The position numbers and the translations under genes were made by a program. The notes beneath the pieces were generated by a model. That model made no database searches, had not been told where the DNA came from, and saw nothing but the letters and a program-made list of their open reading frames with translations. Below are positions 1 to 64,000 of a stretch of DNA of 64,000 nt, piece after piece. Source of the stretch: Pseudoclavibacter sp. AY1H1 (lineage in GTDB: Bacteria; Actinomycetota; Actinomycetes; Actinomycetales; Microbacteriaceae); NCBI RefSeq assembly GCF_002931055.1, contig NZ_PSXX01000008.1, positions 1 through 64,000 on the forward strand. The letters are read 5' to 3'. Every line of letters begins with the position of its first letter. Position 1 is the stretch's first letter.

Positions 1-178
1 GGTCACGTCGGCTGCCTGACCGCCGCCCGCAGCCTGCAACCCGCAGCACCGCCGCGCCGCCGGATAGGTCAGCTTCGCCCCATTTCGACGCCGAGAACGG
101 GGTGAAAGCGACCTATTGGCGGCGCGGCGGTGCTGCGGGTTGCAGGCTGCGGGCGGCGGTCAGGCAGCCGACGTGACC
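1..178. repeat. Long inverted repeat, 61-bp perfect arms
   Basis: Positions 1-61 are the exact reverse complement of 118-178. The right arm contains the last codons and stop of the esterase gene plus about 40 bp downstream of it, so the left arm is an inverted copy of that gene end. The 56-bp centre is itself partly self-complementary (ATAGGTC at 64-70 against GACCTAT at 110-116). It could be a true inverted duplication, a very strong terminator, or a fold-back artefact at a contig end; the window edge hides how far the left arm extends. Confidence 0.9.
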
Positions 179-1206
179 GACTTCAGGAAGTCGATCGTCG
201 AGGCGAGCGCGCTCTGCGCATCCGCCCCCTCGAGCTTGAACTGGTACTCGTGCTGCAGCGCCGGCTGGTGGTCGTCCGGATAGAAGACAGTAGTGACCGG
301 TACGCCGAGCCCCTGCAGCTTCGCCGCGAACGGCTGCGACTGGTTCGAGGTGAGCGGGTCGGCGTTGCCGCCGGAGATCCACGTCTGCGGGAAATCGGCG
401 GTCACGGAGTCGAGGGTCGACATCTCGAGGCCACCAGGCGTCTGCGACCAGTCCTTCTCACCCAGGTAGGCCCACAGCGCGACGCGGAAGCCGTAGCCGC
501 CGAGGCCAGGCGCGTCCGGGATGCCGCTCACGTCGTAGATGCCGCAGTTCAGCACCATCCCGGCGATCTGCTCGCCGGCGAGCGCTGGCGTCAGACCGAC
601 GAGCTCGGCGTAGTCGGGGTTCGTGGCGAGCGTCGCGAGCTGGCTCGCGAGCTGCGCGCCCGCGGAGTCGCCGGCGAGGACGATACGGTTCGGGTCGATG
701 TTGTACTCGGCTGCGTGCTCGATGAGGTGCGCGAGCGCGTCGTTCAGCTGCGTGAGCGCCGTCGGGTACGTGGCCTCGGGGGCCACCGTGTAGTTCAGGG
801 CGACCGTCGTGAACCCCTCGGCGGCGAGGATCTGCACGTACGGGTCGACGTTCTGCTTGCCGCCGGAGATCCACGCGCCCCCGTGGATCCACACGACCGT
901 CGGCAGTGCCTCGCTCGTGCCAGCGGGGGAGTACAGGTCGAAGCTCGTGTCCGATCCGTCGTCGCCGTAGGGGACGTCGAGCTGCGCCTGCAGGGTGTCG
1001 GCGGTCGGCGCGAACGCCTCCATCTCGGTGATGGTGCGCTTCGCGTCGAGCTCGAACAGGGCGCGGATGAGCATGGCAGCTGGCCAGGGGGTCGACACCC
1101 AGATGATCGCGCCCACGAGCCCGGCCGAGAGCACGCCGAGGGGCACCGTCCTGCTCTTCCGGCGGTACCAGGGCTTCTTCGGCGTGACACTCGGGTGGAT
1201 GCTCAC
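160..1206 (-). CDS. Membrane-anchored alpha/beta hydrolase (esterase/lipase, BD-FAE/HSL-like)
   Basis: This 348-aa carboxylester hydrolase has one N-terminal membrane segment (about residues 20-40) after a basic stretch, so the catalytic domain is probably outside the membrane. The oxyanion-hole motif HGGAW lies at about 108-112 and the nucleophile elbow GDSAG at about 179-183, the arrangement of the hormone-sensitive-lipase and BD-FAE groups. A GNADPL segment near 280 and a DDHQP segment near 310 fit the acid and histidine of the triad. It stands alone, divergent from the next gene. The natural substrate cannot be read from the sequence. Its 3' end lies inside the long inverted repeat. Confidence 0.85.
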   Translation of the reverse strand: MSIHPSVTPKKPWYRRKSRTVPLGVLSAGLVGAIIWVSTPWPAAMLIRALFELDAKRTITEMEAFAPTADTLQAQLDVPYGDDGSDTSFDLYSPAGTSEALPTVVWIHGGAWISGGKQNVDPYVQILAAEGFTTVALNYTVAPEATYPTALTQLNDALAHLIEHAAEYNIDPNRIVLAGDSAGAQLASQLATLATNPDYAELVGLTPALAGEQIAGMVLNCGIYDVSGIPDAPGLGGYGFRVALWAYLGEKDWSQTPGGLEMSTLDSVTADFPQTWISGGNADPLTSNQSQPFAAKLQGLGVPVTTVFYPDDHQPALQHEYQFKLEGADAQSALASTIDFLKSVTSAA

Positions 1207-1376
1207 CCGGCCATTCTTTCAGTACCGCGGTCCATGTAAACGCACGTCGCCGTGTTGTCGGCGGTACTCGGCATGCAATAGCGTGCAGATCACCCCTCCC
1301 TCGATGCAGCGATGCAGCACTGACCGCTCAGATCGGCAGTGGTGCTGCGGGCATCCCGACGCCGATCGGACCATGC

Positions 1377-1958
1377 ATGTACGCCCTCCTCGTGATCCTC
1401 CAGACAGTGGTGCTGCCGCTGATCTTCGGCGGCGTCCACCTGGGCGTCGCGGGCGGGAACCCGGCCATCGTGTTCGGGATCTGGTTCGCGTTCTGGGGTG
1501 TGGGGATACGCCTCATCGTCGCCGGCATCAGCCAGCTCACGAACCCGCGGCGCACCACGCAGACGATTCTCGGGGCGGCGCACGACGACGCGGAAGACGC
1601 TCCTGACGACGACGACGCCGCCGTGCGGGACGAGACGGGAACCGGAACCGGAACCGGAACCGGAACCGGTGCCGCGACCGACACGATGATGAAGACCGGA
1701 GCGGCGACCGCGCAGGTCGTCCAAGAGCTCGGCCTCGCCAACCTCAGCCTCGGCGTGGTCGCACTCGTCTCGTCGCTCGTCCCCGGCTGGGGGCTCATCG
1801 GCGCGCTCCCTGGGGCGATCTACCTCGGCCTCGCGGGCCTGCGCCACCTCGCGAAGCGCGGCAAGAGCACGAACGAGCTCGTCGCCACCTGGACGGACCT
1901 GCTGGTCTTCCTGCTCGTCGTCGGGGGCGTCGTCGCCGCGGGTCTGCGCGGCTGGTGA
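1377..1958 (+). CDS. Integral membrane protein, possibly DUF6790-like
   Basis: A 193-aa protein with two N-terminal membrane segments (about 1-25 and 30-52), an acidic low-complexity loop, and two C-terminal membrane segments. The loop holds a run of alternating Gly and Thr encoded by five exact copies of a 6-bp unit. An amphipathic segment (VVQELGLANLSLG) precedes the third membrane helix. The resemblance to DUF6790 membrane proteins is from memory and is weak. ATG at 1377 is used; an ATG at 1373 is out of frame. No function is assigned. Confidence 0.7.
   Translation: MYALLVILQTVVLPLIFGGVHLGVAGGNPAIVFGIWFAFWGVGIRLIVAGISQLTNPRRTTQTILGAAHDDAEDAPDDDDAAVRDETGTGTGTGTGTGAATDTMMKTGAATAQVVQELGLANLSLGVVALVSSLVPGWGLIGALPGAIYLGLAGLRHLAKRGKSTNELVATWTDLLVFLLVVGGVVAAGLRGW
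1638..1667. repeat. In-frame microsatellite, 5 x GGAACC
   Basis: Five perfect copies of the hexamer GGAACC encode the Gly-Thr run in the loop of the membrane protein. Because the unit is 6 bp, gain or loss of copies keeps the frame. Confidence 0.9.
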
Positions 1959-2012
1959 GCATCCACCCGACCGGCCTGTCGCTCCCTCGCCTGCGATAGC
2001 GTCGGGCACACC

Positions 2013-2714
2013 ATGATGCTTCGCCTGGCCCGCGCACTGCTCGTGCGCAGCGCTGTGCGCGACGTGCGGACGGGGCTGCTCTCGATCGCCGTCACGGGCA
2101 CGCCCCCGGCGGGCGGGGCGGTGCTCGCCGCGAACCACGGCTCCTGGTGGGACGCCTATCTCATCGGCCTCTTCGCCAGGAACGTCGGCTCCGACGTCGC
2201 CGTCATGATGGGCGACGAGCAGCTGCAGCGCTTCCCGTTCCTGCGGCTGGTCGGGGCCGTGCCTCCGCGCGCGCTCCGCACCCTCGTCGCCCGCGCCCGT
2301 GCGGGCGACTGGGCGCTGATCTTCCCCGAGGGCGAGCTGCGCGCCGGACGCGGCCTGTCCGCCCTGCACCCTGGTGCCGAGTGGGTCGCGGAGCGAGCTG
2401 GGGTGCCGCTTGTGCCCGTCGCGATCCGCGTCGTCCTGCGGGGCGCCGCGAAGCCGGAGGCGTTCATCCGCTTCGGCGCACCGGTGCGCCCGGAGCAGCT
2501 CCGGGCGGCGCTCGCGTCGATGCTCGACGAGCTCGACCGGGCGCTCGACGCCGCCGATCCCGCCCGCCCGCTCCCCGGGTACCGGGTCGTGTTCGACGCG
2601 CAGCGCTTCCGCCGAGACCGGGTCGGGATCGCCGGGCGAATGCTCGCCTACCTGACGAGGCCCGAGGGCTTCGGGATGCGCCGCGGCGGGGCGCGCGGTA
2701 GGGGCCGCGGGTGA
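2013..2714 (+). CDS. PlsC-type acyltransferase (lysophospholipid / carotenoid acyltransferase-like)
   Basis: A 233-aa member of the glycerol-3-phosphate/1-acylglycerol-3-phosphate acyltransferase family. The catalytic HX4D motif is seen as NHGSWWD at residues 41-47 and the substrate-binding block as FPEGELR at 104-110. Such enzymes transfer fatty acyl chains to lysophosphatidate or to other acceptors at the membrane. The GTG of the next gene overlaps this stop (GTGA), so it is translationally coupled to a family 2 glycosyltransferase. That pairing is seen in carotenoid glycosyl/acyl modification clusters, which suggests pigment or glycolipid tailoring rather than housekeeping PlsC. No carotenoid synthase is in the window to confirm this. 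Confidence 0.85.
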   Translation: MMLRLARALLVRSAVRDVRTGLLSIAVTGTPPAGGAVLAANHGSWWDAYLIGLFARNVGSDVAVMMGDEQLQRFPFLRLVGAVPPRALRTLVARARAGDWALIFPEGELRAGRGLSALHPGAEWVAERAGVPLVPVAIRVVLRGAAKPEAFIRFGAPVRPEQLRAALASMLDELDRALDAADPARPLPGYRVVFDAQRFRRDRVGIAGRMLAYLTRPEGFGMRRGGARGRGRG

Positions 2715-4036
2715 ACCGGGGGCTCGCGAGCCGCGCCGTCGCAGGAATCGCGCTCGCCTACCTCGGTGCACGGTCCGTCGTGCTGCTCGCGAACCTGCTG
2801 ACGCAGCCGAGCCTGCGGGCCGGCGCACCAGCTCGGGAGCCTGCTCCTCGCGTTTCGCTTTTGATCCCCGCCCGCGACGAGGAGGCGACCCTGCGGGAGA
2901 CGCTGCCAGGGTTCCTCGGGCAGGGCGCCGATGAGGTCGTCGTGCTCGACGACGAGTCGAGCGACGCGACGAGGGCCCTCAGCGAGTCGGCTGGTGCTCG
3001 GGTGCTCGGCGGCGCGCCCCGCCCCGACGGCTGGACGGGCAAGAACTGGTCGTGCGCGCAGCTCGCCGAGGCAGTTGCTCCCGCTCCCGCTCCCGCTCCT
3101 TTTCCCGGTCGTGCCGCTCCCGGTCCCGCTGGTCGCGCAAGCCAGTGTCCAACTTCGGTGCAGAATCCGCCCGCAACGCCCGCTGCGGGCCGAGAACACT
3201 CGGAATCGCACCGATGTTGGTCAGGAGATCCTGAAGCAGCCGAGGCAGACGCAGACGCAGACGCCGTCGCGAGGCACCCGAGCGACGTGCTGGTGTTCAC
3301 CGACGCCGACGTGCGCTGGAGACCCGGCGCGCTCGATGCGCTGCTGGCCACCATGCGCGAGTCCCGCGCCGATCTGCTCACGGTGTTCCCGCGCCAGGAG
3401 ACGCGAACGCTCGGCGAGCGGCTCATCACCCCGTTGAACGACGCCGTCGTGCTCGGCTCGGTGCCCGTGGCCTTGCAGCACCGGCGCGCGCCGGTCGTCG
3501 CGAACGGCCAGGTCATGGCGTTCACCCGCGCCGCCTACGACCGCATCGGCGGCCACACCGCCGTGAGCGGGGAGCTCGTCGAGGACATGCGCCTCGCCGA
3601 GCGGATGCGCGCCGCTGGGGGGCGGGTTGTCGTCGCGCGCGGCGGAACCGCCATCGCCGTGCGCATGTACGACGGCTACGGCAGCTCCGTGCGCGGCTTC
3701 GCGAAGTCGCTCCTCGGCCTCCACCACGGCTCGCGAGCGCTCATGGCGGCGACGAGCCTCCTCACGGTCTGCGTCTACACGCTGCCCTGGGTGCTGCGCG
3801 TGTGGCCGGGTGCCCAAGCCAGCGCGGGCAGGGGCGCGACCGACCGCATCCTGCACCTCGTGCGCATCGCCGGGCTGCTCGATCGCACCCTCGTGAGCGT
3901 CATCACAGTGCGACGCCGGCCGCTCGACTTGGCGGAGGGCATCCTGGGCCCGATCAGTCCGCTGCTCGTGCTGCCCGTCTACGCGCTGGCCGGGCGACGC
4001 CGCGTCGCGTGGAAGGGCCGCGTCTACGAGGCGTAG
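2711..4036 (+). CDS. Glycosyltransferase family 2 with palindromic in-frame insertion
   Basis: A 441-aa membrane-associated glycosyltransferase (CrtQ-like). An N-terminal membrane segment (about 10-32) precedes the GT-A core: SLLIPARDEE near 50, a LDDESSDAT nucleotide-binding loop near 80, TDADVRW near 197, VEDM near 290 as the likely catalytic acid region, and C-terminal membrane helices. Between the AQLAEA and HPSDVLVF blocks, about residues 121-193 are a low-complexity Pro/Ala and Ala/Asp stretch absent from the expected core; without it the protein would be about 370 aa. That insert includes a palindromic DNA element (3148-3221). GTG start at 2711 overlaps the upstream stop. Confidence 0.85.
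   Translation: MNRGLASRAVAGIALAYLGARSVVLLANLLTQPSLRAGAPAREPAPRVSLLIPARDEEATLRETLPGFLGQGADEVVVLDDESSDATRALSESAGARVLGGAPRPDGWTGKNWSCAQLAEAVAPAPAPAPFPGRAAPGPAGRASQCPTSVQNPPATPAAGREHSESHRCWSGDPEAAEADADADAVARHPSDVLVFTDADVRWRPGALDALLATMRESRADLLTVFPRQETRTLGERLITPLNDAVVLGSVPVALQHRRAPVVANGQVMAFTRAAYDRIGGHTAVSGELVEDMRLAERMRAAGGRVVVARGGTAIAVRMYDGYGSSVRGFAKSLLGLHHGSRALMAATSLLTVCVYTLPWVLRVWPGAQASAGRGATDRILHLVRIAGLLDRTLVSVITVRRRPLDLAEGILGPISPLLVLPVYALAGRRRVAWKGRVYEA
3148..3221. repeat. Imperfect palindromic element inside a coding region
   Basis: Outer arms TCCAACTTCGGTGC (3148-3161) and GCACCGATGTTGGT (3208-3221) pair at 12 of 14 positions. An inner hairpin is formed by GCCCGC (3169-3174) and GCGGGC (3185-3190). 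The element is translated in frame within a linker of the glycosyltransferase and is flanked by short CCCGCT and GCAGAC repeats. Its ends resemble those of the palindrome inside nadB (33714-33793). Confidence 0.7.
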
Positions 4037-4058
4037 AAGAGCCGCCTAGACTTGAGGG

Positions 4059-4895
4059 GTGACCTCGACCGGCCTCCTGACACCCGCCATGGGTGAAGTG
4101 GAGCTGCGAGGCACCGATCTCGATCTCGACACAGATCTCGACTTCGGCACCGATCTCGACGTCGAGGCCAGCCTGGCCGCGCCCGTCGATCAGCGCCCGC
4201 GCGATGCCGCCCGGGTCCGCCGCGTGCAGCTCGCGTTCGTCGCCGCCTCCGTCTCCACGTTCATCGCGCTTGCCTCGCACATCCTCGCGGGTGGCGGGAT
4301 GCCGGGCCTCCTCGGCGTCGCCTTCCCGTTCGGCCTTGCCGTGCTCGCGTGCCTGCTGCTCGCGCGCATCCGCACCGACTCGCTGCGGCTGGCCCTGTCG
4401 GTCGGGGCCAGCCAGTTCCTCTTCCACACGCTCTTCGTGCTCGGCACGCCGTCCGCGACCGTCGGCGCGGGGTCGGCGGCGGATGCGCACGCCGGCCACG
4501 GCCAGCTCGCCGCAGCCTCCGCCATGGCTGACTTCGCGTCGAGCGCGGGCAGCGCGGCTCCTTCTGGCGCGGCGCTGCACCTGGCCCACGACGGCGCGCT
4601 CATGTGGGCGATGCACGCCGTGGCCGCGGTGCTGACGGCCCTCGCCCTCTTCTTCGGCGAGACGCTCGTCGCGAGCCTCGCCAAGGCGAAGGACGCGGCA
4701 GTCGAACTGCTGCTGCCGTTGCTGCGCACGATCTTCCTCCTCCTCGCCCGAGGCGCGCGCCCCATGGCGACCGTCGACTCGGCGCCACTCGACCTGCCCT
4801 GGGTGCCGTCGCTGACGGTTCGCGCCGGGCGCACGCAGCCGCGACGCGGCCCGCCCGCGCCCCAGCGACCCTCAACGTTCGCGACCCCGAGCTAG
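4059..4895 (+). CDS. Membrane protein preceding copper operon, His/Ala-rich loop
   Basis: A 278-aa protein of no recognised family. The N-terminus carries a DNA-repeat-derived Asp/Leu stretch (LDLDTDLDFGTDLD). Three to five hydrophobic segments follow (about 58-78, 84-104, 112-128, 188-208 and 220-235). A loop between them contains His residues (HAGHG, HLAHD) that could bind metal. It ends in a Pro/Arg-rich tail. It runs in the same direction as copC, PCu(A)C and DyP and lies 140 bp upstream of copC, so a role in the same metal system is an inference from position only. GTG at 4059 is used; ATG at 4089 is an alternative. Confidence 0.6.
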   Translation: MTSTGLLTPAMGEVELRGTDLDLDTDLDFGTDLDVEASLAAPVDQRPRDAARVRRVQLAFVAASVSTFIALASHILAGGGMPGLLGVAFPFGLAVLACLLLARIRTDSLRLALSVGASQFLFHTLFVLGTPSATVGAGSAADAHAGHGQLAAASAMADFASSAGSAAPSGAALHLAHDGALMWAMHAVAAVLTALALFFGETLVASLAKAKDAAVELLLPLLRTIFLLLARGARPMATVDSAPLDLPWVPSLTVRAGRTQPRRGPPAPQRPSTFATPS

Positions 4896-5035
4896 CACCG
4901 CATTCCCTCACCTCCTCTTCCACGGGGGAGGCACTCCGGTGCGGGTCGGCGTCGAACTTTTTCCGTCCGCGGCAGCCGCGCGCCCACTGCGCGCTCGGTT
5001 CGCGTGCGGTCGGACAGACCCGAGGAATTCTCGAG

Positions 5036-5743
5036 ATGTCAATCGACTCAACTTCCCTTTCCACGACCCAAGCACTCCTCCCACCGACCACCGAACCGAA
5101 GCGCGCCCTCCGCGCGGCCGCCGCAGTGCTCGCGCTGCTCGTGGCCTGCCTCCTGGGCTTCGCCGGCGCGGCCCCCGCGCAGGCGCACGACCAGCTCATC
5201 GAGAGCGCACCAGCGCCGGGGGCGGCGCTCGACGCGGCACCCGCCGACGTCACGCTCCGCTACTCCGCCGACATCATGGACATCGGGCCGATGATCGTCC
5301 TCGAGGACGCCGACGGCACCGCCTGGGCGACCGGCGAACCGGTCATCGACGGCTCCGCGGTCACGAGCACCATCGACGACGCGCTGCCGGACGGCTCCTA
5401 CACCATCAACTGGCGCGTCGTCTCGTCAGACGGGCACCCGATCACTGGCACGATCCCGTTCACGGTCGGCGATGTGAGTGCAGCGGATGCGCTCGCCGCA
5501 GAGGCCGCCACACCGGCGCCAAGCGAGGCGGCCGTGTCTGACGCCGACTCGGCCCCTGCCTCGGAGTCCGACTCCGGCGCGACGACCGAGCCCACGGCCG
5601 AGGTCACCTCCCGGTCGGCGTTCGACGTGCCGCGGCTGCTTCTCATCGGCGGGCTGGGCGCGGTCGTCGCGCTCGGCGTCGCCTGGGTGATCGTCCGCTC
5701 CCGCAAGGGCGCTCAGCAGGACGGCGATGCCGATGCGCGCTGA
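5036..5743 (+). CDS. CopC-domain copper-binding protein, membrane-anchored
   Basis: A 235-aa exported protein. A long N-terminal signal sequence ends at AQA followed by His-Asp, which puts a histidine at the mature N-terminus as in copper-binding CopC (histidine-brace type). The CopC fold covers about residues 52-150; a second conserved His is in SSDGHPITG near 137. An Ala/Ser/Thr-rich linker leads to a C-terminal membrane helix (about 200-222) with a basic tail. In this position it would bind copper outside the cell and hand it to partner proteins. ATG at 5036 is chosen because the signal peptide begins there; the open frame extends further upstream without signal features. Confidence 0.9.
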   Translation: MSIDSTSLSTTQALLPPTTEPKRALRAAAAVLALLVACLLGFAGAAPAQAHDQLIESAPAPGAALDAAPADVTLRYSADIMDIGPMIVLEDADGTAWATGEPVIDGSAVTSTIDDALPDGSYTINWRVVSSDGHPITGTIPFTVGDVSAADALAAEAATPAPSEAAVSDADSAPASESDSGATTEPTAEVTSRSAFDVPRLLLIGGLGAVVALGVAWVIVRSRKGAQQDGDADAR

Positions 5744-5792
5744 CTCCGCCGCCCAACACCTTCACTTCTCCTCCCGAAAAGGAACCGCACTC

Positions 5793-6428
5793 ATGGCCAG
5801 CATGACCAGCATGACCGCGACCACCATCCGCCCCCTCGCAGCAGCGGCCTTCCTCGCGGCCGCCGCCCTCGCCCTCACGGGGTGCGCGACGGCAAGCACC
5901 GCGACCGGGGCTGATGCCGATTCGGCGACGCCCGCCGCCGAGTCCGTCACCGTCGAGAACACCTGGGTCAAGGCCGAGGACTCCGGCATGTCCGCCGCAT
6001 TCGGCGAGATCGAGAACACGGGGGCGGGGGACGTGACGATCGTGTCGGTCGCGAGCCCGGCATCCACCGCCCTCGAGCTGCACGAGACCGTCGCGAACGA
6101 GACCGGTGAGATGACGATGCGCGAGAAGGGCGGCGGATTCACGATCGCCGCCGGTGAGGCGCTCACCCTCGAGCCCGGTGGCAACCACATCATGCTCATG
6201 GACCTGCCGGAGCCCATCGTCGCGGGCGACGAGGTCACCTTCACCCTCACGTTCTCGGACGACTCGACGCTCGACTTCACCGCCCCTGCCAAGGACTACG
6301 CGGGCGCCAACGAGACCTACGAAGACGGCGACATGGATGACATGGGCGGCAACATGGAGACGGACAACAGCGACCACGCCGACCACAGCGACCACGCGGA
6401 CAACAGCGACCACGCGGACAACAGCTGA
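5793..6428 (+). CDS. PCu(A)C copper chaperone lipoprotein with His-rich tail
   Basis: A 211-aa lipoprotein: signal peptide with lipobox LTGC near residue 30, then a PCu(A)C domain (DUF461). The Cu(I) site is visible as His in LELHETV, Met in GEMTM and the HIM motif in GNHIMLMD. The C-terminus is a repeat of Asp/His/Ala/Asn/Ser encoded by an 18-bp tandem repeat, an extra His source that may hold more copper. Such chaperones deliver Cu(I) to cuproenzymes outside the cell. The stop overlaps the ATG of the DyP peroxidase gene by one base. The start at 5793 follows an AAAAGGA ribosome-binding site. Confidence 0.92.
   Translation: MASMTSMTATTIRPLAAAAFLAAAALALTGCATASTATGADADSATPAAESVTVENTWVKAEDSGMSAAFGEIENTGAGDVTIVSVASPASTALELHETVANETGEMTMREKGGGFTIAAGEALTLEPGGNHIMLMDLPEPIVAGDEVTFTLTFSDDSTLDFTAPAKDYAGANETYEDGDMDDMGGNMETDNSDHADHSDHADNSDHADNS
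6363..6425. repeat. 18-bp in-frame tandem repeat in PCu(A)C tail
   Basis: About 3.5 copies of an 18-bp unit (GACAACAGCGACCACGCG with minor changes) encode the His/Asp-rich C-terminus. Copy number would change how many His residues the tail carries. Confidence 0.85.
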
Positions 6429-7666
6429 TGCACGGCGACCAGAGCCCTGGTCGCACCCGCCCGACTCGGCGGCAGCTCCTCTTCGGAGGAGCTGTCGCCG
6501 GGTTCGGCGCGGCCGCGGCCATCGGCGCAGACCAGGCGCTCCGCCTCGCGGCACCCGTTGCGAGCCAGGACGACAGCGTTCCCGTTCCCCTGCCGGGGGA
6601 CGACACCGTCCCGTTCTACGGCCAGCATCAGGCCGGCATCGCGACGCCGCCACAGGCGCACGCGACACTCGTGGCCCTCGACCTGCGCGACGGCACCGAC
6701 CGCGACGCGCTGCGCCGCCTCATGCAGCTCCTCACCGACGACGCGGCGAGGCTCGCACGCGGCGAACCGGCGCTCGCCGACTCGGAACCCGAGCTCGCGC
6801 AGGTTCCCGCGAACCTCACGGTCACGTTCGGGTTCGGGCCGGAGTTCGTCCGCCGCGCCTCCACCTCCTCGACGCAGGCCCCCGCCTGGCTGCGGCCACT
6901 CCCCGCCTTCGGGATCGACCGCCTCGAGGACGCGTGGAACGACGGCGACCTGCTCCTGCAGGTCGCCGCCGACGACCCGTTCACCGTCGCCCACGCGCTG
7001 CGGATGCTGCTGAAGGACACCCGCAGCTTCGCGACCGTGCGGTGGACGCAGCCCGGATTCCGCCGGGCACGCGGCTCCGAGGCATCCGGCACGACGATGC
7101 GGAACCTGTTCGGGCAGGTCGACGGCACCGTCAACCCCGCGCCGCCGACCGTCGACTTCGAGCAGCTCGTGTGGATCACGGAGGGCGCGTTCGCGGGAGG
7201 GACGGGCATGGTGGTGCGGCGCATCAGCATGGACCTCGACAAGTGGGACAGGCTCGACCGCAGCGGCCGCGAGCAGTCGGTCGGGCGCACCCTCGCGAAC
7301 GGGGCCCCGCTCACCGGAACCCAGGAGCACGACGAGCCCGACTTCACCGCCAAGAACGCCGCGGGATTCCCCGTCATCGCCGAGTTCTCGCACCTGCGGC
7401 GGGCGCGGTCGGAGAACACGGCGGAGCGGTTCTTCCGCCGCGGCTACAACTACGACGACGCCCCGAGCGGCGAGCAGATCTCGAACTCCGGCCTGCTCTT
7501 CATCTCCTTCCAGGCGGACGTGGATGCGCAGTTCGTGCCCGTGCAGCGGCGCCTCGACGAGCTTGATCTGCTCAACGAGTGGACGACGCCGATCGGCTCC
7601 GCGGTATTCGCCATCCCACCTGGATGCGCGGAAGGCGGCTACATCGGAGAGGGGATCCTCGCGTGA
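6428..7666 (+). CDS. Dyp-type heme peroxidase, Tat-exported
   Basis: A 412-aa dye-decolorizing peroxidase. The N-terminus has a twin-arginine signal (TRRQLLFGGAVAG, residues 13-25), so the protein is exported folded with heme bound. The family GXXDG motif is seen as GQVDG near 228, followed by NP. The heme-ligand region is FSHLRRARS near 320, with a distal Arg downstream. The C-terminal part is a second ferredoxin-like half. DyP, PCu(A)C and CopC genes occur together in Streptomyces (DtpA with its copper chaperones), which supports a joint role in extracytoplasmic metal or oxidant handling. EfeB-type deferrochelatase is the nearest alternative name. Confidence 0.93.
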   Translation: MHGDQSPGRTRPTRRQLLFGGAVAGFGAAAAIGADQALRLAAPVASQDDSVPVPLPGDDTVPFYGQHQAGIATPPQAHATLVALDLRDGTDRDALRRLMQLLTDDAARLARGEPALADSEPELAQVPANLTVTFGFGPEFVRRASTSSTQAPAWLRPLPAFGIDRLEDAWNDGDLLLQVAADDPFTVAHALRMLLKDTRSFATVRWTQPGFRRARGSEASGTTMRNLFGQVDGTVNPAPPTVDFEQLVWITEGAFAGGTGMVVRRISMDLDKWDRLDRSGREQSVGRTLANGAPLTGTQEHDEPDFTAKNAAGFPVIAEFSHLRRARSENTAERFFRRGYNYDDAPSGEQISNSGLLFISFQADVDAQFVPVQRRLDELDLLNEWTTPIGSAVFAIPPGCAEGGYIGEGILA

Positions 7667-9159
7667 GCTCTGCGCGTCCGACTCCACGGCGAGGCTGGTT
7701 CGCTCAGCTGCTGATGCGCCTCCACTTCTTCGCCGGCGTGTTCGTCGGCCCGTTCATCCTCATCGCGGCGCTGAGCGGCGCACTGTACGCGCTGACACCG
7801 CAGATCGAGCAGCTCGTGTACGACCGCGAGCTGCACGCGCCGACGGTGGACGAGGTCCTGCCGCTCGCCGAGCAGATCGAGGCGGCCGACGCCTACATCG
7901 GGGACGGTGCGGACGGTGCGGACGGTGCAGCCCCGGCGATCGTCGCGGTGCGGCCGGCCCCGGAACCCGGCGACACGACGCGGGTCATGTACGCGGATGC
8001 CGGGCTGGGGGAGAGCACGACCAGAGCCGTCTTCGTCGATCCCGCGACCGCCGAGGTGCGCGGGGACCTGCCCGTGTATGGCACCTCGGGCTCCCTGCCG
8101 TTCCGAACCTGGGTCTCCGACCTGCACCGCAGCCTCCACCTCGGCGATGCCGGCCGGCTCTATAGCGAGCTCGCGGCGTCTTGGCTCGGGGTCGTCGCAC
8201 TCGCCGGAGCTGGCCTCTGGGCGACCAGGTATCTGCGGGCTCGCAGTGCGAAGCGGGCGTCGCAGCAGCGCGAGCTGCTGCGGCCGAACCTCGCTGCGAC
8301 AGGGTTCGTTCGCACGCGCAGCCTGCACGCATCCACCGGCATCTGGGTGCTCGCCGGGGCGCTCTTCCTGTCGGTCACGGGCATCACCTGGTCGCAGTAC
8401 GGCGGGGCGAACTTCAGTGAGCTGCGCGCCGCCGTGGGCTGGACGACGCCGTCGGTCAGTACGAGCCTCGACGGCGTGGGCGGCCCAGCTGCCGACGAGC
8501 ACGACGAGCACACCGGGCACGGGCACAGTCACGGTGCGCCGACGCCGAGTGCCGACGTCGCAGCGCTGAGCCCGCGCGCCTACGACTCGGTGCTCTCGGT
8601 CGCGCGCGAGGTGAACGTCAACACGGGGCTCGTCGAGATCAGGCCGCCGGCCGAGCCGGGCACCGCGTGGGTCGTGCAGGAGATCCAGCGCAGCTTCCCG
8701 ACCGAGGTGGATGCGGTGGCCATCGATGGCGCGACGATGCAGGTCGTCGACCGGGTCGACTTCGCCGAGTTCGGGCCGGTCGCGAAGCTCAGTCGGTGGG
8801 GCATCGACCTGCACATGGGCTCCATGTTCGGCCTCGCCAACCAGCTCGTGCTGTTCGCCGTCGCCGTCGGCATCGCGGCGATGGTCGTATGGGGCTACGT
8901 CATGTGGTGGCAGCGGCGGCCGAAGCACGACCCGTCGCGTCGTGTCGGCGCGTCTCCGCCGCGGGGAGCGTTCCGGCGCGCGCCGTGGTGGGGCGTCCTG
9001 CTCGTGCTGGCGGGTGCGGCAGCGGTCGGAGTGTTCCTGCCGCTCATGGGAGCCAGCCTCGCCGCGTTCCTGCTGGTCGACCTCGCCGTTGGCGTGGTCG
9101 GGCGTCGGCGTCGGGGTCGGGGAAGGGAGCGCAGCAGAACTCCTCATCTTCAGCGGTGA
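7663..9159 (+). CDS. PepSY-associated transmembrane protein
   Basis: A 498-aa membrane protein of the PepSY_TM family: first helix about 22-45 (LHFFAGVFVGPFILIAALSGALY), then an extracytoplasmic PepSY-like part, helices near 165-185 and 220-245, a His-rich loop (HDEHTGHGHSHG), and C-terminal helices near 395-420 and 445-475. His residues on the helices fit a heme-binding or reductase role, as proposed for relatives. GTG at 7663 overlaps the DyP stop (GTGA), so it is coupled to the peroxidase and may serve its heme or electron supply. A 9-bp unit GGACGGTGC is repeated three times at 7902-7928. Confidence 0.85.
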   Translation: MSSARPTPRRGWFAQLLMRLHFFAGVFVGPFILIAALSGALYALTPQIEQLVYDRELHAPTVDEVLPLAEQIEAADAYIGDGADGADGAAPAIVAVRPAPEPGDTTRVMYADAGLGESTTRAVFVDPATAEVRGDLPVYGTSGSLPFRTWVSDLHRSLHLGDAGRLYSELAASWLGVVALAGAGLWATRYLRARSAKRASQQRELLRPNLAATGFVRTRSLHASTGIWVLAGALFLSVTGITWSQYGGANFSELRAAVGWTTPSVSTSLDGVGGPAADEHDEHTGHGHSHGAPTPSADVAALSPRAYDSVLSVAREVNVNTGLVEIRPPAEPGTAWVVQEIQRSFPTEVDAVAIDGATMQVVDRVDFAEFGPVAKLSRWGIDLHMGSMFGLANQLVLFAVAVGIAAMVVWGYVMWWQRRPKHDPSRRVGASPPRGAFRRAPWWGVLLVLAGAAAVGVFLPLMGASLAAFLLVDLAVGVVGRRRRGRGRERSRTPHLQR

Positions 9160-9219
9160 GTTTCGAGCGTGTCGTCGGACCGGGCCAAGAATGTCGGTGG
9201 TCCGGGGGAAGCTGGTCGC

Positions 9220-10857
9220 ATGATCGATGAAGCGCTCGCAACGAGGATCCCGGAAGGGTGGATGCCACCTGCCCAGATGGTCGAGCGCGTGCGCAACCTC
9301 GAGCGCTTCCTGCTGGTCTCCCTGATCGCCGAGGCGAACGCCGACGTGGCCCGCGCGCAGGCAGAGCAGGCGCGCGTCTACGCGCTGGCGGCACGAACCG
9401 GGGTCGCTGAAGATGAGCGAGCGGGCACCCTCGAGCAGGAGTGGGCGCTGCGGTCGTGGAAGGCGGAGATCGCGGCGGTCACGAACACCTCGAGGCAGGC
9501 CGTCGCGAGCATCATGGGCCGCTCGGCGGTTCTCACGGAGGACTTCCCGCTTGTGCACGCGGCGCTCGCGGCCGGTGAGGTGTCGATGGCGCACGCGCGC
9601 ATCGTGTGCGAGGCGGGCACGATCGTCGTGCACGAAGACCCAGCGGAACAGGCCGCGCGGCGTGAGCTGCTCGTGCAGGTTGCGCTCGAGAAGGCCCGGT
9701 CGACGTCGCCGGGCAGATTGAAGGACTTCGCGATCAAGCAGGCTGAGCGACTGACGGCCTCGTCGCTGGAGGAACGCTACGACCAGGCGATGGGGTCGCG
9801 GGCTGTGCTCGTCACGCGCGAGGCGGACGGCATGGCGTCACTTGGCGCGCGGCACTCGCTGCCGGTGCTCACGGCGATCGACGGGCGCTTGTCCGAAATG
9901 GCGAAGTCCATCATCGCGGCGAGGGGCGGTGAATCCGACGACCCGCGAACCTTCCACCAGGTGCGGGCCGACGTGTTCGCCGAGCTGCTCCTCACCGGCG
10001 AGCTGACGTCCTGCCCGGCCGCGGCAGGCATCACCGCGAAGGCATCGGTCACGATGCCGGTGCTGACGATGCTCGACGCCAGGGCAGGCGACGGCAGCTC
10101 GCTCGAGACGACTCCCGCGCTCCTGGACGGCGTGACGCCGATCCCGATGAGCGTCGCCAAGGCCCTCGCCGCCAACGCACCGAGCTTCGAGCGCATCCTG
10201 ACCCACCCGATCACGGGAACGGTCGTCGAGGTCGACCGCTATCGGCCGACCGAGGAGATGCGTGCGTGGCTGCGCGCTCGAGACGTGCACTGCCGGTTCC
10301 CGGGGTGCCGCCTCCCCGCCGACAAATGCGACCTCGACCACACGATCCCGGCGTCCGAGGGTGGACCGACGAGCCTCGTCAACCTCGCCGGGCTGTGTCG
10401 CTGGAACCACACGGTGAAAGGCAACACGGCCTGGCGGGTCCGCCAGCTGCCGGGCGGGGTCCTCGAGTGGACCTCGCCCAGCGGCATCGTCCTGGTCGAC
10501 GCTCCTGAACCGCGCGGCGTCACCTTCGGGCCCTCGCCGGGCGGTGCGCCCGGCATCGAGATCCGCGGGAGCACCTACCGGGTGCAACCGCCGGGATCTG
10601 CGCCTGGCCCGTTCTCCGGCCTGTTCTCTGGCCCGGCTTCTGGTCCAGTCGCTGGCCCAGACGCTGACTCGGCGACCGGCCCGGCTTCTGACTCGGCGAC
10701 CGGCCCGGCTCCTGGCCCGTCGGCTGGCCCGGCTTCTGGCCCGTCGGCTGGCCCGGCGCCCGGCCCGTCCGCTGGCCCGGCGACCGGCCCGGCTTCTGGC
10801 CCGGCGACCGGCCCGTCGCCTGGCCCAGCCTCTGGCGTCGACCCTCCGCCGTTCTGA
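9220..10857 (+). CDS. DUF222 / HNH endonuclease (13E12-repeat family)
   Basis: A 545-aa protein. The DUF222 region covers about residues 10-320. A C-terminal HNH nuclease domain follows, with the zinc-type pattern CRFPGC, then CDLDHTIP and LCRWNHTVKGN at about 360-410. After about residue 460 the protein becomes a Gly/Pro/Ala/Ser repeat tail encoded by degenerate GC-rich repeats. Members of this family are abundant in actinobacteria and have no established role. ATG at 9220 follows a GGGGGAAG ribosome-binding site and is preferred to GTG at 9169. Confidence 0.88.
   Translation: MIDEALATRIPEGWMPPAQMVERVRNLERFLLVSLIAEANADVARAQAEQARVYALAARTGVAEDERAGTLEQEWALRSWKAEIAAVTNTSRQAVASIMGRSAVLTEDFPLVHAALAAGEVSMAHARIVCEAGTIVVHEDPAEQAARRELLVQVALEKARSTSPGRLKDFAIKQAERLTASSLEERYDQAMGSRAVLVTREADGMASLGARHSLPVLTAIDGRLSEMAKSIIAARGGESDDPRTFHQVRADVFAELLLTGELTSCPAAAGITAKASVTMPVLTMLDARAGDGSSLETTPALLDGVTPIPMSVAKALAANAPSFERILTHPITGTVVEVDRYRPTEEMRAWLRARDVHCRFPGCRLPADKCDLDHTIPASEGGPTSLVNLAGLCRWNHTVKGNTAWRVRQLPGGVLEWTSPSGIVLVDAPEPRGVTFGPSPGGAPGIEIRGSTYRVQPPGSAPGPFSGLFSGPASGPVAGPDADSATGPASDSATGPAPGPSAGPASGPSAGPAPGPSAGPATGPASGPATGPSPGPASGVDPPPF
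10600..10850. repeat. Degenerate Gly-Pro coding repeat
   Basis: Repeating units of about 12 to 30 bp (variants of GGCCCGGCTTCTGGCCCG) encode the tail of the HNH protein. The units differ at synonymous and Ala/Ser/Thr positions. Confidence 0.8.
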
Positions 10858-10886
10858 CCGGGGCCGGTCGCGGACCGGGGCCGGTC
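10856..10886. terminator. Two tandem 14-nt palindromes between convergent genes
   Basis: The palindrome GACCGGGGCCGGTC occurs twice (10856-10869 and 10873-10886) between the convergent HNH and Mn-catalase genes. Each copy can form a short GC hairpin on both strands. There is no T-tract, so termination is inferred from position only. Confidence 0.45.
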
Positions 10887-10905
10887 GCGCTGCCCTGTCT
10901 TCGCT

Positions 10906-11859
10906 CTACTTAGTTGTCGGCCCGTAGAACCCGTTGACCTCCGACAGCTCGAGCTCGGCCGTCGCCTGGATGAGGGCGAGCAGCTCGGCGTCGAGCCCCG
11001 GCGCGAACTCCTCGAGACGCTCGTCGGCCATGAACGACGGGGCGCCTGCCGGCGCCTGCTCGGAGGCGTCCAGCGTCGTCCCGTCCTTCGAGGGCGACGC
11101 TCCCTGGAAGATCTTGCCCGCCTCCGACTTGCCGTCGAGGTCGAACGAGTACTGCTTGCTCTGCAACCCCAGGTCGAGGAGCTCCTTCACCTCGGGGAAC
11201 GCCTCGGCGTTCGTCTTGGGGATGGGCAGCAGCGACTTCCAGCTCACGCCGAGCGTCTCCAGCGCCCGCGCGTAGGCGTTCTCGTGCGCCTGATCGCGCA
11301 CGATGAGGTAGGCGATCGTGCCGCGCGCCGTCGGGTTGTCGGTCATCTCGTAGATGCGGCACTTCTGCAGGCGCCCCGTCGACTCGAGCATGAGGTTGTA
11401 CAGCAGGTCGAGGGGCAGGTTGCCGGAGTTGTACACGTAACTGCCGCTCCACGGGTTGCCGGCCGCGTCCACCGGCAGCGCACCCTGCGCACCCACGAGA
11501 TAGTGGTGGATGTTGCTCGTGTCGAGCGCGATCTTCAGTGGCGTCGCACCGCCGGCGCCCGGCTTGTCGACGGGGTCGGTGAGCTTGCCCGTGTACTCGG
11601 GGGAGCCGTCGAGGAGGCGCGAGATCGTCGTCCCGATGAGCTCGACGTGGCTGATCTCCTCCGTGCCGATGCCCTGGATGAGGTCGCGGTAGGGCTTCGC
11701 GGTGGGGCCCCGGAAGTTCATCGCCTGGAAGAGGTACTGCATCATGGTGCGCATCTCGCCGAACTGCCCACCGAGCCCCTCCTGGAGCGCGTTCGCCGCT
11801 GCGGGGTCTGGCTCGCCGTCGGCGATGTCATTGATCCAGGTCTGTGCGTGGAAGTACAT
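10906..11859 (-). CDS. Manganese catalase
   Basis: A 317-aa non-heme catalase that splits hydrogen peroxide at a di-manganese centre in the cytoplasm. The ferritin-like four-helix core shows the metal ligands: Glu35 in GQFGEM, the EEISH motif at 67-71, a Glu in MLESTGR, and the RDQAHENAY block near 180. The C-terminal third, with the SFMADE and ELLALIQATAELELSE segments, is an extension seen in some family members. ATG at 11859 has a GAGGAG ribosome-binding site; the open frame continues further up without supporting features. Confidence 0.93.
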   Translation of the reverse strand: MYFHAQTWINDIADGEPDPAAANALQEGLGGQFGEMRTMMQYLFQAMNFRGPTAKPYRDLIQGIGTEEISHVELIGTTISRLLDGSPEYTGKLTDPVDKPGAGGATPLKIALDTSNIHHYLVGAQGALPVDAAGNPWSGSYVYNSGNLPLDLLYNLMLESTGRLQKCRIYEMTDNPTARGTIAYLIVRDQAHENAYARALETLGVSWKSLLPIPKTNAEAFPEVKELLDLGLQSKQYSFDLDGKSEAGKIFQGASPSKDGTTLDASEQAPAGAPSFMADERLEEFAPGLDAELLALIQATAELELSEVNGFYGPTTK

Positions 11860-11974
11860 GGGTGTCTCCTCGTCATCGAGCGCGACGCCAAGAAGACGCC
11901 GCTGTCGCAACCAGACCAGGCCGCCCTGTGTTTCCCCGTGGGGGTATCGCGAATGGCCGCGGGGGTGTAGAACC

Positions 11975-13297
11975 TCAGTCCCTCGTCCGTGTTCGCCGCG
12001 CGAAGCGCAGCACGACGTACGTGACGAGCCCGACCGCGACGATGATCCCGCCGCGCAGCCACACCTCGCCGCTCTGCTGCGTGAGCAGGACGATGCAGGA
12101 GAGGATCGCGAGCACGGGCAGCGCCGTCCAGGCTCGGAAGTGGGCGTGCTCGACCTTGTCGCGACGCAGCACGAGCACGGCGAGGTTGGTGCTGATGAAC
12201 ACGATGAGCAGCAGGATGACGACGGTCTCGGCGAGCACGGCGATGCCGCCGGTTGCGGTGAGCACGATGGCGCAGACGGTGGTGACGATGATGGCGACCC
12301 ACGGGGTGCGCCTCCGGGGGAGCACGCGCCCGAGCATCCGGGGCAGCAGGCCCTGCCCCGCCATGCCGTAGGTGAGGCGGCTCGCCATGATCATGGTCAG
12401 CAGCGCTCCGTTGGCGACCGCGATGAGGGCGATCGCGCTGAACAGCCAAGCCGGAACCGGCACTCCGGTCGCCTCGATGACGTCGAGCAGCGGGCCGGTG
12501 GACTCGGCGAGCTCGCCAGCGGGCACGGCGATGGATGCCGCCGTGCCGACGAGCATGTACATGAAGCCGGCCGTGAGCAGCGAGAAGAAGAGGGCCTTCG
12601 GGTACACCTTGGACGGCTCGCGCACCTCCTCGATGAGGTTCGCCGACGTCTCGAATCCGACGTAGGAGTAGTAGGCGAGCAGGGCCGCGCCGAGCACGGC
12701 CGGGAGCGGGCTGATGCCGTCGCCGAATGACACTGCCCGGCCGATGTCGCCACCGCCGTTGCCGACGAGCACTCCCACGAGGACCACGACCAAGACGAGA
12801 CCGGTGAGCTCGATGCAGGTCATGACGATGTTCGAGCGCAGCGATTCCTTGATGCCGCGGAGGTTGACGAGGGCGATGAGCACGAGCAGCAGGGATGCGC
12901 CGACCACGGGCGGCAGATCGACGAACGTGGCCAGGTAGTCGCCGCTGAACGCGAGTGCGAGGCTCGCCGCGCTCACGACGCCGGCCGCGAGCATGCAGAA
13001 GCCCACCATGAAGGACACGAACTCCGAACGGTAGGCGCGCTGCGCGAACACCGCGGAGCCGCCCGCCTTCGGGTACTTCGTGACGAGCTCCGCGTACGAC
13101 GCCGCTGTGAGCAAGGCCAGGCCGAGGGCGACGAGCAGCGGCAGCCAGGTGACGCCGCCGACCTCGCCTGAGATGGTGCCGACGAGGGCGTAGATCCCGG
13201 CCCCGAGCACGTCGCCGAGGATGAACACGAAGAGCAGCAGCCCCGTGACGTCGCGTTTGAGTGCCGGAGTCTGCGGTGGGGGCTGCGTGGGGGACAT
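11975..13297 (-). CDS. APC family amino acid permease
   Basis: A 440-aa transporter with about 12 membrane helices. The first helix contains GDVLGAGIYALVG, the unwound Gly-rich substrate site of amino acid/polyamine/cation permeases. The GGSAVF segment in helix 3 and the YVGFETSANLIEEV block, typical of the cationic amino acid transporter branch, are also present. Substrate specificity is not readable. It lies about 115 bp upstream of the Mn-catalase gene on the same strand, so co-transcription is possible. ATG at 13297 begins just before the first helix and is preferred to the longer frame. Confidence 0.88.
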   Translation of the reverse strand: MSPTQPPPQTPALKRDVTGLLLFVFILGDVLGAGIYALVGTISGEVGGVTWLPLLVALGLALLTAASYAELVTKYPKAGGSAVFAQRAYRSEFVSFMVGFCMLAAGVVSAASLALAFSGDYLATFVDLPPVVGASLLLVLIALVNLRGIKESLRSNIVMTCIELTGLVLVVVLVGVLVGNGGGDIGRAVSFGDGISPLPAVLGAALLAYYSYVGFETSANLIEEVREPSKVYPKALFFSLLTAGFMYMLVGTAASIAVPAGELAESTGPLLDVIEATGVPVPAWLFSAIALIAVANGALLTMIMASRLTYGMAGQGLLPRMLGRVLPRRRTPWVAIIVTTVCAIVLTATGGIAVLAETVVILLLIVFISTNLAVLVLRRDKVEHAHFRAWTALPVLAILSCIVLLTQQSGEVWLRGGIIVAVGLVTYVVLRFARRTRTRD

Positions 13298-13474
13298 GCT
13301 CAGAGTCTGTGCCGCGTGGGGATGAAGGTCCCCACCCCTTGTCACGTGTGCCGTGGTGTGCATCCGACGGGTGTGGATGGGCAGCCCCTGTGCATCCGCA
13401 GCGACCGCGCCTCAGACCTGGCCAATGGTCCTGGCTGTTGCTACCGTTGGATGTTGAAGCCCCGGAATCGGGCT

Positions 13475-13519
13475 TGCGGACGAGGGAGCAGTACCCGCAC
13501 CACGACAAGACTGACTCAG
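13475..13519 (+). ncRNA. Guanidine-III riboswitch (ykkC-III / mini-ykkC III)
   Basis: The core CGGACGAGG (13477-13485), then GTACCCGCA (13491-13499), then ACAAGAC (13505-13511) matches the known guanidine-III aptamer, best studied in Thermobifida fusca. P1 pairs TGCGG (13475-13479) with CCGCA (13495-13499). The pseudoknot pairs GAGCAGT (13486-13492) with ACTGACTC (13510-13517) with one bulge. The AGAAGGAG ribosome-binding site begins at 13518, directly after the pseudoknot strand, which suggests control of translation. Guanidine binding is expected to turn on the exporter genes downstream. Confidence 0.88.
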
Positions 13520-13530
13520 AAGGAGCCGTC

Positions 13531-13845
13531 GTGGCTTGGTTCGTGTTGATTCTGTCTGGAATGCTGGAGGCCGTCTGGGCCTCAGCGCTCTCCGCCTCGA
13601 AGGGCTTCAAGAAGCCCATCCCCGTCGTCGTGTTCCTCGTGTCGCTCACGATCAGCATGGCCGGCCTCGCCTGGGCCATGACGCAGCTGCCCACCGGCAC
13701 CGCCTACGCGGTCTGGGTCGGAATCGGCGCGACCCTCACCGTCGTCTGGGCCATGGTCACGAAGCAGGAACGCGTCTCGGTCGCCCGAGTCCTCCTGCTC
13801 CTGCTGCTCGTCGGCTCCGTCATCGGCCTCAAGGTGGTGAGCTGA
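13531..13845 (+). CDS. SMR transporter, Gdx/SugE-type guanidinium exporter subunit 1
   Basis: A 104-aa small multidrug resistance protein with four membrane helices. The essential membrane glutamate is in helix 1 (SGMLEAVWA), and helix 3 carries the Gdx-type AYAVWVGIGA signature. SMR proteins work as antiparallel dimers that exchange protons for guanidinium. GTG at 13531 follows AAGGAG and lies directly behind the guanidine riboswitch, so guanidinium export is the likely function rather than general drug resistance. The second SMR gene starts 2 bp after this stop, so the pump may be a heterodimer. Confidence 0.93.
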   Translation: MAWFVLILSGMLEAVWASALSASKGFKKPIPVVVFLVSLTISMAGLAWAMTQLPTGTAYAVWVGIGATLTVVWAMVTKQERVSVARVLLLLLLVGSVIGLKVVS

Positions 13846-13847
13846 CC

Positions 13848-14201
13848 ATGGCGTGGATCGCGCTTGTCATCAGCGGCATCCTCGAAGCCGTCTGGGCCAC
13901 CGCCCTCGGCCAGTCGGACGGGTTTACGCAGCCCGGCCCGACGATCGTCTTCTTCGTCGGGGTCGTGCTCAGCATGCTGGGCCTCGGGTGGGCCGCGGCT
14001 CGCATCCCGATCGGCACCGCCTACGCCGTGTGGGTCGGCATCGGGGCGGCGCTCACCGTCATCTACGCGATGGCGACGGGCGACGAAGCGTTCTCTCCGT
14101 GGAAGGCCGTGTTCATCTCCGGCATCATCCTGGCCGTCATCGGGCTGAAGCTCGTGCCGGAGAAGAAGGCTGGGCTGGCCGAAGAAGCCGAACGCGCCTG
14201 A
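13848..14201 (+). CDS. SMR transporter, Gdx/SugE-type guanidinium exporter subunit 2
   Basis: A 117-aa SMR protein with four helices, the conserved Glu in helix 1 (SGILEAVWATAL) and the AYAVWVGIGA motif in helix 3. Compared with its partner it has a longer charged C-terminal tail (EKKAGLAEEAERA). It follows the first subunit after 2 bp and shares the guanidine riboswitch upstream. Paired SMR genes often encode heterodimers in which the two subunits have fixed opposite topology. The stop codon lies in the loop of a perfect hairpin. Confidence 0.92.
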   Translation: MAWIALVISGILEAVWATALGQSDGFTQPGPTIVFFVGVVLSMLGLGWAAARIPIGTAYAVWVGIGAALTVIYAMATGDEAFSPWKAVFISGIILAVIGLKLVPEKKAGLAEEAERA

Positions 14202-14211
14202 GCGCGTTCGG
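14188..14211 (+). terminator. Hairpin overlapping the stop of the SMR operon
   Basis: CCGAACGCGC and GCGCGTTCGG form a perfect 10-bp stem around the loop CTGA, which holds the stop codon. No T-tract follows. It is a likely terminator for the riboswitch-controlled operon. Confidence 0.6.
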
Positions 14212-14288
14212 CGCGCATCCAGTCGGGTGTCCGTGGTCGCACGTACGCTGAGCCTTTCGGCCCCAGCCCGCCGCCGACACCCAGGGTC

Positions 14289-15110
14289 ATGAGCAGACGG
14301 GTGCGAGCGGGGGTGCTGGCAGACGAGGCGATGATGCTGGCCCTTCCTGGGGTCGGCGTCGCGTCCGCTTCGCTGCTGACGGGATGCGCCGGGTCCTTCT
14401 TCTCACCCGCCTACGGCGAGGACGAGGTCGGCAGCGGGGAGGCTCAGGTGCAGACGGAGCCGGAACTCGACCCCGCGGCCGAGGGCTACCCGGCGGCGCC
14501 TGCGCAGGCCCTGCCCGAGTCGGCGGGGTACGGGATCTGGGATGTGCCGCTCGCCGAGCTCGCAGCTCCGGCCTGGGTGCAGGCGACCTCGGAGGCGACG
14601 GGCATCCCGACCAGGGCGCTCTCGGCGTACGCGGGAGCCGCGATCCGCGTCTCGGAGACACGTCCGGAGTGCGGCATCGGCTGGAACACCCTCGCGGGCA
14701 TCGGGGCCGTCGAGTCCCGACACGGCACGTACGGCGGGTCTCAGGTACTGGATTCTGGCCAGGTCGAGCCGCGCATCATCGGCGTGCCGCTCGATGGCAG
14801 CGCAGGGTTCCTCGCCATCCCGGACACCGACGGCGGTGCCCTCGACGAGGACACGGAATGGGACCGCGCCGTCGGCCCCATGCAGTTCATCCCGGAGACG
14901 TGGGCGAAGTTTGGGCAGGACGCGAACTTCGACGGTGTCGCCGACCCGCACCACATCGACGACGCCGTGCAGACGGCGGCCGCCTACCTCTGCGAGCGGG
15001 GTGGCGAGCTCACGAGCGATGACGGCTGGAACACCGCGATCTCCGCCTACAACCTCCCGGCCGAGTACGCACGCGAGGTCGCCGGCTACGCCGTGCTCTA
15101 CGCCCCGTAG
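14289..15110 (+). CDS. Lytic murein transglycosylase lipoprotein (SLT/MltB-like)
   Basis: A 273-aa cell-wall enzyme. The N-terminus ends in a lipobox (LLTGC near residue 33), giving a membrane-anchored lipoprotein. The catalytic domain shows AGIGAVESRHGTYGG near 137-150 with the catalytic Glu, then DRAVGPMQFIPETWAKFG near 194-211 and AISAYN near 256, the usual pattern of goose-type lysozyme/lytic transglycosylases. It would cleave peptidoglycan glycan strands outside the cell. It is a single gene, convergent with the lipoprotein gene that follows. Confidence 0.9.
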   Translation: MSRRVRAGVLADEAMMLALPGVGVASASLLTGCAGSFFSPAYGEDEVGSGEAQVQTEPELDPAAEGYPAAPAQALPESAGYGIWDVPLAELAAPAWVQATSEATGIPTRALSAYAGAAIRVSETRPECGIGWNTLAGIGAVESRHGTYGGSQVLDSGQVEPRIIGVPLDGSAGFLAIPDTDGGALDEDTEWDRAVGPMQFIPETWAKFGQDANFDGVADPHHIDDAVQTAAAYLCERGGELTSDDGWNTAISAYNLPAEYAREVAGYAVLYAP

Positions 15111-15171
15111 GGGTTTCAGAGCAACCGCGGAGGGACGCGAGAATGCGTCGAACGGGGAGCGGAATGCGGGC

Positions 15172-15567
15172 TCAGTTGCCGGGGAGTGAGATCTTGACCT
15201 GATCGCCTTGTGTCGTGCATTTCAGGGAGAACGCTTCTGCGCCTGAGTAGGAGACCACCCAATTCATTCCGTCCTGGTGCACCTGAGGCGCGAGGTGTCC
15301 GAAGATCGCCTCGTAGGAAGACACCTCCGGGTCGCTACCGAAGATCGGCCCGGCGTACTTGTCTTTGATCGCGGTCACGCACTTGCTGATCGCCTCTTCG
15401 CGAGTCAGCTCAAGCGCGGGCTCGATCGTGTACTCCGCGACGAGCGTCGCGGTCGGGCTGGGCTCTGCCTCCTGTGCAGTATCGAGCGCCGTGCAACCGC
15501 TGAGCGCTAGTGGGGCGATTGCGAGCCCAGCGACGAGGGATGCCAGACGGAAGAAGTCGACGCGCAT
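15172..15567 (-). CDS. Putative lipoprotein of unknown function
   Basis: A 131-aa protein with a signal peptide and lipobox LSGC near residue 24, then a Ser/Pro/Thr linker and a small domain with two Cys residues (SKCVTAI and LKCTT). No family is recognised. It probably sits on the outer face of the membrane. ATG at 15567 has GGGAG a few bases upstream; the longer frame adds 15 residues without signal features. Confidence 0.75.
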   Translation of the reverse strand: MRVDFFRLASLVAGLAIAPLALSGCTALDTAQEAEPSPTATLVAEYTIEPALELTREEAISKCVTAIKDKYAGPIFGSDPEVSSYEAIFGHLAPQVHQDGMNWVVSYSGAEAFSLKCTTQGDQVKISLPGN

Positions 15568-15692
15568 TGATGCTCCCCGTCTGCCGGCTCTCTGCCAGCT
15601 GTCGCTCACCACCGTATGGGGAGCGAGCAGATGCGCGGCGACGTTTGCGATAACGGTTCGGCACGATCAAGCGCGTACCTGTCACAGCCCGG

Positions 15693-16274
15693 TCACGAGC
15701 CCTGGGGCACCTCGACGCAGGGGATCGCCATGGTCGCGACGAAGGCGCCATCCGAGTGCATCACCGGGGGGACGGTCTCGTCGAAGATCGCCGCCTCGCC
15801 CTCGGCAAGATCGGTGTCGGCGACGCGGAGGCGTCCGCTGATGAGGTAGATGGCGCGCACGTCCGGGTCGAACTCGACGGGGTCGCTCACGAACACGCGG
15901 CCGAGGATGATGGGCTGCATCTCCGACTTGCGGGTCACCCGCAGCAGCCGGGTGCTCTTCGCGCGTCCGATGGAGCTGCGCAGCAGGAGGAGCGGCGTCG
16001 TCGACTCGACCACGATCTGGTGGTCGGCACGCACCTTCTCCTGACGTGTCCCATCCACGAGTCGCAGCTGCGGCCCGCTGATGCCGAGCCAGTGGTCGAC
16101 CGTTCCCTCGGGCCGGTGCAGCGACTTCACGTTTCGCTTCACGTCGACGAGGGAGAGGCTCCACCTGGGGTCGACCTCGTCGTCCGGGTCGCGCCAGATC
16201 TCGTGCACGCTTCCCGAGCGGAGGTCGGTGCCGAGTCGTTCCCGGGGCAGCGACTGCGGCGTGACGATCTTCAT
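15693..16274 (-). CDS. HutD-like / cupin-fold protein (tentative)
   Basis: A 193-aa soluble protein. The N-terminal half (VHEIWRDPDDEVDPRWSLS, then LHRPEGTVDHWLGI) resembles the first cupin of HutD/Ves proteins. The C-terminal half has a second barrel-like pattern (IYLISGRLRVAD, AAIFDE). The function of HutD proteins is not settled, and the assignment here is weak. ATG at 16274 is chosen because the longer GTG start at 16373 would fall inside a strong hairpin that probably ends the amt transcript. Confidence 0.6.
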   Translation of the reverse strand: MKIVTPQSLPRERLGTDLRSGSVHEIWRDPDDEVDPRWSLSLVDVKRNVKSLHRPEGTVDHWLGISGPQLRLVDGTRQEKVRADHQIVVESTTPLLLLRSSIGRAKSTRLLRVTRKSEMQPIILGRVFVSDPVEFDPDVRAIYLISGRLRVADTDLAEGEAAIFDETVPPVMHSDGAFVATMAIPCVEVPQGS

Positions 16275-16339
16275 CGAACGGCGTCCAATCTGCGTGTAGC
16301 TCAGTTGGGGTTGGCGCTGCCCTGGTGGGGGAAGGCCAG

Positions 16340-16376
16340 AAGGTGGCGGCCAGTCTGTGAACTGTGCCGCCACCTT
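16340..16376 (-). terminator. Hairpin downstream of amt
   Basis: AAGGTGGCGGC (16340-16350) and GCCGCCACCTT (16366-16376) form a perfect 11-bp stem with a 15-nt loop, 24 bp after the amt stop. It is a probable terminator for amt and argues against the long start of the next gene. Confidence 0.65.
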
Positions 16377-16399
16377 CGAGGTCGGTGAACGGGGCGACG

Positions 16400-17668
16400 C
16401 TAGACGCGCGTGTCCTCGAGCACGTAGCCAGCCTCACCGTGCGAGACGGTGTCGAGGCCGGCAATCTCGTCCTCGTCCTTCACACGGAAGCCGATGGTCT
16501 TGTGGATGATGAATCCGATGACCAGGGCTCCGACGAAGGAGTACGCCATGATGGCGAAGGCCGCGATGGCCTGCACGAGGAGCTGCGTGCCGTCTCCACC
16601 GAGGAACAGGCCGGTGCCGTTGGCGAAGAAGCCAAGGTAGAGGGTTCCGATGAGGCCGCCGACGAGGTGGATGCCCACGACGTCGAGCGAGTCGTCGAGC
16701 CCCAGCTTGAACTTCAGGTCGATCGCGATGGCGCAGACGGCTCCGGCGATGACGCCGAGGACGATCGCCCACACGGGGTCGAGGGATGCGCAGGCGGGGG
16801 TGATGGCGACCAGACCCGCGACGGCACCGGATGCTGCGCCGACCGAGGTGGGCTTGCCGTCGCGGATCTTCTCGACGACCAGCCAGGCGAGGAGCGCGGC
16901 CGCGGGGGCTGCGATCGTGTTGACGACGGCGAGGGCTGCGACGCCGTCAGCGGCGAGCTCGGACCCGGCGTTGAAGCCGAACCAGCCGAACCAGAGGAGG
17001 CCGGCGCCGAGGAGCACGAACGGCGGGTTGTGGGGGACGTGAGCTCCCTTGCCGAAGCCGACGCGGCGGCCGAGGACAAGTGCGAGGGCGAGGGCTGCCG
17101 CGCCGGCCGTGATGTGCACTGCCGTGCCGCCGGCGAAGTCGATGACGCCGAGGCCGAACGTCTCCTGCAGGCCGTAGGTCGTCCATCCGCCGTAGGCGAA
17201 GGAGCCGTCATCGGCGAGGCCGAAGTTGAAGACCCAGCTCGCGACGGGGAAGTAGACGACGGTCGCCCAGATGCCGGCGAAGATCATCCACGAGCCGAAC
17301 TTCGCGCGGTCGGCGATGGCTCCGGAGACGAGGGCGACGGTGATGATCGCGAAGGTCGCCTGGAAGGCGGCGAACGCGAGCGGTGGGTAGGCGGCGTCTT
17401 CCGGCACCTCGAGGAGGCTGGAGAGCCCCATCGCGGACGGGTCGATCGCGAAGAGCGGGCTCAGGCCCTCAGCCGCCGGGAAGGCGATCGAGTAGCCGAA
17501 GAGCACCCAGAGCACGCCGATCAGGCCGATCGCTCCGAAGCTCATCATCATCATGCTGATCACGCTCTTCGCCTTGACCAGGCCTCCGTAGAAGAACGCC
17601 AGTCCTGGTGTCATCAGCAGCACGAGCGCCGCCGCGAAGAGGATGAATGCGGTATTTCCTTGATCCAT
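16400..17668 (-). CDS. amt: Ammonium transporter
   Basis: A 422-aa Amt/Rh channel with eleven predicted membrane helices. Family blocks are visible: FFYGGLVKAKSVIS in helix 1, DFAGGTAVHITAG near the twin-His pore, and WFGWFGFNAGSELAA. The second pore His is in VVGIHLVGG. It conducts ammonium under nitrogen limitation. No glnK or glnD lies next to it, although amt is usually followed by glnK. A segment with GAAAC-N6-GCAAC spacing upstream (17780-17795, minus strand) loosely resembles a GlnR site, but I do not claim it as one. ATG at 17668 follows AGAGG. Confidence 0.96.
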   Translation of the reverse strand: MDQGNTAFILFAAALVLLMTPGLAFFYGGLVKAKSVISMMMMSFGAIGLIGVLWVLFGYSIAFPAAEGLSPLFAIDPSAMGLSSLLEVPEDAAYPPLAFAAFQATFAIITVALVSGAIADRAKFGSWMIFAGIWATVVYFPVASWVFNFGLADDGSFAYGGWTTYGLQETFGLGVIDFAGGTAVHITAGAAALALALVLGRRVGFGKGAHVPHNPPFVLLGAGLLWFGWFGFNAGSELAADGVAALAVVNTIAAPAAALLAWLVVEKIRDGKPTSVGAASGAVAGLVAITPACASLDPVWAIVLGVIAGAVCAIAIDLKFKLGLDDSLDVVGIHLVGGLIGTLYLGFFANGTGLFLGGDGTQLLVQAIAAFAIMAYSFVGALVIGFIIHKTIGFRVKDEDEIAGLDTVSHGEAGYVLEDTRV

Positions 17669-17903
17669 CGTTGTAGACCTCTCTGCAAGGGACGCACGTG
17701 GGGCGTCGGGGTGCACTCATGGTGCGCTCGTGCTGTTTCGCCTGCGCGGCGGTGGTGTTACGCGAACGAACGAAGTGTGTTGCAGTCGTGTTTCCGGTGT
17801 GTCCCCTGAAACGCACCGCCCGCCTTGCACAATGTGACGCCCTGAGTAGTCCGGCGCAGCCCCCGTCTTACGGTTCCAGGCGGCGTCTGCCTACCATCCC
17901 GGC

Positions 17904-18770
17904 ATGAGCATCTCGGCTTCCCCGTCCCTTGTCCGCGACGTCGACCGCGCCCAGTTCAACCGCGACTGGGAGGCGTGGCACGTCGAGCACGAGAAGCGGC
18001 GCACCGATGGCCACGGGTTCCTAGCCGTGACCAGCCTGAACTTCCTGTCGGAGGATCCGCAGGCCATCGACGGCATCCCCGGTTCCTGGTCGCTCGAGGA
18101 CGGGCAGGCGATCGTCGATCTTGCCGACGGCGAGACCCTCGAGGCTGACGGCCTCCTGCTGCAGGGGCCCCGGCTGCACCGGTTCCCGTGCATCGCCGAG
18201 CGCGACGGGGTCACCGCCCGCGCCGGCAGGGTGCTCATCGAGATCGCCAAGCGGGGAGGCTTCACGATCGTGCGCCCCCGCGACCCCGACTACGACTACC
18301 TGGCCGCCTACTCGGGCACCCCCACCTACCTCCCCAACCCGCGCTGGCGCGCGCAGGGCACATTCGAGGCGTTCGACGAGCCGCGCGATGTCACCGTCGG
18401 TGCGGCGGTCGAGGGGCTCGAGCACGTCTACTCCTCGCCGGGCAGGGCCACCTTCGAGCTTCGCGGCGAGCAGTTCTCGCTCACCGCGTTCAATGGGCAC
18501 GAGGCTGGATCGCTGCTCGTCCTGTTCACGGATGCGACGAGCGGCCTCACGACGTACGCCGCGAACCGTGCCCTGTCGGTCTCGGCGCCGGATGCGGATG
18601 GCCGCGTCACGGTCGACTTCAACCGCGCCGTGAACCTGCCATGCGCGTACACGGTCTTCGCGACCTGCCCGCTGCCTCCCGCCGAGAACCGACTCCCCGT
18701 CGGCATCGAGGCCGGGGAGAAAACGCCGCTCGCGAAGGCCGGCGAGCACGCAGAGGGCGCCTCAGCGTGA
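17904..18770 (+). CDS. DUF1684 domain protein
   Basis: A 288-aa cytoplasmic protein of the DUF1684 family. The C-terminal signature is clear: VDFNRAVNLPCAYTVFATC followed by PLPPAENRLPVGIEAGEK (about 233-272). An earlier WLAAYSGTPTYLPNPRW-like block (about 130-150) also fits. The biochemical role of the family is unknown. Its stop overlaps the GTG of the luciferase-like oxidoreductase (GTGA), starting a chain of three overlapping genes. Confidence 0.88.
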   Translation: MSISASPSLVRDVDRAQFNRDWEAWHVEHEKRRTDGHGFLAVTSLNFLSEDPQAIDGIPGSWSLEDGQAIVDLADGETLEADGLLLQGPRLHRFPCIAERDGVTARAGRVLIEIAKRGGFTIVRPRDPDYDYLAAYSGTPTYLPNPRWRAQGTFEAFDEPRDVTVGAAVEGLEHVYSSPGRATFELRGEQFSLTAFNGHEAGSLLVLFTDATSGLTTYAANRALSVSAPDADGRVTVDFNRAVNLPCAYTVFATCPLPPAENRLPVGIEAGEKTPLAKAGEHAEGASA

Positions 18771-19834
18771 AGTTCCAGGTCCTCGACATCGTCCCGTACG
18801 TCGCCAACCCGGTCACGGGCGAGCAGCTGACGCCGTCCGAGCGGCTCCACGAGACCCTCGAGTTCGCGCTGCGCGCTGAGGAGCTCGGCTTCGACGCCTT
18901 CTCGGTGGGGGAGCGCCACGCTGGCCGCTTCCTGTCGTCCTCGCCGAGCGTGCTCCTCGGGGCCATCGCGGCGCAGACGTCGACGATCCGCCTCCAGACG
19001 GGCGTGACCGTGCTGTCGATCCTCGACCCCGTTCGAGTCGCCGAGGACTTTGCGACGATCGACCAGCTCTCGCGTGGCCGCCTCGAGATCACCATCGGCA
19101 AAGGAAACGAGGTCGCCCAGTTCCCGCTGTTCGGTCTCGAGATCGACGACCAGTGGGAGCTGCTCGCAGAGAAGTACGCGCTGCTTCGGCAGCTGTGGCG
19201 GGAGACCGAGCTCGACTGGCCAGGCAGCGAGTTCACGCGTCCCCTCACGAAGGTCACGACTCTGCCACGGCCGTACGCCGGACCGCCTCGCGTGTGGCAC
19301 GGCTCGGCGACGACGCTCGCCTCGGCCGCCCTCGCGGCGAAGTGGGGCGACCCGCTCTTCTCGGCGAACGCCATCCAGCCCCTGCGCAACTACGAGGTGC
19401 TCGTGCGCCACTACCGGGACGAGTTCGAGCGCCACGGCCATGACCCCCGCACCGCGTTCGTCGGCGCGGGCGCGGGCTCGCTCTTCATCGCCGAGACCTC
19501 CCAGGAGGCGAAGGAGCAGTACGGGCCCGTCTACGAGGCCCTCGTCGCCGCCACCAACGTGCCAGGCAACAACTCCGTGTTCCGAGACATCGACCACGCC
19601 ATCGCCGAGGGGCCGGCGCTCGTCGGCAGCCCGCAGCAGGTGATCGACAAGATCGGCCGCTTCCACGGCGCCTTCGACCACGACCTGCAGTCGATCAGCC
19701 TCCCCACCACGCTCCCGCACGAGCAGCAGCTCGACCAGCTCGAGTACTTCGCCACTGCCGTCATCCCAGCGCTCCGCGAGGAGTTCCCCACGACGCTCTG
19801 GAGCGACGAGCTGATCGGGGCATCCGCCGCATGA
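18767..19834 (+). CDS. LLM class flavin-dependent oxidoreductase
   Basis: A 355-aa protein of the bacterial luciferase-like family, a TIM barrel using FMN or F420. Seen are the FDAFSVGERHAGRFLSSSP block (about 43-62), the TIRLQTGVTVLSILDPVRVAEDFA block (about 72-95), the LEITIGKGNEVAQFPLFG region and a C-terminal GSPQQVIDKIGRF motif. The substrate is unknown. It is translationally coupled on both sides: GTG at 18767 overlaps the DUF1684 stop and its own stop overlaps the ATG of the GNAT gene. Confidence 0.9.
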   Translation: MKFQVLDIVPYVANPVTGEQLTPSERLHETLEFALRAEELGFDAFSVGERHAGRFLSSSPSVLLGAIAAQTSTIRLQTGVTVLSILDPVRVAEDFATIDQLSRGRLEITIGKGNEVAQFPLFGLEIDDQWELLAEKYALLRQLWRETELDWPGSEFTRPLTKVTTLPRPYAGPPRVWHGSATTLASAALAAKWGDPLFSANAIQPLRNYEVLVRHYRDEFERHGHDPRTAFVGAGAGSLFIAETSQEAKEQYGPVYEALVAATNVPGNNSVFRDIDHAIAEGPALVGSPQQVIDKIGRFHGAFDHDLQSISLPTTLPHEQQLDQLEYFATAVIPALREEFPTTLWSDELIGASAA

Positions 19835-20952
19835 CGCAGACCGCACCCGTGCCGACGCAGGGGGCATCGGCCGGGCCAGAGCCCGCAAGGCGCGCTGGAC
19901 CCCCTACGGTCCACGTCCGCGAGGCGGTGCCCGCCGACTGGCCCGAGGTCATCCGGGTCAGCGAGGCCGCGTTCGCCGCTGGGCCATACGGGCACCTGCA
20001 GGTCGGCGAGGAGCGCCGACGCTTCGTGCGCGACGTCGAGGGACGAGCCGCAGCCGGTGCTGTGCTCGTCGCCGAACGCGACGGTTCCGGCGGCCGCGAC
20101 GGCGCCGAGGTCGTGGGCACGCTCAGCATCGCGCGCGCCGGCACGGGCCCATCGCGCCTCGCCACGGGGGAGGAAGCGGAGGTGCGCCTCCTCGCCGTCT
20201 CACCTACCGCGCAGCGGCTCGGCGTCGCGAAGCGCCTCATGCAGGCGGCGAGCGAGACGGCGCTCGGGTGGGGCGCATCCGCGCTCGTGCTCGACACGGG
20301 CGGCAAGAACCTCGCCGCGCAGGCGCTCTACGAGGGCCTGGGGTATCGGCGCACCAACGGGGCCGACGACGCGAGCGACACGGAGGCGGTCGCCGACGCG
20401 TCCCGCGTCCCGCACATCGACTACCGGCTGCCGTTGCAGCTCGACCCCGGCGTCGTGGTGCGGCTCGTGCGGCCGAACGAGATCGACGCCGTCTCAGCCC
20501 TCTCGCTGCGCGCCTACGAACTCGAGTACACGATCTCGGGCCACTACCGCGACGACATCGTCTCCGTCGCCGAGCGCGCCGAAGCCAACCAGGTGTGGGT
20601 CGCCGTGGATGCGGGGGACGGGGAGCTGCTCGGATCCGTCGTGACGCCGAAGCCGGGGGAGCACCTCACGACGCTGCCCGAGAGCGACGAGGAGCTCGAC
20701 TTCCGGCTGCTCGCCGTCGATCCCGGCGCTCGCGGGCGCGGGGTCGGCGCGATCCTCACCAGGCTCGTCATCGAGCTCGCGCGACAGCGCGGGCTGCGGC
20801 GCGTGGTCATGAACAGCGGACCGCAGATGGTGCGAGCGCACCGCCTCTACGAGCGGCTCGGCTTCTCCATCCTCGAGTCGCGCGTGCGCACCGTCGACCC
20901 CGGCGACGGGCGGCCGCCGTTCCAGCTCCTCGCCTTCACGATCGACGTCTGA
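19831..20952 (+). CDS. Tandem GNAT N-acetyltransferase
   Basis: A 373-aa protein with two GNAT domains. In domain 1 (about 28-190) the acetyl-CoA loop is VRLLAVSPTAQRLGVAKRL. In domain 2 (about 205-373) it is FRLLAVDPGARGRGVGAIL. Each is followed by an ALYEGLGY or RLYERLGF helix-strand. Both CoA loops look intact, unlike double GNATs in which one half is degenerate. Mycothiol synthase also has two GNAT domains but is shorter and differs at the N-terminus. The substrate is unknown. It is coupled to the oxidoreductase by an ATGA overlap. Confidence 0.88.
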   Translation: MTQTAPVPTQGASAGPEPARRAGPPTVHVREAVPADWPEVIRVSEAAFAAGPYGHLQVGEERRRFVRDVEGRAAAGAVLVAERDGSGGRDGAEVVGTLSIARAGTGPSRLATGEEAEVRLLAVSPTAQRLGVAKRLMQAASETALGWGASALVLDTGGKNLAAQALYEGLGYRRTNGADDASDTEAVADASRVPHIDYRLPLQLDPGVVVRLVRPNEIDAVSALSLRAYELEYTISGHYRDDIVSVAERAEANQVWVAVDAGDGELLGSVVTPKPGEHLTTLPESDEELDFRLLAVDPGARGRGVGAILTRLVIELARQRGLRRVVMNSGPQMVRAHRLYERLGFSILESRVRTVDPGDGRPPFQLLAFTIDV

Positions 20953-21049
20953 GCGTTGCCTCCGAACCTCCGAGCCACCGATCCGATGCGAAGCCCGGCT
21001 CCGAATGATTCCCGATGCGTCGCAAGTCGCGGCGCGGGAAGGCACCGCA

Positions 21050-21886
21050 ATGACTGAGATCACCGCACACCACGGCCTGCTCGCGGAAACGAAGCTCCAC
21101 GTCGACGACACGGGCGGAACCGGTCGCCCCGTTGTCCTCATCCACGGTTGGCCGCTCTCGGGTGAAGCCTGGAACCACCAGGTGCCGGCCTTCGAGGCCG
21201 CCGGCCACCGCGTCGTGACCTACGACCGCCGCGGCTTCGGCCGCAGCGACAAGCCCCTCACGGGGTACAGCTACGACAGCTTCGCCGACGACCTGCAGTC
21301 GGTGCTCGAAGCCCTCGACCTGCGCGAGGTCACCCTCGTCGGCTTCTCCATGGGCGGCGGCGAAGTGGCCCGCTACCTCGCGAAGTTCGGCGACGAGCGC
21401 GTGCACAGCGTCGTCTTCGCATCCGCTGTCCCGCCGTACCTGCTGAAGACCGCCGGCAACCCGGACGGCCCCCTCGAAGCTGCAGAGGCCGCCAAGATGA
21501 CGGCCGCGCTCACCGCCAACCAGGAGTCGTTCTACGACGGCTTCATCACCACGTTCTACTCGGTCGACGACAAGCTCGTCGTCTCCGAGCAGGAGCGCCA
21601 GGCGGCCATCGAGCTGACCAAGCAGGCGTTCAAGCCCGCCGCCCTGCAGGCCATGGCGGCGTTCGCGAGCACCGACTTCCGTGACGACCTGCAGGCCGTG
21701 AAGGTGCCGACGCTCGTCATCCACGGTGACAGCGACGCGACCGTGCCCTTCGAGGGCTCCGGAGCTCGCACGAACGAGGCCGTCGCCGGCTCCGAGCTGT
21801 ACGTCGTGGCGGATGCGCCCCACGGCGTCAACGTGAGTCACATCGACGAGTGGAACCGGGTCGTGCTGGAGTTCCTCAGCCGCTGA
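21050..21886 (+). CDS. Alpha/beta hydrolase (non-heme chloroperoxidase-like)
   Basis: A 278-aa alpha/beta hydrolase. The oxyanion-hole region HGWPLSGEAW is near 32-41, followed by YDRRGFGRSDKP, the nucleophile elbow GFSMGG near 98-103, an acid in IHGDSDATVPFE near 223-233, and the catalytic His in DAPHGVN near 256. The pattern matches cofactor-free haloperoxidase/perhydrolase-type esterases. ATG at 21050 follows a GGAAGG site; the longer frame lacks support. A strong hairpin follows the gene. Confidence 0.88.
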   Translation: MTEITAHHGLLAETKLHVDDTGGTGRPVVLIHGWPLSGEAWNHQVPAFEAAGHRVVTYDRRGFGRSDKPLTGYSYDSFADDLQSVLEALDLREVTLVGFSMGGGEVARYLAKFGDERVHSVVFASAVPPYLLKTAGNPDGPLEAAEAAKMTAALTANQESFYDGFITTFYSVDDKLVVSEQERQAAIELTKQAFKPAALQAMAAFASTDFRDDLQAVKVPTLVIHGDSDATVPFEGSGARTNEAVAGSELYVVADAPHGVNVSHIDEWNRVVLEFLSR

Positions 21887-21922
21887 TTCCGCGCGAAGGG
21901 CGACAACTCCGCCGAACGCCGG

Positions 21923-21954
21923 GACCCGGCCACCGTCGTTTCGGTGGCCGGGTC
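21923..21954 (+). terminator. Rho-independent-type hairpin after alpha/beta hydrolase
   Basis: GACCCGGCCACCG (21923-21935) and CGGTGGCCGGGTC (21942-21954) form a perfect 13-bp stem with the loop TCGTTT, 37 bp after the stop. There is no T-tract, as is common for actinobacterial terminators. Confidence 0.75.
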
Positions 21955-22199
21955 TCGGCGTCTCGGTGATCTCACAGCGTGCGCGCGCTCGGCGGCCTTG
22001 AAGGCGCTGGGATCGCCGCCGTCGCAGGATCCGCAGAGTTCACTGGGAGTCGCGGAGACGGGCGAGTTCAGGCCATCGACGGCACTGGCCGCTTGACAGC
22101 GGGCCGAGGGGATTGATGGGCTGGCGGCAGCTCGACGCGCAGGACCGGAAGCATCCCGAGACAACGAAGGCCAGCGAGGCGCTGGCCGGAGGAGGCGTG
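21955..22199. other. Intergenic stretch with no gene seen
   Basis: Between the hairpin and the small gene at 22200 I see no supported coding region, RNA or repeat. The frame of the small gene is open back to 22113, but no ribosome-binding site supports a start there. Confidence 0.5.
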
Positions 22200-22418
22200 A
22201 TGAAGACGAACACCGTGACGAAGACCAGCGAACTCGACCCGACCACGTCGTCCGGGGCAGGCGACCACCGGCCCGCGTCCTCCGGTGGCGGCGGTATGAC
22301 CGCGAGCCGCGACGAACACGGGCTGCCGACGGGCGCCGCCCTGCGGGAGTGGCGTCGCGCGCATCCGCGGGCCACGATCGCCGACGCCATCGCAGCGGAC
22401 TCGCTCTCAGCGCGCTGA
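22200..22418 (+). CDS. Small hypothetical protein
   Basis: A 72-aa protein. Its first half is Ser/Thr/Gly-rich and probably disordered; its second half (LPTGAALREWRRAHPRATIADAIAA) could form helices. ATG at 22200 has a strong GGAGGAG ribosome-binding site at a good distance, the main evidence that it is real. No family is recognised. It lies 31 bp before pyrE on the same strand. Confidence 0.55.
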   Translation: MKTNTVTKTSELDPTTSSGAGDHRPASSGGGGMTASRDEHGLPTGAALREWRRAHPRATIADAIAADSLSAR

Positions 22419-22449
22419 CCGGCCCCTCGGGCGATTAGGCTTGAGGACC

Positions 22450-23013
22450 GTGACGACAGACCGCGACGCCCTCATCGAACTCATCCGCGACGAAGCCGTG
22501 TTCCACGGCGACTTCACCCTCACGAGCGGGAAGAAGGCGACGTACTACATCGACCTCCGCAAGCTGAGCCTCGACCACCGCGCTTCGCCGCTCATCGGCC
22601 GCGTGCTGCTCGAGGTCATCGAAGAGTTCGAGACCCTCACGGGCGCGCCGGTGGATGCAGTCGGCGGCCTCACGATGGGTGCAGACCCGCTCGCGAGCGC
22701 CGTCATGCACCAGGGGCTCGCGCAGGGCAAGATCGTCGACGCGTTCGTCGTGCGCAAGGAGCCGAAGGACCACGGCCGCGGCCGCCAGGTGGAAGGGCCG
22801 GACCTGGAAGGCAAGCGGGTCGTCGTGCTCGAGGACACGTCCACCACGGGCGGCTCGCCGCTCAAGGCCATCGAAGCCCTCGAGAAGGTCGGCGCGAAGG
22901 TCGTCGGCGTCGCCGTCATCGTCGACCGCGCCACGGAAGCGCAGGGCGTCATCGAAGCCGCGGGCTACCCGTACCGCGCCGCGATCGGCCTCGAAGACCT
23001 GGGCCTCGCCTAG
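22450..23013 (+). CDS. pyrE: Orotate phosphoribosyltransferase
   Basis: A 187-aa enzyme that joins orotate to PRPP to form OMP, the fifth step of pyrimidine synthesis. Seen are LTSGKKATYYIDLRKL near 26-41, GGLTMGADPLASAV near 72-85, the VRKEPKDHGRGRQVEG loop with catalytic Lys, and the PRPP-binding motif VVVLEDTSTTGGSPLKAIE near 120-138. GTG at 22450 is used; TTG at 22441 is in frame but less likely. Other pyr genes are not in the window. Confidence 0.95.
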   Translation: MTTDRDALIELIRDEAVFHGDFTLTSGKKATYYIDLRKLSLDHRASPLIGRVLLEVIEEFETLTGAPVDAVGGLTMGADPLASAVMHQGLAQGKIVDAFVVRKEPKDHGRGRQVEGPDLEGKRVVVLEDTSTTGGSPLKAIEALEKVGAKVVGVAVIVDRATEAQGVIEAAGYPYRAAIGLEDLGLA

Positions 23014-23022
23014 GCACTCCCC

Positions 23023-23613
23023 ATGGCAGCGACCCCCACGCCTGAGGCGCGCGAGCAGCCTCAAGCACGCGAGCAGCAGGTGGAGCGCGCCGCGAAGCGC
23101 CGCAACCGCGGCGTCCTCGCAGCGCTGATCGGGGTCCTCCTCCTCGGTGGGGCCGCGCTCGGAGTCTGGCTCCAGCCGTTCGGCGACGGTCAGGTCCCGC
23201 CAGAGGATACGGCCGGGCCCGCGCTCACCGAGGTGCCGCTCGCGGGCGCCGACGCGTCGCTGCTCGAGCCGGGCCAGTGCATCCGCGACTACGTCTCGCC
23301 CTGGGAGCCCAGGTTCGATGTCGTCGACTGCGACGCCGAGCACTCGGGGCAGCTGCTCGCCGACGTCGAGGCGACGACGCTGTCCGCAGACGCCGAGTAT
23401 CCGGGCGAGGAAGCGCTCAGGGACCGCGCCCAGATCACGTGCCAGGCGAGCGACGTCCTCGACACCGCCGCGGCCGCGGCCGTGCCCGGGCTCGTCATCG
23501 AGGCCAGCTACCCCCTGAACCAGGCGGACTGGGACGCGGGGCTGCGCGGCTACCGCTGCTTCGCCTCCACGCCGGGGGCGTCCACGACCGGCTCGCTCGC
23601 GGCGAACCGGTAG
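23023..23613 (+). CDS. Septum-formation domain membrane protein
   Basis: A 196-aa protein with a charged N-terminus, one membrane helix (about 30-50), and an outer domain with four Cys (LEPGQCIRDY, VVDCDAEHSGQ, ITCQAS, YRCF), the pattern of the actinobacterial septum-formation family (PF13845). The family is named after a reported role in division, but its exact activity is unclear. It starts 9 bp after pyrE, so the two are probably cotranscribed. Confidence 0.82.
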   Translation: MAATPTPEAREQPQAREQQVERAAKRRNRGVLAALIGVLLLGGAALGVWLQPFGDGQVPPEDTAGPALTEVPLAGADASLLEPGQCIRDYVSPWEPRFDVVDCDAEHSGQLLADVEATTLSADAEYPGEEALRDRAQITCQASDVLDTAAAAAVPGLVIEASYPLNQADWDAGLRGYRCFASTPGASTTGSLAANR

Positions 23614-23636
23614 CGTGCGACGGCTACGCTCATCGC

Positions 23637-24065
23637 ATGACCTTCGTGAGTGAATCCATCGACATCGATGTGCCCGTCGACGTGCTCTTCAACCTCTACG
23701 CCGAGCCGGAGTCGCTCCCGAGCGTCCTCAGCATCGTGAAGCACGTCGAGGTGCTCGGCCCTGACCTCATCCGGTGGGACGTCGAGCTCGTCGGGCAGCG
23801 ACGCTCGATCGACGCGAAGGTCGTCGTCAACGAGCCGGGCAAGCGCCTTCGCTGGGAATCGGTCGAGGGCCGTGCGTCCTTCGCCGCCGAGGTGCGCACC
23901 GAGGCGATCACCCCAGCCAGCACCCGCGTGACGGTGGATGCGGAGTTCGACGCCGGCGGCATCGCCGAGCGCCTCGGCCTCGCGAAGCCCATCGCAGCAG
24001 CCGCGATCTCCAGCGAGCTCCGCAGCGCGAAGAAGACCGCGGAGGCGCAGGCCGCCGCCGGATAG
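23637..24065 (+). CDS. SRPBCC family protein (polyketide cyclase/CoxG-like)
   Basis: A 142-aa START-like fold protein. It begins with SESIDIDVPVDVLFNLYAEPESLPSV, the typical first strand and helix of polyketide cyclase/dehydrase proteins. It continues with a beta-rich core (LIRWDVELVGQ, KRLRWESVEG) and ends in a long helix. The ligand is unknown. It follows the septum-formation gene by 23 bp on the same strand. Confidence 0.82.
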   Translation: MTFVSESIDIDVPVDVLFNLYAEPESLPSVLSIVKHVEVLGPDLIRWDVELVGQRRSIDAKVVVNEPGKRLRWESVEGRASFAAEVRTEAITPASTRVTVDAEFDAGGIAERLGLAKPIAAAAISSELRSAKKTAEAQAAAG

Positions 24066-24237
24066 CCGTGTCTCGAGATGGCTTTCGCGCCTCGGGATGT
24101 GTTGCAAGCCATCCGCGTGCGCGCAGACCATCCCGAGAGAACGGTGACAAGGGCGACGGCGCTGCTGTCCAGGCATTCCCTGGAGCTGTTCGCTCGTCGC
24201 GGAGCGTCACGATGTCGCGCATCACGGGGGCGTGTCG

Positions 24238-24243
24238 TATTCT
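24238..24243 (+). promoter_or_regulatory. Possible -10 element before the FMN riboswitch
   Basis: TATTCT lies 15 bp before the first base of the riboswitch P1 stem, the right distance for a transcript that begins with the aptamer. No good -35 box is visible. This is an inference from spacing and AT content. Confidence 0.35.
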
Positions 24244-24257
24244 GGCGACAGAGTCCA

Positions 24258-24380
24258 CGTGCTCCGGGGTCGGTGTAATTCCGAGCCGGCGGTTATAGTC
24301 CGCGACCTGCTCCCGCAAGGGAGTGGCTGATCTGGTGAAATTCCGGAACCGACGGTGAAAGTCCGGAAGGGAGGCGCACG
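24258..24380 (+). ncRNA. FMN riboswitch (RFN element)
   Basis: Conserved RFN blocks are present in order: GGGGTCGGTGTAATTCCGA, GCCGGCGGTTATAGTCCGCGA, a variable hairpin (CTCCCGCAAGGGAG), GATCTGGTGAAATTCC, ACCGACGGTGAAAGTCCGGA and GGGAGG. P1 pairs CGTGC (24258-24262) with GCACG (24376-24380), and CTCC with GGAG. A hairpin follows at once (GACGGCACGCC with GGCGTACCGTC), and a second stem (AGCTTTC with GAAAGC, 24462-24477) lies just before the ribX start. FMN binding should lower expression of the downstream genes, probably by blocking translation initiation. Confidence 0.95.
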
Positions 24381-24484
24381 TGACGGCACGCCTCGGCGTA
24401 CCGTCAGCTCGTGGAATCCGCCGACCAGTTCGGCGACCTCCACGCGCCTCGTCATCCCCGGAGCTTTCCACGAAAGCCGGGTAG

Positions 24485-25294
24485 ATGAACACGACGTCAG
24501 CACGCTTCCTCGCACCGATCACGGTGGCGATCGGTGTGCTCGCCGTGTGGTGGCTCGTCACAGCGGCGGGGCTCATCTCGCCGCAGTTCCTCCCTGCTCC
24601 CGGCCAGCTCGCCGAGCGCTTCTGGCTCGACGTGACGAAGGGACCGATGCTGGGCCACGCGTGGGTGACGCTCTCGGCGGCCCTGCTCGGCAGTCTCCTT
24701 GCGATCCTCGTGGCCGTGCCGCTCGGCTACCTCATCGCGCGCCTCCCGTGGGTCGATGTCGCGATCACCCCGTACGTCGCCGCGTCGCAGGCCGTCCCGG
24801 CCATCGCCCTCGCACCCCTGCTCGTGCTGTGGATCGGCTACGGCCTCGCCCCGACGGTCGTGCTCTGCGCGATCATGTCCTTCTTCCCGATGATCGTCAC
24901 GACCGTGCTCGGCGTGCGGCAGCTCCCGCAGGACGTCATCGAGGCGGGGCGCATCGACGGCGCCAACTGGTACCAGCTGCTGTGGTGGGTCGAGGGGCCG
25001 CTCGCCCTGCCGAGCGTGCTCGCCGGCATCCGCGCCGGTGTGACGCTGTCCATCACGGGTGCCGTCGTCGGCGAGTTCACGATGGGCGGGCGGGGGCTCG
25101 GCATGCTCCTCACCCTCAACCGCGACGCCAACGACATCCCCGGCATCTTCTCCACGCTGCTCATGCTCGTGCTCCTCGCCGTCGCCCTGTACATCCTCAT
25201 GCGGCTGTTCCAGAACGCCGTGACCTGGAACGACGACGAACCCAAGTCGAGGCGGCGCGCCCGCGTGCTCGCCGACGAACCGCTCCCCGCCTGA
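24485..25294 (+). CDS. ribX: Riboflavin ABC transporter permease RibX
   Basis: A 269-aa permease of the nitrate/sulfonate/taurine-type ABC family with about six helices. The inner-membrane coupling motif that docks the ATPase is EAGRIDGANWYQLLWWVEGPLALPS (about 154-178). It lies directly behind the FMN riboswitch and before an NMT1/THI5-like binding protein, which is the RibXY arrangement described for riboflavin uptake. No ATPase gene is beside it; a shared ATPase elsewhere is presumed. The last codon and stop are the first bases of a tandem repeat. Confidence 0.88.
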   Translation: MNTTSARFLAPITVAIGVLAVWWLVTAAGLISPQFLPAPGQLAERFWLDVTKGPMLGHAWVTLSAALLGSLLAILVAVPLGYLIARLPWVDVAITPYVAASQAVPAIALAPLLVLWIGYGLAPTVVLCAIMSFFPMIVTTVLGVRQLPQDVIEAGRIDGANWYQLLWWVEGPLALPSVLAGIRAGVTLSITGAVVGEFTMGGRGLGMLLTLNRDANDIPGIFSTLLMLVLLAVALYILMRLFQNAVTWNDDEPKSRRRARVLADEPLPA

Positions 25295-25369
25295 CCTCAC
25301 ACCCGCCTGACCTCACACCCGCCTGACCTCGCACCCCGCCTGACCTCGCACCCCGCCTGACCTCGCACC
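25289..25369. repeat. Tandem repeat, five 16-17-bp units, between ribX and ribY
   Basis: Units begin GCCTGACCTC and end in CACACCC or GCACCCC. Starts are at 25289, 25305, 25321, 25338 and 25355. The first unit contains the last codon and stop of ribX. The unit changes from 16 to 17 bp at the third copy. There are no spacers, so it is not a CRISPR array. Confidence 0.9.
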
Positions 25370-25394
25370 GACCTCTCTCGATCTGGAGACGCCC

Positions 25395-26453
25395 ATGAAC
25401 ACTCGCCCAACCACCGCGGGCTTCCGCTCGCGGGCCGTGCGCTCCGTCATCGCGGCCGGCGCCGTGGCAGCCGTGGCCGTGCTCGCCGGATGCTCCCCCT
25501 CGGCAGGTGGCGACGGCGCGGAGGCGCCCGCCGCGGCCGCGGGCGACGTGACCATCGGCCTCACCTACACCCCGAACATCCAGTTCGTGCCGTTCTATGT
25601 GGCCGAGGCGAAGGGCTACTTCGACGACAAGGGCGTCAACGTGGAGCTGCGCCACCACGGCGAGGGCGAGGACCTCTTCGGTGCGCTCGCGAACGGCACG
25701 GAGGACTTCGTGTACGCGGGCGGCGACGAGATCACGCAGGCGCGGGCGGCCGACATCCCCGTCACCTCGGTGGCGACGCTCTACAACACGTACCCGGCGA
25801 CGCTCATCGTGCCGGAGGACTCCGACATCACGACGGCCGAGGATGCGCGCGGCAAGACCATCGGCACGCCCGGCCCCTACGGGCAGACGTACTTCGCGCT
25901 GCTGTCGCTGCTGCAGAGCAACGGGCTGACGGCGGACGACGTGAAGATCGAGTACATCGGCTACACGCAGCAGGCGGCGCTCACGACGGGCGCGGTCGAT
26001 GGGGTCATGGGCTACATCAACAACGACGCCGTGCAGTTCGAGAAGGCGGGCTTCCCGGTTCGCACGATCGAGATCGCGCCGGCGGATGCGCCGACCCTCG
26101 TCGGCCCGTCCCTGGGGGTCGCCGACTCGATCATCGAGGGCGACGATGCGTCGATCACCCCCGTGCTCGAGGCCCTCGCCCTGGCCACGCAGGACGTGAT
26201 CGACAACCCGGAGGAGTCGATCGACATCGCCGCCGAGTACATCCCGACCCTCTACACGGACGAGGCGAAGAGCGACGCGCTCGCGACGCTCGAGGCGACC
26301 ATCCCGTTCCTGTCCGCGCAGGAGGGGCAGCCGCTCTTCACGAACGACGCCGACGTGTGGGCCACGATGGCGACGTTCATGAGCGATCAGGACCTGCTCG
26401 AGAAGCCGCTGGACGGCGACGCGTTCACGAACGCGTACGTGCCAAAGGGCTAG
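25395..26453 (+). CDS. ribY: Riboflavin-binding ABC lipoprotein RibY
   Basis: A 352-aa substrate-binding lipoprotein of the NMT1/THI5-like family. The lipobox is LAGC near residue 33. The mature domain begins with VTIGLTYTPNIQFVPFYVAEAKGYFDDKGVNVEL, the typical first lobe, followed by DFVYAGGDEI and GKTIGTPGPYGQTYF. The position behind the FMN riboswitch and RibX indicates riboflavin, although the family also binds thiamine precursors. Its TAG stop shares a CTAG with a stop codon on the opposite strand. Confidence 0.88.
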   Translation: MNTRPTTAGFRSRAVRSVIAAGAVAAVAVLAGCSPSAGGDGAEAPAAAAGDVTIGLTYTPNIQFVPFYVAEAKGYFDDKGVNVELRHHGEGEDLFGALANGTEDFVYAGGDEITQARAADIPVTSVATLYNTYPATLIVPEDSDITTAEDARGKTIGTPGPYGQTYFALLSLLQSNGLTADDVKIEYIGYTQQAALTTGAVDGVMGYINNDAVQFEKAGFPVRTIEIAPADAPTLVGPSLGVADSIIEGDDASITPVLEALALATQDVIDNPEESIDIAAEYIPTLYTDEAKSDALATLEATIPFLSAQEGQPLFTNDADVWATMATFMSDQDLLEKPLDGDAFTNAYVPKG

Positions 26454-26667
26454 ACGTCTGAGACCAGGACGTTGTTGACGCGGCGCCGGCAATAACGCCC
26501 AGTTCAGTGCTGCGACGAGGACGGCGGCGTTGGAGACGACGAATACCAGTCGTGGCCAGTGGCCAGTGAGTGGGGCGGACGAAGTTGAGGACCAGGCTGA
26601 CGGGCAGGACTCCCGTGTAGGTGATGACGGCCTGTCGCCAGGTTCCGGGCCGGAATGCTGGCCTCAC
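26450..26667 (-). pseudogene. Frameshifted small membrane protein, coupled to Rossmann gene
   Basis: A GTG at 26667 overlaps the stop of the upstream gene (GTGA) and opens a frame with TWRQAVITYTGVLPVSLVLNFV, a membrane helix. The coding trace then continues in a second frame as TGHWPRLVFVVSNAAVLVAALNWALLP, a second helix. It ends in a third frame as VNNVLVSDV with a TAG at 26450. Two small indels would join the three into one two-helix protein of about 72 aa. The helix pair resembles the C-terminal membrane segment of some antibiotic-biosynthesis-monooxygenase proteins. It is either decayed or carries sequencing errors. Confidence 0.55.
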
Positions 26668-27506
26668 AGAGTGCTGAAACCTTCGCGCCAGCTTGGGTGC
26701 TGCAGAACGAGACCGGTGTCATGGGCGCGCGCGTTCGAGACGGGGCGACCGATATTGCCGGAGTCCGGGGTGTTCGGCTCGGGTGCGCCGACTGCGGCCG
26801 CGAAGAGTGGTGCCCACTCGTACCCGGCCGCGGGCTCGTCGTCGACGATGTTCCAGATCCCGCTCGGCCACCCCAGCGCGAGGAGGGCCGCGTGGGCAGC
26901 ATCGGCGGTGTGGATGAAGGACGCCACTGTCTCGGTGGTCTGCAAGCGACCGGCTCGTGCGTCCTGTCCGTAGCGTCCGTCGCGGGAGTACCAGGTGTCT
27001 GGTCCATAGAGCTGACCAAACCGCAACACAACATGCTCCGGGATCTCGCTGACCGCAGACTCGAGCGCCCTCACCGCGGAGATCGTCGTACGCCTGGGTT
27101 CGGCGGGGTCGGGATCGAGCGGCTCGGCCTCTCCGGCGAGTTCGGCTCCAGAGGAGTAGACCCAGGAGATGCTCTCTGCGATCATCCGAGACGTACCAGC
27201 CTGCCGGGCTGCGTCGACGAGATTGCGGGTGCCCACGATGCGCAAGCGCGCGTTGCTTGCAGAGCTTCCCGTGCCGAGATCCGTCAGGAGATGCACGATC
27301 ACCTCTGGTCTTGCCTGGCCCACCGCCTGCAACACGGCGTCTCTGTCGAGCGCATCAACGACGATCGGGGCCGCGCCGAGCCGGCTCAAGAGGGCCGCCC
27401 TGACCTCGGAGCGGGTTGTGGCTGCCACCTCATGCCCGGCCGCGTTGAGCAGCGGAATGAGTGCACGCCCGAGCACGCCGGAACCACCAGCAATGAAGAT
27501 GCGCAA
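26664..27506 (-). CDS. NAD(P)-binding epimerase/dehydratase-like protein
   Basis: A 280-aa extended Rossmann-fold protein. The dinucleotide motif GGSGVLG is at residues 7-13, followed by an Arg that suggests NADP, and a VVDALDRDAV strand. The usual YxxxK catalytic pair is not obvious: the expected region reads SWVYSSGAEL. It may therefore be a regulator-like or atypical reductase. It is divergent from a MocR-type regulator, so it may be that regulator's target. A broken small membrane gene follows by GTGA overlap. Confidence 0.82.
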   Translation of the reverse strand: MRIFIAGGSGVLGRALIPLLNAAGHEVAATTRSEVRAALLSRLGAAPIVVDALDRDAVLQAVGQARPEVIVHLLTDLGTGSSASNARLRIVGTRNLVDAARQAGTSRMIAESISWVYSSGAELAGEAEPLDPDPAEPRRTTISAVRALESAVSEIPEHVVLRFGQLYGPDTWYSRDGRYGQDARAGRLQTTETVASFIHTADAAHAALLALGWPSGIWNIVDDEPAAGYEWAPLFAAAVGAPEPNTPDSGNIGRPVSNARAHDTGLVLQHPSWREGFSTL

Positions 27507-27551
27507 CAGGAACCCCTCTCGTCAGGAACGCTCACGAGGCTAAACCAGCCC

Positions 27552-27595
27552 TGGACCATCTGAAAGTTCCAGATGACGAGCAGTATCTTGGTCCA
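27552..27595. promoter_or_regulatory. Candidate MocR operator between divergent genes
   Basis: Two nested inverted repeats occupy the short divergent region: CATCTG (27557-27562) with CAGATG (27570-27575), and TGGACCA (27552-27558) with TGGTCCA (27589-27595). Paired sites of this kind are typical of MocR-type regulators that control themselves and a divergent neighbour. Confidence 0.5.
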
Positions 27596-28945
27596 ATGGA
27601 TGATCTCTTCCGTCTGGACAGGTCATTGCCGAAAGCGCGTGCGGTCGAGCACACCATCCGCAATGCGATCGCACGAGGTGCCCTCGCTCAAGGGGCCAGG
27701 TTGCCTGCCACGCGCGAACTCGCTGTGGAGTTCGGCATCGCCCGCAACACCGTCGTGGCCGCGATCGACGACCTCGTCGCCGAAGGCGTCCTGGAAGCCC
27801 GGCCGCGGGCCGGGATTTTCGTCGCTCGCAACACCTCCCCGGCACACCGCACGGAGAAGACTGCCCCCGGGATGCGGTCTGGGTTTGATCTGCGACCAGG
27901 GCAGCCTGAGCGTGGCTCCTTCCCGACCGCACGATGGCTCGCTGCCACCCGGCGCGCCGCGTCATCCGCGGGAGCCTTCGAAACGGATGGAGCGGGCGTC
28001 TTGGAGTTGCGCAGCGAGCTCGCGGCCTATCTCAGTCGAGCCCGCGGGGTAGAGACCACTGCCGAGGCGATCGTGATCTGTGCTGGTTTCCGCACCGCCT
28101 GCACGCTTCTTGCCGCCGCACTCGCATCTCAGGGCGCGACAACGATCGAGATCGAAGACCCATCGCTGCCCGGGATCGACCGGCCCTGGCGCACGGCCGG
28201 GCTCACCGTGAACGATCTTCCCGTAGACAACGACGGTGCCGATGTCAGTCAGCTACGCAATGAGACCGACGCAGTCCTGCTGACCCCGGCGCATCAGTTC
28301 CCGCTCGGCGGCGCGCTCGCCCCCACCCGACGTCAACTCGTCGCTGATTGGGCCACAACAAACGACAGCTACATCATCGAGGACGACTACGACGGCGAAT
28401 TCCGCTTCGATCGTCGCCCGATCGCGGCACTGCAACGATCCGTGCCCGAACACGTCGTCTACGCGGGTAGCGCCAGCAAGACCCTCGATCCCGGGCTTCG
28501 GCTCGGCTGGCTCGTCCTTCCGCACGATCTCGTACAGCCCGTCACTGAGGTCTCCGAGGCCCTCACTGGCGGCGCCCCGGTACTCAACCAGCTCGCTCTC
28601 GCGTACCTGATCCGCAGCGGGGACTACGAACGCCACATCCGCCGCCAGCGCCGCGAATACGCTCGACGCCGCGCCTATCTTCAACGCGCGCTCCACAGTG
28701 CGGGGTACGACGTCCCCGGTATCCCGGCCGGACTCCACGCCCTGATCCCGGTGAGTGAGGATCAGGTGACCTTGGCGAGCGACCATGACGGCCTCTCCTC
28801 AGACGCTGTCGCAGTGCACACGCTTTCCCGCTACACCCGAAGCCATCCGCAACCCCGAGCGCTCGTCACCGGATTCGCTACACCCTCGCGCCCTCAATTC
28901 GAACCAGCGATCAACGCCCTCATCGCGCTACTGAACACGCCTTGA
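27596..28945 (+). CDS. MocR family transcriptional regulator (GntR-type HTH plus aminotransferase domain)
   Basis: A 449-aa fusion. Residues 1-75 form a GntR winged helix (RNAIARGALAQGARLPATRELAVEFGIARNTVVAAIDDL). Residues 105-449 form a class I aminotransferase-like domain with the PLP lysine in GSASKTLDPGLRLGW near 296 and the EDDYDGEFRF block near 262. MocR proteins sense PLP or related metabolites and control nearby genes. The divergent Rossmann-fold gene is the obvious candidate target. Nothing in the region points to PLP synthesis itself, so a PdxR role is not supported. Confidence 0.92.
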   Translation: MDDLFRLDRSLPKARAVEHTIRNAIARGALAQGARLPATRELAVEFGIARNTVVAAIDDLVAEGVLEARPRAGIFVARNTSPAHRTEKTAPGMRSGFDLRPGQPERGSFPTARWLAATRRAASSAGAFETDGAGVLELRSELAAYLSRARGVETTAEAIVICAGFRTACTLLAAALASQGATTIEIEDPSLPGIDRPWRTAGLTVNDLPVDNDGADVSQLRNETDAVLLTPAHQFPLGGALAPTRRQLVADWATTNDSYIIEDDYDGEFRFDRRPIAALQRSVPEHVVYAGSASKTLDPGLRLGWLVLPHDLVQPVTEVSEALTGGAPVLNQLALAYLIRSGDYERHIRRQRREYARRRAYLQRALHSAGYDVPGIPAGLHALIPVSEDQVTLASDHDGLSSDAVAVHTLSRYTRSHPQPRALVTGFATPSRPQFEPAINALIALLNTP

Positions 28946-28972
28946 CGTCTACAACCTCACGGCGAGCAACGG

Positions 28973-29623
28973 CTAGGCGTCCTCCGGCTCCTCGCCGTCG
29001 CGCGCGGCCATCCGCTTCTGGATGGCCGACGAGACGGGGCCCGTGAGGAGCAGCAGCAGCCAGGTGTAGCGCGCAGGGTCCGGGCCGAGGAGGAACGCGA
29101 CCGGGATCGACAGGGCGAACACGGCCGGCACGACGAACGTGAACGCCGACCGGCGGCGCGCCGCCCGCGACGGCTCCGTGAGCCCGCGGTGCACAGCCAC
29201 GACCCAGATGACGTGCTGCGCGAGCGACGCGCAGATGATGTTGACGGCGTAGAGCACGACCGGCAGGGGCTGCGAGTCGAGGCTCGCCTCGCTCATCGAC
29301 GCGGTGCTGAACGGCAGCAGCACGATGAAGAACATCGCCACGATGTTGGTGTTGAGCAGCGGGCCGTCGAGCGCCGACACCTCGCCCATGAGGCGGTGGT
29401 TGACCTTCCAGAAGTTCGCGATGACGAAGAAGCTGATCGCGAAGGCGAGGAGCTGGTCGAGCACGCCGGAGCCGGCGAGCGCATCCCAGCTCGCCCAATG
29501 GTCTGCCGTTGGCGGCACGATGTCGACGACAAGCAGGGTGATGGCGACCGCGTAGACCGCGTCGAAGAACGTCAGCCCACGGTCGAACTCCGTGGTGCCG
29601 CGTGCGTAGCTGCGTGAAGCCAT
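28973..29623 (-). CDS. TMEM175/DUF1211 family potassium channel-like protein
   Basis: A 216-aa membrane protein with six helices. The N-terminal signature RGLTFFDAVYAVAITLLVVDI (about 14-34) matches the conserved filter helix of prokaryotic TMEM175 channels, although the usual FSD triplet is FFD here. Helices follow at about 58-75, 92-110, 118-140, 160-180 and 183-200. Prokaryotic relatives conduct potassium with weak selectivity. ATG at 29623 begins directly before the signature; the frame extends further up without features. Confidence 0.82.
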   Translation of the reverse strand: MASRSYARGTTEFDRGLTFFDAVYAVAITLLVVDIVPPTADHWASWDALAGSGVLDQLLAFAISFFVIANFWKVNHRLMGEVSALDGPLLNTNIVAMFFIVLLPFSTASMSEASLDSQPLPVVLYAVNIICASLAQHVIWVVAVHRGLTEPSRAARRRSAFTFVVPAVFALSIPVAFLLGPDPARYTWLLLLLTGPVSSAIQKRMAARDGEEPEDA

Positions 29624-29652
29624 GATGGATGCTCCGTCTCCGTGAGGTCTGG

Positions 29653-30231
29653 TCAGTTGAGGGAGCGGATGACGCGTGCCGGGTTGCCCACGGCGACGAC
29701 ATTCGCGGGCAGGTCCTTCGTGACGACGGCGCCAGCGCCCACGACCGTGTTCTCGCCGATCGTGACGCCGGGGCAGACGATGACGCCGCCGCCAAGCCAC
29801 ACGTTGTCGCCGAGCGTGATGGGCGCGCCCGCCTCGTAGCCGGCGCGACGGGGCTCGGGGTCGAGTGGATGCGTCGGCGTCAGCAGCTGCACGTTCGGCC
29901 CGATCTGGCAGCTCGCACCGATCGTGATGGGAGTGACGTCGAGCGCCACGAGACCCACGTTGACGAAGGTGCCGTCGCCGATCGTGATGTTGGAGCCGTA
30001 GTCGACGTACAGGGGCGCCTTCACGGTGACGTTCGCGCCCAGACTGCCGAGGAGCTCGGCGAGGATCCCGGATGCGCGCTCCGTGTCGACGGGGAACGCC
30101 GCGTTGTACTCGGCCTGCAGCCGAACCGCGCGCTCCGCCCCCGCCAGCAGCTCCGGGTCGTCCGCGTGGTACAGCTCGCCGGCCAGCATCCGCTGCTTCA
30201 TGGTGCGACCGTCGTCGAAGTTCACCGTCAT
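29653..30231 (-). CDS. Maltose/galactoside O-acetyltransferase family protein (LbH)
   Basis: A 192-aa left-handed beta-helix acetyltransferase. The N-terminal Mac domain is seen in MKQRMLAGELYHADDPEL. Hexapeptide repeats follow, with PLYVDYGSNITIGDGTFVNVG, the catalytic His in TPTHPLDP, and the NVWLGGGVIVCPGVTIG turn. It ends in AVGNPARVIR, typical of Maa/NodL/LacA enzymes. It acetylates a sugar using acetyl-CoA. It lies 29 bp upstream of the TMEM175-like gene and divergent from the DNA methyltransferase. Confidence 0.92.
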   Translation of the reverse strand: MTVNFDDGRTMKQRMLAGELYHADDPELLAGAERAVRLQAEYNAAFPVDTERASGILAELLGSLGANVTVKAPLYVDYGSNITIGDGTFVNVGLVALDVTPITIGASCQIGPNVQLLTPTHPLDPEPRRAGYEAGAPITLGDNVWLGGGVIVCPGVTIGENTVVGAGAVVTKDLPANVVAVGNPARVIRSLN

Positions 30232-30306
30232 GGCAGAACCCTAGCCTGCGCCCGGATACGGCCGAGTATGCACATTCCGACGCGCTCGGCGCGTTAATCT
30301 CGACGG

Positions 30307-31308
30307 GTGACCTCGTTGTGGAACGCCGCAGGACCCGACCTCGTCGTGCACGGCGACAACCTCGACGCCATGAGCCGCCTCCCAGACTGTGCCTTCCAGG
30401 TGATCTACCTCGACCCGCCCTTCAACACCGGCAAGCAGCAGAAGCGGCAGTCGGTGAAGGTGAAACGGCAGTCGCCAGTGGAGGAGTCCGTCGAAGCCGC
30501 GGAGCTCGGGGAGGCGCTCGCGCACGACGCCGCGCCCGCCGAATCGGAGGCCGCGGCCCCAGCATCCACGCCGCTCACCCGCACGGGGTTCCAGGGTCGC
30601 AGCTACGAGCACACCCTCGGGGAGCTCTCGGCGTTCAACGACGAGTTCGCCGACTACTGGGGCTTCCTCGAGCCACGCCTCGTGGAGGCCTGGCGGCTGC
30701 TCGACGAGACGGGCACCCTGTACCTGCACCTCGACTACCGGGAATCGCACTACGCGAAGGTGGTCCTCGACGCGCTCGTGGGGCGCGACAAGTTCCTCAA
30801 CGAGATCATCTGGGCGTACGACTACGGGGCGCGCACGTCGAAGCGGTGGCCGGCGAAGCACGACACGATCCTCGTTTACGTGAAGGACCCGAAGAAGTAC
30901 CACTTCGATGCCGCCGAGGTCGACCGTGAGCCGTACATGGCACCCGGCCTGGTCACCGAGGCGAAGCGGGAGCGGGGCAAGCTGCCGACGGACGTCTGGT
31001 GGCATACGATCGTCTCCCCGACCGGCAAGGAGCGCACCGGCTACGCGACGCAGAAGCCGGCGGGGCTGCTGCGGCGCATGATCCGCGCATCCAGCCGGGA
31101 GGGCGACTGGGTCGCCGACTTCTTCGGCGGCTCCGGCACGACGGCGGCGGTGGCGCGCGAGTGCGGGCGCAGGGTCGTGACGGTCGACGCGTCGGTGGAT
31201 GCGCTGCGCACCATGCGGAGGCGTCTCGGCCCTGAGGGGGTCGAGTACCGGAAGCTCACGAAGGACGGCTCGAGGCTCCTCTCGGGCGCCCCGAAGCGCA
31301 GGCGCTAG
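30307..31308 (+). CDS. Orphan site-specific DNA methyltransferase (N6_N4 type)
   Basis: A 333-aa beta-class amino-methyltransferase. Motif IV is DPPFNTG at 36-42 and the SAM-binding motif I is DFFGGSGTT near 273-281, giving the IV-to-I order of the beta class. About 45 residues after DPPFNTGK are a low-complexity Glu/Ala/Pro stretch not expected in the core. No restriction enzyme or specificity gene is nearby, so it is probably a solitary modification enzyme; the recognised sequence is unknown. GTG start at 30307. The TAG stop shares a CTAG with the stop of the convergent cysteine desulfurase. Confidence 0.9.
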   Translation: MTSLWNAAGPDLVVHGDNLDAMSRLPDCAFQVIYLDPPFNTGKQQKRQSVKVKRQSPVEESVEAAELGEALAHDAAPAESEAAAPASTPLTRTGFQGRSYEHTLGELSAFNDEFADYWGFLEPRLVEAWRLLDETGTLYLHLDYRESHYAKVVLDALVGRDKFLNEIIWAYDYGARTSKRWPAKHDTILVYVKDPKKYHFDAAEVDREPYMAPGLVTEAKRERGKLPTDVWWHTIVSPTGKERTGYATQKPAGLLRRMIRASSREGDWVADFFGGSGTTAAVARECGRRVVTVDASVDALRTMRRRLGPEGVEYRKLTKDGSRLLSGAPKRRR

Positions 31309-32450
31309 CCCCTCGAGACCCGCGCGACCGACTCGAGGAGGGCGTCCGCGACCCCACCGAGCTCCTCTGCGGTCGTGGACGCTCCCCACGTGAACCGCAG
31401 GGCGGTCCGCGCGTCGTCCTCCGCGATGCCGAGGGCGAGCAGCACGTGCGACGGCTCGTCGTGGCCTGCGGCGCAGGCCGCGCCAGCCGAGGCGAGCACG
31501 CCGTGCTGCTCGAGCTCGAGCAGCACCGTCTCGCCGTTGATGCCGGGGATGACGAGCGACGCGTGCCGGGGGAGGCGAGCGGATGCGTGGCCCGTGAGCC
31601 GCGCGCCCGGGACCGACCCCAGCACCGCGGCGACGAAGGCGTCCCTGGCGCCGACGGCGTCGAGCTGGCCCGCGCGCCGCTCCTCGTCGGCGAGCCGCAG
31701 CGCGACCGCGAACGCCACCGCGAAGGCCACGTTCTCCGTGCCCGAGCGACGCCCTCGTTCCTGGCCGCCACCGTGCATGAGCGGCTCCAGCGGCAGCCTC
31801 GACCGCACCGCGAGCACCCCGACCCCCTTCGGTGCCCCGAGCTTGTGGCCGGACACGCTGAGTGCATCCACGCCGGTCGACGACATCGAGATGTCGAGGG
31901 AGCCCGCCGCCTGGATGGCGTCCGTGTGGAACGGCACACCGCGCGCATGGGCAACGTCGGTGAGAGCGGCGATGTCCTGCACCGTGCCGACCTCGTTGTT
32001 CGCCGTCGAGAGCGAGACGAGCGTCGTGTCGTCGCGGAGGGCAGCGGCGAGCGACTCCGCGCTGACCGTGCCGCGGGCATCCACGTCGACGAACGACACC
32101 TCGAAGCCGTGGAGCCGCACCAGTGCGTCGACGGAGGCGAGCACCGATTCGTGCTCGAGGCGACTCGTCACGACGTGCCGTCCGCGCGGGTCGCCGAGCG
32201 CGAGGCCCTTGACCGCCAGATTGTTCGCCTCGGTGCCGCCCGAGGTGAAGACGACCTCGGTGGCGCGGCAGCCGAGCACGGCCGCGATGCTCTTCCTGGC
32301 GTCGGCCAGCGCTGCAGCCGCCTCCTCGCCGAGCCCATGCGTGCTCGACGGGTTGCCGAACGACGCCGTCAGGAACGGCCAGGCGGCGGCGAGCGCCTCC
32401 TCGCGAACCGGCGAGGTCGCCGCGGCGTCGAGGTGCAGCACGTCAGCCAT
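31305..32450 (-). CDS. Cysteine desulfurase of the NAD operon (NifS/NadS-like)
   Basis: A 381-aa PLP enzyme that takes sulfur from cysteine. The first block HLDAAATSPVREE, the TSGGTEANNLAVKG block and the PLP lysine in VSGHKLGAPKGVG (near 190-202) are clear. The active-site Cys loop is SAGAACAAGHDEPSH near 325. It overlaps nadC by 8 bp and is the last gene of the nad operon. A dedicated NifS-type enzyme there most likely supplies sulfur for the iron-sulfur cluster of NadA, a pairing seen in other bacteria. Confidence 0.92.
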   Translation of the reverse strand: MADVLHLDAAATSPVREEALAAAWPFLTASFGNPSSTHGLGEEAAAALADARKSIAAVLGCRATEVVFTSGGTEANNLAVKGLALGDPRGRHVVTSRLEHESVLASVDALVRLHGFEVSFVDVDARGTVSAESLAAALRDDTTLVSLSTANNEVGTVQDIAALTDVAHARGVPFHTDAIQAAGSLDISMSSTGVDALSVSGHKLGAPKGVGVLAVRSRLPLEPLMHGGGQERGRRSGTENVAFAVAFAVALRLADEERRAGQLDAVGARDAFVAAVLGSVPGARLTGHASARLPRHASLVIPGINGETVLLELEQHGVLASAGAACAAGHDEPSHVLLALGIAEDDARTALRFTWGASTTAEELGGVADALLESVARVSRG

Positions 32451-33324
32451 CGGCGTCTGACACGGGCCCGACCTCGAGCGACATATCGAGACCCAGGTCG
32501 ATGGCCCGCGCGCTGTGGGTGAGCGCGCCGACGGAGATGACGTCGACACCGGTCTCCGCGATCGCCGCGACCGTCTCGAGGCTCACCCCGCCGCTCGCCT
32601 CCACGACCGCCCGACCGGCGATGAGGGCGACACCCTCGCGCAGCTCGGCAAGCGAGAAGTTGTCGAGCATGATCGTGTCCACGCCCGCGTCGAGCACCGC
32701 CGGGATCTGGTCGAGCCGATCGACCTCCACCTCGACGTGCGTCGTGTGGCCCAGCTTCGCGCGCGCCGCGAGGAGCGCATCCGTGACCCCGAGACCGGAC
32801 TGCTGGAGCAGCACCGCCAGGTGGTTGTCCTTCGCCATGACCGCATCGGACAGCGAGAAGCGGTGGTTCCGGCCGCCCCCGCTCGCGACGGCGTGCCGCT
32901 CGAAGGCCCTGAGCCCTGGCGTCGTCTTGCGGGTGTCCGTGATGCGAGCCGAGGTGTGGGCGACGGCCTCGACGTAGCTCCGAGTGAGGCTCGCGATGCC
33001 GCTCATCCGCTGCGTGAAGTTCAACGCGACCCGCTCGGCCGTCAGCACCGACCCGGCGGGGCCCGTCACGGTCGCCAGCACATCCCCGGCCGCGAACGCC
33101 TCGCCATCCTCGGCGTGCATATCGACGAGGACCTCGGCATCCGTCAGCCGGAACGCCGCCGCGAACACGTCGATGCCCGAGAGCACCCCCGCCTCGCGGG
33201 CGACGAGCGTCGCGCTCGCGGTCGCCTCGACGGGAATGAGCGCATGAACCGTGATGTCACCCCACGGGGCGTCTTCGGCGAGCCCCGCGCTCACGGCGGT
33301 CGCGATGTGGGCAGGAGTCAGCAT
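32443..33324 (-). CDS. nadC: Nicotinate-nucleotide pyrophosphorylase (carboxylating)
   Basis: A 293-aa quinolinate phosphoribosyltransferase that forms nicotinate mononucleotide from quinolinate and PRPP. Seen are EDAPWGDITVHALIP near 16-30, the NFTQRMSGIAS helix, RITDTRKTTPGLRAFERHAVASGGGRNHRF, and the C-terminal barrel pattern EVEVDRL, DTIMLDNFS, VEASGGVSLE and DVISVGALTHS. ATG at 33324 overlaps the nadB stop (ATGA), and its end overlaps the desulfurase start. Confidence 0.96.
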   Translation of the reverse strand: MLTPAHIATAVSAGLAEDAPWGDITVHALIPVEATASATLVAREAGVLSGIDVFAAAFRLTDAEVLVDMHAEDGEAFAAGDVLATVTGPAGSVLTAERVALNFTQRMSGIASLTRSYVEAVAHTSARITDTRKTTPGLRAFERHAVASGGGRNHRFSLSDAVMAKDNHLAVLLQQSGLGVTDALLAARAKLGHTTHVEVEVDRLDQIPAVLDAGVDTIMLDNFSLAELREGVALIAGRAVVEASGGVSLETVAAIAETGVDVISVGALTHSARAIDLGLDMSLEVGPVSDADG

Positions 33325-35051
33325 CAGTGCGCCATCGCCTTCTGTCGGAGGGGGAGCGAGCGGGGGAGTGCGCGCGGCGACGCGGGCGGGGACGCCGCCT
33401 CTGCCGCCCCCGCCGCCGGATGCTCGTCGGATCGGAAGTGCGCGCCCACCGACTCGGTGCGGGCAAGAGCTGCGGCCACCGTGAGGCGGGCGAGGAGGAG
33501 CAGGTTCGTGTCCTCGCGGTCGGAGACGGAGGAGGAAGCCCCCTCTGTTGGCCGTGCTTCGGCCCACGCGTCGAGCGTGAGCTTGGCGTCTTCGAGCGCC
33601 GGACCGCTGCGGTGCAGCCCCGCCTGCGCCCACATGAGCCCCTGCAGCGCCCCGCGCGAGAAGGCTGGCGTCGCCTGCGCCCCCGCCACCCCCGCGGTTG
33701 CCGCCGCCGCCGTCTGACCAACTTGCGGGATGAGACCGGCATCCGCGCAGCCATCCGCTTGCCTGGCCCCATCTGGTCCCGGAAGTTGGTCAGCGGCGGC
33801 GAGGGATCGCGCTGCGGCGTCGTGGTGGATCGCCTCCGCGACGCGACGCCCGAACACGGCACCCTCGAGGAGCGAGTTCGACGCGAGCCGGTTGGCGCCG
33901 TGCACGCCGGTGCGGGCGGTCTCCCCGGCGGCGAACAATCCGCGGATGCTCGTGCGCCCGGAGAGGTCGGTCACGACCCCGCCCATGAGGTAGTGGGCGG
34001 CCGGCGTCACGGGCACGGTCTCGCGCGACCAGTCGAGCCCGCTCTCGTCGATGTGCGCGGTGATGCTGGGGAACCGGCGCTCGAGGAACTCCCGCCCGAG
34101 GTGCCTCGCATCGAGGCGGACAGGGCGGCCGACCTGCCTCGCCATCTCGTCGGCGATGCCCCGCGCCACGACGTCGCGTGGGGCGAGCTCCGCGTCGGGA
34201 TGCACGCCGAGGAGGAACCGCTCGCCCGCTTCGTTCAGCAGCACGGCTCCCTCCCCGCGCACGGCTTCCGAGATGAGCGCGCCGCCGGAGCCGGCGAGCA
34301 CTGTCGGGTGGAACTGCACGAACTCCAGGTCGGCGAGCTGCGCGCCGGCCCTGGCTGCGGCGGCGATGCCGTCGCCGGTCGCGACGGCGGGGTTGCTCGT
34401 GTGGGCGAAGAGCTGGCCGGTGCCGCCCGTCGCGAGGACGACGGCGTCGGCGGAGTGGAAGCGGGGCGTCGGCGCCTCGGGGCTGAGCAGCCACGCGCCG
34501 ACGGCACGCTCGCAGCGCACCGCGACGTCGGCGAGGAACGTGTGCTCGAGCAGCCGGAGCTCGCCCTTCGCGGCCGCCGATCGGACTGCTGCGCTGAGCG
34601 CGCGCTGGATCTCGCGCCCCGTGGCATCCCCGAACGCGTGCAGGATGCGGGCGTGCGAATGCGCGGCCTCCAGGCCCCGGCTGAGCGCGCCGGCGGGTTC
34701 CCGGTCGAAGCGGGTGCCGAGCGCGATCAGCTCGAGGATGCGCGCCTCCGCGGAACGGCAGAGCTCCTCGATGGCGCGCCGGTCGCCGAGGCCGGCACCG
34801 GCCGCGACGGTGTCGCGGACGTGCGACTCGACGCTGTCGTCGGCGTCGCCGATGCCGATGCCGATGCCGGTGCGAGTGCCGAGCACCGCCGCGATGCCGC
34901 CCTGGGCGTGGGACGTGGCGGTGTCGTCAATTGTCGTTTTCGTGACGACGCTCACGTCGTGGCCTTCTGCGCAGGCGGAGAGGGCGGCGGTCAGGCCGGC
35001 GATGCCGCTCCCGATGACGAGGACCCGCAGGGGCCCGGCCTCCCGGGCCAT
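33324..35051 (-). CDS. nadB: L-aspartate oxidase with in-frame palindromic insert
   Basis: A 575-aa FAD enzyme that oxidises aspartate to iminoaspartate, the substrate of NadA. The FAD-binding motif VIGSGIAGLTAAL is at 11-23. SHAQGGIAAVLG, EFVQFHPTVLAG and the ANRLASNSLLEGAVFG block are present. A Gly/Ile run after VLGTRTG comes from a GCCGAT hexamer repeat. Between the FAD part and the C-terminal helical domain (SRGALQGLMW), about 27 residues are encoded by a palindromic DNA element (33714-33793). It lies 1 bp after nadA. Confidence 0.95.
   Translation of the reverse strand: MAREAGPLRVLVIGSGIAGLTAALSACAEGHDVSVVTKTTIDDTATSHAQGGIAAVLGTRTGIGIGIGDADDSVESHVRDTVAAGAGLGDRRAIEELCRSAEARILELIALGTRFDREPAGALSRGLEAAHSHARILHAFGDATGREIQRALSAAVRSAAAKGELRLLEHTFLADVAVRCERAVGAWLLSPEAPTPRFHSADAVVLATGGTGQLFAHTSNPAVATGDGIAAAARAGAQLADLEFVQFHPTVLAGSGGALISEAVRGEGAVLLNEAGERFLLGVHPDAELAPRDVVARGIADEMARQVGRPVRLDARHLGREFLERRFPSITAHIDESGLDWSRETVPVTPAAHYLMGGVVTDLSGRTSIRGLFAAGETARTGVHGANRLASNSLLEGAVFGRRVAEAIHHDAAARSLAAADQLPGPDGARQADGCADAGLIPQVGQTAAAATAGVAGAQATPAFSRGALQGLMWAQAGLHRSGPALEDAKLTLDAWAEARPTEGASSSVSDREDTNLLLLARLTVAAALARTESVGAHFRSDEHPAAGAAEAASPPASPRALPRSLPLRQKAMAH
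33714..33793. repeat. Palindromic element inside nadB
   Basis: CTGACCAACTT (33714-33724) and AAGTTGGTCAG (33783-33793) are perfect inverted ends. Pairing continues inward with CGGGA (33726-33730) and TCCCG (33777-33781). The 80-bp element is translated in frame in the linker between the two NadB domains. The ends resemble those of the palindrome in the glycosyltransferase gene (3148-3221): both carry CCAAC near one end and GTTGG near the other. Confidence 0.8.
34848..34871. repeat. In-frame hexamer repeat GCCGAT in nadB
   Basis: Three exact copies and one variant of GCCGAT encode the Gly/Ile run GIGIGIGD near the N-terminus of NadB. The unit length preserves the frame. Confidence 0.85.
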
Positions 35052-35052
35052 G

Positions 35053-36351
35053 TCAGGAGGCCATCGTGGTGTCCGGCCTTGCCGCGAGCATCCGCTCGAC
35101 GGCGACCCTGGCGGGCTCGGCGATGTGGGCGGGCACGCTGATCTGGTTGCGCACCTCGCCCGCGACGAGCCCTTCGAGCACCCAGGCGATGTAGCTGGGG
35201 TGGATGCGGTACATCGTCGAGCAGGGGCACACGACGGGGTCGAGGCAGAAGATGGTGTGCTGGGGGTACTCGGCGGCGAGGCGCTGCACGAGGTTGATCT
35301 CGGTGCCGATCGCGAACACCGACCCGGCTGGGGCGGCCGCGATGGCCTTCGTGATGTAGTCGGTGGAGCCGTACTCGTCGGCGGCGTCGACGATCGCCAT
35401 GGGGCACTCGGGGTGCACGATGACGCGCACGTCGGGGTACTCGGCGCGGGCCTTCTCGATCTGCGCGACGGTGAAGCGCTTGTGGACGGAGCAGAAGCCG
35501 TTCCAGAGGATCACCTTGGCGGCGTCGAGCGACTCCGGGGTCTGCCCGCCGAGGGGGCGGCGCGAGTTCCACAGCGGCATCTCCGTGGTGGGCACGCCCA
35601 TGGCCTTCGCGGTGTTCCGGCCGAGGTGCTGGTCGGGGAAGAAGAGCACCCGCCGGCCGCGCTCGAAAGCCCACGTCAGCACCGTCTCGGCGTTGGAGGA
35701 GGTGCAGACGATGCCGCCGTTGCGGCCGCAGAACGCCTTGAGCTCGGCGGACGAGTTCATGTAGGTGACGGGGATGACGGGCACGCGGCCGCTGGCGTCC
35801 GGCTCCGTGCCGTAGAGCTCGGTGAGCTGCTCCCAGCACTCTTCGACCGAGTCGCTGTCGGCCATGTCTGCCATGGAGCATCCGGCCGCGAGGTTCGGGA
35901 GGATGACGGCCTGCTCCGGTGCCGACACGATGTCGGCGGTCTCCGCCATGAAGTGCACGCCGCAGAACACGATGGCTTCTGCCTCCGGCTTGGCCTTGGC
36001 GGCGTTCGCGAGCTGGAAGGAGTCGCCGATGAAGTCGGCGTACTGCACGACCTCGTCTCGCTGGTAGAAGTGGCCGAGGGTCACGACTCGGTCGCCGAGC
36101 GTGGCCTTGGCGGCGAGGATGCGGTCGTGGATCTCCTCGTCACTCGCGGTCCGGTACTCCTCCGGCAGGAGCTCCTGCCTGGGCGCCGCGGGCGGAAGCC
36201 GGTCGGCCATTGACGCCCCAGGCCCGTAGGACGGCACTTGCAGGTCGAACACCCACGGGGACTTCACGAGCTCCGGCGAGCAGCTCTCGCCCGCCTGCTT
36301 GCCGTTCTGGATGCGCGTGATCGTGGTGTGCACTGAGGCGGTCGTGGTCAT
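35053..36351 (-). CDS. nadA: Quinolinate synthase A
   Basis: A 432-aa [4Fe-4S] enzyme that condenses iminoaspartate with dihydroxyacetone phosphate to quinolinate. The three cluster cysteines are visible in AAGCSMADM, GGIVCTSSNAETV and DPVVCPCSTMYRIHP. The substrate-binding blocks VTLGHFYQRDEVVQYADFIGDS and FCGVHFMAETADIV are also present. The N-terminal extension of about 80 residues is usual for actinobacterial NadA. It is the second gene of the operon. Its ATG overlaps a TGA that would end the Nudix gene if one base were restored there. Confidence 0.96.
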   Translation of the reverse strand: MTTTASVHTTITRIQNGKQAGESCSPELVKSPWVFDLQVPSYGPGASMADRLPPAAPRQELLPEEYRTASDEEIHDRILAAKATLGDRVVTLGHFYQRDEVVQYADFIGDSFQLANAAKAKPEAEAIVFCGVHFMAETADIVSAPEQAVILPNLAAGCSMADMADSDSVEECWEQLTELYGTEPDASGRVPVIPVTYMNSSAELKAFCGRNGGIVCTSSNAETVLTWAFERGRRVLFFPDQHLGRNTAKAMGVPTTEMPLWNSRRPLGGQTPESLDAAKVILWNGFCSVHKRFTVAQIEKARAEYPDVRVIVHPECPMAIVDAADEYGSTDYITKAIAAAPAGSVFAIGTEINLVQRLAAEYPQHTIFCLDPVVCPCSTMYRIHPSYIAWVLEGLVAGEVRNQISVPAHIAEPARVAVERMLAARPDTTMAS

Positions 36352-37024
36352 GGCTTGCGTCTTTCTGGGGGAGGTACCGGTAGAGCTTCGGGGGTCGGTG
36401 CCGGGTGCCGGCGAGGGTCTCTCCGGTCTCGGTGAGGGACTTCGAGGCGAGCATGTCGCGGCGGAAGTTGGCGGCGTCGAGCGGCCTGCCGAGCACTGCC
36501 TCGTAGACCTCCCGCAGCTGGGCGAGGGTGAAGGAGTCGCCGAGGAAGCTGTGCGCGATCGAGCTGTACTCGACCTTGTTCCTGAGCCGCCAGAGGGCGT
36601 AGTCGATGATGCGCCGGTGGTCGAAGGCGAGGGGTGGCAGGTCGTCGACGGGGTGCCAGCGCACGTTGTCTCCGAGGCGAGCGGAGCTGGCCTCCTCGCC
36701 GCCCACGAGCGCCCAGTAGACGACCGAGACGACGCGGGGGTCGTTGCCGAAGACGCGGTCGGCGTCGCCGAAGGCGTAGAGCTGCTCGAGGTACTTGGGC
36801 GCGAGGCGCATCGTCTCGAAGAGGGTGCGCGAGGCGGCGGCGCCGAGGTCTTCGTCGCCGAGCGGTCCGCCTGGGAGGGCGAGGAGGTCGATGAACGGCT
36901 GGCGCTGACGGCGCACGAGCGGCACCCAGATCGTGGGCGCTGGCGCCCGGTGCGACGAGGGCGGGGATGGGCGCAGCGCGAAGATCACCGTGGAGACGGC
37001 GAGGGTCGCGTTGGTGGCGGTCAT
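36140..37024 (-). CDS. nrtR: NrtR-like Nudix-family regulator of NAD synthesis; 3' end apparently frameshifted
   Basis: The open frame gives 294 aa. Residues 1-135 form a Nudix-like domain whose catalytic box is degenerate (GPLGDEDLGAAASRTLFETM), as in NrtR proteins that sense ADP-ribose or NAD. Residues 155-225 form the NrtR winged helix (TLAQLREVYEAVLGRPLDAANFRRDM, then PPKLYRY). The last 70 codons run over nadA in another frame and look unnatural. Adding one base to the C5 run at 36367-36371 would end the protein at PPERRKP with a TGA at 36348 overlapping the nadA ATG. As first gene of the operon, behind an operator, it is probably an autoregulated repressor. Confidence 0.82.
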   Translation of the reverse strand: MTATNATLAVSTVIFALRPSPPSSHRAPAPTIWVPLVRRQRQPFIDLLALPGGPLGDEDLGAAASRTLFETMRLAPKYLEQLYAFGDADRVFGNDPRVVSVVYWALVGGEEASSARLGDNVRWHPVDDLPPLAFDHRRIIDYALWRLRNKVEYSSIAHSFLGDSFTLAQLREVYEAVLGRPLDAANFRRDMLASKSLTETGETLAGTRHRPPKLYRYLPQKDASHDHDRLSAHHDHAHPERQAGGRELLAGAREVPVGVRPASAVLRAWGVNGRPASARGAQAGAPAGGVPDRE

Positions 37025-37068
37025 CCGCTGCTCTCTTCTCTGCTGGTGGTGTCGCCGTGGCGGCGGAT

Positions 37069-37093
37069 ACTTAAGGTCAGTTCGACTCTAAGT
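37069..37093 (-). promoter_or_regulatory. Candidate NrtR operator upstream of the nad operon
   Basis: A 25-bp imperfect palindrome of the form ACTTA-N2-GTC-N5-GAC-N2-TAAGT, centred at 37081, lies 45 bp upstream of the nrtR start. It is the only such palindrome in this divergent region. NrtR regulators usually bind a palindrome in front of their own nad operon; the exact consensus for this group is not known to me. Confidence 0.6.
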
Positions 37094-37138
37094 GGAGTGT
37101 ACGCCACGCTCGCGGCCCGGCGCGCCTAGGCTGTGGCG

Positions 37139-37786
37139 GTGAGTGAACAGCAGCAGTTCGGCAGCGAAGACGACGCCCCGCACGGGGTCGGCCCCTGGCC
37201 CGGTGGTCGCGAGGACTGGCCAGAGGGGCCCTGGTTCGATGCGGAGCTGCTCGAGCACGGCGACCGCAGGAACGTGATCGACCGCTATCGGTACTGGTCG
37301 ATGGATGCGATCGTCGCCGACCTCGACACGAAGCGTCACGCGTTCCACGTCGCGATCGAGAACTGGCAGCACGACATGAACATCGGCTCGATCGTGCGCA
37401 GCGCGAACGCGTTCGCCGCCGACACGGTGCATATCGTCGGCAAGCGCCGCTGGAACAAGCGGGGTGCCATGGTCACCGATCGGTACCAGCACGTCGTGCA
37501 CCACGAGACGGTCGAGGCGTTCATCGCCTGGGCGAGAAGCGAGGGCATGCCCGTGCTCGCCATCGACAACGTGCCCGGCTGCGTGCCCATCGAGACCTAC
37601 GAGCTGCCGGAGCGGTGCGTGCTGCTGTTCGGGCAGGAGGGCCCAGGGGTGTCGGCGGAGGCCGTCGAGGTGTCGGATGCTGTGCTGGAGATCTCGCAGT
37701 TCGGCTCGACTCGCTCGATCAACGCGTCAGCGGCGGCGGCCGTCGCGATGCACACGTGGGTGCTGCAGCACGTCGACTTCGCCTAG
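37139..37786 (+). CDS. TrmH/SpoU family RNA 2'-O-methyltransferase
   Basis: A 215-aa SPOUT-class enzyme that methylates a ribose in RNA. The three family motifs are in order: NIGSIVRSANAFAADTVHIVG near 79-99, LLFGQEGPGVS near 160-170, and STRSINASAAAAVAMHTW near 186-203, which form the knotted SAM site. The RNA target (tRNA or rRNA) is not clear. GTG at 37139 is used; GTG at 37133 is in frame. Its TAG shares a CTAG with the stop of the convergent TetR gene. Confidence 0.9.
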   Translation: MSEQQQFGSEDDAPHGVGPWPGGREDWPEGPWFDAELLEHGDRRNVIDRYRYWSMDAIVADLDTKRHAFHVAIENWQHDMNIGSIVRSANAFAADTVHIVGKRRWNKRGAMVTDRYQHVVHHETVEAFIAWARSEGMPVLAIDNVPGCVPIETYELPERCVLLFGQEGPGVSAEAVEVSDAVLEISQFGSTRSINASAAAAVAMHTWVLQHVDFA

Positions 37787-38463
37787 GGGGCGGTGCTCGT
37801 CTCGTCCTTCGCGAGCGTCGCGGCTCCCGCGAGGATCAGGTCGAGGCCAGCCGTGAAGCGCTCGGTGGGGTCCTGCGGCTCGAGTGGGTCCTGGGCGTGG
37901 GCCTGGAGGGCGCCGACCTCCGCGGCGTGAGTCTGCTGCTGTTCGTGGAAGGCCTGCCCGATCGTGTAGTGCACGACCGCCTCGGCGCACGTGCGACCGC
38001 CCCAGCCATCGAGGGCGAAGTCGCTGCGGGCCGCGCCTGAGGTCATCCGCACCAGATCGACGGTCAGCAGGCCGAGGGCGAACGAGCTCGAGACGAGCTC
38101 GGCGCCGTCCCTGCGGGAGCGGAGCGCGGTGTGAAGCTGCAGCGCGAGGGTGCGGGTCTGCTGTGTTCCGGGCTCGGTCCCTGCACCCGGGAGGAGCCAG
38201 GTCTCGGCGGTGAGGGGGCGCAGGATGCGGTCGCTCACGGCCGCCAGCAGCGACTGCTTGTTGGGGAAGTGCCAGTAGAGCGCGCTCGGCTGCACCTCGA
38301 GGTAGTCGCTGATGCGCCGCATCGAGAGGTTCGGCAGGCCGTGCTCGTCCAGCACCTCGAGCGCTGTGGTGACGATCTCGGTGCGGCTGAGCTTCTCGTG
38401 GCTGCTCGCAGGTGTGCGTGCGGCGTCACGCGAGGCGCCTTCGGCTGGACCACGGGGTGTCAT
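37783..38463 (-). CDS. bioQ: BioQ-type TetR family repressor of biotin genes
   Basis: A 226-aa TetR regulator. The N-terminal HTH is at about 25-75 (SRTEIVTTALEVLDEHGLPNLSMRRISDYLEVQPSALYWHFPNKQSLL), followed by a tetracycline-repressor-like C-terminal domain. It is divergent from bioY, and the region between holds two copies of TGAACACCGTTCA, which fits the TGAAC-N3-GTTCA box known for BioQ of Corynebacterium and Mycobacterium. It should repress bioY and probably itself when biotin is plentiful. Confidence 0.88.
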   Translation of the reverse strand: MTPRGPAEGASRDAARTPASSHEKLSRTEIVTTALEVLDEHGLPNLSMRRISDYLEVQPSALYWHFPNKQSLLAAVSDRILRPLTAETWLLPGAGTEPGTQQTRTLALQLHTALRSRRDGAELVSSSFALGLLTVDLVRMTSGAARSDFALDGWGGRTCAEAVVHYTIGQAFHEQQQTHAAEVGALQAHAQDPLEPQDPTERFTAGLDLILAGAATLAKDETSTAP

Positions 38464-38476
38464 GGCGCTAATCTAC

Positions 38477-38489
38477 TGAACACCGTTCA
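38477..38489. promoter_or_regulatory. BioQ operator, copy 1
   Basis: TGAACACCGTTCA, a perfect palindrome with a 3-bp spacer, lies 14 bp from the bioQ start. It agrees with the known BioQ box TGAAC-N3-GTTCA. Confidence 0.85.
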
Positions 38490-38490
38490 C

Positions 38491-38503
38491 TGAACACCGT
38501 TCA
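38491..38503. promoter_or_regulatory. BioQ operator, copy 2
   Basis: An identical TGAACACCGTTCA follows the first copy, with centres 14 bp apart and one base between. Two dimers could bind side by side on nearly the same face of the helix. It lies 29 bp before the bioY start. Confidence 0.85.
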
Positions 38504-38532
38504 GGAGATTCGAGAGAAAGGTCCAACTCCCT

Positions 38533-39150
38533 ATGAGCACCGAATCGATCGACGCCGCCAGGCGTCCCGCCAATGGCGCCGTGCCCCGCGTTCTCGCCGA
38601 TCTCGTGGCCGGGGCCGGTTCACGCACCGGAGTTCAGCTCCTCAACGTCGCGCTCGTGCTCGGCGGCACGCTGTTCCTCATCGCGGCCGGCTTCATCGTC
38701 ATCCCGCTGCCGTTCACGCCCGTGCCCGTCTCGCTCGCGACCTTCGCCGTGCTGCTGACCGGCGCATCCCTCGGGCCCGCTCGGGCCGCGGCGAGCGCCG
38801 GCCTGTACCTCGCGCTCGGAGCTCTCGGCGCGCCGATCTTCGCCGACGGGGCCTCCGGTGTGCTGTTCCCGTCGTTCGGCTACATCATCGGCTACGTGCT
38901 GGCCGCGGTCGCCGTCGGTGCGCTCGCCCGTCGCCGCGCCGACCGCCACGTCGCGTCCACAGTGGGCGCCACGGTGCTCGGCACGCTCCTCGTCTACGCG
39001 GCCGGCGTGCCGTGGCTCGCGGTCTCGCTCGGCGTCGACCTCGGCACTGCCCTCGCGCTCGGGGTCGTGCCCTTCCTCATCGGCGACGCCATCAAGATCG
39101 CGGCTGTCAGCGCGCTCCTGCCGTCGACGTGGAAGCTGCTCAGGCGGTAG
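38533..39150 (+). CDS. bioY: Biotin transporter BioY
   Basis: A 205-aa biotin-binding S-component with six helices. The family blocks FIVIPLPFTPVPVSLATFAVLLTGASLGP (about 55-83), GAPIFADGASGVLFPSFGYIIGYVLA and LALGVVPFLIGDAIKIAAVSALLP are clear. No BioM or BioN genes are present, so it either works alone or uses a shared ECF module. Its promoter carries two BioQ sites. It overlaps the convergent SDR-like gene by 11 bp. Confidence 0.95.
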   Translation: MSTESIDAARRPANGAVPRVLADLVAGAGSRTGVQLLNVALVLGGTLFLIAAGFIVIPLPFTPVPVSLATFAVLLTGASLGPARAAASAGLYLALGALGAPIFADGASGVLFPSFGYIIGYVLAAVAVGALARRRADRHVASTVGATVLGTLLVYAAGVPWLAVSLGVDLGTALALGVVPFLIGDAIKIAAVSALLPSTWKLLRR

Positions 39151-40132
39151 CGGCAGCCGCGGCCCAGGACGGGTCGCCGGGGAGCCGCCCCATCGGGTCT
39201 CGCTGCGACGCGGGGACGGTGGGGTCGGGCTGCGCGACGGAGCGACGAAGCGCCTCGTCGATGGACAGCGGGCGCTCGGCGTCCTCCGGGAGGAGCTCGG
39301 CGATCCACGTGTCGTCGTCGGCGACCATGTCCTCGCGCAGGCTCTCCATGAGCGACGTCACGGTCGAGGACGGCACGTCGGTGATCAGGGTGGCGAGCCT
39401 CGCGACCAGGGGCTCCGGCAGTCCAGGCAGGATGACCTGCGGTCGGCGCTTCTCGACGGTGTCGGCGTAGCGGTCGATGAGTCTCGGGTAGGGGAGTCGC
39501 TCGCCGCCGCCGACGGAGAAGGCGCGCGTCGAGACGTCGGCGGTCAGCGCGCCGCTCACGGCCCTGGCGAGGTCGACCACCGCGATGGGCTCGACGTCGC
39601 TCTGCATCCACGCAGGCACCACGGTCACGGGCAGCCGCGCGGCGAGCTGCGACATGAGCTCGAAGCTCGTGGAGCTCGCGCCGAGGACCATGGCGGCTCG
39701 CAGGGTGACGACCACCGCGTCCGCCTCGTGGAGCTCGCGCTCGACCTCGAGGCGCGAAGTGAGGTGCTCCGAGAGCTCCTCCTCCGCAACGGGCGGGATG
39801 ATGCCGGAGACGTACACGATGCGTCGCACCCCAGAGCGGTCAGCGGCCGCGCGCACGAGCCGCGCCGCCTCGAGATCCGCCTCGCGGAAGTCGTCGCTCG
39901 CCATGCCGTGCACGAGGTAGAGGATGGCGTCGACGTCGGCCGTCACCGCTGCCGCGACGGAAGCTTCATCGAGCACGTCGAGCTCGACCCGGCGCACCCG
40001 CTCGGCCCACCAGAACGCGTCGAGGTCGCCCGGCTTGCGGGCGCCGGCCGTGACCTCCATGCCCGCGTCGAGCAGGACCGGTATCACTCGGCTGCCGATG
40101 TATCCCGTCGCGCCCATCACCAGTACGTTCAT
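39140..40132 (-). CDS. NAD(P)H-binding SDR-like protein
   Basis: A 330-aa atypical short-chain dehydrogenase. The dinucleotide motif GATGYIGSRV is at 7-16 and a conserved Arg in AGARKPGDL suggests NADP. VDAILYLVHGMASDDF and RIVYVSGIIPP follow. The catalytic Tyr is not in the usual place, as in NmrA-like or epimerase-like members. A C-terminal extension of about 80 residues has no known match. The open frame extends upstream to 40423, but ATG at 40132 begins at the first strand. Confidence 0.85.
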   Translation of the reverse strand: MNVLVMGATGYIGSRVIPVLLDAGMEVTAGARKPGDLDAFWWAERVRRVELDVLDEASVAAAVTADVDAILYLVHGMASDDFREADLEAARLVRAAADRSGVRRIVYVSGIIPPVAEEELSEHLTSRLEVERELHEADAVVVTLRAAMVLGASSTSFELMSQLAARLPVTVVPAWMQSDVEPIAVVDLARAVSGALTADVSTRAFSVGGGERLPYPRLIDRYADTVEKRRPQVILPGLPEPLVARLATLITDVPSSTVTSLMESLREDMVADDDTWIAELLPEDAERPLSIDEALRRSVAQPDPTVPASQRDPMGRLPGDPSWAAAAATA

Positions 40133-40358
40133 CGGTCGAAGCCCTGCCTCCTCGGCACCGCGTCGGGTGCCGACCCTCATCATGGCGGTGCAAGCTGCGA
40201 GGCGGCATCGGCGTTCTGTAAGGAAGGGCATCCACCTCGTATGGGTTCCGTTAGGACGACCCTCCTGGCGCTCTGAGAGGAGTTGTATCGAGCACTGCGC
40301 CTCACGGCGTGCAGCCCAGCCGCCTCGGCTCGGCCGCTGACCTCCGAACGGAGCCCAA

Positions 40359-40442
40359 GTGCTTGACGTCGTCTTCGTCGCGGGCGTGCTCGCCCTCTTC
40401 GCCACCATCGGCCTGCTCGGCAAGGCGATGGAGAAGCTGTGA
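40359..40442 (+). CDS. 27-aa membrane micropeptide preceding kdpF
   Basis: GTG at 40359 opens a 27-codon frame ([20 protein letters not shown], then GKAMEKL) that forms a single membrane helix with a basic end. Its TGA overlaps the GTG of kdpF. The coupling and clean helix suggest a real small subunit or a leader whose translation drives kdpF. I do not know a named family for it. Confidence 0.6.
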
Positions 40443-40528
40443 TCGTCTTCGACATCGTCGCGGTCGCTCTCGGCATCGCCGCCATCGTCTACCTCGTCGT
40501 GGCACTCCTGAAACCGGAGCGCTTCTGA
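40439..40528 (+). CDS. kdpF: K(+)-transporting ATPase subunit KdpF
   Basis: A 29-aa one-helix peptide ([20 protein letters not shown], then VALLKPERF). The size, helix and C-terminal LxKPERF-like end match KdpF, which stabilises the KdpABC complex. GTG at 40439 overlaps the upstream micropeptide stop, and its TGA overlaps the kdpA ATG. Confidence 0.85.
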
Positions 40529-42210
40529 TGGATGGATCTCCTGTGCTCATGGCATCCCTCGCGTTCCTGACGCTCGCGCTCATCCTCGCGGCACTCCACC
40601 GCCCCCTCGGCGACTACCTCGCCTGGGTCTACACCTCAGAGAAGGACTGGCGTCTCGAGCGGGCCGCGTACCGGCTCGTGGGCGTCGACCCCGCCTCCCC
40701 GCAGACCTGGCAGTCGTACCTCCGCGGAGTGCTCATCTTCTCCGCGGTCGGCGTGCTCCTCGTCTACCTGCTGCAGCGCACCCAGCAGTGGCTGCCGTAC
40801 TCGCTTGGGCTGCCGGCGCCGTCCGAGCCCCTCTCCTTCAACACGGCAGTCTCGTTCGTCACGAACACGAACTGGCAGTCGTACTCGCCGGAGCTCACGC
40901 TCGGCTACACCGTCCAGCTGTCGGCGCTCACCGTGCAGAACTTCGTCTCCGCCGCGGTCGGCCTGGCCGTCGCGATCGCCCTCGTGCGCGGTCTCGCCGC
41001 CACGCGCAGCGGAACGCTCGGCAACTTCTGGGTCGACCTCGTGCGGGGCACCGTCCGAGTCCTGCTGCCCATGTCGACGATCGCCGCGCTCGCGCTGCTC
41101 GCGGGCGGCGTCATCCAGAACTTCAACGGGTTCACCGACGTCGCGACGCTCGCCGGGGCAACGCAGTCCATCCCGGGCGGCCCCGTCGCGTCCCAGGAGG
41201 CGATCAAGCTCGTCGGCACCAACGGCGGCGGCTTCTTCAACGCGAACTCGGCGCATCCGTTCGAGAACCCGAGCGCTGTGACGAACCTGCTGCAGATCGT
41301 CCTCATGCTCGCGATCCCGTTCTCGCTGCCTCGGACGTTCGGCCGGATGGTCGGCGACCGCCGCCAGGGGCTCGCCGTGCTCGCCGTCATGGCCACGCTC
41401 TTCACCGTGTCGTTCGCCGTGCTCACCGCCGTCGAGAGTGCGGGCTTCGGTGCCGCGCCCGGGGCCGCAGGGGGAGCGATGGAGGGCAAGGAGCAGCGCT
41501 TCGGCGTCATCGGCTCGACGCTCTTCGCCACCACGAGCACTGGCACGTCGACCGGTGCCGTCAACTCCATGCACGACTCCTACACGGCCTTCGGCGGCCT
41601 CCTCCCGATGCTGAACATGATGCTCGGCGAGATCGCGCCAGGCGGCGTCGGCTCCGGCCTGTACGCCATGCTCGTGCTGGCGATCATCGCGGTGTTCATC
41701 GCCGGCCTCCTCATCGGGCGCACCCCGGAGTACCTCGGCAAGCGGATCGGGCCGCGAGAGATCAAGCTCGCGAGCCTCTACATCCTGGTCACGCCCGTCC
41801 TCGTGCTCACGGGAGTCGCCCTGAGCCTCGCCATCCCGGGCATCCGCGAAGACGTGCAGTCGACGTCCATCTGGAACCCGGGCGTGCACGGCCTCTCCGA
41901 GGTGCTCTACGCCTTCACCTCCGCCGCCAACAACAACGGATCGGCGTTCGCCGGCCTGACCGCGAACACGCCATGGCTCAACACGGCCCTCGGCACCGTC
42001 ATGCTGCTCGGCCGCTTCGTCCCAATCGTGTTCGTGCTGGCGCTCGCCGGCTCGCTCGCCGCGCAGGACAAGGTGCCGGCCACCGTCGGCACCCTGCCGA
42101 CGCACCGCCCGCAGTTCATCGGGCTGCTCACCGGCGTGAGCGTCCTCATCACGGCCCTCACCTACTTCCCAGTGCTCGCGCTGGGCCCCCTCGCAGAAGG
42201 ACTCTCCTGA
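40528..42210 (+). CDS. kdpA: Potassium-transporting ATPase subunit KdpA
   Basis: A 560-aa potassium channel-like subunit with ten helices and four selectivity-filter-like loops. Typical blocks are [10 protein letters not shown] near 110, [19 protein letters not shown] near 229-247, [17 protein letters not shown] and [15 protein letters not shown]. It selects potassium and passes it to KdpB. ATG at 40528 overlaps the kdpF stop. Confidence 0.97.
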
Positions 42211-42212
42211 CC

Positions 42213-44339
42213 ATGCAGAGCATCCCAATCATGGCGTCGCTGCCCGGCGCGTTCCGCAAGCTCGACCCTCGAGCGCAGTGGCGCAACCCGGTCATGTTCA
42301 TCGTGTGGGTCGGAGCGGCGTTCACGACGGCGCTCGCCATCGCCGAGCCCTTCCTGGGCGGTCCGGCCGACTCCGGCGGCACGCAGATCCCCGCCTCGTT
42401 CACCATTGCCATCGCCGTCTGGCTGTGGCTGACGGTGCTCTTCGCGAACCTCGCCGAGTCGGTGGCCGAGGGGCGGGGCAAGGCGCAGGCCGAGACCCTC
42501 CGGCAGACCAGGACCAGCACCGCGGCTCACCGGGTGGGCGGCTACGACCCCGCAAGCGACCCGGGGGCGGAGCGCGGGAGCACCGTCGAGGTCTCCTCGG
42601 CCGACCTCACCCTCGGCGACGTCGTCGTCGTCTCCGCGGGCGAGCTGATCCCGGGCGACGGCGACGTCATCTGGGGGATCGCCTCCGTGGACGAGTCGGC
42701 CATCACGGGCGAGTCGGCCCCCGTCATCCGCGAGTCCGGCGGCGACCGCAGCGCCGTGACCGGGGGCACCCGCGTGCTCTCCGACCGCATCGTGGTTCGC
42801 ATCACCTCGAAGCCGGGCGAGACGTTCGTCGACCGGATGATCGCCCTCGTCGAGGGAGCCTCCCGGCAGAAGACGCCCAACGAGATCGCGCTCTCCATCC
42901 TCCTCGCGTCCCTCTCGATCGTGTTCGTGGTCGTCGCGCTGACGCTCAACCCGATCGCCTCGTACGCGGCGAAGCCCGTCAGCATCACGGTCCTCATCGC
43001 CCTGCTCGTGTGCCTCATCCCGACGACCATCGGAGCGCTGCTCTCGGCGATCGGCATCGCGGGGATGGACCGGCTCGTGCAGCGCAACGTGCTCGCGATG
43101 TCCGGGCGGGCCGTCGAGGCCGCCGGCGACGTGACGACGCTGCTGCTCGACAAGACCGGCACCATCACCTACGGCAACCGGCGCGCGTCCGAGTTCGTGC
43201 GGATGCCCGCCGCGGGCGAGCAGGAACTGGTCCGCGCCGCTGCCCTGTCTTCGCTCGCCGACCCGACCCCCGAGGGGGTCTCCATCGTCGAGCTCGCCCG
43301 CCAGGAGGGCGTCGATCTCGCCGCCCAACCGGGTGCGGCGCAGGGCGAGGTCGTCGCGTTCACGGCGCAGACCCGCATGTCGGGACTCGACCTGCCCGAC
43401 GGCGCGCGCATCCGCAAGGGCGCCGGGTCCGCGGTGACCGCCTGGCTCGCCGACGAGGGCGCGCCACTCGAGGCCTCACGGCTCGAGGAGCTCCAGGACG
43501 CCACGAACCGCATCTCGCAGAGCGGAGGCACCCCGCTCGTCGTCGCCGTGATGGATGCGCCCGGCCCCGGTTCGGTTACAGGCACCGGCGCGGCCGCCGG
43601 GCGCGTGCTCGGCGTCGTCCACCTCAAGGACATCGTCAAGGAGGGCCTCAGCGAGCGCTTCGCGGAGCTGCGGTCGATGGGCATCCGCACCGTCATGGTG
43701 ACGGGCGACAACCCGCTCACGGCGGCCGCCATCGCCAAGGAGGCCGGAGTCGACGACTTCCTGGCCGAGGCGACACCGGAGCAGAAGCTCGCCTACATCC
43801 GCCGCGAGCAGGACGGCGGCAACCTCGTCGCGATGACGGGGGACGGCACGAACGATGCGCCGGCGCTCGCGCAGGCCGATGTGGGCGTCGCGATGAACAC
43901 GGGCACGTCGGCGGCGAAGGAGGCTGGCAACATGGTCGACCTCGACTCCGACCCGACGAAGCTCATCGACGTGGTGCGCATCGGCAAGCAGCTGCTCATC
44001 ACGCGCGGCGCGCTCACCACGTTCTCCATCTCGAACGACATCGCCAAGTACTTCGCGATCATCCCGGCCATGTTCATGGGCGTGTACCCCGGTCTCGGGG
44101 TCCTCAACATCATGGGTCTCCACTCGCCTGCTTCGGCCGTGCTCTCCGCCATCGTCTTCAACGCCATCGTGATCGTGGCGCTCGTGCCGCTCGCGCTCCG
44201 GGGCGTGAAGTACCGGCCAGCGAACGCCGCGAGCACGCTCGGCCGGAACCTGCTCGTGTACGGGGCTGGCGGCATCGTCGCACCGTTCGTCGGGATCTGG
44301 CTCATCGACCTCGTCGTGCGCCTCATCCCCGGCTTCTGA
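42213..44339 (+). CDS. kdpB: Potassium-transporting ATPase subunit KdpB
   Basis: A 708-aa P-type ATPase that powers high-affinity potassium uptake. The TGES actuator motif, the phosphorylation site [10 protein letters not shown] near 312, and [23 protein letters not shown] in the hinge are all intact. Seven helices are expected. A short Pro/Gly/Thr insert ([14 protein letters not shown]) lies in the nucleotide-binding part. It starts 2 bp after the kdpA stop. Confidence 0.97.
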
Positions 44340-44380
44340 CCCCGCCACCACCGCCCCGACTGATCTGACAGGACTCCACC

Positions 44381-45016
44381 TTGAACTCCTCAACTCGCGC
44401 CACGGCGCGCACCACCTGGGTCGCCGTGCGGGCGATGCTCCTCTTCACGCTCGTGCTCGGCGTCGGCTACACCCTGGTCATCACGGGCGTCGGGCAGCTC
44501 GCGTTCGGAGCCCAGGCGAACGGCTCCCAGCTGCACGACGACGGCACGAGCATCGGGTCCAGCCTCATCGGGCAGTCCTTCACGGACGCCGAAGGCAATC
44601 CGCTTCCCGAGTTCTTCCAGTCGCGCCCATCGGCCGCGGGCGACGGCTACGACTCGGGCGCCTCCTCCGGCTCGAACCGGGGGCCCGAGAACCCGGAGCT
44701 CGTCGCAGCCATCGACGAGCGGCGCCGCGAAGTCGCGGAGCTCAACGGCGTCTCGCTCGCGGAGGTGCCCGCGGATGCCGTCACGGCGTCCGCATCCGGC
44801 CTCGATCCGCACATCAGCCCCGAGTACGCCGCCCTGCAGGTGGCACGCGTCGCCGAGGCTCGCGGGCTCGCGGAGGCGGACGTCCGTACTCTGGTCGCAG
44901 CGCACACGACCAGCCCCTTCCTCGGCTTCCTCGGGGAGGCGAGCGTCAACGTGCTCGAACTCAACCAGGCCCTGGTCGAGCAGCAGGCCCCGACCACGGA
45001 TACGAAGGAGCGCTGA
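44381..45016 (+). CDS. kdpC: Potassium-transporting ATPase subunit KdpC
   Basis: A 211-aa single-helix subunit that helps ATP binding by KdpB. The N-terminal helix is at about 15-37. IGSSLIGQSFTDAEGNPLPEFFQSRPSAAGDGYDSGASSGSNRGPENPEL and LDPHISPEYA are the usual KdpC blocks; I quote them only to show the match over about 55-115 and 147-156. TTG at 44381 is the only start that keeps the helix, so this is a rare-start gene with a weak AGGA site. Confidence 0.94.
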   Translation: MNSSTRATARTTWVAVRAMLLFTLVLGVGYTLVITGVGQLAFGAQANGSQLHDDGTSIGSSLIGQSFTDAEGNPLPEFFQSRPSAAGDGYDSGASSGSNRGPENPELVAAIDERRREVAELNGVSLAEVPADAVTASASGLDPHISPEYAALQVARVAEARGLAEADVRTLVAAHTTSPFLGFLGEASVNVLELNQALVEQQAPTTDTKER

Positions 45017-45019
45017 GTC

Positions 45020-47572
45020 ATGGCGAAGCGCGGACGGCTGCGGGTGCTGCTCGGCGCCGCCCCTGGCGTGGGCAAGACGTTCGCGATGCTCAACGAGGGC
45101 AGGCGGATGCGCGAAGCGGGACAGGATGTCGTCGTCGCGGTCGTCGAGACCCACGGCCGGGCCGCGACGGCTGCCGCAGCAGACGGGCTCGAGGTGCTGC
45201 AGCGTGCGGAGTCCCTCCACCGCGGCGTGACGCTCTCGGAGATGGACGTGGACGCCGTGCTCGAGCGCAGCCCCGAGATCGCCCTCGTCGACGAGCTCGC
45301 CCACACGAACGCCCCCGGCTCGCGCAACGCCAAGCGCTGGGAGGACGTCGAGGAGCTCCTCGAGGCCGGCATCGACGTGCTCTCGACGGTGAACATCCAG
45401 CACGTCGAGTCGCTGGGCGACGTGGTCGAGCAGATCACGGGCGCACCGCAGCGGGAGACGATCCCCGACCAGGTGCTGCGTCGCGCCGACCAGGTGCAGG
45501 TGGTGGACCTCTCGCCCCAGGCGCTGCGCGATCGGCTGGCGGGTGGCCTCGTCTACCCGGCGGAGCGTGTCGACGCCGCGCTCTCCAACTACTTCCGCCT
45601 CGGCAACCTGACAGCGCTGCGGGAGCTGGCGCTGCTGTGGCTCGCCGATGAGGTCGACCAGTCCCTGCAGAGCTACCGCGCCGAGCAGGGCATCGACACC
45701 ACGTGGGAGGCGCGCGAGCGAGTCGTCGTGACGATCACCGGTGGCGCGGAGGGCGAGACGCTGCTGCGCCGCGGCGCCCGCATCGCCGCGAGGTCGGGCA
45801 GCGGGGAGCTGCTTGCGCTGCATGTCACGAGCCAGGACGGTCTTCGCGCCGGTGACCCAGCGCACCTCGCGCGCCAGCGGGCGCTCGTCGAAGAGCTCGG
45901 CGGAACGTACCACCAGGTCGTCGGCGAGGATGTCCCGGCGGCGCTCATCGAGTTCGCGCGCTCGGTCAACGCGACCCAGCTGGTCATCGGCGTGAGTCGG
46001 CGGAATCGCCTGGCTGCGCTGCTCACGGGGCCGAGCGTCGGGAGCGCGGTGACCCGCGAGGCGGGCAGCATCGACGTGCACATCGTGAACCACGCGCGAG
46101 CCGGCGGCGGCGTGAGGCTGCCCCGGCTCGGCGGTGCGCTCACGATGCGTCGCCGCATCGCGGGGCTGGCGCTCGCCCTGGTCGCTGGACCACTGCTCAC
46201 CTGGCTCCTGGCATCGCTCGGCAGCGTCGACTCGTTCACGACGCACGCGCTCAGCTACCAGCTCCTCGTCGTCACGGTCGCCCTCATCGGCGGGCTGTGG
46301 CCCGCGCTCTTCGCCGCCGTGCTCTCGGGGGTCACGCTCGACTTCTTCTTCGTCGCCCCGTTCGGCACGGTCCTCATCACCGAGCCGAGCCACCTCGTCG
46401 CGATCGTCCTCTACGTGGTCATCGCGACGCTCGTGAGCCTCGTCGTCGACCGGGCGGCCAGGAGGGCGCGCGAGGCGAGGAGGGCCGCCGCGGAGTCGCA
46501 GCTGCTGCAGACGGTTGCCGGCAGCGTGCTGCGCGGGCAGAGCGCCCTGCAGGCGCTGGTCGAGCGGACACGGGAGGCGTTCGGGCTCGCGGGTGTGCGA
46601 CTCGTGGATGCGCGAGGCGACGCCAGTGGGGCTGACCCGCTTGTGCTCGCGAGCTGCGGAGAGCCGGTGCGCGGGAACCGCCACGCGGTCATCCCGGTGA
46701 GCGCGGGGACGTCAGACGGGGCTGGCGCGCGACTCGAGCTGCACGGGCGCGAGCTCGATGCCTCTGAGCGTCGCCTCCTGACGGTCATCGTCGCCCAGCT
46801 CGGCGCGGCCCTGGAGCACAGCGACCTGCGGGTCGCGGCAGACGAGGTGGCCCCGCTCGCCGCCTCCGACAAGGTCAGACGGGCGCTCCTGTCCGCCCTC
46901 AGCCACGACCTGAGGCGGCCCCTCGCCTCGGCGACGGCGGCCGTCAGCGGCCTGCGTTCGGCGGGCGAGGAACTCGCGGCAGCCGACCGCGACGAGCTCC
47001 TCGAGACCGCGGACGAGAGCCTCGGAACGCTCGCCGCTCTCGTCACCGACCTCCTCGACGTGAGTCGACTGCAGTCCGGGGGACTCGCCGTTTCGATCAT
47101 GCCGACCGACCCCGCCGACGTGATCGTGCCCGCGCTCGACGAGCTGCAGCTCGGCCCGGACGACGTGGAGCTGGCGCTCGACTCGAGCGCCGCATCCGTC
47201 GCCGCCGACCCGGCCCTCCTGCAGCGGGTGCTCGTGAACCTCCTCGCCAACGCGGTCCGGCACTCGCCACCGAACCGCCGCGTGCGGCTCGCGACGAGCG
47301 AGTTCGGCGGGAGCGTGCAGATCAGGATCATCGACCGGGGGCCCGGAATCCCCGCCGAACGCCGGGACGACGTGTTCGTGCCCTTCCAGCGCCTCGGCGA
47401 CACCGACAACTCGACGGGCCTCGGGCTGGGCCTCGCCATCTCGAAGGGATTCGTGGAGGGGATGCACGGCACACTGGTGCCGGAGGACACCCCGGGCGGA
47501 GGGCTCACGATGGTCGTGACGCTGCCGGTCGCCGGCAACCCGCCCGAGCAGATCCAGGGAGATCGCGCATGA
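45020..47572 (+). CDS. kdpD: Sensor histidine kinase KdpD
   Basis: An 850-aa turgor/potassium sensor. The N-terminal KdpD domain has a Walker A motif GAAPGVGKT (10-18). A universal-stress-type domain follows (about 230-360), then four membrane helices (about 380-480), a GAF-like part, and the kinase core. The phosphorylated His is in LSALSHDLRRP near 628, with NLLANAVRHSPP (N box), DRGPGIP and GLGLGLAIS in the ATPase domain. It phosphorylates KdpE, whose gene overlaps it by ATGA. Confidence 0.96.
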   Translation: MAKRGRLRVLLGAAPGVGKTFAMLNEGRRMREAGQDVVVAVVETHGRAATAAAADGLEVLQRAESLHRGVTLSEMDVDAVLERSPEIALVDELAHTNAPGSRNAKRWEDVEELLEAGIDVLSTVNIQHVESLGDVVEQITGAPQRETIPDQVLRRADQVQVVDLSPQALRDRLAGGLVYPAERVDAALSNYFRLGNLTALRELALLWLADEVDQSLQSYRAEQGIDTTWEARERVVVTITGGAEGETLLRRGARIAARSGSGELLALHVTSQDGLRAGDPAHLARQRALVEELGGTYHQVVGEDVPAALIEFARSVNATQLVIGVSRRNRLAALLTGPSVGSAVTREAGSIDVHIVNHARAGGGVRLPRLGGALTMRRRIAGLALALVAGPLLTWLLASLGSVDSFTTHALSYQLLVVTVALIGGLWPALFAAVLSGVTLDFFFVAPFGTVLITEPSHLVAIVLYVVIATLVSLVVDRAARRAREARRAAAESQLLQTVAGSVLRGQSALQALVERTREAFGLAGVRLVDARGDASGADPLVLASCGEPVRGNRHAVIPVSAGTSDGAGARLELHGRELDASERRLLTVIVAQLGAALEHSDLRVAADEVAPLAASDKVRRALLSALSHDLRRPLASATAAVSGLRSAGEELAAADRDELLETADESLGTLAALVTDLLDVSRLQSGGLAVSIMPTDPADVIVPALDELQLGPDDVELALDSSAASVAADPALLQRVLVNLLANAVRHSPPNRRVRLATSEFGGSVQIRIIDRGPGIPAERRDDVFVPFQRLGDTDNSTGLGLGLAISKGFVEGMHGTLVPEDTPGGGLTMVVTLPVAGNPPEQIQGDRA

Positions 47573-48294
47573 AGATCCTGATCGCCGACGACGACCCGCA
47601 GCTGCTGCGTGCGCTGCGCATCACCCTCACCGCCAAGGGGTACGAGGTGCTCGTCGCCCGCAACGGAACGGAGGCCGTCTCGATCGCGGCCGAGCGCCGC
47701 CCGGACCTGTACCTCCTCGACCTCGGGATGCCCGAGCTCGACGGGATCGAAGTGATCCAAGCCATCCGCGGCTGGTCGGACGCGCCGATCCTCGTCGTCT
47801 CCGGGCGCAGCGGGGCCGGCGACAAGGTGGATGCGCTCGATGCCGGCGCCGACGACTACGTCACGAAGCCGTTCTCCGTCGACGAGCTGCTCGCGCGCAT
47901 CCGTGCCCTGTCTCGTCGGGTGCCGCAGGGCGACGCGGAACCCGTCGTCGCGTTCGGCGACGTGTCCGTCGACCTCGCCGCGAAGAGCGTCGTGCGCACG
48001 GGAGGGGGAGAGGCGGCGCACGTGCGCCTCACCCCGACGGAGTGGCAGGTGCTCGAGCTGCTCGTGCGCAACGCGGGGAGGCTCGTGACGAGGCAGATGC
48101 TGCTCACGAGCATCTGGGGCTCCGAGCATGTCACCGACACCGGATACCTCCGGCTGTACATGTCGCAGCTGCGCAAGAAGCTCGAGCCGGTGCCGTCCGA
48201 GCCTCGCCACCTCCTCACGGAGGCCGGCATGGGCTACCGGCTGGTGTTGAGGTCGGACGGCCCCGCCTCGGCCTCGCTGGCCGAGAAGGGCTAG
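47569..48294 (+). CDS. kdpE: Response regulator KdpE
   Basis: A 241-aa OmpR/PhoB-type regulator. The receiver domain has DDD at 7-9, the phospho-acceptor Asp51 in LLDLGMPELDG, and Lys in YVTKPFS near 103. The C-terminal winged helix is at about 125-230 (RLTPTEWQVLELLVRNAGRLVTRQ). When phosphorylated by KdpD it should activate the kdp promoter upstream of 40359. It overlaps kdpD by 4 bp, and its TAG shares CTAG with the convergent gene. Confidence 0.96.
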   Translation: MKILIADDDPQLLRALRITLTAKGYEVLVARNGTEAVSIAAERRPDLYLLDLGMPELDGIEVIQAIRGWSDAPILVVSGRSGAGDKVDALDAGADDYVTKPFSVDELLARIRALSRRVPQGDAEPVVAFGDVSVDLAAKSVVRTGGGEAAHVRLTPTEWQVLELLVRNAGRLVTRQMLLTSIWGSEHVTDTGYLRLYMSQLRKKLEPVPSEPRHLLTEAGMGYRLVLRSDGPASASLAEKG

Positions 48295-48578
48295 CTGTCC
48301 GAGGGGGCCGCTCGGCTCGCCTCCTCCGCGCTGGGGAATTCAATGCCTTCCGCGTCGATATCGCCGACGTCGTCTGGCCCGCCCGTGCCAGGCCGCACGT
48401 TCACCTTGTCGGTGTCGATGTCGCCGTCGAGGCGCCCGTCGACCTCGTCGACCCGTGCGGTGCCGGTCTCCTGCTTCGCCTGCGTCTCGGTCTCGCTTCC
48501 GGGGGAGTAGGCGGTGTCCTTCTCGAGCTGCTCGTCCGTGGAGAGGCTGTCTTCGTGATCGTGCATCTGGTGGCTCAT
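48291..48578 (-). CDS. Small acidic hypothetical protein
   Basis: A 95-aa, very acidic, hydrophilic protein with no membrane segment or recognised domain (MSHQMHDHEDSLSTDEQL at the start). It is probably disordered. ATG at 48578 is the first sensible start; the longer frame is not supported. It is convergent with kdpE and shares the CTAG stop. Confidence 0.55.
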   Translation of the reverse strand: MSHQMHDHEDSLSTDEQLEKDTAYSPGSETETQAKQETGTARVDEVDGRLDGDIDTDKVNVRPGTGGPDDVGDIDAEGIEFPSAEEASRAAPSDS

Positions 48579-48709
48579 CCCGCGAGCCTGTGGGCTCGTC
48601 CTGGGAAGCCGCGGGGGTCCGGATGCGTGGAGCCCGTGAGTCTCGACGCAGATGGCCCGCGTCGCCGGAGCGTCGCGGGCCACAGCATCAACCGGCTGGG
48701 TGGCCGGTG

Positions 48710-48856
48710 TCAGTCCTCTTCGGGCTCGAAGGTGGAGGCGTCAGGGTCGTAGCCGACCGCGACTCCATCGTCGGAGTCGGGAATCGTCCCGTCTTCGCCG
48801 AGGCCGTTCGGCTTCTCTTCGCCGTCGGCGTCGTGGGAAATCTTCTGGTCGCTCAT
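48710..48856 (-). CDS. 48-aa acidic conserved hypothetical protein
   Basis: A 48-aa frame starts at ATG 48856 behind an AAGG site (MSDQKISHDADGEEKPNGLG, then an acidic tail DSDDGVAVGYDPD and FEPEED). The sequence is highly acidic and probably disordered. Similar short acidic proteins occur in related actinobacteria as far as I recall, but none has a known role. It lies upstream of the 95-aa acidic gene on the same strand. Confidence 0.6.
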   Translation of the reverse strand: MSDQKISHDADGEEKPNGLGEDGTIPDSDDGVAVGYDPDASTFEPEED

Positions 48857-48964
48857 CGTTGGCCTTCCGGTCGGGATCTTCCTTGACTGGGCCGACGATA
48901 GCGCTCGCGGCTGGGGAGTTTGCGGGACGTGACGCGGTGGGGTGACGTCGGGGAGCGGTGGCTG

Positions 48965-49300
48965 CTACTCGGAGTCCCAGATCGCCGTCAGCGCGTTCAT
49001 GATCTCCGTCTGCGACGTGCCTGAGCGCCGTGCTTCCTCGACGGCGGCCCGCAGCTTCGCGGTGACGGCACCGGGCAGTGTCGAGGGCTGGTCCGCGACC
49101 CGGGTGCCCGCGGCTCCGCGTGTGACGATCGTGCCCTCCGCCTCGAGCAGCCGGTAGGCCCGCGCCGCGGTGCCGAGGGCAACGCCGAAGTCCCTGGCGG
49201 TCTGGCGAACGGTCGGCAGTCGTTCACCCGCGCCGATCCGTCCCGCCAGGATCAGCCCCCGGAAGTGGGCCGCGACCTGCTCCGACGTGCCCTCGCTCAT
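48965..49300 (-). CDS. GntR family regulator (YtrA-type)
   Basis: A 111-aa regulator with the short YtrA layout: a GntR winged helix at about 5-72 (LILAGRIGAGERLPTVRQTARDFGVALGTAARAYRLLEAEG) and only a short C-terminal helix pair. It follows the membrane-protein gene by an ATGA overlap, and a palindrome lies in front of that gene. The pair is probably one autoregulated unit. Confidence 0.9.
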   Translation of the reverse strand: MSEGTSEQVAAHFRGLILAGRIGAGERLPTVRQTARDFGVALGTAARAYRLLEAEGTIVTRGAAGTRVADQPSTLPGAVTAKLRAAVEEARRSGTSQTEIMNALTAIWDSE

Positions 49301-50241
49301 CGTCGTCCCCGACCGGTCCGATGCGTGAAGCCGACGAGCAGGAGCAGCGTGAGGCCGATGCCGCGGAGCAGGCGGCCGCCCCATGTGAGCACCGGCTCGA
49401 AGGCGGCCATGCTCGTGCCCCAGGAGTAGTCGGGCGCGGTCAGCTGCGCACCGGCCGCGCCTCCCATCCGGAGCGCGCAGCTGCCGAGCACGAAGACGAG
49501 GATCCCGATCGAGAACCAGAGGACGCGTGTTGCGAGCGCCCGACGTGCTTGGCTCTCCCACTCGACGCTCTTCGGCTCGAGGAAGGTGCGCGTCGCATTG
49601 GCGTGCAGTGCGAACGCGGTTGCCGCGACGAGGGCGACCGCCGCGATCGCTGCCGGAACGCCATACGCCCACCCGTAGAAGCGCCCCGATGCAGCCGAGA
49701 ACTGCCCACCGGTCTCGATGACGAACAGGGTGTGGCGGCCGTCCTCATCCGCGCTCGAGATCGAGCCAGCAAACACGGTCAGGAGGAGAAGCGCAGCGAG
49801 AGCCGCGGCGAGGGTCGCGAGCCCGCGACCCGGGGCGTAGGTCCGCAAACCTCGCGGCCCGGAAGGTGGAACCGCGGCGCGAGGCGTGCTGCGGAACAGG
49901 GCGAGGATCAGAGCGACCACGATGAGGGCGAGGCTGCCGACGATGAGCTCTCGAGAGAAGTCGTGCCAGCGGAAGTCGAACGGGTCCGAGTTGAGCGTGA
50001 GCCAGCCGGGCAGCATGCCCTCGACGAAGGGTGCAAACGCGACGAGGGCGGCCAGCAGGGCGGCGACGCCGAGGGTCAGGCTGGCCAGTGCATCCGGGCG
50101 TGAGCGCAGCAGACCCGGGCTCGCTGCCGGGACGCGCACTCGAGAGCGCACCCACGGGGCGAAGCTCAGTCCGAGGGCGAGCACTGCCGCCGGCACGAAT
50201 GTGACCAGGTCGAACATCAGGATCAAGAACAGCGGGCTCAT
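49297..50241 (-). CDS. Membrane protein coupled to GntR regulator (DUF1648-like region possible)
   Basis: A 314-aa protein with about seven helices (near 5-28, 53-75, 97-117, 135-155, 190-212, 240-262 and 290-307). The loop HDFSRELIVG and the C-terminal PDYSWGTSMAAFEPVLTWGGRL segment are hydrophilic. The family is not recognised with confidence. In similar units the membrane protein deals with cell-envelope stress or export; this is only an analogy. ATG at 50241 has AAAGGAGG upstream. Confidence 0.7.
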   Translation of the reverse strand: MSPLFLILMFDLVTFVPAAVLALGLSFAPWVRSRVRVPAASPGLLRSRPDALASLTLGVAALLAALVAFAPFVEGMLPGWLTLNSDPFDFRWHDFSRELIVGSLALIVVALILALFRSTPRAAVPPSGPRGLRTYAPGRGLATLAAALAALLLLTVFAGSISSADEDGRHTLFVIETGGQFSAASGRFYGWAYGVPAAIAAVALVAATAFALHANATRTFLEPKSVEWESQARRALATRVLWFSIGILVFVLGSCALRMGGAAGAQLTAPDYSWGTSMAAFEPVLTWGGRLLRGIGLTLLLLVGFTHRTGRGRR

Positions 50242-50285
50242 CTGCGCCTCCTTTGGCAGTCGTCAACCTCTTGTTACTCTTCGAG

Positions 50286-50318
50286 GGTACAAGATTTTGT
50301 ACCTGCTCGGCGGTACAA
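50286..50318 (-). promoter_or_regulatory. Candidate operator of the GntR unit
   Basis: GGTACAA-GATT-TTGTACC (50286-50303) is a perfect palindrome, and a further half-site GGTACAA is at 50312-50318. It lies 45 bp upstream of the membrane-protein start on the minus strand. The GTAC-N-GTAC form is usual for YtrA-type GntR regulators. Confidence 0.7.
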
Positions 50319-50353
50319 GTGCTGAGGTTGGAGGCGTCGGCGGTTTGCTTGGG

Positions 50354-50968
50354 TCAGAGTCCGAGCAGCAAGGAGGTGGCGATGCCAGCCATCACGACAG
50401 CGATGATGGCGTCGAGGATGCGCCACGCGGCGGGGCGCGCGAAGATCGGCTGCAGGAGCCTGGCCCCGTATCCCAGGGCTGTGAACCAGACGATGCTGCC
50501 GAGTGCCGCCCCCGCGCCGAAGAGCCAGCGCGCATCGCCGTGGGTGTTCGCGACGGACCCGAGCAGGACCACCGTGTCCAGGTAGACGTGCGGGTTCAGC
50601 CAGGTGAGTGCGAGCGCCGTGAGCAGCGTCGGGACCAGGCCGGCCGAGGCGCGTGGTTCGTCCGCGTCCAGTGCCTTCGGCCTGAGGGCGCGGCGGGCCG
50701 CGAGCACGGCGTAGCCGAGGAGGAACGCGGCGCCCCCGATGCGGACCACGGTCGTCAGCCAGGGGAGCGCCGTGAAGACGATGCCGGCACCCCCGATGCC
50801 GAGCAGGATGAGGATCGCGTCGGAGAGGGCGCACACGGCGACCACGGCGAGGACATGTGTGCGGAGCAGTCCCTGGCGCAGCACGAACGCGTTCTGCGCG
50901 CCGATCGCGACGATGAGCGACAGGCCGAAGCCGAAGCCAGCGAGCAGGGGGAGCAGATCCGGGGTCAT
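50354..50968 (-). CDS. LysE/ArgO family amino acid exporter
   Basis: A 204-aa exporter with six helices. The N-terminal GFGFGLSLIVAIGAQNAFVLRQGL (about 10-33) and TWLNPHVYLDTVVLLGSVA (about 120-138) are the hallmark blocks of LysE/ArgO. It exports lysine and arginine when they accumulate. It is divergent from a LysR-type regulator that is its likely activator. ATG at 50968 gives the normal length; the longer frame adds a His-rich, unlikely N-terminus. Confidence 0.93.
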   Translation of the reverse strand: MTPDLLPLLAGFGFGLSLIVAIGAQNAFVLRQGLLRTHVLAVVAVCALSDAILILLGIGGAGIVFTALPWLTTVVRIGGAAFLLGYAVLAARRALRPKALDADEPRASAGLVPTLLTALALTWLNPHVYLDTVVLLGSVANTHGDARWLFGAGAALGSIVWFTALGYGARLLQPIFARPAAWRILDAIIAVVMAGIATSLLLGL

Positions 50969-51037
50969 GGTGTGACCGTATTCGTGCCCGTGGTGATGGT
51001 CCAGCTCATGTTTCTTGTGAATCATTAGCATTGCTTC

Positions 51038-51964
51038 ATGCCTGATTCCCCGAACGCGTTCGACCCTCAGCGCCTCGCAGCGCTTCGATCCGCCGTCGAG
51101 ACGGGCACGTTCGAGGCGGCCGCCCGGGAGCTGCGCGTCACGCCCTCGGCGATCAGCCAGCGCATCAAGTCCCTGGAGAGCGAGACCGGGCGCGTGCTGC
51201 TTCAACGCAGCAAGCCGGTCGTGCCGACCGAATCGGGCGAGGTCCTCCTCCGCCTCGCACGGCAGGTGGATGCGCTCGGCAGGGAGGCGTCGAACGTCCT
51301 CGGGCGAGTGGGCGGAGCCTCCGGCGCCACTCCTGGAGCAGCCCAGGCGCCGCCCTCGCTCGAGCGGCTGCCGATCGCCGTCAACGCGGACTCACTGGCG
51401 ACTTGGCTGCTCCCCGCCCTCGCGCCGTTGGCCGGAGAGATCGCCTTCGACCTACACCGAGCCGACGAGGCGCACACCACGGACCTCCTCAGGCGGGGCG
51501 CCGTGACCGCCGCGATCACCGCCGACCCGGTCCCCGTGCAGGGCTGCACCTCCGCGCTGCTCGGAGAGATGCGCTACACGCCGATGGCATCGCCGGACTT
51601 CGTGGAACGCTGGTTCACGGGGGGCGCTCGGAACTCGGGAGGGGTGCTCGCGCACGCGCCCGTTGTGGTCTTCGACCGAGCAGACAGGCTCCAGGAGCGC
51701 TACCTGCGCGGGGTCGGCGTCGACCCGGCGGGCCCGCCCTGCCATTTCGTGCCGTCCTCCGCGGACTTCGTGCGGGCCATTCGCCTCGGCTTCGGCTGGG
51801 GCCTGGTGCCGGACCTCCAGGGAGGCGACGATGCCTCGCTCGTCGAGATCGACCCCGGCGCGTCGATCTCGGTGCCCCTGTTCTGGCAGCAATGGCAGCT
51901 GCATACGGAGGCCCTCGGCAGGACCGCGTCGGCGGTCTTCGCCGCCGCCGCTCGCAGCCTCTGA
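51038..51964 (+). CDS. LysR family regulator, ArgP/LysG type
   Basis: A 308-aa LysR regulator. The HTH is at about 6-65 (LAALRSAVETGTFEAAARELRVTPSAISQRIKSLE), followed by QRSKPVVPTESGEVLLRLARQ. The effector domain begins near 108 (LPIAVNADSLATWLLPAL), the ArgP/LysG type start. Divergent from lysE, it should activate that gene with lysine or arginine as signal. The 69-bp divergent region contains an AT-rich stretch (GTGAATCATTAGCATTGC) suited to LysR binding. Confidence 0.92.
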   Translation: MPDSPNAFDPQRLAALRSAVETGTFEAAARELRVTPSAISQRIKSLESETGRVLLQRSKPVVPTESGEVLLRLARQVDALGREASNVLGRVGGASGATPGAAQAPPSLERLPIAVNADSLATWLLPALAPLAGEIAFDLHRADEAHTTDLLRRGAVTAAITADPVPVQGCTSALLGEMRYTPMASPDFVERWFTGGARNSGGVLAHAPVVVFDRADRLQERYLRGVGVDPAGPPCHFVPSSADFVRAIRLGFGWGLVPDLQGGDDASLVEIDPGASISVPLFWQQWQLHTEALGRTASAVFAAAARSL

Positions 51965-51991
51965 GCTGGAATGGCTACCAACAGTGCGCTT

Positions 51992-52020
51992 TTGCCGAGC
52001 AGAGTGCAACCCCCAATAAG
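51992..52020 (+). promoter_or_regulatory. Possible promoter of the ice-binding protein gene
   Basis: TTGCCG (51992-51997) and AATAAG (52015-52020) are separated by 17 bp, ahead of a start at 52098. The match is moderate; this is a prediction. Confidence 0.35.
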
Positions 52021-52097
52021 TTTCCCGGAGTTCATCTAGTCTCAGCCGGGCTCGCATTCTCGCGCGCGCCCGCATCCGCGGCACCAGGAAGGTCCCC

Positions 52098-53426
52098 ATG
52101 GGAAGCACATCCGTTCGCACCACTCCTCCCCTCAGATTTCGACGCAAGCAGCTCCTCCTCCTTGCGGGTTCGACGGTCGCCGTCGCGGGCCTCTTCCCAG
52201 TCCTGCTCGGCTCCCAGTCGGCCCAGGCCATCGGCACGGCGCCCGACCTCGGCACCGCCGCCAGCTACTCGGTGCTCGGCGGGCAGTCGGTGACGAACAC
52301 GGGCCCAAGCGTGCTCGATGGCGACCTCGGAGTGAACCCCGGGACGGCGATCAGCGGGTTCCCGCCCGGCATCGTGCTCGGCGACGTGCACGCCACGGAC
52401 GCCAACTCCCTGCAGGCCCAGGCGGATGTGACCACCGCGTACAACGCGCTCGAAGGTCAGGCCGCCGATGCGCCCATCAGCGCCGACCTCGGCGGGCAGA
52501 CGCTCACGGCCGGCGTGTACGAGGCTTCGAGCACCGCGGGCATCACCGGGACGCTCTCCCTCGACGCGGAAGGCGATCCCGACGCGGTCTTCATCTTCCA
52601 GATCGGCTCCGCGCTGACCACCGCACCCGACAGCACCGTGGCGCTCCTCAACGGCGCACAGGCGTGCAACGTGTTCTGGCAGATCGGCAGCTCCGCCACG
52701 CTGGACACCGACACGACCTTCGTCGGCTCGATCCTCGCCCTCACCTCGATCACCGTGAACGAGGGATCGACCGTCGACGGACGTGCGCTCGCCAGGAACG
52801 GCTCGGTCACCCTCGACACGAACACCTTCACGACCAGTGAATGCGTCACTGTCACGCCGACGGAGACGACGACGCCGACGGAGACGACGACGCCGACCGT
52901 GACGGTCACGCCGACGGAGACGACGACGCCGACGGAGACGACGACGCCGACGGAGACGACGACGCCGACGGAGACGACGACGCCGACCGTGACGGTCACG
53001 CCGACGGAGACGACGACGCCGACCGTGACGGTCACGCCGACGGAGACGACGACGCCGACCGAGACGACGACGCCGACGGAGACGACCACGCCGACCACGA
53101 CCGTGACGCCGACGCCGACGGCGACGGCGACGGCGACGCCGACCGTGACCGTGACGCCGACAGCGTCAGTCACCCCGACGACGACAGCGTCAGTCACCCC
53201 GACGACGACAGCGTCGGTCACGCCGACGACGACGGCGTCGGTCACGCCGACGACGACGGCCCCCGCAGTCGTTCCCGTGAAGCCCGGAGCCACCGGCTCG
53301 CCTGACCTGGCGACCACCGGTGCTCAGGATGCGGGTCCCTGGCTCATCGGAGGGCTCGCCGTGCTCATCGCCGGCGGCGCGCTGCTGATCGCCAGCCTGC
53401 GTCGACGCAACTCGCACGAGGTCTGA
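52098..53426 (+). CDS. DUF3494 ice-binding adhesin with Thr/Pro repeat stalk
   Basis: A 442-aa surface protein. The signal peptide (about 1-42) ends at AQA. The DUF3494 ice-binding beta-solenoid covers about 45-250 (LGTAASYSVLGGQSVTNTG, LDGDLGVNPGTAISGFPPG, QACNVFWQIGSSATLDTDTTFVGSILA). The stalk (about 252-390) repeats TPTETT and TPTVTV and is likely glycosylated. The C-terminus has LATTG, a membrane helix and RRR, a sortase-type anchor with a variant motif. Such proteins bind ice crystals or mediate attachment. It suggests exposure to cold, but DUF3494 is widespread. Confidence 0.92.
   Translation: MGSTSVRTTPPLRFRRKQLLLLAGSTVAVAGLFPVLLGSQSAQAIGTAPDLGTAASYSVLGGQSVTNTGPSVLDGDLGVNPGTAISGFPPGIVLGDVHATDANSLQAQADVTTAYNALEGQAADAPISADLGGQTLTAGVYEASSTAGITGTLSLDAEGDPDAVFIFQIGSALTTAPDSTVALLNGAQACNVFWQIGSSATLDTDTTFVGSILALTSITVNEGSTVDGRALARNGSVTLDTNTFTTSECVTVTPTETTTPTETTTPTVTVTPTETTTPTETTTPTETTTPTETTTPTVTVTPTETTTPTVTVTPTETTTPTETTTPTETTTPTTTVTPTPTATATATPTVTVTPTASVTPTTTASVTPTTTASVTPTTTASVTPTTTAPAVVPVKPGATGSPDLATTGAQDAGPWLIGGLAVLIAGGALLIASLRRRNSHEV
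52854..53260. repeat. Tandem coding repeat of the Thr/Pro stalk
   Basis: Units of 15 and 18 bp (ACGCCGACGGAGACGACG and ACGCCGACCGTGACGGTC types) alternate in blocks for about 400 bp, then change to CCGACGACGACAGCGTCAGT-type units. All lengths are multiples of 3. The region is likely to vary in copy number between strains. Confidence 0.92.
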
Positions 53427-53458
53427 GCCCGCGCGGCTGCGACTGAACTGAACTGAGC

Positions 53459-53496
53459 AGGCCTCGGCAGGTGCCAAACGCACCGGCCGGGGCCTT
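53459..53496 (+). terminator. Hairpin downstream of the ice-binding gene
   Basis: AGGCCTCGGC and the following GCCGGGGCCT-like arm enclose an inner stem GGTGC/GCACC with the loop CAAAC, about 35 bp after the stop. A few T residues follow. It is a probable terminator. Confidence 0.6.
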
Positions 53497-53613
53497 CTCG
53501 GCGTCCGCCTCCCGTCACCGTGCATTCACCGCACGTTCTTCTGAGGCCGCAGCAAGGTACCGCCTAGGCAAAGCACAGGTTCTCCCATCCCGAACCCCGC
53601 CGGCATCCCGCTC

Positions 53614-54360
53614 TCACTCCAAAACGAACTGCTCCAGGACGATCTTGATCGCCTCCGCGTCCACGCCGACGCTGAGGTGCAGAGAAGGCCGGTCGAGGAT
53701 CCTTTTGAACGCGACCCGGACTCTGCCGGCCTCTTTACTGGTGACGTTCTCCCCGACCTGGTCACCTCGGGTGACGAGGGAGGCGAGGATCGACAGGTCG
53801 TTGAGGTGGCGTTCTTCCTTAGTGCCCTCGCCGATCAGCATTGCGGACGCCTTCGCGATGATGGCCCCCTGAAGCGTGGGTCGGCGGACGGTGCCAGTGA
53901 CGCCCGCGACGGCGACCTCAATCACCTCGGAGTGATCCAAAGCGCCTTGGCCACCAGGTGCGGCGATGGTGCGGCCGCCCGTGACGCCGGTTCGATTGTC
54001 GGCGTGCTCCCCCAAGAATCGCGGAATGAGGACATCGATCTGCGCCTCACCCTTCACCCAGCGATGCTGCACACCTTTCATGCCTTCGAGGATCGACGGC
54101 GACTCGCCTGCGGACTTGTAGCCAAGGTCGGTGAGAGTCTTGGTGAAGTCGAAGAGCATGGTCGGATGGGCCCGGATGTCGAGGATGGCGTCCGCGTCTT
54201 GCGTGGGCCGAGGCGGGTCCGCCTCGCGCTCCCAGCAGAGCGAGTGGACCATCTGCCCGCCGACGAGCGCCCAGCCCTTTGGGTGCGCCTTGTAGACCTC
54301 GAAGAGCGCGTGCCACGCCTCGGCCTGGGCGGGAGTCATGGCTGGGGCGGTGAAGGTCAA
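53614..54360 (-). CDS. Nucleotidyltransferase (AbiEii-like), second gene of an HTH/NTase pair
   Basis: A 248-aa protein. The fold start WALVGGQMVHSL near 29-40 and the TQDADAILDIRAH segment near 53-65 match the GG...D-x-D pattern of nucleotidyltransferases of the MNT/AbiEii group. A second part (AQIDVLIPRFLGEH) supplies another acidic site. The C-terminal half is helical. It overlaps the HTH gene by ATGA. An AbiE-like toxin role is possible, but the family also includes non-toxic enzymes. Confidence 0.72.
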   Translation of the reverse strand: MTFTAPAMTPAQAEAWHALFEVYKAHPKGWALVGGQMVHSLCWEREADPPRPTQDADAILDIRAHPTMLFDFTKTLTDLGYKSAGESPSILEGMKGVQHRWVKGEAQIDVLIPRFLGEHADNRTGVTGGRTIAAPGGQGALDHSEVIEVAVAGVTGTVRRPTLQGAIIAKASAMLIGEGTKEERHLNDLSILASLVTRGDQVGENVTSKEAGRVRVAFKRILDRPSLHLSVGVDAEAIKIVLEQFVLE

Positions 54361-55001
54361 TCGTCGACCTTTCGGAGGAGTTCGGCGACGCGGGATCGCT
54401 CGCGGACGCCGTCATGGTGTGCGAGGTCTACGAGGAGCAGCCCGAGAGGCAGGGGTGACGGCGGTTTCTCGTCGGTGAGGTGCAAGAGAACATTGGGCCT
54501 CTCGGATGGCCGGAGCAGGTACTCGCGGCGGATCGCGGCGGCATCATCCTTGGCGACCCGGGCTTCGAGCTGGCCCGCGGCGGCGATCTCGGCGCGCGGA
54601 TCGCTGAACCCGGACTTGACGATGCGCTCGTCGGCGGCGAGGTCGGCGAGGTCACTGGCAGCCACCTGGAGCTTCAGGGGTGCCTCTTCGCGGATCCAAG
54701 CGCCGAGGATGCGGTCCGGATCGGGGCTGTGCATGAGTTCGTTGCGGTAGCGGCGGAGTCGTGCGCGTTCGGATGTCGAGAGCCCCTCAGGGGCATCTCC
54801 GGAGAGGATCGCGAGGAGGTTCGCGCGCATCCGGTTGGCCAGCGGGCGAGAGGCTGCGGGGCGGTGTGCGGAGGACTGATCGATGAGCCACTGCCTACCC
54901 ACCTGGCGGGCCGGGATGGTGCCTTGCTCGATGAGTGCGCGCACGCGGCGAGGGGACACCCCCTCACGTTTGGCAAACTCGGCAACGCTCTCTTCTGGCA
55001 T
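54357..55001 (-). CDS. Helix-turn-helix protein, first gene of the NTase pair (possible antitoxin)
   Basis: A 214-aa protein. The N-terminus is an excisionase/MerR-type HTH (VAEFAKREGVSPRRVRALIEQGTIPARQVGRQWLI, about 6-40). The rest is helical and charged (RARLRRYRNELMHSPDPDRILGAWI), with no known domain. The arrangement, DNA-binding protein first and nucleotidyltransferase second with a 4-bp overlap, fits an antitoxin/toxin or autoregulated pair. ATG at 55001. Confidence 0.68.
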   Translation of the reverse strand: MPEESVAEFAKREGVSPRRVRALIEQGTIPARQVGRQWLIDQSSAHRPAASRPLANRMRANLLAILSGDAPEGLSTSERARLRRYRNELMHSPDPDRILGAWIREEAPLKLQVAASDLADLAADERIVKSGFSDPRAEIAAAGQLEARVAKDDAAAIRREYLLRPSERPNVLLHLTDEKPPSPLPLGLLLVDLAHHDGVRERSRVAELLRKVDD

Positions 55002-55040
55002 GTACACAAGCGTACCGGCAGCGGTAGGGATGTGTATATG
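54999..55040 (-). promoter_or_regulatory. Repeat-rich promoter region of the HTH/NTase pair
   Basis: TGTACAC near 55000-55006 and GTGTATA near 55031-55037 form a spaced inverted repeat around the start, with a further GTAC between. The layout suits self-binding by the HTH protein. It is tentative. Confidence 0.35.
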
Positions 55041-55060
55041 GGTGCGGCTGCTGGGCGTGC

Positions 55061-55558
55061 CTAAGCCGCCGCGGCGACCGCGGCGAGCACGACGGGGTCT
55101 TCGCATCCGCGTGCGAATCCGCGGATGCGGCGGTCGATGTCGCGCTGCAGCACGAACTTCCCGATGCGCTCCGCGACCGGGGCGAGCCACTTCGGCTTGC
55201 AGGCGAAGTTGTAGCGCCATACCGCGAGTGTGCGGGCCTCACCGTCGCCCTCGGCGTCCGGGGCGGGTGTGAACCGCCAGCCCCCGCCGAGGCGCTCGAA
55301 GAACCAGGAGCCCTTCGTCATCTTCATGCCAACATTCGTCGGCGGGGCGTAGGAGACGTACTCGCTGATCATCCGGAAGCCGAGCCGCTGCACGGTGGCG
55401 GTGCGCACCCCCTTCGCGGGGAGCGTCGCCCCGTCGAGGAAGTGCTGGCGCCGGATGAACGGGTCCCAGCGCATCCGCACCTCGCCGGTGGTCTGGGATA
55501 CGGCGAACGCCGTCGCAGGATCGACGTGGACGATGCAGCGGGACTCGACGACGGGCAT
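55061..55558 (-). CDS. SRPBCC family protein
   Basis: A 165-aa START-like protein. It begins VVESRCIVHVDPATAFAVSQTTGEVRMRWDPFI, as do polyketide-cyclase-like proteins, and ends in a C-terminal helix. The beta core includes MTKGSWFFERLGGGWRF and TLAVWRYNFACKP. The ligand is unknown. ATG at 55558 is chosen over a longer frame. Confidence 0.78.
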   Translation of the reverse strand: MPVVESRCIVHVDPATAFAVSQTTGEVRMRWDPFIRRQHFLDGATLPAKGVRTATVQRLGFRMISEYVSYAPPTNVGMKMTKGSWFFERLGGGWRFTPAPDAEGDGEARTLAVWRYNFACKPKWLAPVAERIGKFVLQRDIDRRIRGFARGCEDPVVLAAVAAAA

Positions 55559-55617
55559 GCCCCATCGTGACACGCGCGTTCCCGAGAGGCGTCCGCGAGG
55601 TTCGACATGATGGGGTG

Positions 55618-55782
55618 ATGGACAGCGCATTCGAGGAACTCATCGCCGAGGCCGAGGCCGAGGCCGCCAGCGTCGACGCCTATCGGACCCGCCTGCGAGA
55701 GCTGCACGAGCTCATCCAGCGTGAGGGGGCGTTCGTCGCGCACTCCACTCGACACCTCATCGAAGCCAAGCGGCCCGACTGA
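55618..55782 (+). CDS. Small helical hypothetical protein
   Basis: A 54-aa protein that is almost all helix (AFEELIAEAEAEAASVDAYR, then LRELHELIQRE), probably a short coiled coil. It is divergent from the SRPBCC gene by 59 bp. No family is recognised. A GGGGTG run precedes the ATG at 55618. Confidence 0.5.
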   Translation: MDSAFEELIAEAEAEAASVDAYRTRLRELHELIQREGAFVAHSTRHLIEAKRPD

Positions 55783-55883
55783 AGATCCCGGCTGCGCCCC
55801 TGAACCCCGCTCCCCAGGTTCGCGGAGGATCGCGTGCTTGCCTGAGACGCGAGAACTCCGCAAGCGAATTGGCGGGAGCCCCC

Positions 55884-56165
55884 ATGGAAGACAAGCGACA
55901 CCGCGACGCGCGCCCCGGAAGCTCAGGCGCCGGTGACCCCGTTGGGGACCCGGGCGAGCGGAGCGGGCGTGAAGAGAAATCCGGTGCCGAGACGGCTGGC
56001 GAGAAGGGCGACCTGCTCGGCGCGGTCGGCAAGCTCGCCAACGTGTTCGCGTTCGGGAAGCTCCCGGACGCGTCAGCCGCCGCCTCGACCGCCGACGGGA
56101 CGCCGTCGGCGGACACCGACGATGACGGGACCGGCGGCACGGGTGGAGCGCGGCGCGCCCCGTAG
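55884..56165 (+). CDS. Low-complexity hypothetical protein
   Basis: A 93-aa hydrophilic protein rich in Gly, Ala, Asp and Arg, with a short hydrophobic centre (DLLGAVGKLANVFAFGKL) that might form an amphipathic helix. ATG at 55884 has GGGAG upstream. No family is recognised; it may not be a real gene. Confidence 0.45.
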   Translation: MEDKRHRDARPGSSGAGDPVGDPGERSGREEKSGAETAGEKGDLLGAVGKLANVFAFGKLPDASAAASTADGTPSADTDDDGTGGTGGARRAP

Positions 56166-56184
56166 CCGCCCCTCGGGCCGACGA

Positions 56185-56514
56185 TCAGTCGATGACGAAG
56201 AGCTTGGCGCCGGTCGCCGTGCTGGAGCGGTGCGCTTCCATGCCGGTGCCGACCTGGTAGCTCTGGCCCGCCTCCAGCGTGACGCGGCGGCCGTCGTCCA
56301 GCTCGGTCTCGAGGCTCCCCTCGAGCACGAGGAGCACGTGCCCGCGGGAGCACCAGTGATCGGCGAGATAGCCCGGCGAGTACTCGACCTGACGGATGCG
56401 CGTGTCACCGATCTGCTGCGTCCGCCAGGTGGCGCCGCCGGTCTCGCCGGAGTGCTGCGTCGGCGCTACTGCCGCCCAGTCGGTGGTCGTGAAGGCGTGC
56501 CCGATGAGGTCCAT
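56185..56514 (-). CDS. DHCW-motif cupin fold protein
   Basis: A 109-aa single-domain cupin. The segment LADHWCSRGHVLLVLEGSLE (about 50-69) contains the DH-W-C variant of the family motif, and LEAGQSYQVGTGMEAHRS (about 81-98) is cupin motif 2. Metal ligands would be the His residues in these. The function is unknown. It lies 46 bp downstream of the luciferase-like gene on the same strand. Confidence 0.87.
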   Translation of the reverse strand: MDLIGHAFTTTDWAAVAPTQHSGETGGATWRTQQIGDTRIRQVEYSPGYLADHWCSRGHVLLVLEGSLETELDDGRRVTLEAGQSYQVGTGMEAHRSSTATGAKLFVID

Positions 56515-56560
56515 CCCCCGACGATAGCTCCCCGGCGAATGCCGGCGAGACCGCCGCGGC

Positions 56561-57568
56561 TCACACGGAACCGCTGAGCTCCCGGGTGCGCATCGCCTCT
56601 GCCGTGATCTCCAGCGAACTGACCCGATCGGCGCTCTCCAGCGAGCCGTGCCCGATGATGAGCTCGTCGGCGCCGGTCGCCTCCGCGAACTCGGTGAGGT
56701 AGTCGCGCACCTCCTGGCCGGTTCCCACCGCCGTGTACCGCATCATGTTCGCGATCTGCTGCCCCTGCGGGCTCGCGATGATCTGGTCCATCTGCTCATC
56801 GCTGAAGTCGGAGTTCGGCCCGCGGAGCAGGATGCTGCGGAGCCTGGAGCGCCGGGAGCGGGTGAACTGCTCCTGCGCATCCGCCGATTCGAGGGCCGCG
56901 ACGACGTTGACGCCCACGATGAGGTGGGGCGCGGCGAGCTGCTCGGAGGGCTGGAACTGCTCGCGGTACAGGGCGACGGCCTGGAACAGCTGGTCCGGGG
57001 CGAAGTGCGACGCGAACGCGTATGGCAGGCCGAGCTGTGCGGCGAGCTGCGCGCCGAAGAGGCTCGAGCCGAGGATGTAGAGGGGCACCTCGGTGCCACC
57101 GCCCGGCACCGCCTGCACGCCGGGGATGGTCGACTGGCCGCGCAGGAACGCCTGCAGCTCCAGAACATCCTGCGGGAACTCATTGGCGGAGGCCGGGGAA
57201 CGCCGCAGCGCTCGGAACGTCGCCTGGTCGCTCCCTGGCGCGCGCCCGAGGCCCAGGTCGATGCGGTCCGGGTAGAGCGTCGCGAGGGTGCCGAACTGCT
57301 CCGCGATGACCAGCGGGGAGTGGTTCGGGAGCATGACGCCACCCGCGCCCAGCCGGATCGTGGAGGTCTGCGAGGCGATGTGCCCGATGAGCACGCTCGT
57401 TGCGCTCGACGCGATCGTCGGCATGTTGTGGTGCTCGGCGTACCAGACACGGCGGTAGCCGGAGCGCTCGGCAGCCTGGGCGAGCTCGACGCTCGCCTGG
57501 AAGCTCTCCCTGACGGTCTGGCCAGGGGCGATGGGAGCGAGGTCGAGGATTGAGAGAGGAACAGTCAC
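56561..57568 (-). CDS. LLM class flavin-dependent oxidoreductase (MsnO8-like)
   Basis: A 335-aa luciferase-like monooxygenase. [30 protein letters not shown] (about 35-64), [45 protein letters not shown] (about 69-113) and the C-terminal [11 protein letters not shown] are the group pattern. FMN is the likely cofactor and the substrate is unknown. It is a different subgroup from the oxidoreductase at 18767. Confidence 0.92.
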
Positions 57569-57658
57569 CCTGGATGCAACCGCCGAGAGGCGTCAGGTGT
57601 TCCCGGCGGGTCGGAGTCGTCTCGTCGGCCGTGCCTGAACTCTCGCACCGCTCTACGT

Positions 57659-58300
57659 CTATTCGTCGCCCGTGTAGAAGGCCGCGGTGCGCGTCGCCGA
57701 CTCGTGGGCGTCGTCGGGGTCGGCGCCCGCGCTCAGATGCGCGATGCACCAGCGGTCAGCCGCGGAGGCGACGAACCGCCTGCCGCCGTCGGAGTCGTTG
57801 AAGGCGGACATGGTCGCGTGGACGTCCGCGTCCTCGTCGGCGAGGGCGATCGCCAGGGCGAGGAGAGCTCCGTCCCAGCCGATGCCGGTGGCAGCTGGCC
57901 CGTACTGGGCCCAGTGCTCGTTGTCTGCCACGACGTGTCGGAGCGTGAGGCGCGTCCCGTGCCCCGCTGGCTCGAGGGCGAGGCTGACGCGGCTCACGTC
58001 GCCGTCGTACTCCCACGTCAGATGCATGAGGGCGTTCGCCTCGCAGCGCTCGATGGTTCCGGAGGTGCCGCTGTCGGTCAGCCGGTACCTGCCGCCCTGC
58101 CGGAGCTCGCCTTCGGCGGGCTCGAACCAGCGGGCCAGACCCTCCGGGGTCGTGCACAGGCCCCAGATGTTCTCTGGTGGATTCGCGAAGTCGCGCTCGA
58201 GCGTCACCACGTGGCTCGTGCCATCCCGCGCGACGCTGCGCGTGACGTTCTCGAGGCTGTCGGTCGACGCTCCGGCGGGGGACACCGGTTTCGTTTCCAT
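57659..58300 (-). CDS. SRPBCC/AHSA1 family protein
   Basis: A 213-aa protein of the Aha1-like START fold (LERDFANPPENIWGLCTTPEGLARWFEPAEGELRQGGRYRL, about 34-74; TWEYDGDVSRVSLALEP; RLTLRHVV). A C-terminal extension of about 60 residues is helical. Its function is unknown. ATG at 58300; a much longer upstream frame is antisense to the polymerase gene and is not used. Confidence 0.87.
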   Translation of the reverse strand: METKPVSPAGASTDSLENVTRSVARDGTSHVVTLERDFANPPENIWGLCTTPEGLARWFEPAEGELRQGGRYRLTDSGTSGTIERCEANALMHLTWEYDGDVSRVSLALEPAGHGTRLTLRHVVADNEHWAQYGPAATGIGWDGALLALAIALADEDADVHATMSAFNDSDGGRRFVASAADRWCIAHLSAGADPDDAHESATRTAAFYTGDE

Positions 58301-58399
58301 GCGACCAGCGTGCCCGCGGATGTTGTGGAATCGCGCAGACCCGGGGCGACCCGGGTATCGGCGTCCTGGATTGTCGGTGCCCTGCCCCACAATGAACGG

Positions 58400-60043
58400 A
58401 TGCACATCCTCGTCACGTCGCTCGCGCGCGGCTTCGCGCTCGAAGACCGGCGAGGTCCCGCCGATGGCGACGAGGCGTCGGCGCCCGTCACCGTTCCCGA
58501 CGCGATCGCCCTCGCGCAGCTCGTGTCCGAACGTGAGCGGTCTGCGCCGCCGTCCGATCCCATCCGGTGGGTGTGGAACAGCCAGGACATCGTGCCGCGA
58601 CTTCTCGCCCACGGCGTGCGGGTGGGGCGCTGCCACGATCTGCGCCTTGCCGGGCGCATCCTCATCACGGCCGGCTACCTCGACGCTCGATTCGACGTCG
58701 CGGATGCTCGTGGGGGCTCGCACCCCGGCGAGGGCCTCTTCGATCTCGACGCCGAGAACCCGGGAACGCCCGAGGCGACGCGGCGGCTCTTCGACGCCCA
58801 GCTCGCCGGGCTGGAGGCGTCGGATCAGGAAGCGGATCGGAAGGGCGCCCTCGCGTTCCTCGTCGGCGTCGAGAGCGCTGGAGCCCTCGTCGCGGCCGAG
58901 CTTCGGGCGGCGGGCATGCCGTTCAGCGTCGAACGCCACGAGGGAGTGCTCGTCGAGGCGCTCGGCGCGAGGGGCACGGGTGGCCGACCGGCGAAGCTCG
59001 AGGCGGCGGCCTCAGCTGTTCGAGCTGCGCTCGGGGAGGCGACGCTCAACGTCGACTCGCCAAAAGACCTCCTCGCTGCACTGCGCCGGGCGGGGCTCGA
59101 TGTGGCCAGCACCAGCAAGTGGGAACTCGTCGGCAAATCGCATCCGGTCGTCGACGCGCTGCTGCACTACAAGCGTCTGCATCGGCTCTTCACGGCGAAC
59201 GGCTGGACGTGGCGCGAGGAGTGGATCCACGGTGGGCGGTTCCGCCCCGACTATGTGCCGGGCGGCGTAGTGACCGGGCGCTGGGCGACGAGCGGCGGCG
59301 GAGCGATGCAGCTCCCGAAGGAGATCCGCAGCGCCGTGGTCGCCGACACCGGCTGGAAGCTCGTCGTCGCGGACGCGGCCCAGCTCGAACCGAGGATCCT
59401 CGCGGCCATGTCGGGGGATGAGGCCATGGCACGGGCGGGCGCGCAGCGCGACATGTACGCGGCATTCGTCGACCGCGGCGTCGTGCCGGACCGAGACAGC
59501 GCCAAGGTCGCGATGCTCGGGGCCATGTACGGCGCGACGACGGGCCAGAGCGCCGTCCTCCTGCCGGGTCTCGAGCGGGCGTTCCCGCACGCCATGGGGC
59601 TTGTCGCCTCGGCTGCGCGTTCCGGTGAGCGGGGGCAGCAGGTGCAGACCTGGCTCGGTCGCACGTCTCCGTGGCCGCCCGCTGAGTTCTCGCCTCGCGA
59701 CTTCGGCCGCTTCACACGGAACTTCATCGTGCAGGGCACGGCAGCCGAATGGGCGCTCACGTGGATGGCGGGTATCCGGCAGCGCCTCGCCGCCCTCGGC
59801 TCGGGAACGGGAGACCCGCGGGGCACCGGCTCGGTCGCGGATGCGCCGCTCGAGCGCACGGCGCACCTCGCCTACTTCCTGCACGACGAGGTGGTCGTGC
59901 ACGCGCCAGCCGAGCACGCGGAGCGCGCCGCCGCGGAGGTCATCGCGGCCGCCGCAGAGGCAGGGCGCTTCCTGTTCGCCGGCAGCCAGGTCACGTTCCC
60001 CGTCGTCGCGCACGTCGTGGACAGCTACGGAGAAGCGAAGTAG
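58400..60043 (+). CDS. Bifunctional 3'-5' exonuclease/DNA polymerase, PolA-like
   Basis: A 547-aa family A polymerase relative. The C-terminal half keeps the polymerase motifs in reduced form: motif A VVADAAQLEPRILAAM (near 323-338), motif B RDSAKVAMLGAMYG (near 369-382), and motif C YFLHDEVVVHAP (near 493-504). The N-terminal half would be the exonuclease-like part, but I cannot place its DnaQ carboxylates with certainty. This short actinobacterial form exists beside normal PolA. ATG at 58400. Confidence 0.85.
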   Translation: MHILVTSLARGFALEDRRGPADGDEASAPVTVPDAIALAQLVSERERSAPPSDPIRWVWNSQDIVPRLLAHGVRVGRCHDLRLAGRILITAGYLDARFDVADARGGSHPGEGLFDLDAENPGTPEATRRLFDAQLAGLEASDQEADRKGALAFLVGVESAGALVAAELRAAGMPFSVERHEGVLVEALGARGTGGRPAKLEAAASAVRAALGEATLNVDSPKDLLAALRRAGLDVASTSKWELVGKSHPVVDALLHYKRLHRLFTANGWTWREEWIHGGRFRPDYVPGGVVTGRWATSGGGAMQLPKEIRSAVVADTGWKLVVADAAQLEPRILAAMSGDEAMARAGAQRDMYAAFVDRGVVPDRDSAKVAMLGAMYGATTGQSAVLLPGLERAFPHAMGLVASAARSGERGQQVQTWLGRTSPWPPAEFSPRDFGRFTRNFIVQGTAAEWALTWMAGIRQRLAALGSGTGDPRGTGSVADAPLERTAHLAYFLHDEVVVHAPAEHAERAAAEVIAAAAEAGRFLFAGSQVTFPVVAHVVDSYGEAK

Positions 60044-60059
60044 GCGCGGCTTCGGCGAC

Positions 60060-61217
60060 TCAGCGCTTCGGCCAGACCCAGAGCGGTCCGTCGAACTGCA
60101 GTTTGCCGCGGATGCTCGTCGCCCCCGCCTCCTTCTCGAGCTCGACGACGTTCGCGTCGTCGCGCAAGCCATCGACGAGGGACTGCGAGTGGGTGACGAC
60201 GATCACCTGCGTCTGCTCCGAGGCTCGCCGGATGAGGCCCGCAAGCGTTGGCAGGAGGCTGGGGTGGAGGCTCGCCTCCGGCTCGTTCAGGACCAGCAGC
60301 TCTGGCATGCGCGGCGAGAGGAGCGCCGTCGCGAGGAGGATCATCCGCAGCGTGCCGTCGGACAGCTCCCGCGCATCCAGTGGCCTCGCGAGGCCCGGCT
60401 GCGACATGACGATCTTCGCCATGCCAGACTCGTCTTCCTCGACGCTGACCCGTGACCCCGGGAAAGCAGCATCGATGGCGTCGTGGAAGGCCCCCGCCTG
60501 GCCGATTCGCTGCACCGTCGCGAGCGCGGCTGGGAGCCGCGAGCCGTCGTCGGGGAGCACCGGGGTGAACGTGGCGGGGCTCGGCAGCCGAGCGGGAGCC
60601 GCCGCGTCGGTGCGGAGGTAGTCGAGGAAGCGCCAACCGCGCGCCGACTCGCGCAGCGCGTACAGCTCGGGTGCTGTTGAGGGATCGGCGAGTGTCGCGA
60701 GCATCGACTCGGCCTCGCGCACGCTCCACTCGGCCTGCACGAGCTTGAAGTCGGCGTCTCTCACGCGCACCGAGTTCGCGCGGCGTTCGACGAGCGTCGT
60801 CGAGGGGCGCAGCAGCTCGCTCGCCCAGACGAGCTCGCTCTTGACCACCGGGTCGAAGGGGAAATCGGAGATGATCGGGATGCCGAGGTCGATCGCGAAG
60901 TTCTGGACCTGCTCCGGCGAGGGCATACCGAGGTCGGTCGCGAAGGACACCCCGGAGGTGCGCAGGCCGAGCTTGAGGGTGACGGGCTCACCGCGGGACC
61001 GCTTGCCGGCGTGGATGACCGCCCGGAGACCGCCCTCCATCGCGAGCGACGAGAGGGCCCCCTCGCGGATGATGTCGTGCAGCAGGCGCAGCGCTCGGTA
61101 GAGGTTGGACTTGCCGCTGCCGTTCGCCCCCGTGATGACGTTCAAGCGCTCGAGCCCGAGCGTGACGCTCTTGATGGACCGGTAGTTCTCGATGGCGAGG
61201 AGTTCAAGCATGCTCAC
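60060..61217 (-). CDS. AAA family ATPase (RecF/OLD-like, AAA_21)
   Basis: A 385-aa ABC-type ATPase. Walker A is GANGSGKSN at 30-38, the signature-like segment is ELSDGTLRMI near 280, Walker B is LLVLNEPEASLHP near 302-314, and the switch His is in VIVVTHSQSL near 335-344. There is no TOPRIM domain, so it is not a full OLD nuclease. It may act in DNA repair or defence, but no partner gene is near. GTG at 61217 is used; ATG at 61211 is equally possible. Confidence 0.87.
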   Translation of the reverse strand: MSMLELLAIENYRSIKSVTLGLERLNVITGANGSGKSNLYRALRLLHDIIREGALSSLAMEGGLRAVIHAGKRSRGEPVTLKLGLRTSGVSFATDLGMPSPEQVQNFAIDLGIPIISDFPFDPVVKSELVWASELLRPSTTLVERRANSVRVRDADFKLVQAEWSVREAESMLATLADPSTAPELYALRESARGWRFLDYLRTDAAAPARLPSPATFTPVLPDDGSRLPAALATVQRIGQAGAFHDAIDAAFPGSRVSVEEDESGMAKIVMSQPGLARPLDARELSDGTLRMILLATALLSPRMPELLVLNEPEASLHPSLLPTLAGLIRRASEQTQVIVVTHSQSLVDGLRDDANVVELEKEAGATSIRGKLQFDGPLWVWPKR

Positions 61218-61278
61218 ACGCTAGGGGGTACCTCCGACATCGCCGCTGGAGGGTGCGGTCGCGCCCTGCACATGCAGC

Positions 61279-61316
61279 AAGCGCGGCACCGCCTCCGGAG
61301 AGGCGGTGCCGCGCTT
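61279..61316. terminator. Perfect 17-bp hairpin between two minus-strand genes
   Basis: AAGCGCGGCACCGCCTC (61279-61295) and GAGGCGGTGCCGCGCTT (61300-61316) pair perfectly around CGGA. It lies 20 bp after the aldehyde dehydrogenase stop and before the AAA ATPase gene. It is a strong terminator candidate without a T-tract. Confidence 0.75.
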
Positions 61317-61336
61317 GTCCTCTGCGCGCTGGCCGT

Positions 61337-62722
61337 CTACTTGACCTGGCGGATGAGCTTCTTGTTCACGAACTCCTCGATGCCGAGCGAACCGAGCTCG
61401 CGGCCGAAGCCGGAGCGCTTCACTCCGCCGAAGGGCAGCTCGGGGCTGTCGAGCCCGACGCCGTTGATGTAGACCATGCCGGCTTCGATGGCGTCGGCGA
61501 CGCGCTGCGCCTGCTCCTGGTCGGTCGTGAAGAGGTACGAGCCAAGGCCGAAGGGCGTCGCGTTCGCGAGCTCGATGGCCTCCTCTTCGCTGCTGACCTT
61601 GTAGAGGGCGGCGACGGGGCCGAAGAACTCCTCCGTGTAGGCGTCGTTGTCGGGGGTGACTCCGGCGAGCACGGTCGACTCGAAGAAGTTGCCGTCGTGG
61701 CCACCACCTGCGAGGAGCTGCGCGCCCTGAGCGACAGCCCGCTCGACCTGCTCGGCGAGGTTCTTCGTGGCCGGGGCAGAGGAGAGCGGGCCGAGCTCCG
61801 AGTCGTCCTCCGTCGGGTCGACGGGAGCGACCGAGGTCATCGCGGCCGTGAACTTCTCCGCGAACTCGTCGTAGAGCGAGTCGATGACGATCATGCGCTT
61901 CGCGCCGTTGCAGGCCTGCCCGGAGTTATCGAGGCGCGCGGCGACCGCGGCTTCGACGGCCTCGTCGACGCTGTCGGTGCTGAGCAGGATGAACGGGTCG
62001 GAGCCGCCGAGCTCGAGGACCACCTTCTTGAGGTTGCGGCCCGCGATCTCGGCGACCGCGGCGCCCGCGCGCTCCGAGCCGGTCAGTGAGACGCCGTGGA
62101 TGCGGTCGTCGGCGATGATGTCGGCGATCTGCTCGTTGGTGGCGAAGATGTTGACGTAGGCACCCTCGGGGAACCCGGCGTCGGCGAAGATCTGCTGGAG
62201 CGCTGTCGCCGACTCGGGGCACTGGCCGGCGTGCTTCAGCAGGATCGGGTTGCCGAGCACGAGGTTCGGGCCGGCGAAGCGAGCGACCTGGTAGAACGGG
62301 AAGTTCCAGGGCATGATGCCGAGGAGGGGACCGAGGGCGGAGCGGCGGATGAGGGCGGTGCCTTCGCCTCCGAGCAGCTCGATCGGGGCGTCCTTCAGGA
62401 AGTTCTCCGCGTTGTCGGCGTAGTACTGCAGGATGTCGGCGCTGAAGTCGACCTCCCCGTAGGACTGCTCGATGGGCTTGCCCATCTCCTTCGTGATGAT
62501 CTCGGCGAGGGCCTCGCGGCGCTCGCGGTGCAGCTCGGCTGCCCGGCTCATGAGGGCGGCGCGCTCTGCGACGGTGCTCGGCTTCGACCAGGTCCGGTAG
62601 GCGCCGTCGAGGCTCTGCAGGGCGGTCTCGATGCCCTCGGATGCGACGAGCGGGAATTCCTGTCCCTGCTCGCCGGTGGCTGGGTTCACGACTACGTAGG
62701 TGCTCAAACTCACTCCAGACAT
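61337..62722 (-). CDS. NAD(P)-dependent aldehyde dehydrogenase (succinate-semialdehyde dehydrogenase-like)
   Basis: A 461-aa aldehyde dehydrogenase. Seen are PWNFPFYQVARFAGPNL near 138-154, GSERAGAAVAE, the catalytic Glu in LELGGSDPFIL near 235-245, the catalytic Cys in NSGQACNGAKR near 272, and EEFFGPVAALYKV near 362. The SGQACNGAKR and GSDPF blocks fit the GabD/Sad branch. It would oxidise succinate semialdehyde or a similar aldehyde. ATG at 62722; a GTG about 9 bp later is possible. Confidence 0.92.
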   Translation of the reverse strand: MSGVSLSTYVVVNPATGEQGQEFPLVASEGIETALQSLDGAYRTWSKPSTVAERAALMSRAAELHRERREALAEIITKEMGKPIEQSYGEVDFSADILQYYADNAENFLKDAPIELLGGEGTALIRRSALGPLLGIMPWNFPFYQVARFAGPNLVLGNPILLKHAGQCPESATALQQIFADAGFPEGAYVNIFATNEQIADIIADDRIHGVSLTGSERAGAAVAEIAGRNLKKVVLELGGSDPFILLSTDSVDEAVEAAVAARLDNSGQACNGAKRMIVIDSLYDEFAEKFTAAMTSVAPVDPTEDDSELGPLSSAPATKNLAEQVERAVAQGAQLLAGGGHDGNFFESTVLAGVTPDNDAYTEEFFGPVAALYKVSSEEEAIELANATPFGLGSYLFTTDQEQAQRVADAIEAGMVYINGVGLDSPELPFGGVKRSGFGRELGSLGIEEFVNKKLIRQVK

Positions 62723-62796
62723 TGGATGCGTGCGCGCAGCATCGCGCGATTGGGTGAAGCCTAGGAGATGGGGCCTTGGAAACCCAGGGTTCGGGC

Positions 62797-62826
62797 CGAT
62801 TTAACTGAATATCGTTTATTTACAGG
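62797..62826. promoter_or_regulatory. AT-rich divergent promoter region
   Basis: The sequence from GATTTAACTGAATATCG to TTTATTTACAG is far richer in A and T than the surroundings and lies between two divergent starts (62722 and 62892). An AAC-N8-GTT arrangement is present. It is probably the promoter or operator for one or both genes. Confidence 0.4.
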
Positions 62827-62891
62827 GTGCCTCTCCGGCGATGCGGCTCTAGGCTCTGGAGCGGCGGGATTCGCCCGCAGGCAGGGGATGG

Positions 62892-64000
62892 CATGAGCGA
62901 GCAGTCACACGACGATGTCCAGTTCTTCCGTGCGTTCAAGCGGTTCCTCGAACGCGTCAACGAGACGCCGGCCGAGGTCCAAGTCGTGCGCACGCCCTTC
63001 GGCGGCGAGCTGAGCGATTTCCTCGGCGCCGACGCCGAGGCGCTCCCGGTTGTCGTCGAGGAGTTTGCGAGCTACCGGATCGTCGACGCGGATATCGCAC
63101 TTGAGGAGATCGCCGCCCGCGGCGAAGCGAGGCTCGTCGGTGTCGCCGGTGGCTCCGCCCACGCGCACGCCGGCCTCGCGGAGCTCATCTCGAGCCCGCA
63201 CATGCCGTTCAGGTCGGGGCCCGCCGAGTTCGCCGAGAAGGCGACAGGGCCCAGGTCGACACGACAGGTCGTGAGCTTCGGTGCACGACTCTTCACCTAC
63301 CGTGGTGCCCGAGTTGTGGTCATGCAGCGCGCATCCCGCCCCGACATGGGCCGACCGCAGGGGCAGCTCGAGGTGCTCACCGCCGCAGACCCCTCGCTCG
63401 TCTCCGATCTCCTCGGCGAGGTTCGAGCCCTCATGATCGAGCGCAGCGTGCTGCGCGGCAAGGTGCTCGCGTTCGAGAACAGCGACTACCGGATGGACGC
63501 TGGCGCGTCCTTCCTGGAGCGCCCGAACGTCGCCGAGACCGACGTGATCCTGCCGTACGGCGTCCTCGAATCAGTGGTGGCGCACGTGATCGAGATCGGG
63601 CGGCAGCGTGAGGTCCTGCTCGCCGCGGGCCAGCACCTGAAGAGAGGCGTGCTGCTGTACGGCCCGCCTGGGACCGGGAAGACGCTCACGGTCAGGCATC
63701 TCCTGAGCCGCACGGAGGGGGTGACGGCCGTGCTGCTGACCGGGTCGAGCATCCAGCACATCGGCGCGGCCGCCGAACTGGCCCGCACCCTGCAGCCGTC
63801 GATCGTGGTGCTCGAGGACATCGACCTCGTTGCCATGGAACGCCACGCGTCCCCGCAGCCGTTGCTCTTCGAGGTGCTCGACGCGCTTGATGGCCTCGAC
63901 GGCGATGCCGACGTCGCCTTCATCATGACCACCAACCGGGTGCAGGTGCTCGAGCGGGCGCTCGTCTCGCGTCCCGGTCGCGTCGACCTGGCCGTGGAGA
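62892..64000 (+). CDS. AAA family ATPase, partial (runs past the window edge)
   Basis: About 369 residues are visible, with no stop before the edge. The N-terminal 240 residues (MSEQSHDDVQFFRAFKRFLE at the start) form an unrecognised domain. The AAA core has Walker A YGPPGTGKTL near 257, Walker B SIVVLEDIDLV near 305, the sensor-1 Asn in IMTTNRV, and SRPGRVDLAVE with arginine-finger-like Arg residues. The core resembles FtsH/Cdc48-type ATPases; no membrane helix precedes it. The start at 62892 follows a GGGGATGG stretch. Confidence 0.88.

What the first reader, a model, noticed from the sequence alone, without database searches (positions are those of the whole stretch)
3148..33793. Palindromic elements carried in frame inside two protein genes
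An imperfect 74-bp palindrome (3148-3221) lies inside the glycosyltransferase gene, and an 80-bp palindrome (33714-33793) lies inside nadB. Both are translated without breaking the frame, both sit in linker regions, and both have CCAAC near one end and GTTGG near the other. The pattern recalls the Rickettsia palindromic elements, which spread into coding sequences. Such a family in Microbacteriaceae is not known to me.
Basis: partly seen in the sequence, partly recalled or inferred. Interest (0 to 1): 0.7.

Follow-up and report, generated by a model that had tools for sequence, protein, structure and literature searches.

The report
Fixed-length paired DNA sites, Pseudoclavibacter
The two palindromes are members of a family of about fifty 76-bp DNA sites per genome, found so far only in one group of Pseudoclavibacter bacteria and mostly between genes, whose conserved inverted ends and helically phased A/T pattern suggest that each one is bent around an unknown protein.

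Summary
Both palindromes are real and in frame, and belong to a genome-wide family: 53 places in this genome, many copies in four sister species of Pseudoclavibacter. A strict pattern hits 5 of 398 family genomes, 1 of 85 genera. The Rickettsia analogy is only partly right: of 51 mapped own elements, 2 lie in genes, 2 are unplaced and 47 are intergenic.

The anatomy is unusual. Two inverted conserved arms are held at one spacing: 135 of 142 elements are 76 nt. None of 65 exact half-sites lies outside an element. The interior sequence is nearly free, but its A/T content follows a ~10-bp period locked to the centre: 76 of 78 type-A elements within 60 degrees. In orthologous copies A/T peaks tend to swap A for T, which suggests selection in place. 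Target duplications, an autonomous partner, RAYT genes and near-identical dispersed copies were not found.

Best reading (inference): a paired protein-binding site whose centre is bent around an unidentified protein. Old, stalled REP/MITE-like repeats are the main rival. My literature searches found no description of it.

The parts
3145..3224 (.). Element 1 (80 bp; 76-nt core 3147-3222), inside the glycosyltransferase gene
   Evidence: arms GTCCAACTTCGGTGC and GACCAACATCGGTGC; A/T phase -24 degrees
3147..3168 (+). Left arm (half-site) of element 1
   Evidence: half-site statistics
3169..3200 (.). Interior of element 1: unconserved sequence of fixed length
3201..3222 (-). Right arm of element 1
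2711..4036 (+). Family-2/21-type glycosyltransferase gene (441 aa) carrying element 1 in frame (TGT CCA ACT TCG ...)
   Evidence: element also inside the G001 and G007 orthologues and inside the G002 match (places), absent in G005
33714..33793 (.). Element 2 (80 bp; 76-nt core 33716-33791), type B, inside nadB
   Evidence: A/T phase 64 degrees, the worst of eight in-gene copies
33716..33737 (+). Left arm of element 2
33738..33769 (.). Interior of element 2
33770..33791 (-). Right arm of element 2
33324..35051 (-). nadB, L-aspartate oxidase (575 aa), carrying element 2 in frame (GAC CAA CTT CCG ...)
   Evidence: an element sits in the same linker and frame in G001, G002, G005 and G007; G004 has a linker without an element

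Best explanation
The palindromes are members of a clade-restricted family of bipartite double-stranded DNA sites. Two inverted half-sites (type A about CTGWCCAACWTSAGTGCRAWWT; type B about CTGDCCAACTTSCGTGAYGR) lie at one fixed helical distance. The DNA between them has A/T-rich steps every ~10 bp, so that it can be bent around a protein that holds both arms. Shown by calls: arms, fixed length, phasing, homotypic pairing, retention at orthologous sites, mainly intergenic place with a convergent bias in own. Inferred: that one protein complex binds both arms and bends or wraps about one turn of DNA; that the sites are kept by selection; and that the role is chromosomal (a topological or insulating site between genes) rather than promoter control. 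The copies in nadB and the glycosyltransferase are such sites, tolerated in expandable linkers and translated through.
For: One close orthologue pair shows compensating indels that restore 76 (G005:314746 / G001:214119). 2) Half-sites only in pairs: 65 of 65 exact half-sites lie in elements; reversed-pattern control 1. 3) Homotypic arms: 75 AA, 38 BB, 2 AB, 20 other of 135. Within type A the arms vary almost independently, as expected if each arm is read as double-stranded DNA. 4) A/T peaks at columns 18-20, 28-29, 38-39, 48-49, 57-59. The 10-bp component over columns 23-54: type A z 21.5 (78 elements), type B z 8.5 (40), unclassed z 8.5 (17), each of five species z 8.1-12.0. Own, one element per site: z 10.6, 30 of 34 within 60 degrees. 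5) At peak columns the base is free: among own type-A pairs with A/T in both, 0.53-0.61 share the base (six columns tested). In 31 orthologous pairs 57 of the 146 peak changes that involve A or T are A-to-T or T-to-A; flanks 53 of 498. A relic without selection, at flank rates, would give about 19% (my arithmetic) against 39% seen. It holds for 20 same-type pairs (29 of 71). 6) Orthologues: ends 0.84 identical, interior 0.58, flanks 0.78 over aligned columns (31 pairs). 7) Convergent gaps hold 18 of 33 own intergenic sites, with ~24% of own intergenic bases in gaps of 100 bp or more (p 1.6e-4). 8) Seven of eight in-gene copies tested keep the phase within 25 degrees despite coding.
Against: No binding protein was identified. 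51 of 69 listed neighbouring proteins scanned show no shared family and no recombinase; 8 are transcription regulators of different families. Own nadB's element is poorly phased (64 degrees). At troughs the share of G/C swaps (127 of 238 changes that involve G or C) hardly exceeds what a relic would give at flank rates (~48%, my arithmetic), so only the peaks speak for selection. Flank identities allow gaps and the interior ones do not, so the interior/flank contrast is overstated. Orthologous pairs are not independent, were chosen for having a recognisable element in both species, and two (G007:92732 with G005 and G002) may not be true orthologues; dropping them changes little. The convergent bias is weaker in relatives: 9 of 36 elements, against ~18% of intergenic bases in G005 and G001. 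Type B shows arm-to-arm covariation (columns 13, 16, 19, 20), which a hairpin model also predicts, and the interior folds somewhat better than shuffles (z -0.97). The element is absent at some orthologous sites, so no single site is essential.
Confidence: 0.57

Rival explanations
1. Old, now immobile REP/BIME- or MITE-like repeats: short selfish palindromes spread by a lost or unrecognised enzyme in the ancestor of the five-species clade. Fixed length and phased bendability would be relics of what the enzyme needed to pair the two ends.
For: Inverted ends, dispersed intergenic location, tandem copies at one site (2-3 copies), presence/absence at orthologous sites, restriction to one clade. Arms this specific (about 26 bits over 15 columns, summed) must have been copied somehow.
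Against: No target duplications: 0 of 142 for k 6-9; k 4 and 5 at most 2 against 0-2 in the control. No near-identical dispersed copies: best non-tandem, non-orthologous ungapped interior identity 0.75 among 135 elements. No exact half-site outside elements, so no autonomous partner with these ends. No Y1_Tnp in 10 genomes. Arms, length and A/T peaks persist in orthologous copies, which relics should lose.
Confidence: 0.27
2. RNA hairpins: bidirectional terminators or mRNA 3'-end stabilisers.
For: Location in convergent gaps and near stop codons (e.g. 9 and 8 bp from the two genes at C22:35122). Folding is strong (mean z -4.8 for the full element; interior z -0.97; 80 elements). Where G005, G001 and G007 carry an element (G005:310869), own carries a different hairpin, read by eye.
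Against: On the transcribed strand G-U (67) hardly exceeds A-C (57). Within type A the arms barely covary: column 8 p 0.0045, columns 17 and 21 p 0.026 and 0.0135. No Rfam match at an element in seven loci or the window. A terminator needs neither such specific arms nor a fixed 76 nt.
Confidence: 0.12
3. A Rickettsia-palindromic-element-type repeat that spreads into coding sequences.
For: Two genes carry copies in frame.
Against: Only 2 of 51 mapped own elements are in genes (one search finds nadB; the glycosyltransferase copy by homology); two different reading frames, no conserved peptide, 76-80 bp.
Confidence: 0.03

Closest known systems
BIME/REP extragenic palindromes of E. coli (BIME-2 bound by gyrase)
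   Same: Intergenic inverted repeats, small arrays, suggested chromosome-organising role (passages of PMC6379681 and PMC3733652 seen).
   Different: REPs are 20-40 bp and end in GTAG, with RAYT transposases (PMC3733652, passages). Here 76-80 bp with two long matching arms, no GTAG tag, no Y1_Tnp.
DNA gyrase binding motif (Topo-Seq)
   Same: Phased GC/AT variation read as DNA lying on a protein surface (PMC6379681, passages).
   Different: Gyrase: period 10.75 bp in two flanking 47-bp regions around a central cleavage part, degenerate sequence. Here period ~9.75-10 in the centre, between two highly specific arms; weak phased A/T outside the arms in type A only.
Rickettsia palindromic elements
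   Same: Palindromes carried in frame in genes.
   Different: ~150 bp, nearly half in genes, conserved peptide (PMC10969869, passage), CGTC at one end (PMC3733652, passage). Not so here.
MITEs (Correia, ERIC, RUP; named in PMC10969869)
   Same: Short, terminal inverted repeats, no ORF of their own.
   Different: No target duplication, no conserved interior, no autonomous partner found, rigid length.

Membership tests
Rickettsia palindromic elements | Frequent insertion into coding genes | tested here: not met
   2 of 51 mapped own elements in genes, 2 unplaced
Rickettsia palindromic elements | ~150 bp with a conserved encoded peptide | tested here: not met
   76 nt in 135 of 142; interior identity 0.58 between orthologues; different frames in nadB and glycosyltransferase
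Rickettsia palindromic elements | CGTC at one end | tested here: not met
   CGTC within 12 nt outside 12 of 284 ends
REP/BIME | GTAG tag at one end | tested here: not met
   2 of 284 ends
REP/BIME | RAYT (Y1_Tnp) transposase in the genome | tested here: not met
   0 of 10 genus genomes; control rings in 5 of 14
REP/BIME | Extragenic location | tested here: met
   47 of 51 own elements intergenic, 2 in genes, 2 unplaced
REP/BIME | Bound by gyrase (IHF binding of BIMEs is recalled) | not testable with these tools
   needs binding experiments
MITE | Terminal inverted repeats | tested here: met
MITE | Target-site duplication | tested here: not met
   outside the 78- or 80-bp element: k 6-9: 0 of 142; k 3: 6 or 7 v 9-10 control; k 4-5: at most 2 v 0-2; k 2: 22 v 14
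MITE | Near-identical dispersed copies and a parent element with the same ends | tested here: not met
   parent element sought in the own genome only
Intrinsic terminator / structured RNA | Base-pair covariation and G-U excess on the transcribed strand | tested here: inconclusive
   type A little, type B some; G-U 67 v A-C 57; U-tract not scanned
Gyrase motif | Central cleavage part flanked by two periodic regions, period 10.75 | tested here: not met
   periodicity is central, best period 9.75-10
Integron attC site (layout recalled, not looked up) | Variable length, cassette arrays, integron integrase | not tested
   length is fixed and sites are scattered, but integrase was not searched

The most novel reading that the evidence does not exclude
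A bacterial nucleosome-like positioning element: ~50 sites per genome, each holding about one superhelical turn of DNA (76-80 bp) on a dedicated, still unknown protein clamped at both ends, placed mainly between genes, often convergent ones, as a topological or transcription boundary and kept even when a site falls inside a gene.
Probability: 0.3. Interest if true: 0.88.

Novelty: new variant of a known kind. Interest (0 to 1): 0.72.

Why it matters
Bacterial genomes hold many families of extragenic palindromes whose function is argued over. Here the sequence itself helps to separate the options: arms that vary almost independently (type A), a length held nearly to the base pair, and helically phased A/T steps with free choice of A or T. 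These point to bent double-stranded DNA on a protein rather than an RNA hairpin or a recent transposon. If confirmed, it would give a compact system (five species, ~50 sites in the genome counted, a short DNA probe) to find a new DNA-organising protein, and it would show such a site kept inside the coding frame of an enzyme.

Tried and rejected
Rejected: REP/RAYT (no Y1_Tnp in 10 genomes; GTAG at 2 of 284 ends). Recent MITE (no target duplication, no parent element in own, no recent copies). Phage origin: viral-contig scan 0. Known structured RNA: 0 Rfam matches in 81,404 bases of seven loci; in the window two riboswitches, not at the elements. Arm covariation as proof of a hairpin: the first test on 35 mixed copies looked positive, but most of it comes from mixing two subfamilies. 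Theme of neighbours: none in 51 of 69 listed proteins. Replication-origin link: dnaA located, but contigs cannot be ordered, so dropped. The dinucleotide table at the end is empty through a slicing bug and is not used. Searches used a wrong spacer (44 instead of 46), so their zeros mean nothing; searches replaced them. One search aligned only one relative because I had not reversed the loci; one search replaced it. The flank 'control' was itself significant (|F| 172.8 against null 35.4): type A shows weak phased A/T outside the arms (z 6.4 at period 10.3 and 10.5, z -6.9 at 9.5; type B none), so it is not a clean negative control.
Full report
CHECK. Both palindromes are present at the stated coordinates, each 72 nt from CCAAC to GTTGG, both open in frame. 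They are the only such pairs in the window, but not in the genome. Pattern searches give 15 and 33 places against 2 and 0 controls. A covariance model of 35 copies gives 53 places in own (150 candidates scored). In relatives the model finds many copies in 4 of 9 other genus genomes, one weak match (E 0.0047) in G003, and none in the other 4 or in 50 genomes of other genera (75 candidates scored per genome and stricter filters, so copy numbers are lower bounds). A strict pattern over one genome for each of 84,980 species returns 54 stretches, all titled Pseudoclavibacter: helvolus, terrae, RFBB5, AY1F1. In the family sample the pattern hits 5 of 398 genomes, own included, 1 of 85 genera.

ANATOMY. 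From fetched DNA I collected 142 distinct elements (own 50, terrae 28, helvolus 22, RFBB5 22, AY1F1 20). Of these 135 are 76 nt, 6 are 77, and one was read as 96, where a 76-nt element is followed by an extra half-end. The scan used only the two 16-nt ends and allowed lengths of 60-99. The conserved part is 80 bp in type A, with CTG at both ends. There are two subfamilies, AGTGC (A) and CGTGA (B), and arms match within an element: 75 AA, 38 BB, 2 AB, 20 other of 135. The 65 exact half-sites of the own genome all lie inside the 53 places, so in own there is no exact half-site elsewhere and no longer element with these ends.

THE INTERIOR. Interior sequence is hardly shared between own copies: median ungapped identity 0.39 in the better orientation. 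Its composition is not random. In type A the A/T fraction is 0.62-0.96 at columns 18-20, 28-29 and 38 and their mirror columns, and 0.07-0.24 at columns 21-26 and 32-36. Tested on columns 23-54, which played no part in finding the 142 elements (a first, own-only list used whole-length profiles), the 10-bp component centred on the dyad has z 21.5 in type A, 8.5 in type B, and 8.1-12.0 in each of five species. Within 60 degrees of the common phase: 76 of 78 type A, 33 of 40 type B. One element per own site: z 10.6, 30 of 34. The base at peaks is A or T with little preference (0.53-0.61 alike among own type-A pairs with A/T in both; six columns tested), so this is not simply a remnant of one ancestral sequence. 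In 31 orthologous pairs (of 36 one-to-one pairs; 5 dropped because a member was not 76 nt), peak columns swap A and T in 57 of 152 changes, troughs in 3 of 241, flanks in 53 of 705; swaps of G and C are 6, 127 and 207 of the same totals. Because peaks are mostly A/T, the fair test is the share among changes that involve A or T: 57 of 146 at peaks, 53 of 498 in flanks; an unselected relic would give about 19% at flank rates (my arithmetic). The trough excess (127 of 238) is close to its relic expectation (~48%), so it proves little. I read the peaks as DNA bent with the A/T minor grooves facing one side, which also explains the rigid length. A period below 10.5 would fit a left-handed wrap; that is inference.

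EVOLUTION. In ~150-200 kb of synteny most sites are occupied in several species, with 1-3 tandem copies per site. Ends are 0.84 identical, interior 0.58 (ungapped), flanks 0.78 over aligned columns (31 pairs; 0.90, 0.62, 0.80 in the 14 pairs whose arm types agree). nadB carries an element in the same linker and frame in five species: type B in own, type A in G005, G001 and G007, and one A and one mixed arm in G002; G004 has a linker without an element. The glycosyltransferase carries one in own, G001 and G007 and, by the places, in G002, whose sequence I did not read; G005 lacks element and linker. Other absences: G002:494941 is occupied and four species are not, though the junction is not clean; own lacks the element of G005:310869. 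No target duplications. No non-tandem, non-orthologous pair has ungapped interior identity above 0.75; one tandem pair at C24:171541/171864 was labelled dispersed by the script.

PLACE. By a home-made gene caller, own intergenic sites are 18 convergent, 11 co-directional and 4 divergent of 33 (my tally; two C9 elements unplaced, the two in-gene elements left out). Convergent gaps are 24% of intergenic bases (gaps of 100 bp or more) in own and 18% in G005 and G001; p 1.6e-4 against 24%. In relatives 9 of 36 elements are convergent, 22 co-directional, 1 divergent and 4 in nadB. The caller split the glycosyltransferase gene at its element, so that copy shows as co-directional; homology puts it inside. 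51 of 69 listed neighbouring proteins were scanned and share no family; 8 are transcription regulators of different families. Density is uneven: contig C24 (191 kb) has 14 elements, C1 (908 kb) has 2.

RNA OR DNA. Folding energy is strong and the mixed alignment covaries, but within type A the two arms vary nearly independently (column 8 p 0.0045, columns 17 and 21 p 0.026 and 0.0135), while type B keeps some covariation (columns 13, 16, 19, 20). G-U pairs hardly exceed A-C on the transcribed strand (67 v 57). This favours two double-stranded half-sites over an RNA stem, without excluding the latter for type B.

KNOWN SYSTEMS. REP/BIME, MITE, RPE and the gyrase motif were compared through passages of PMC6379681, PMC3733652 and PMC10969869; no whole paper was read. 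None fits (see Membership tests). The listings of searches show no description of this family; only open PMC papers are covered.

VERDICT. The finding is real and larger than reported. The mobile-in-gene reading is secondary; the best reading is a clade-specific paired binding site with bent DNA, protein unknown.

Noticed in passing
window 1-178: Perfect 61-bp inverted repeat (1-61 / 118-178) at the very start of the contig; may be an assembly fold-back.
   Followed up: no
window 24256-24382 and 13454-13520: FMN riboswitch (94.7 bits) and guanidine-III riboswitch (43.4 bits) above Rfam's gathering scores.
   Followed up: no
window 33324-35051 and 2711-4036: Low-complexity linkers beside both elements (Asp/Ala, Ala/Pro, Gly-Ile repeats) expand and shrink strongly between species.
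   Followed up: partly
G000:C24:145500-145660 (L152): Where three relatives carry a type-B element, own carries a different hairpin with 16-bp arms (GGCCAGGGTCCTCGCG...CGCGAGGACCCTGGCC), read by eye.
   Followed up: no
G000:C24:171537-171943, C4:94144-94367, C19:87819-88109, C13:6140-6405: Tandem copies of elements, starts 140-207 bp apart.
   Followed up: partly
own contigs: Element density is regional: 14 in C24 (191 kb), 2 in C1 (908 kb).
   Followed up: partly
L151:2768-2993: One element lies 66 bp before the called start of a gene in own, G002, G005 and G007; in own it encodes a MerR/GyrI-like regulator.
   Followed up: no
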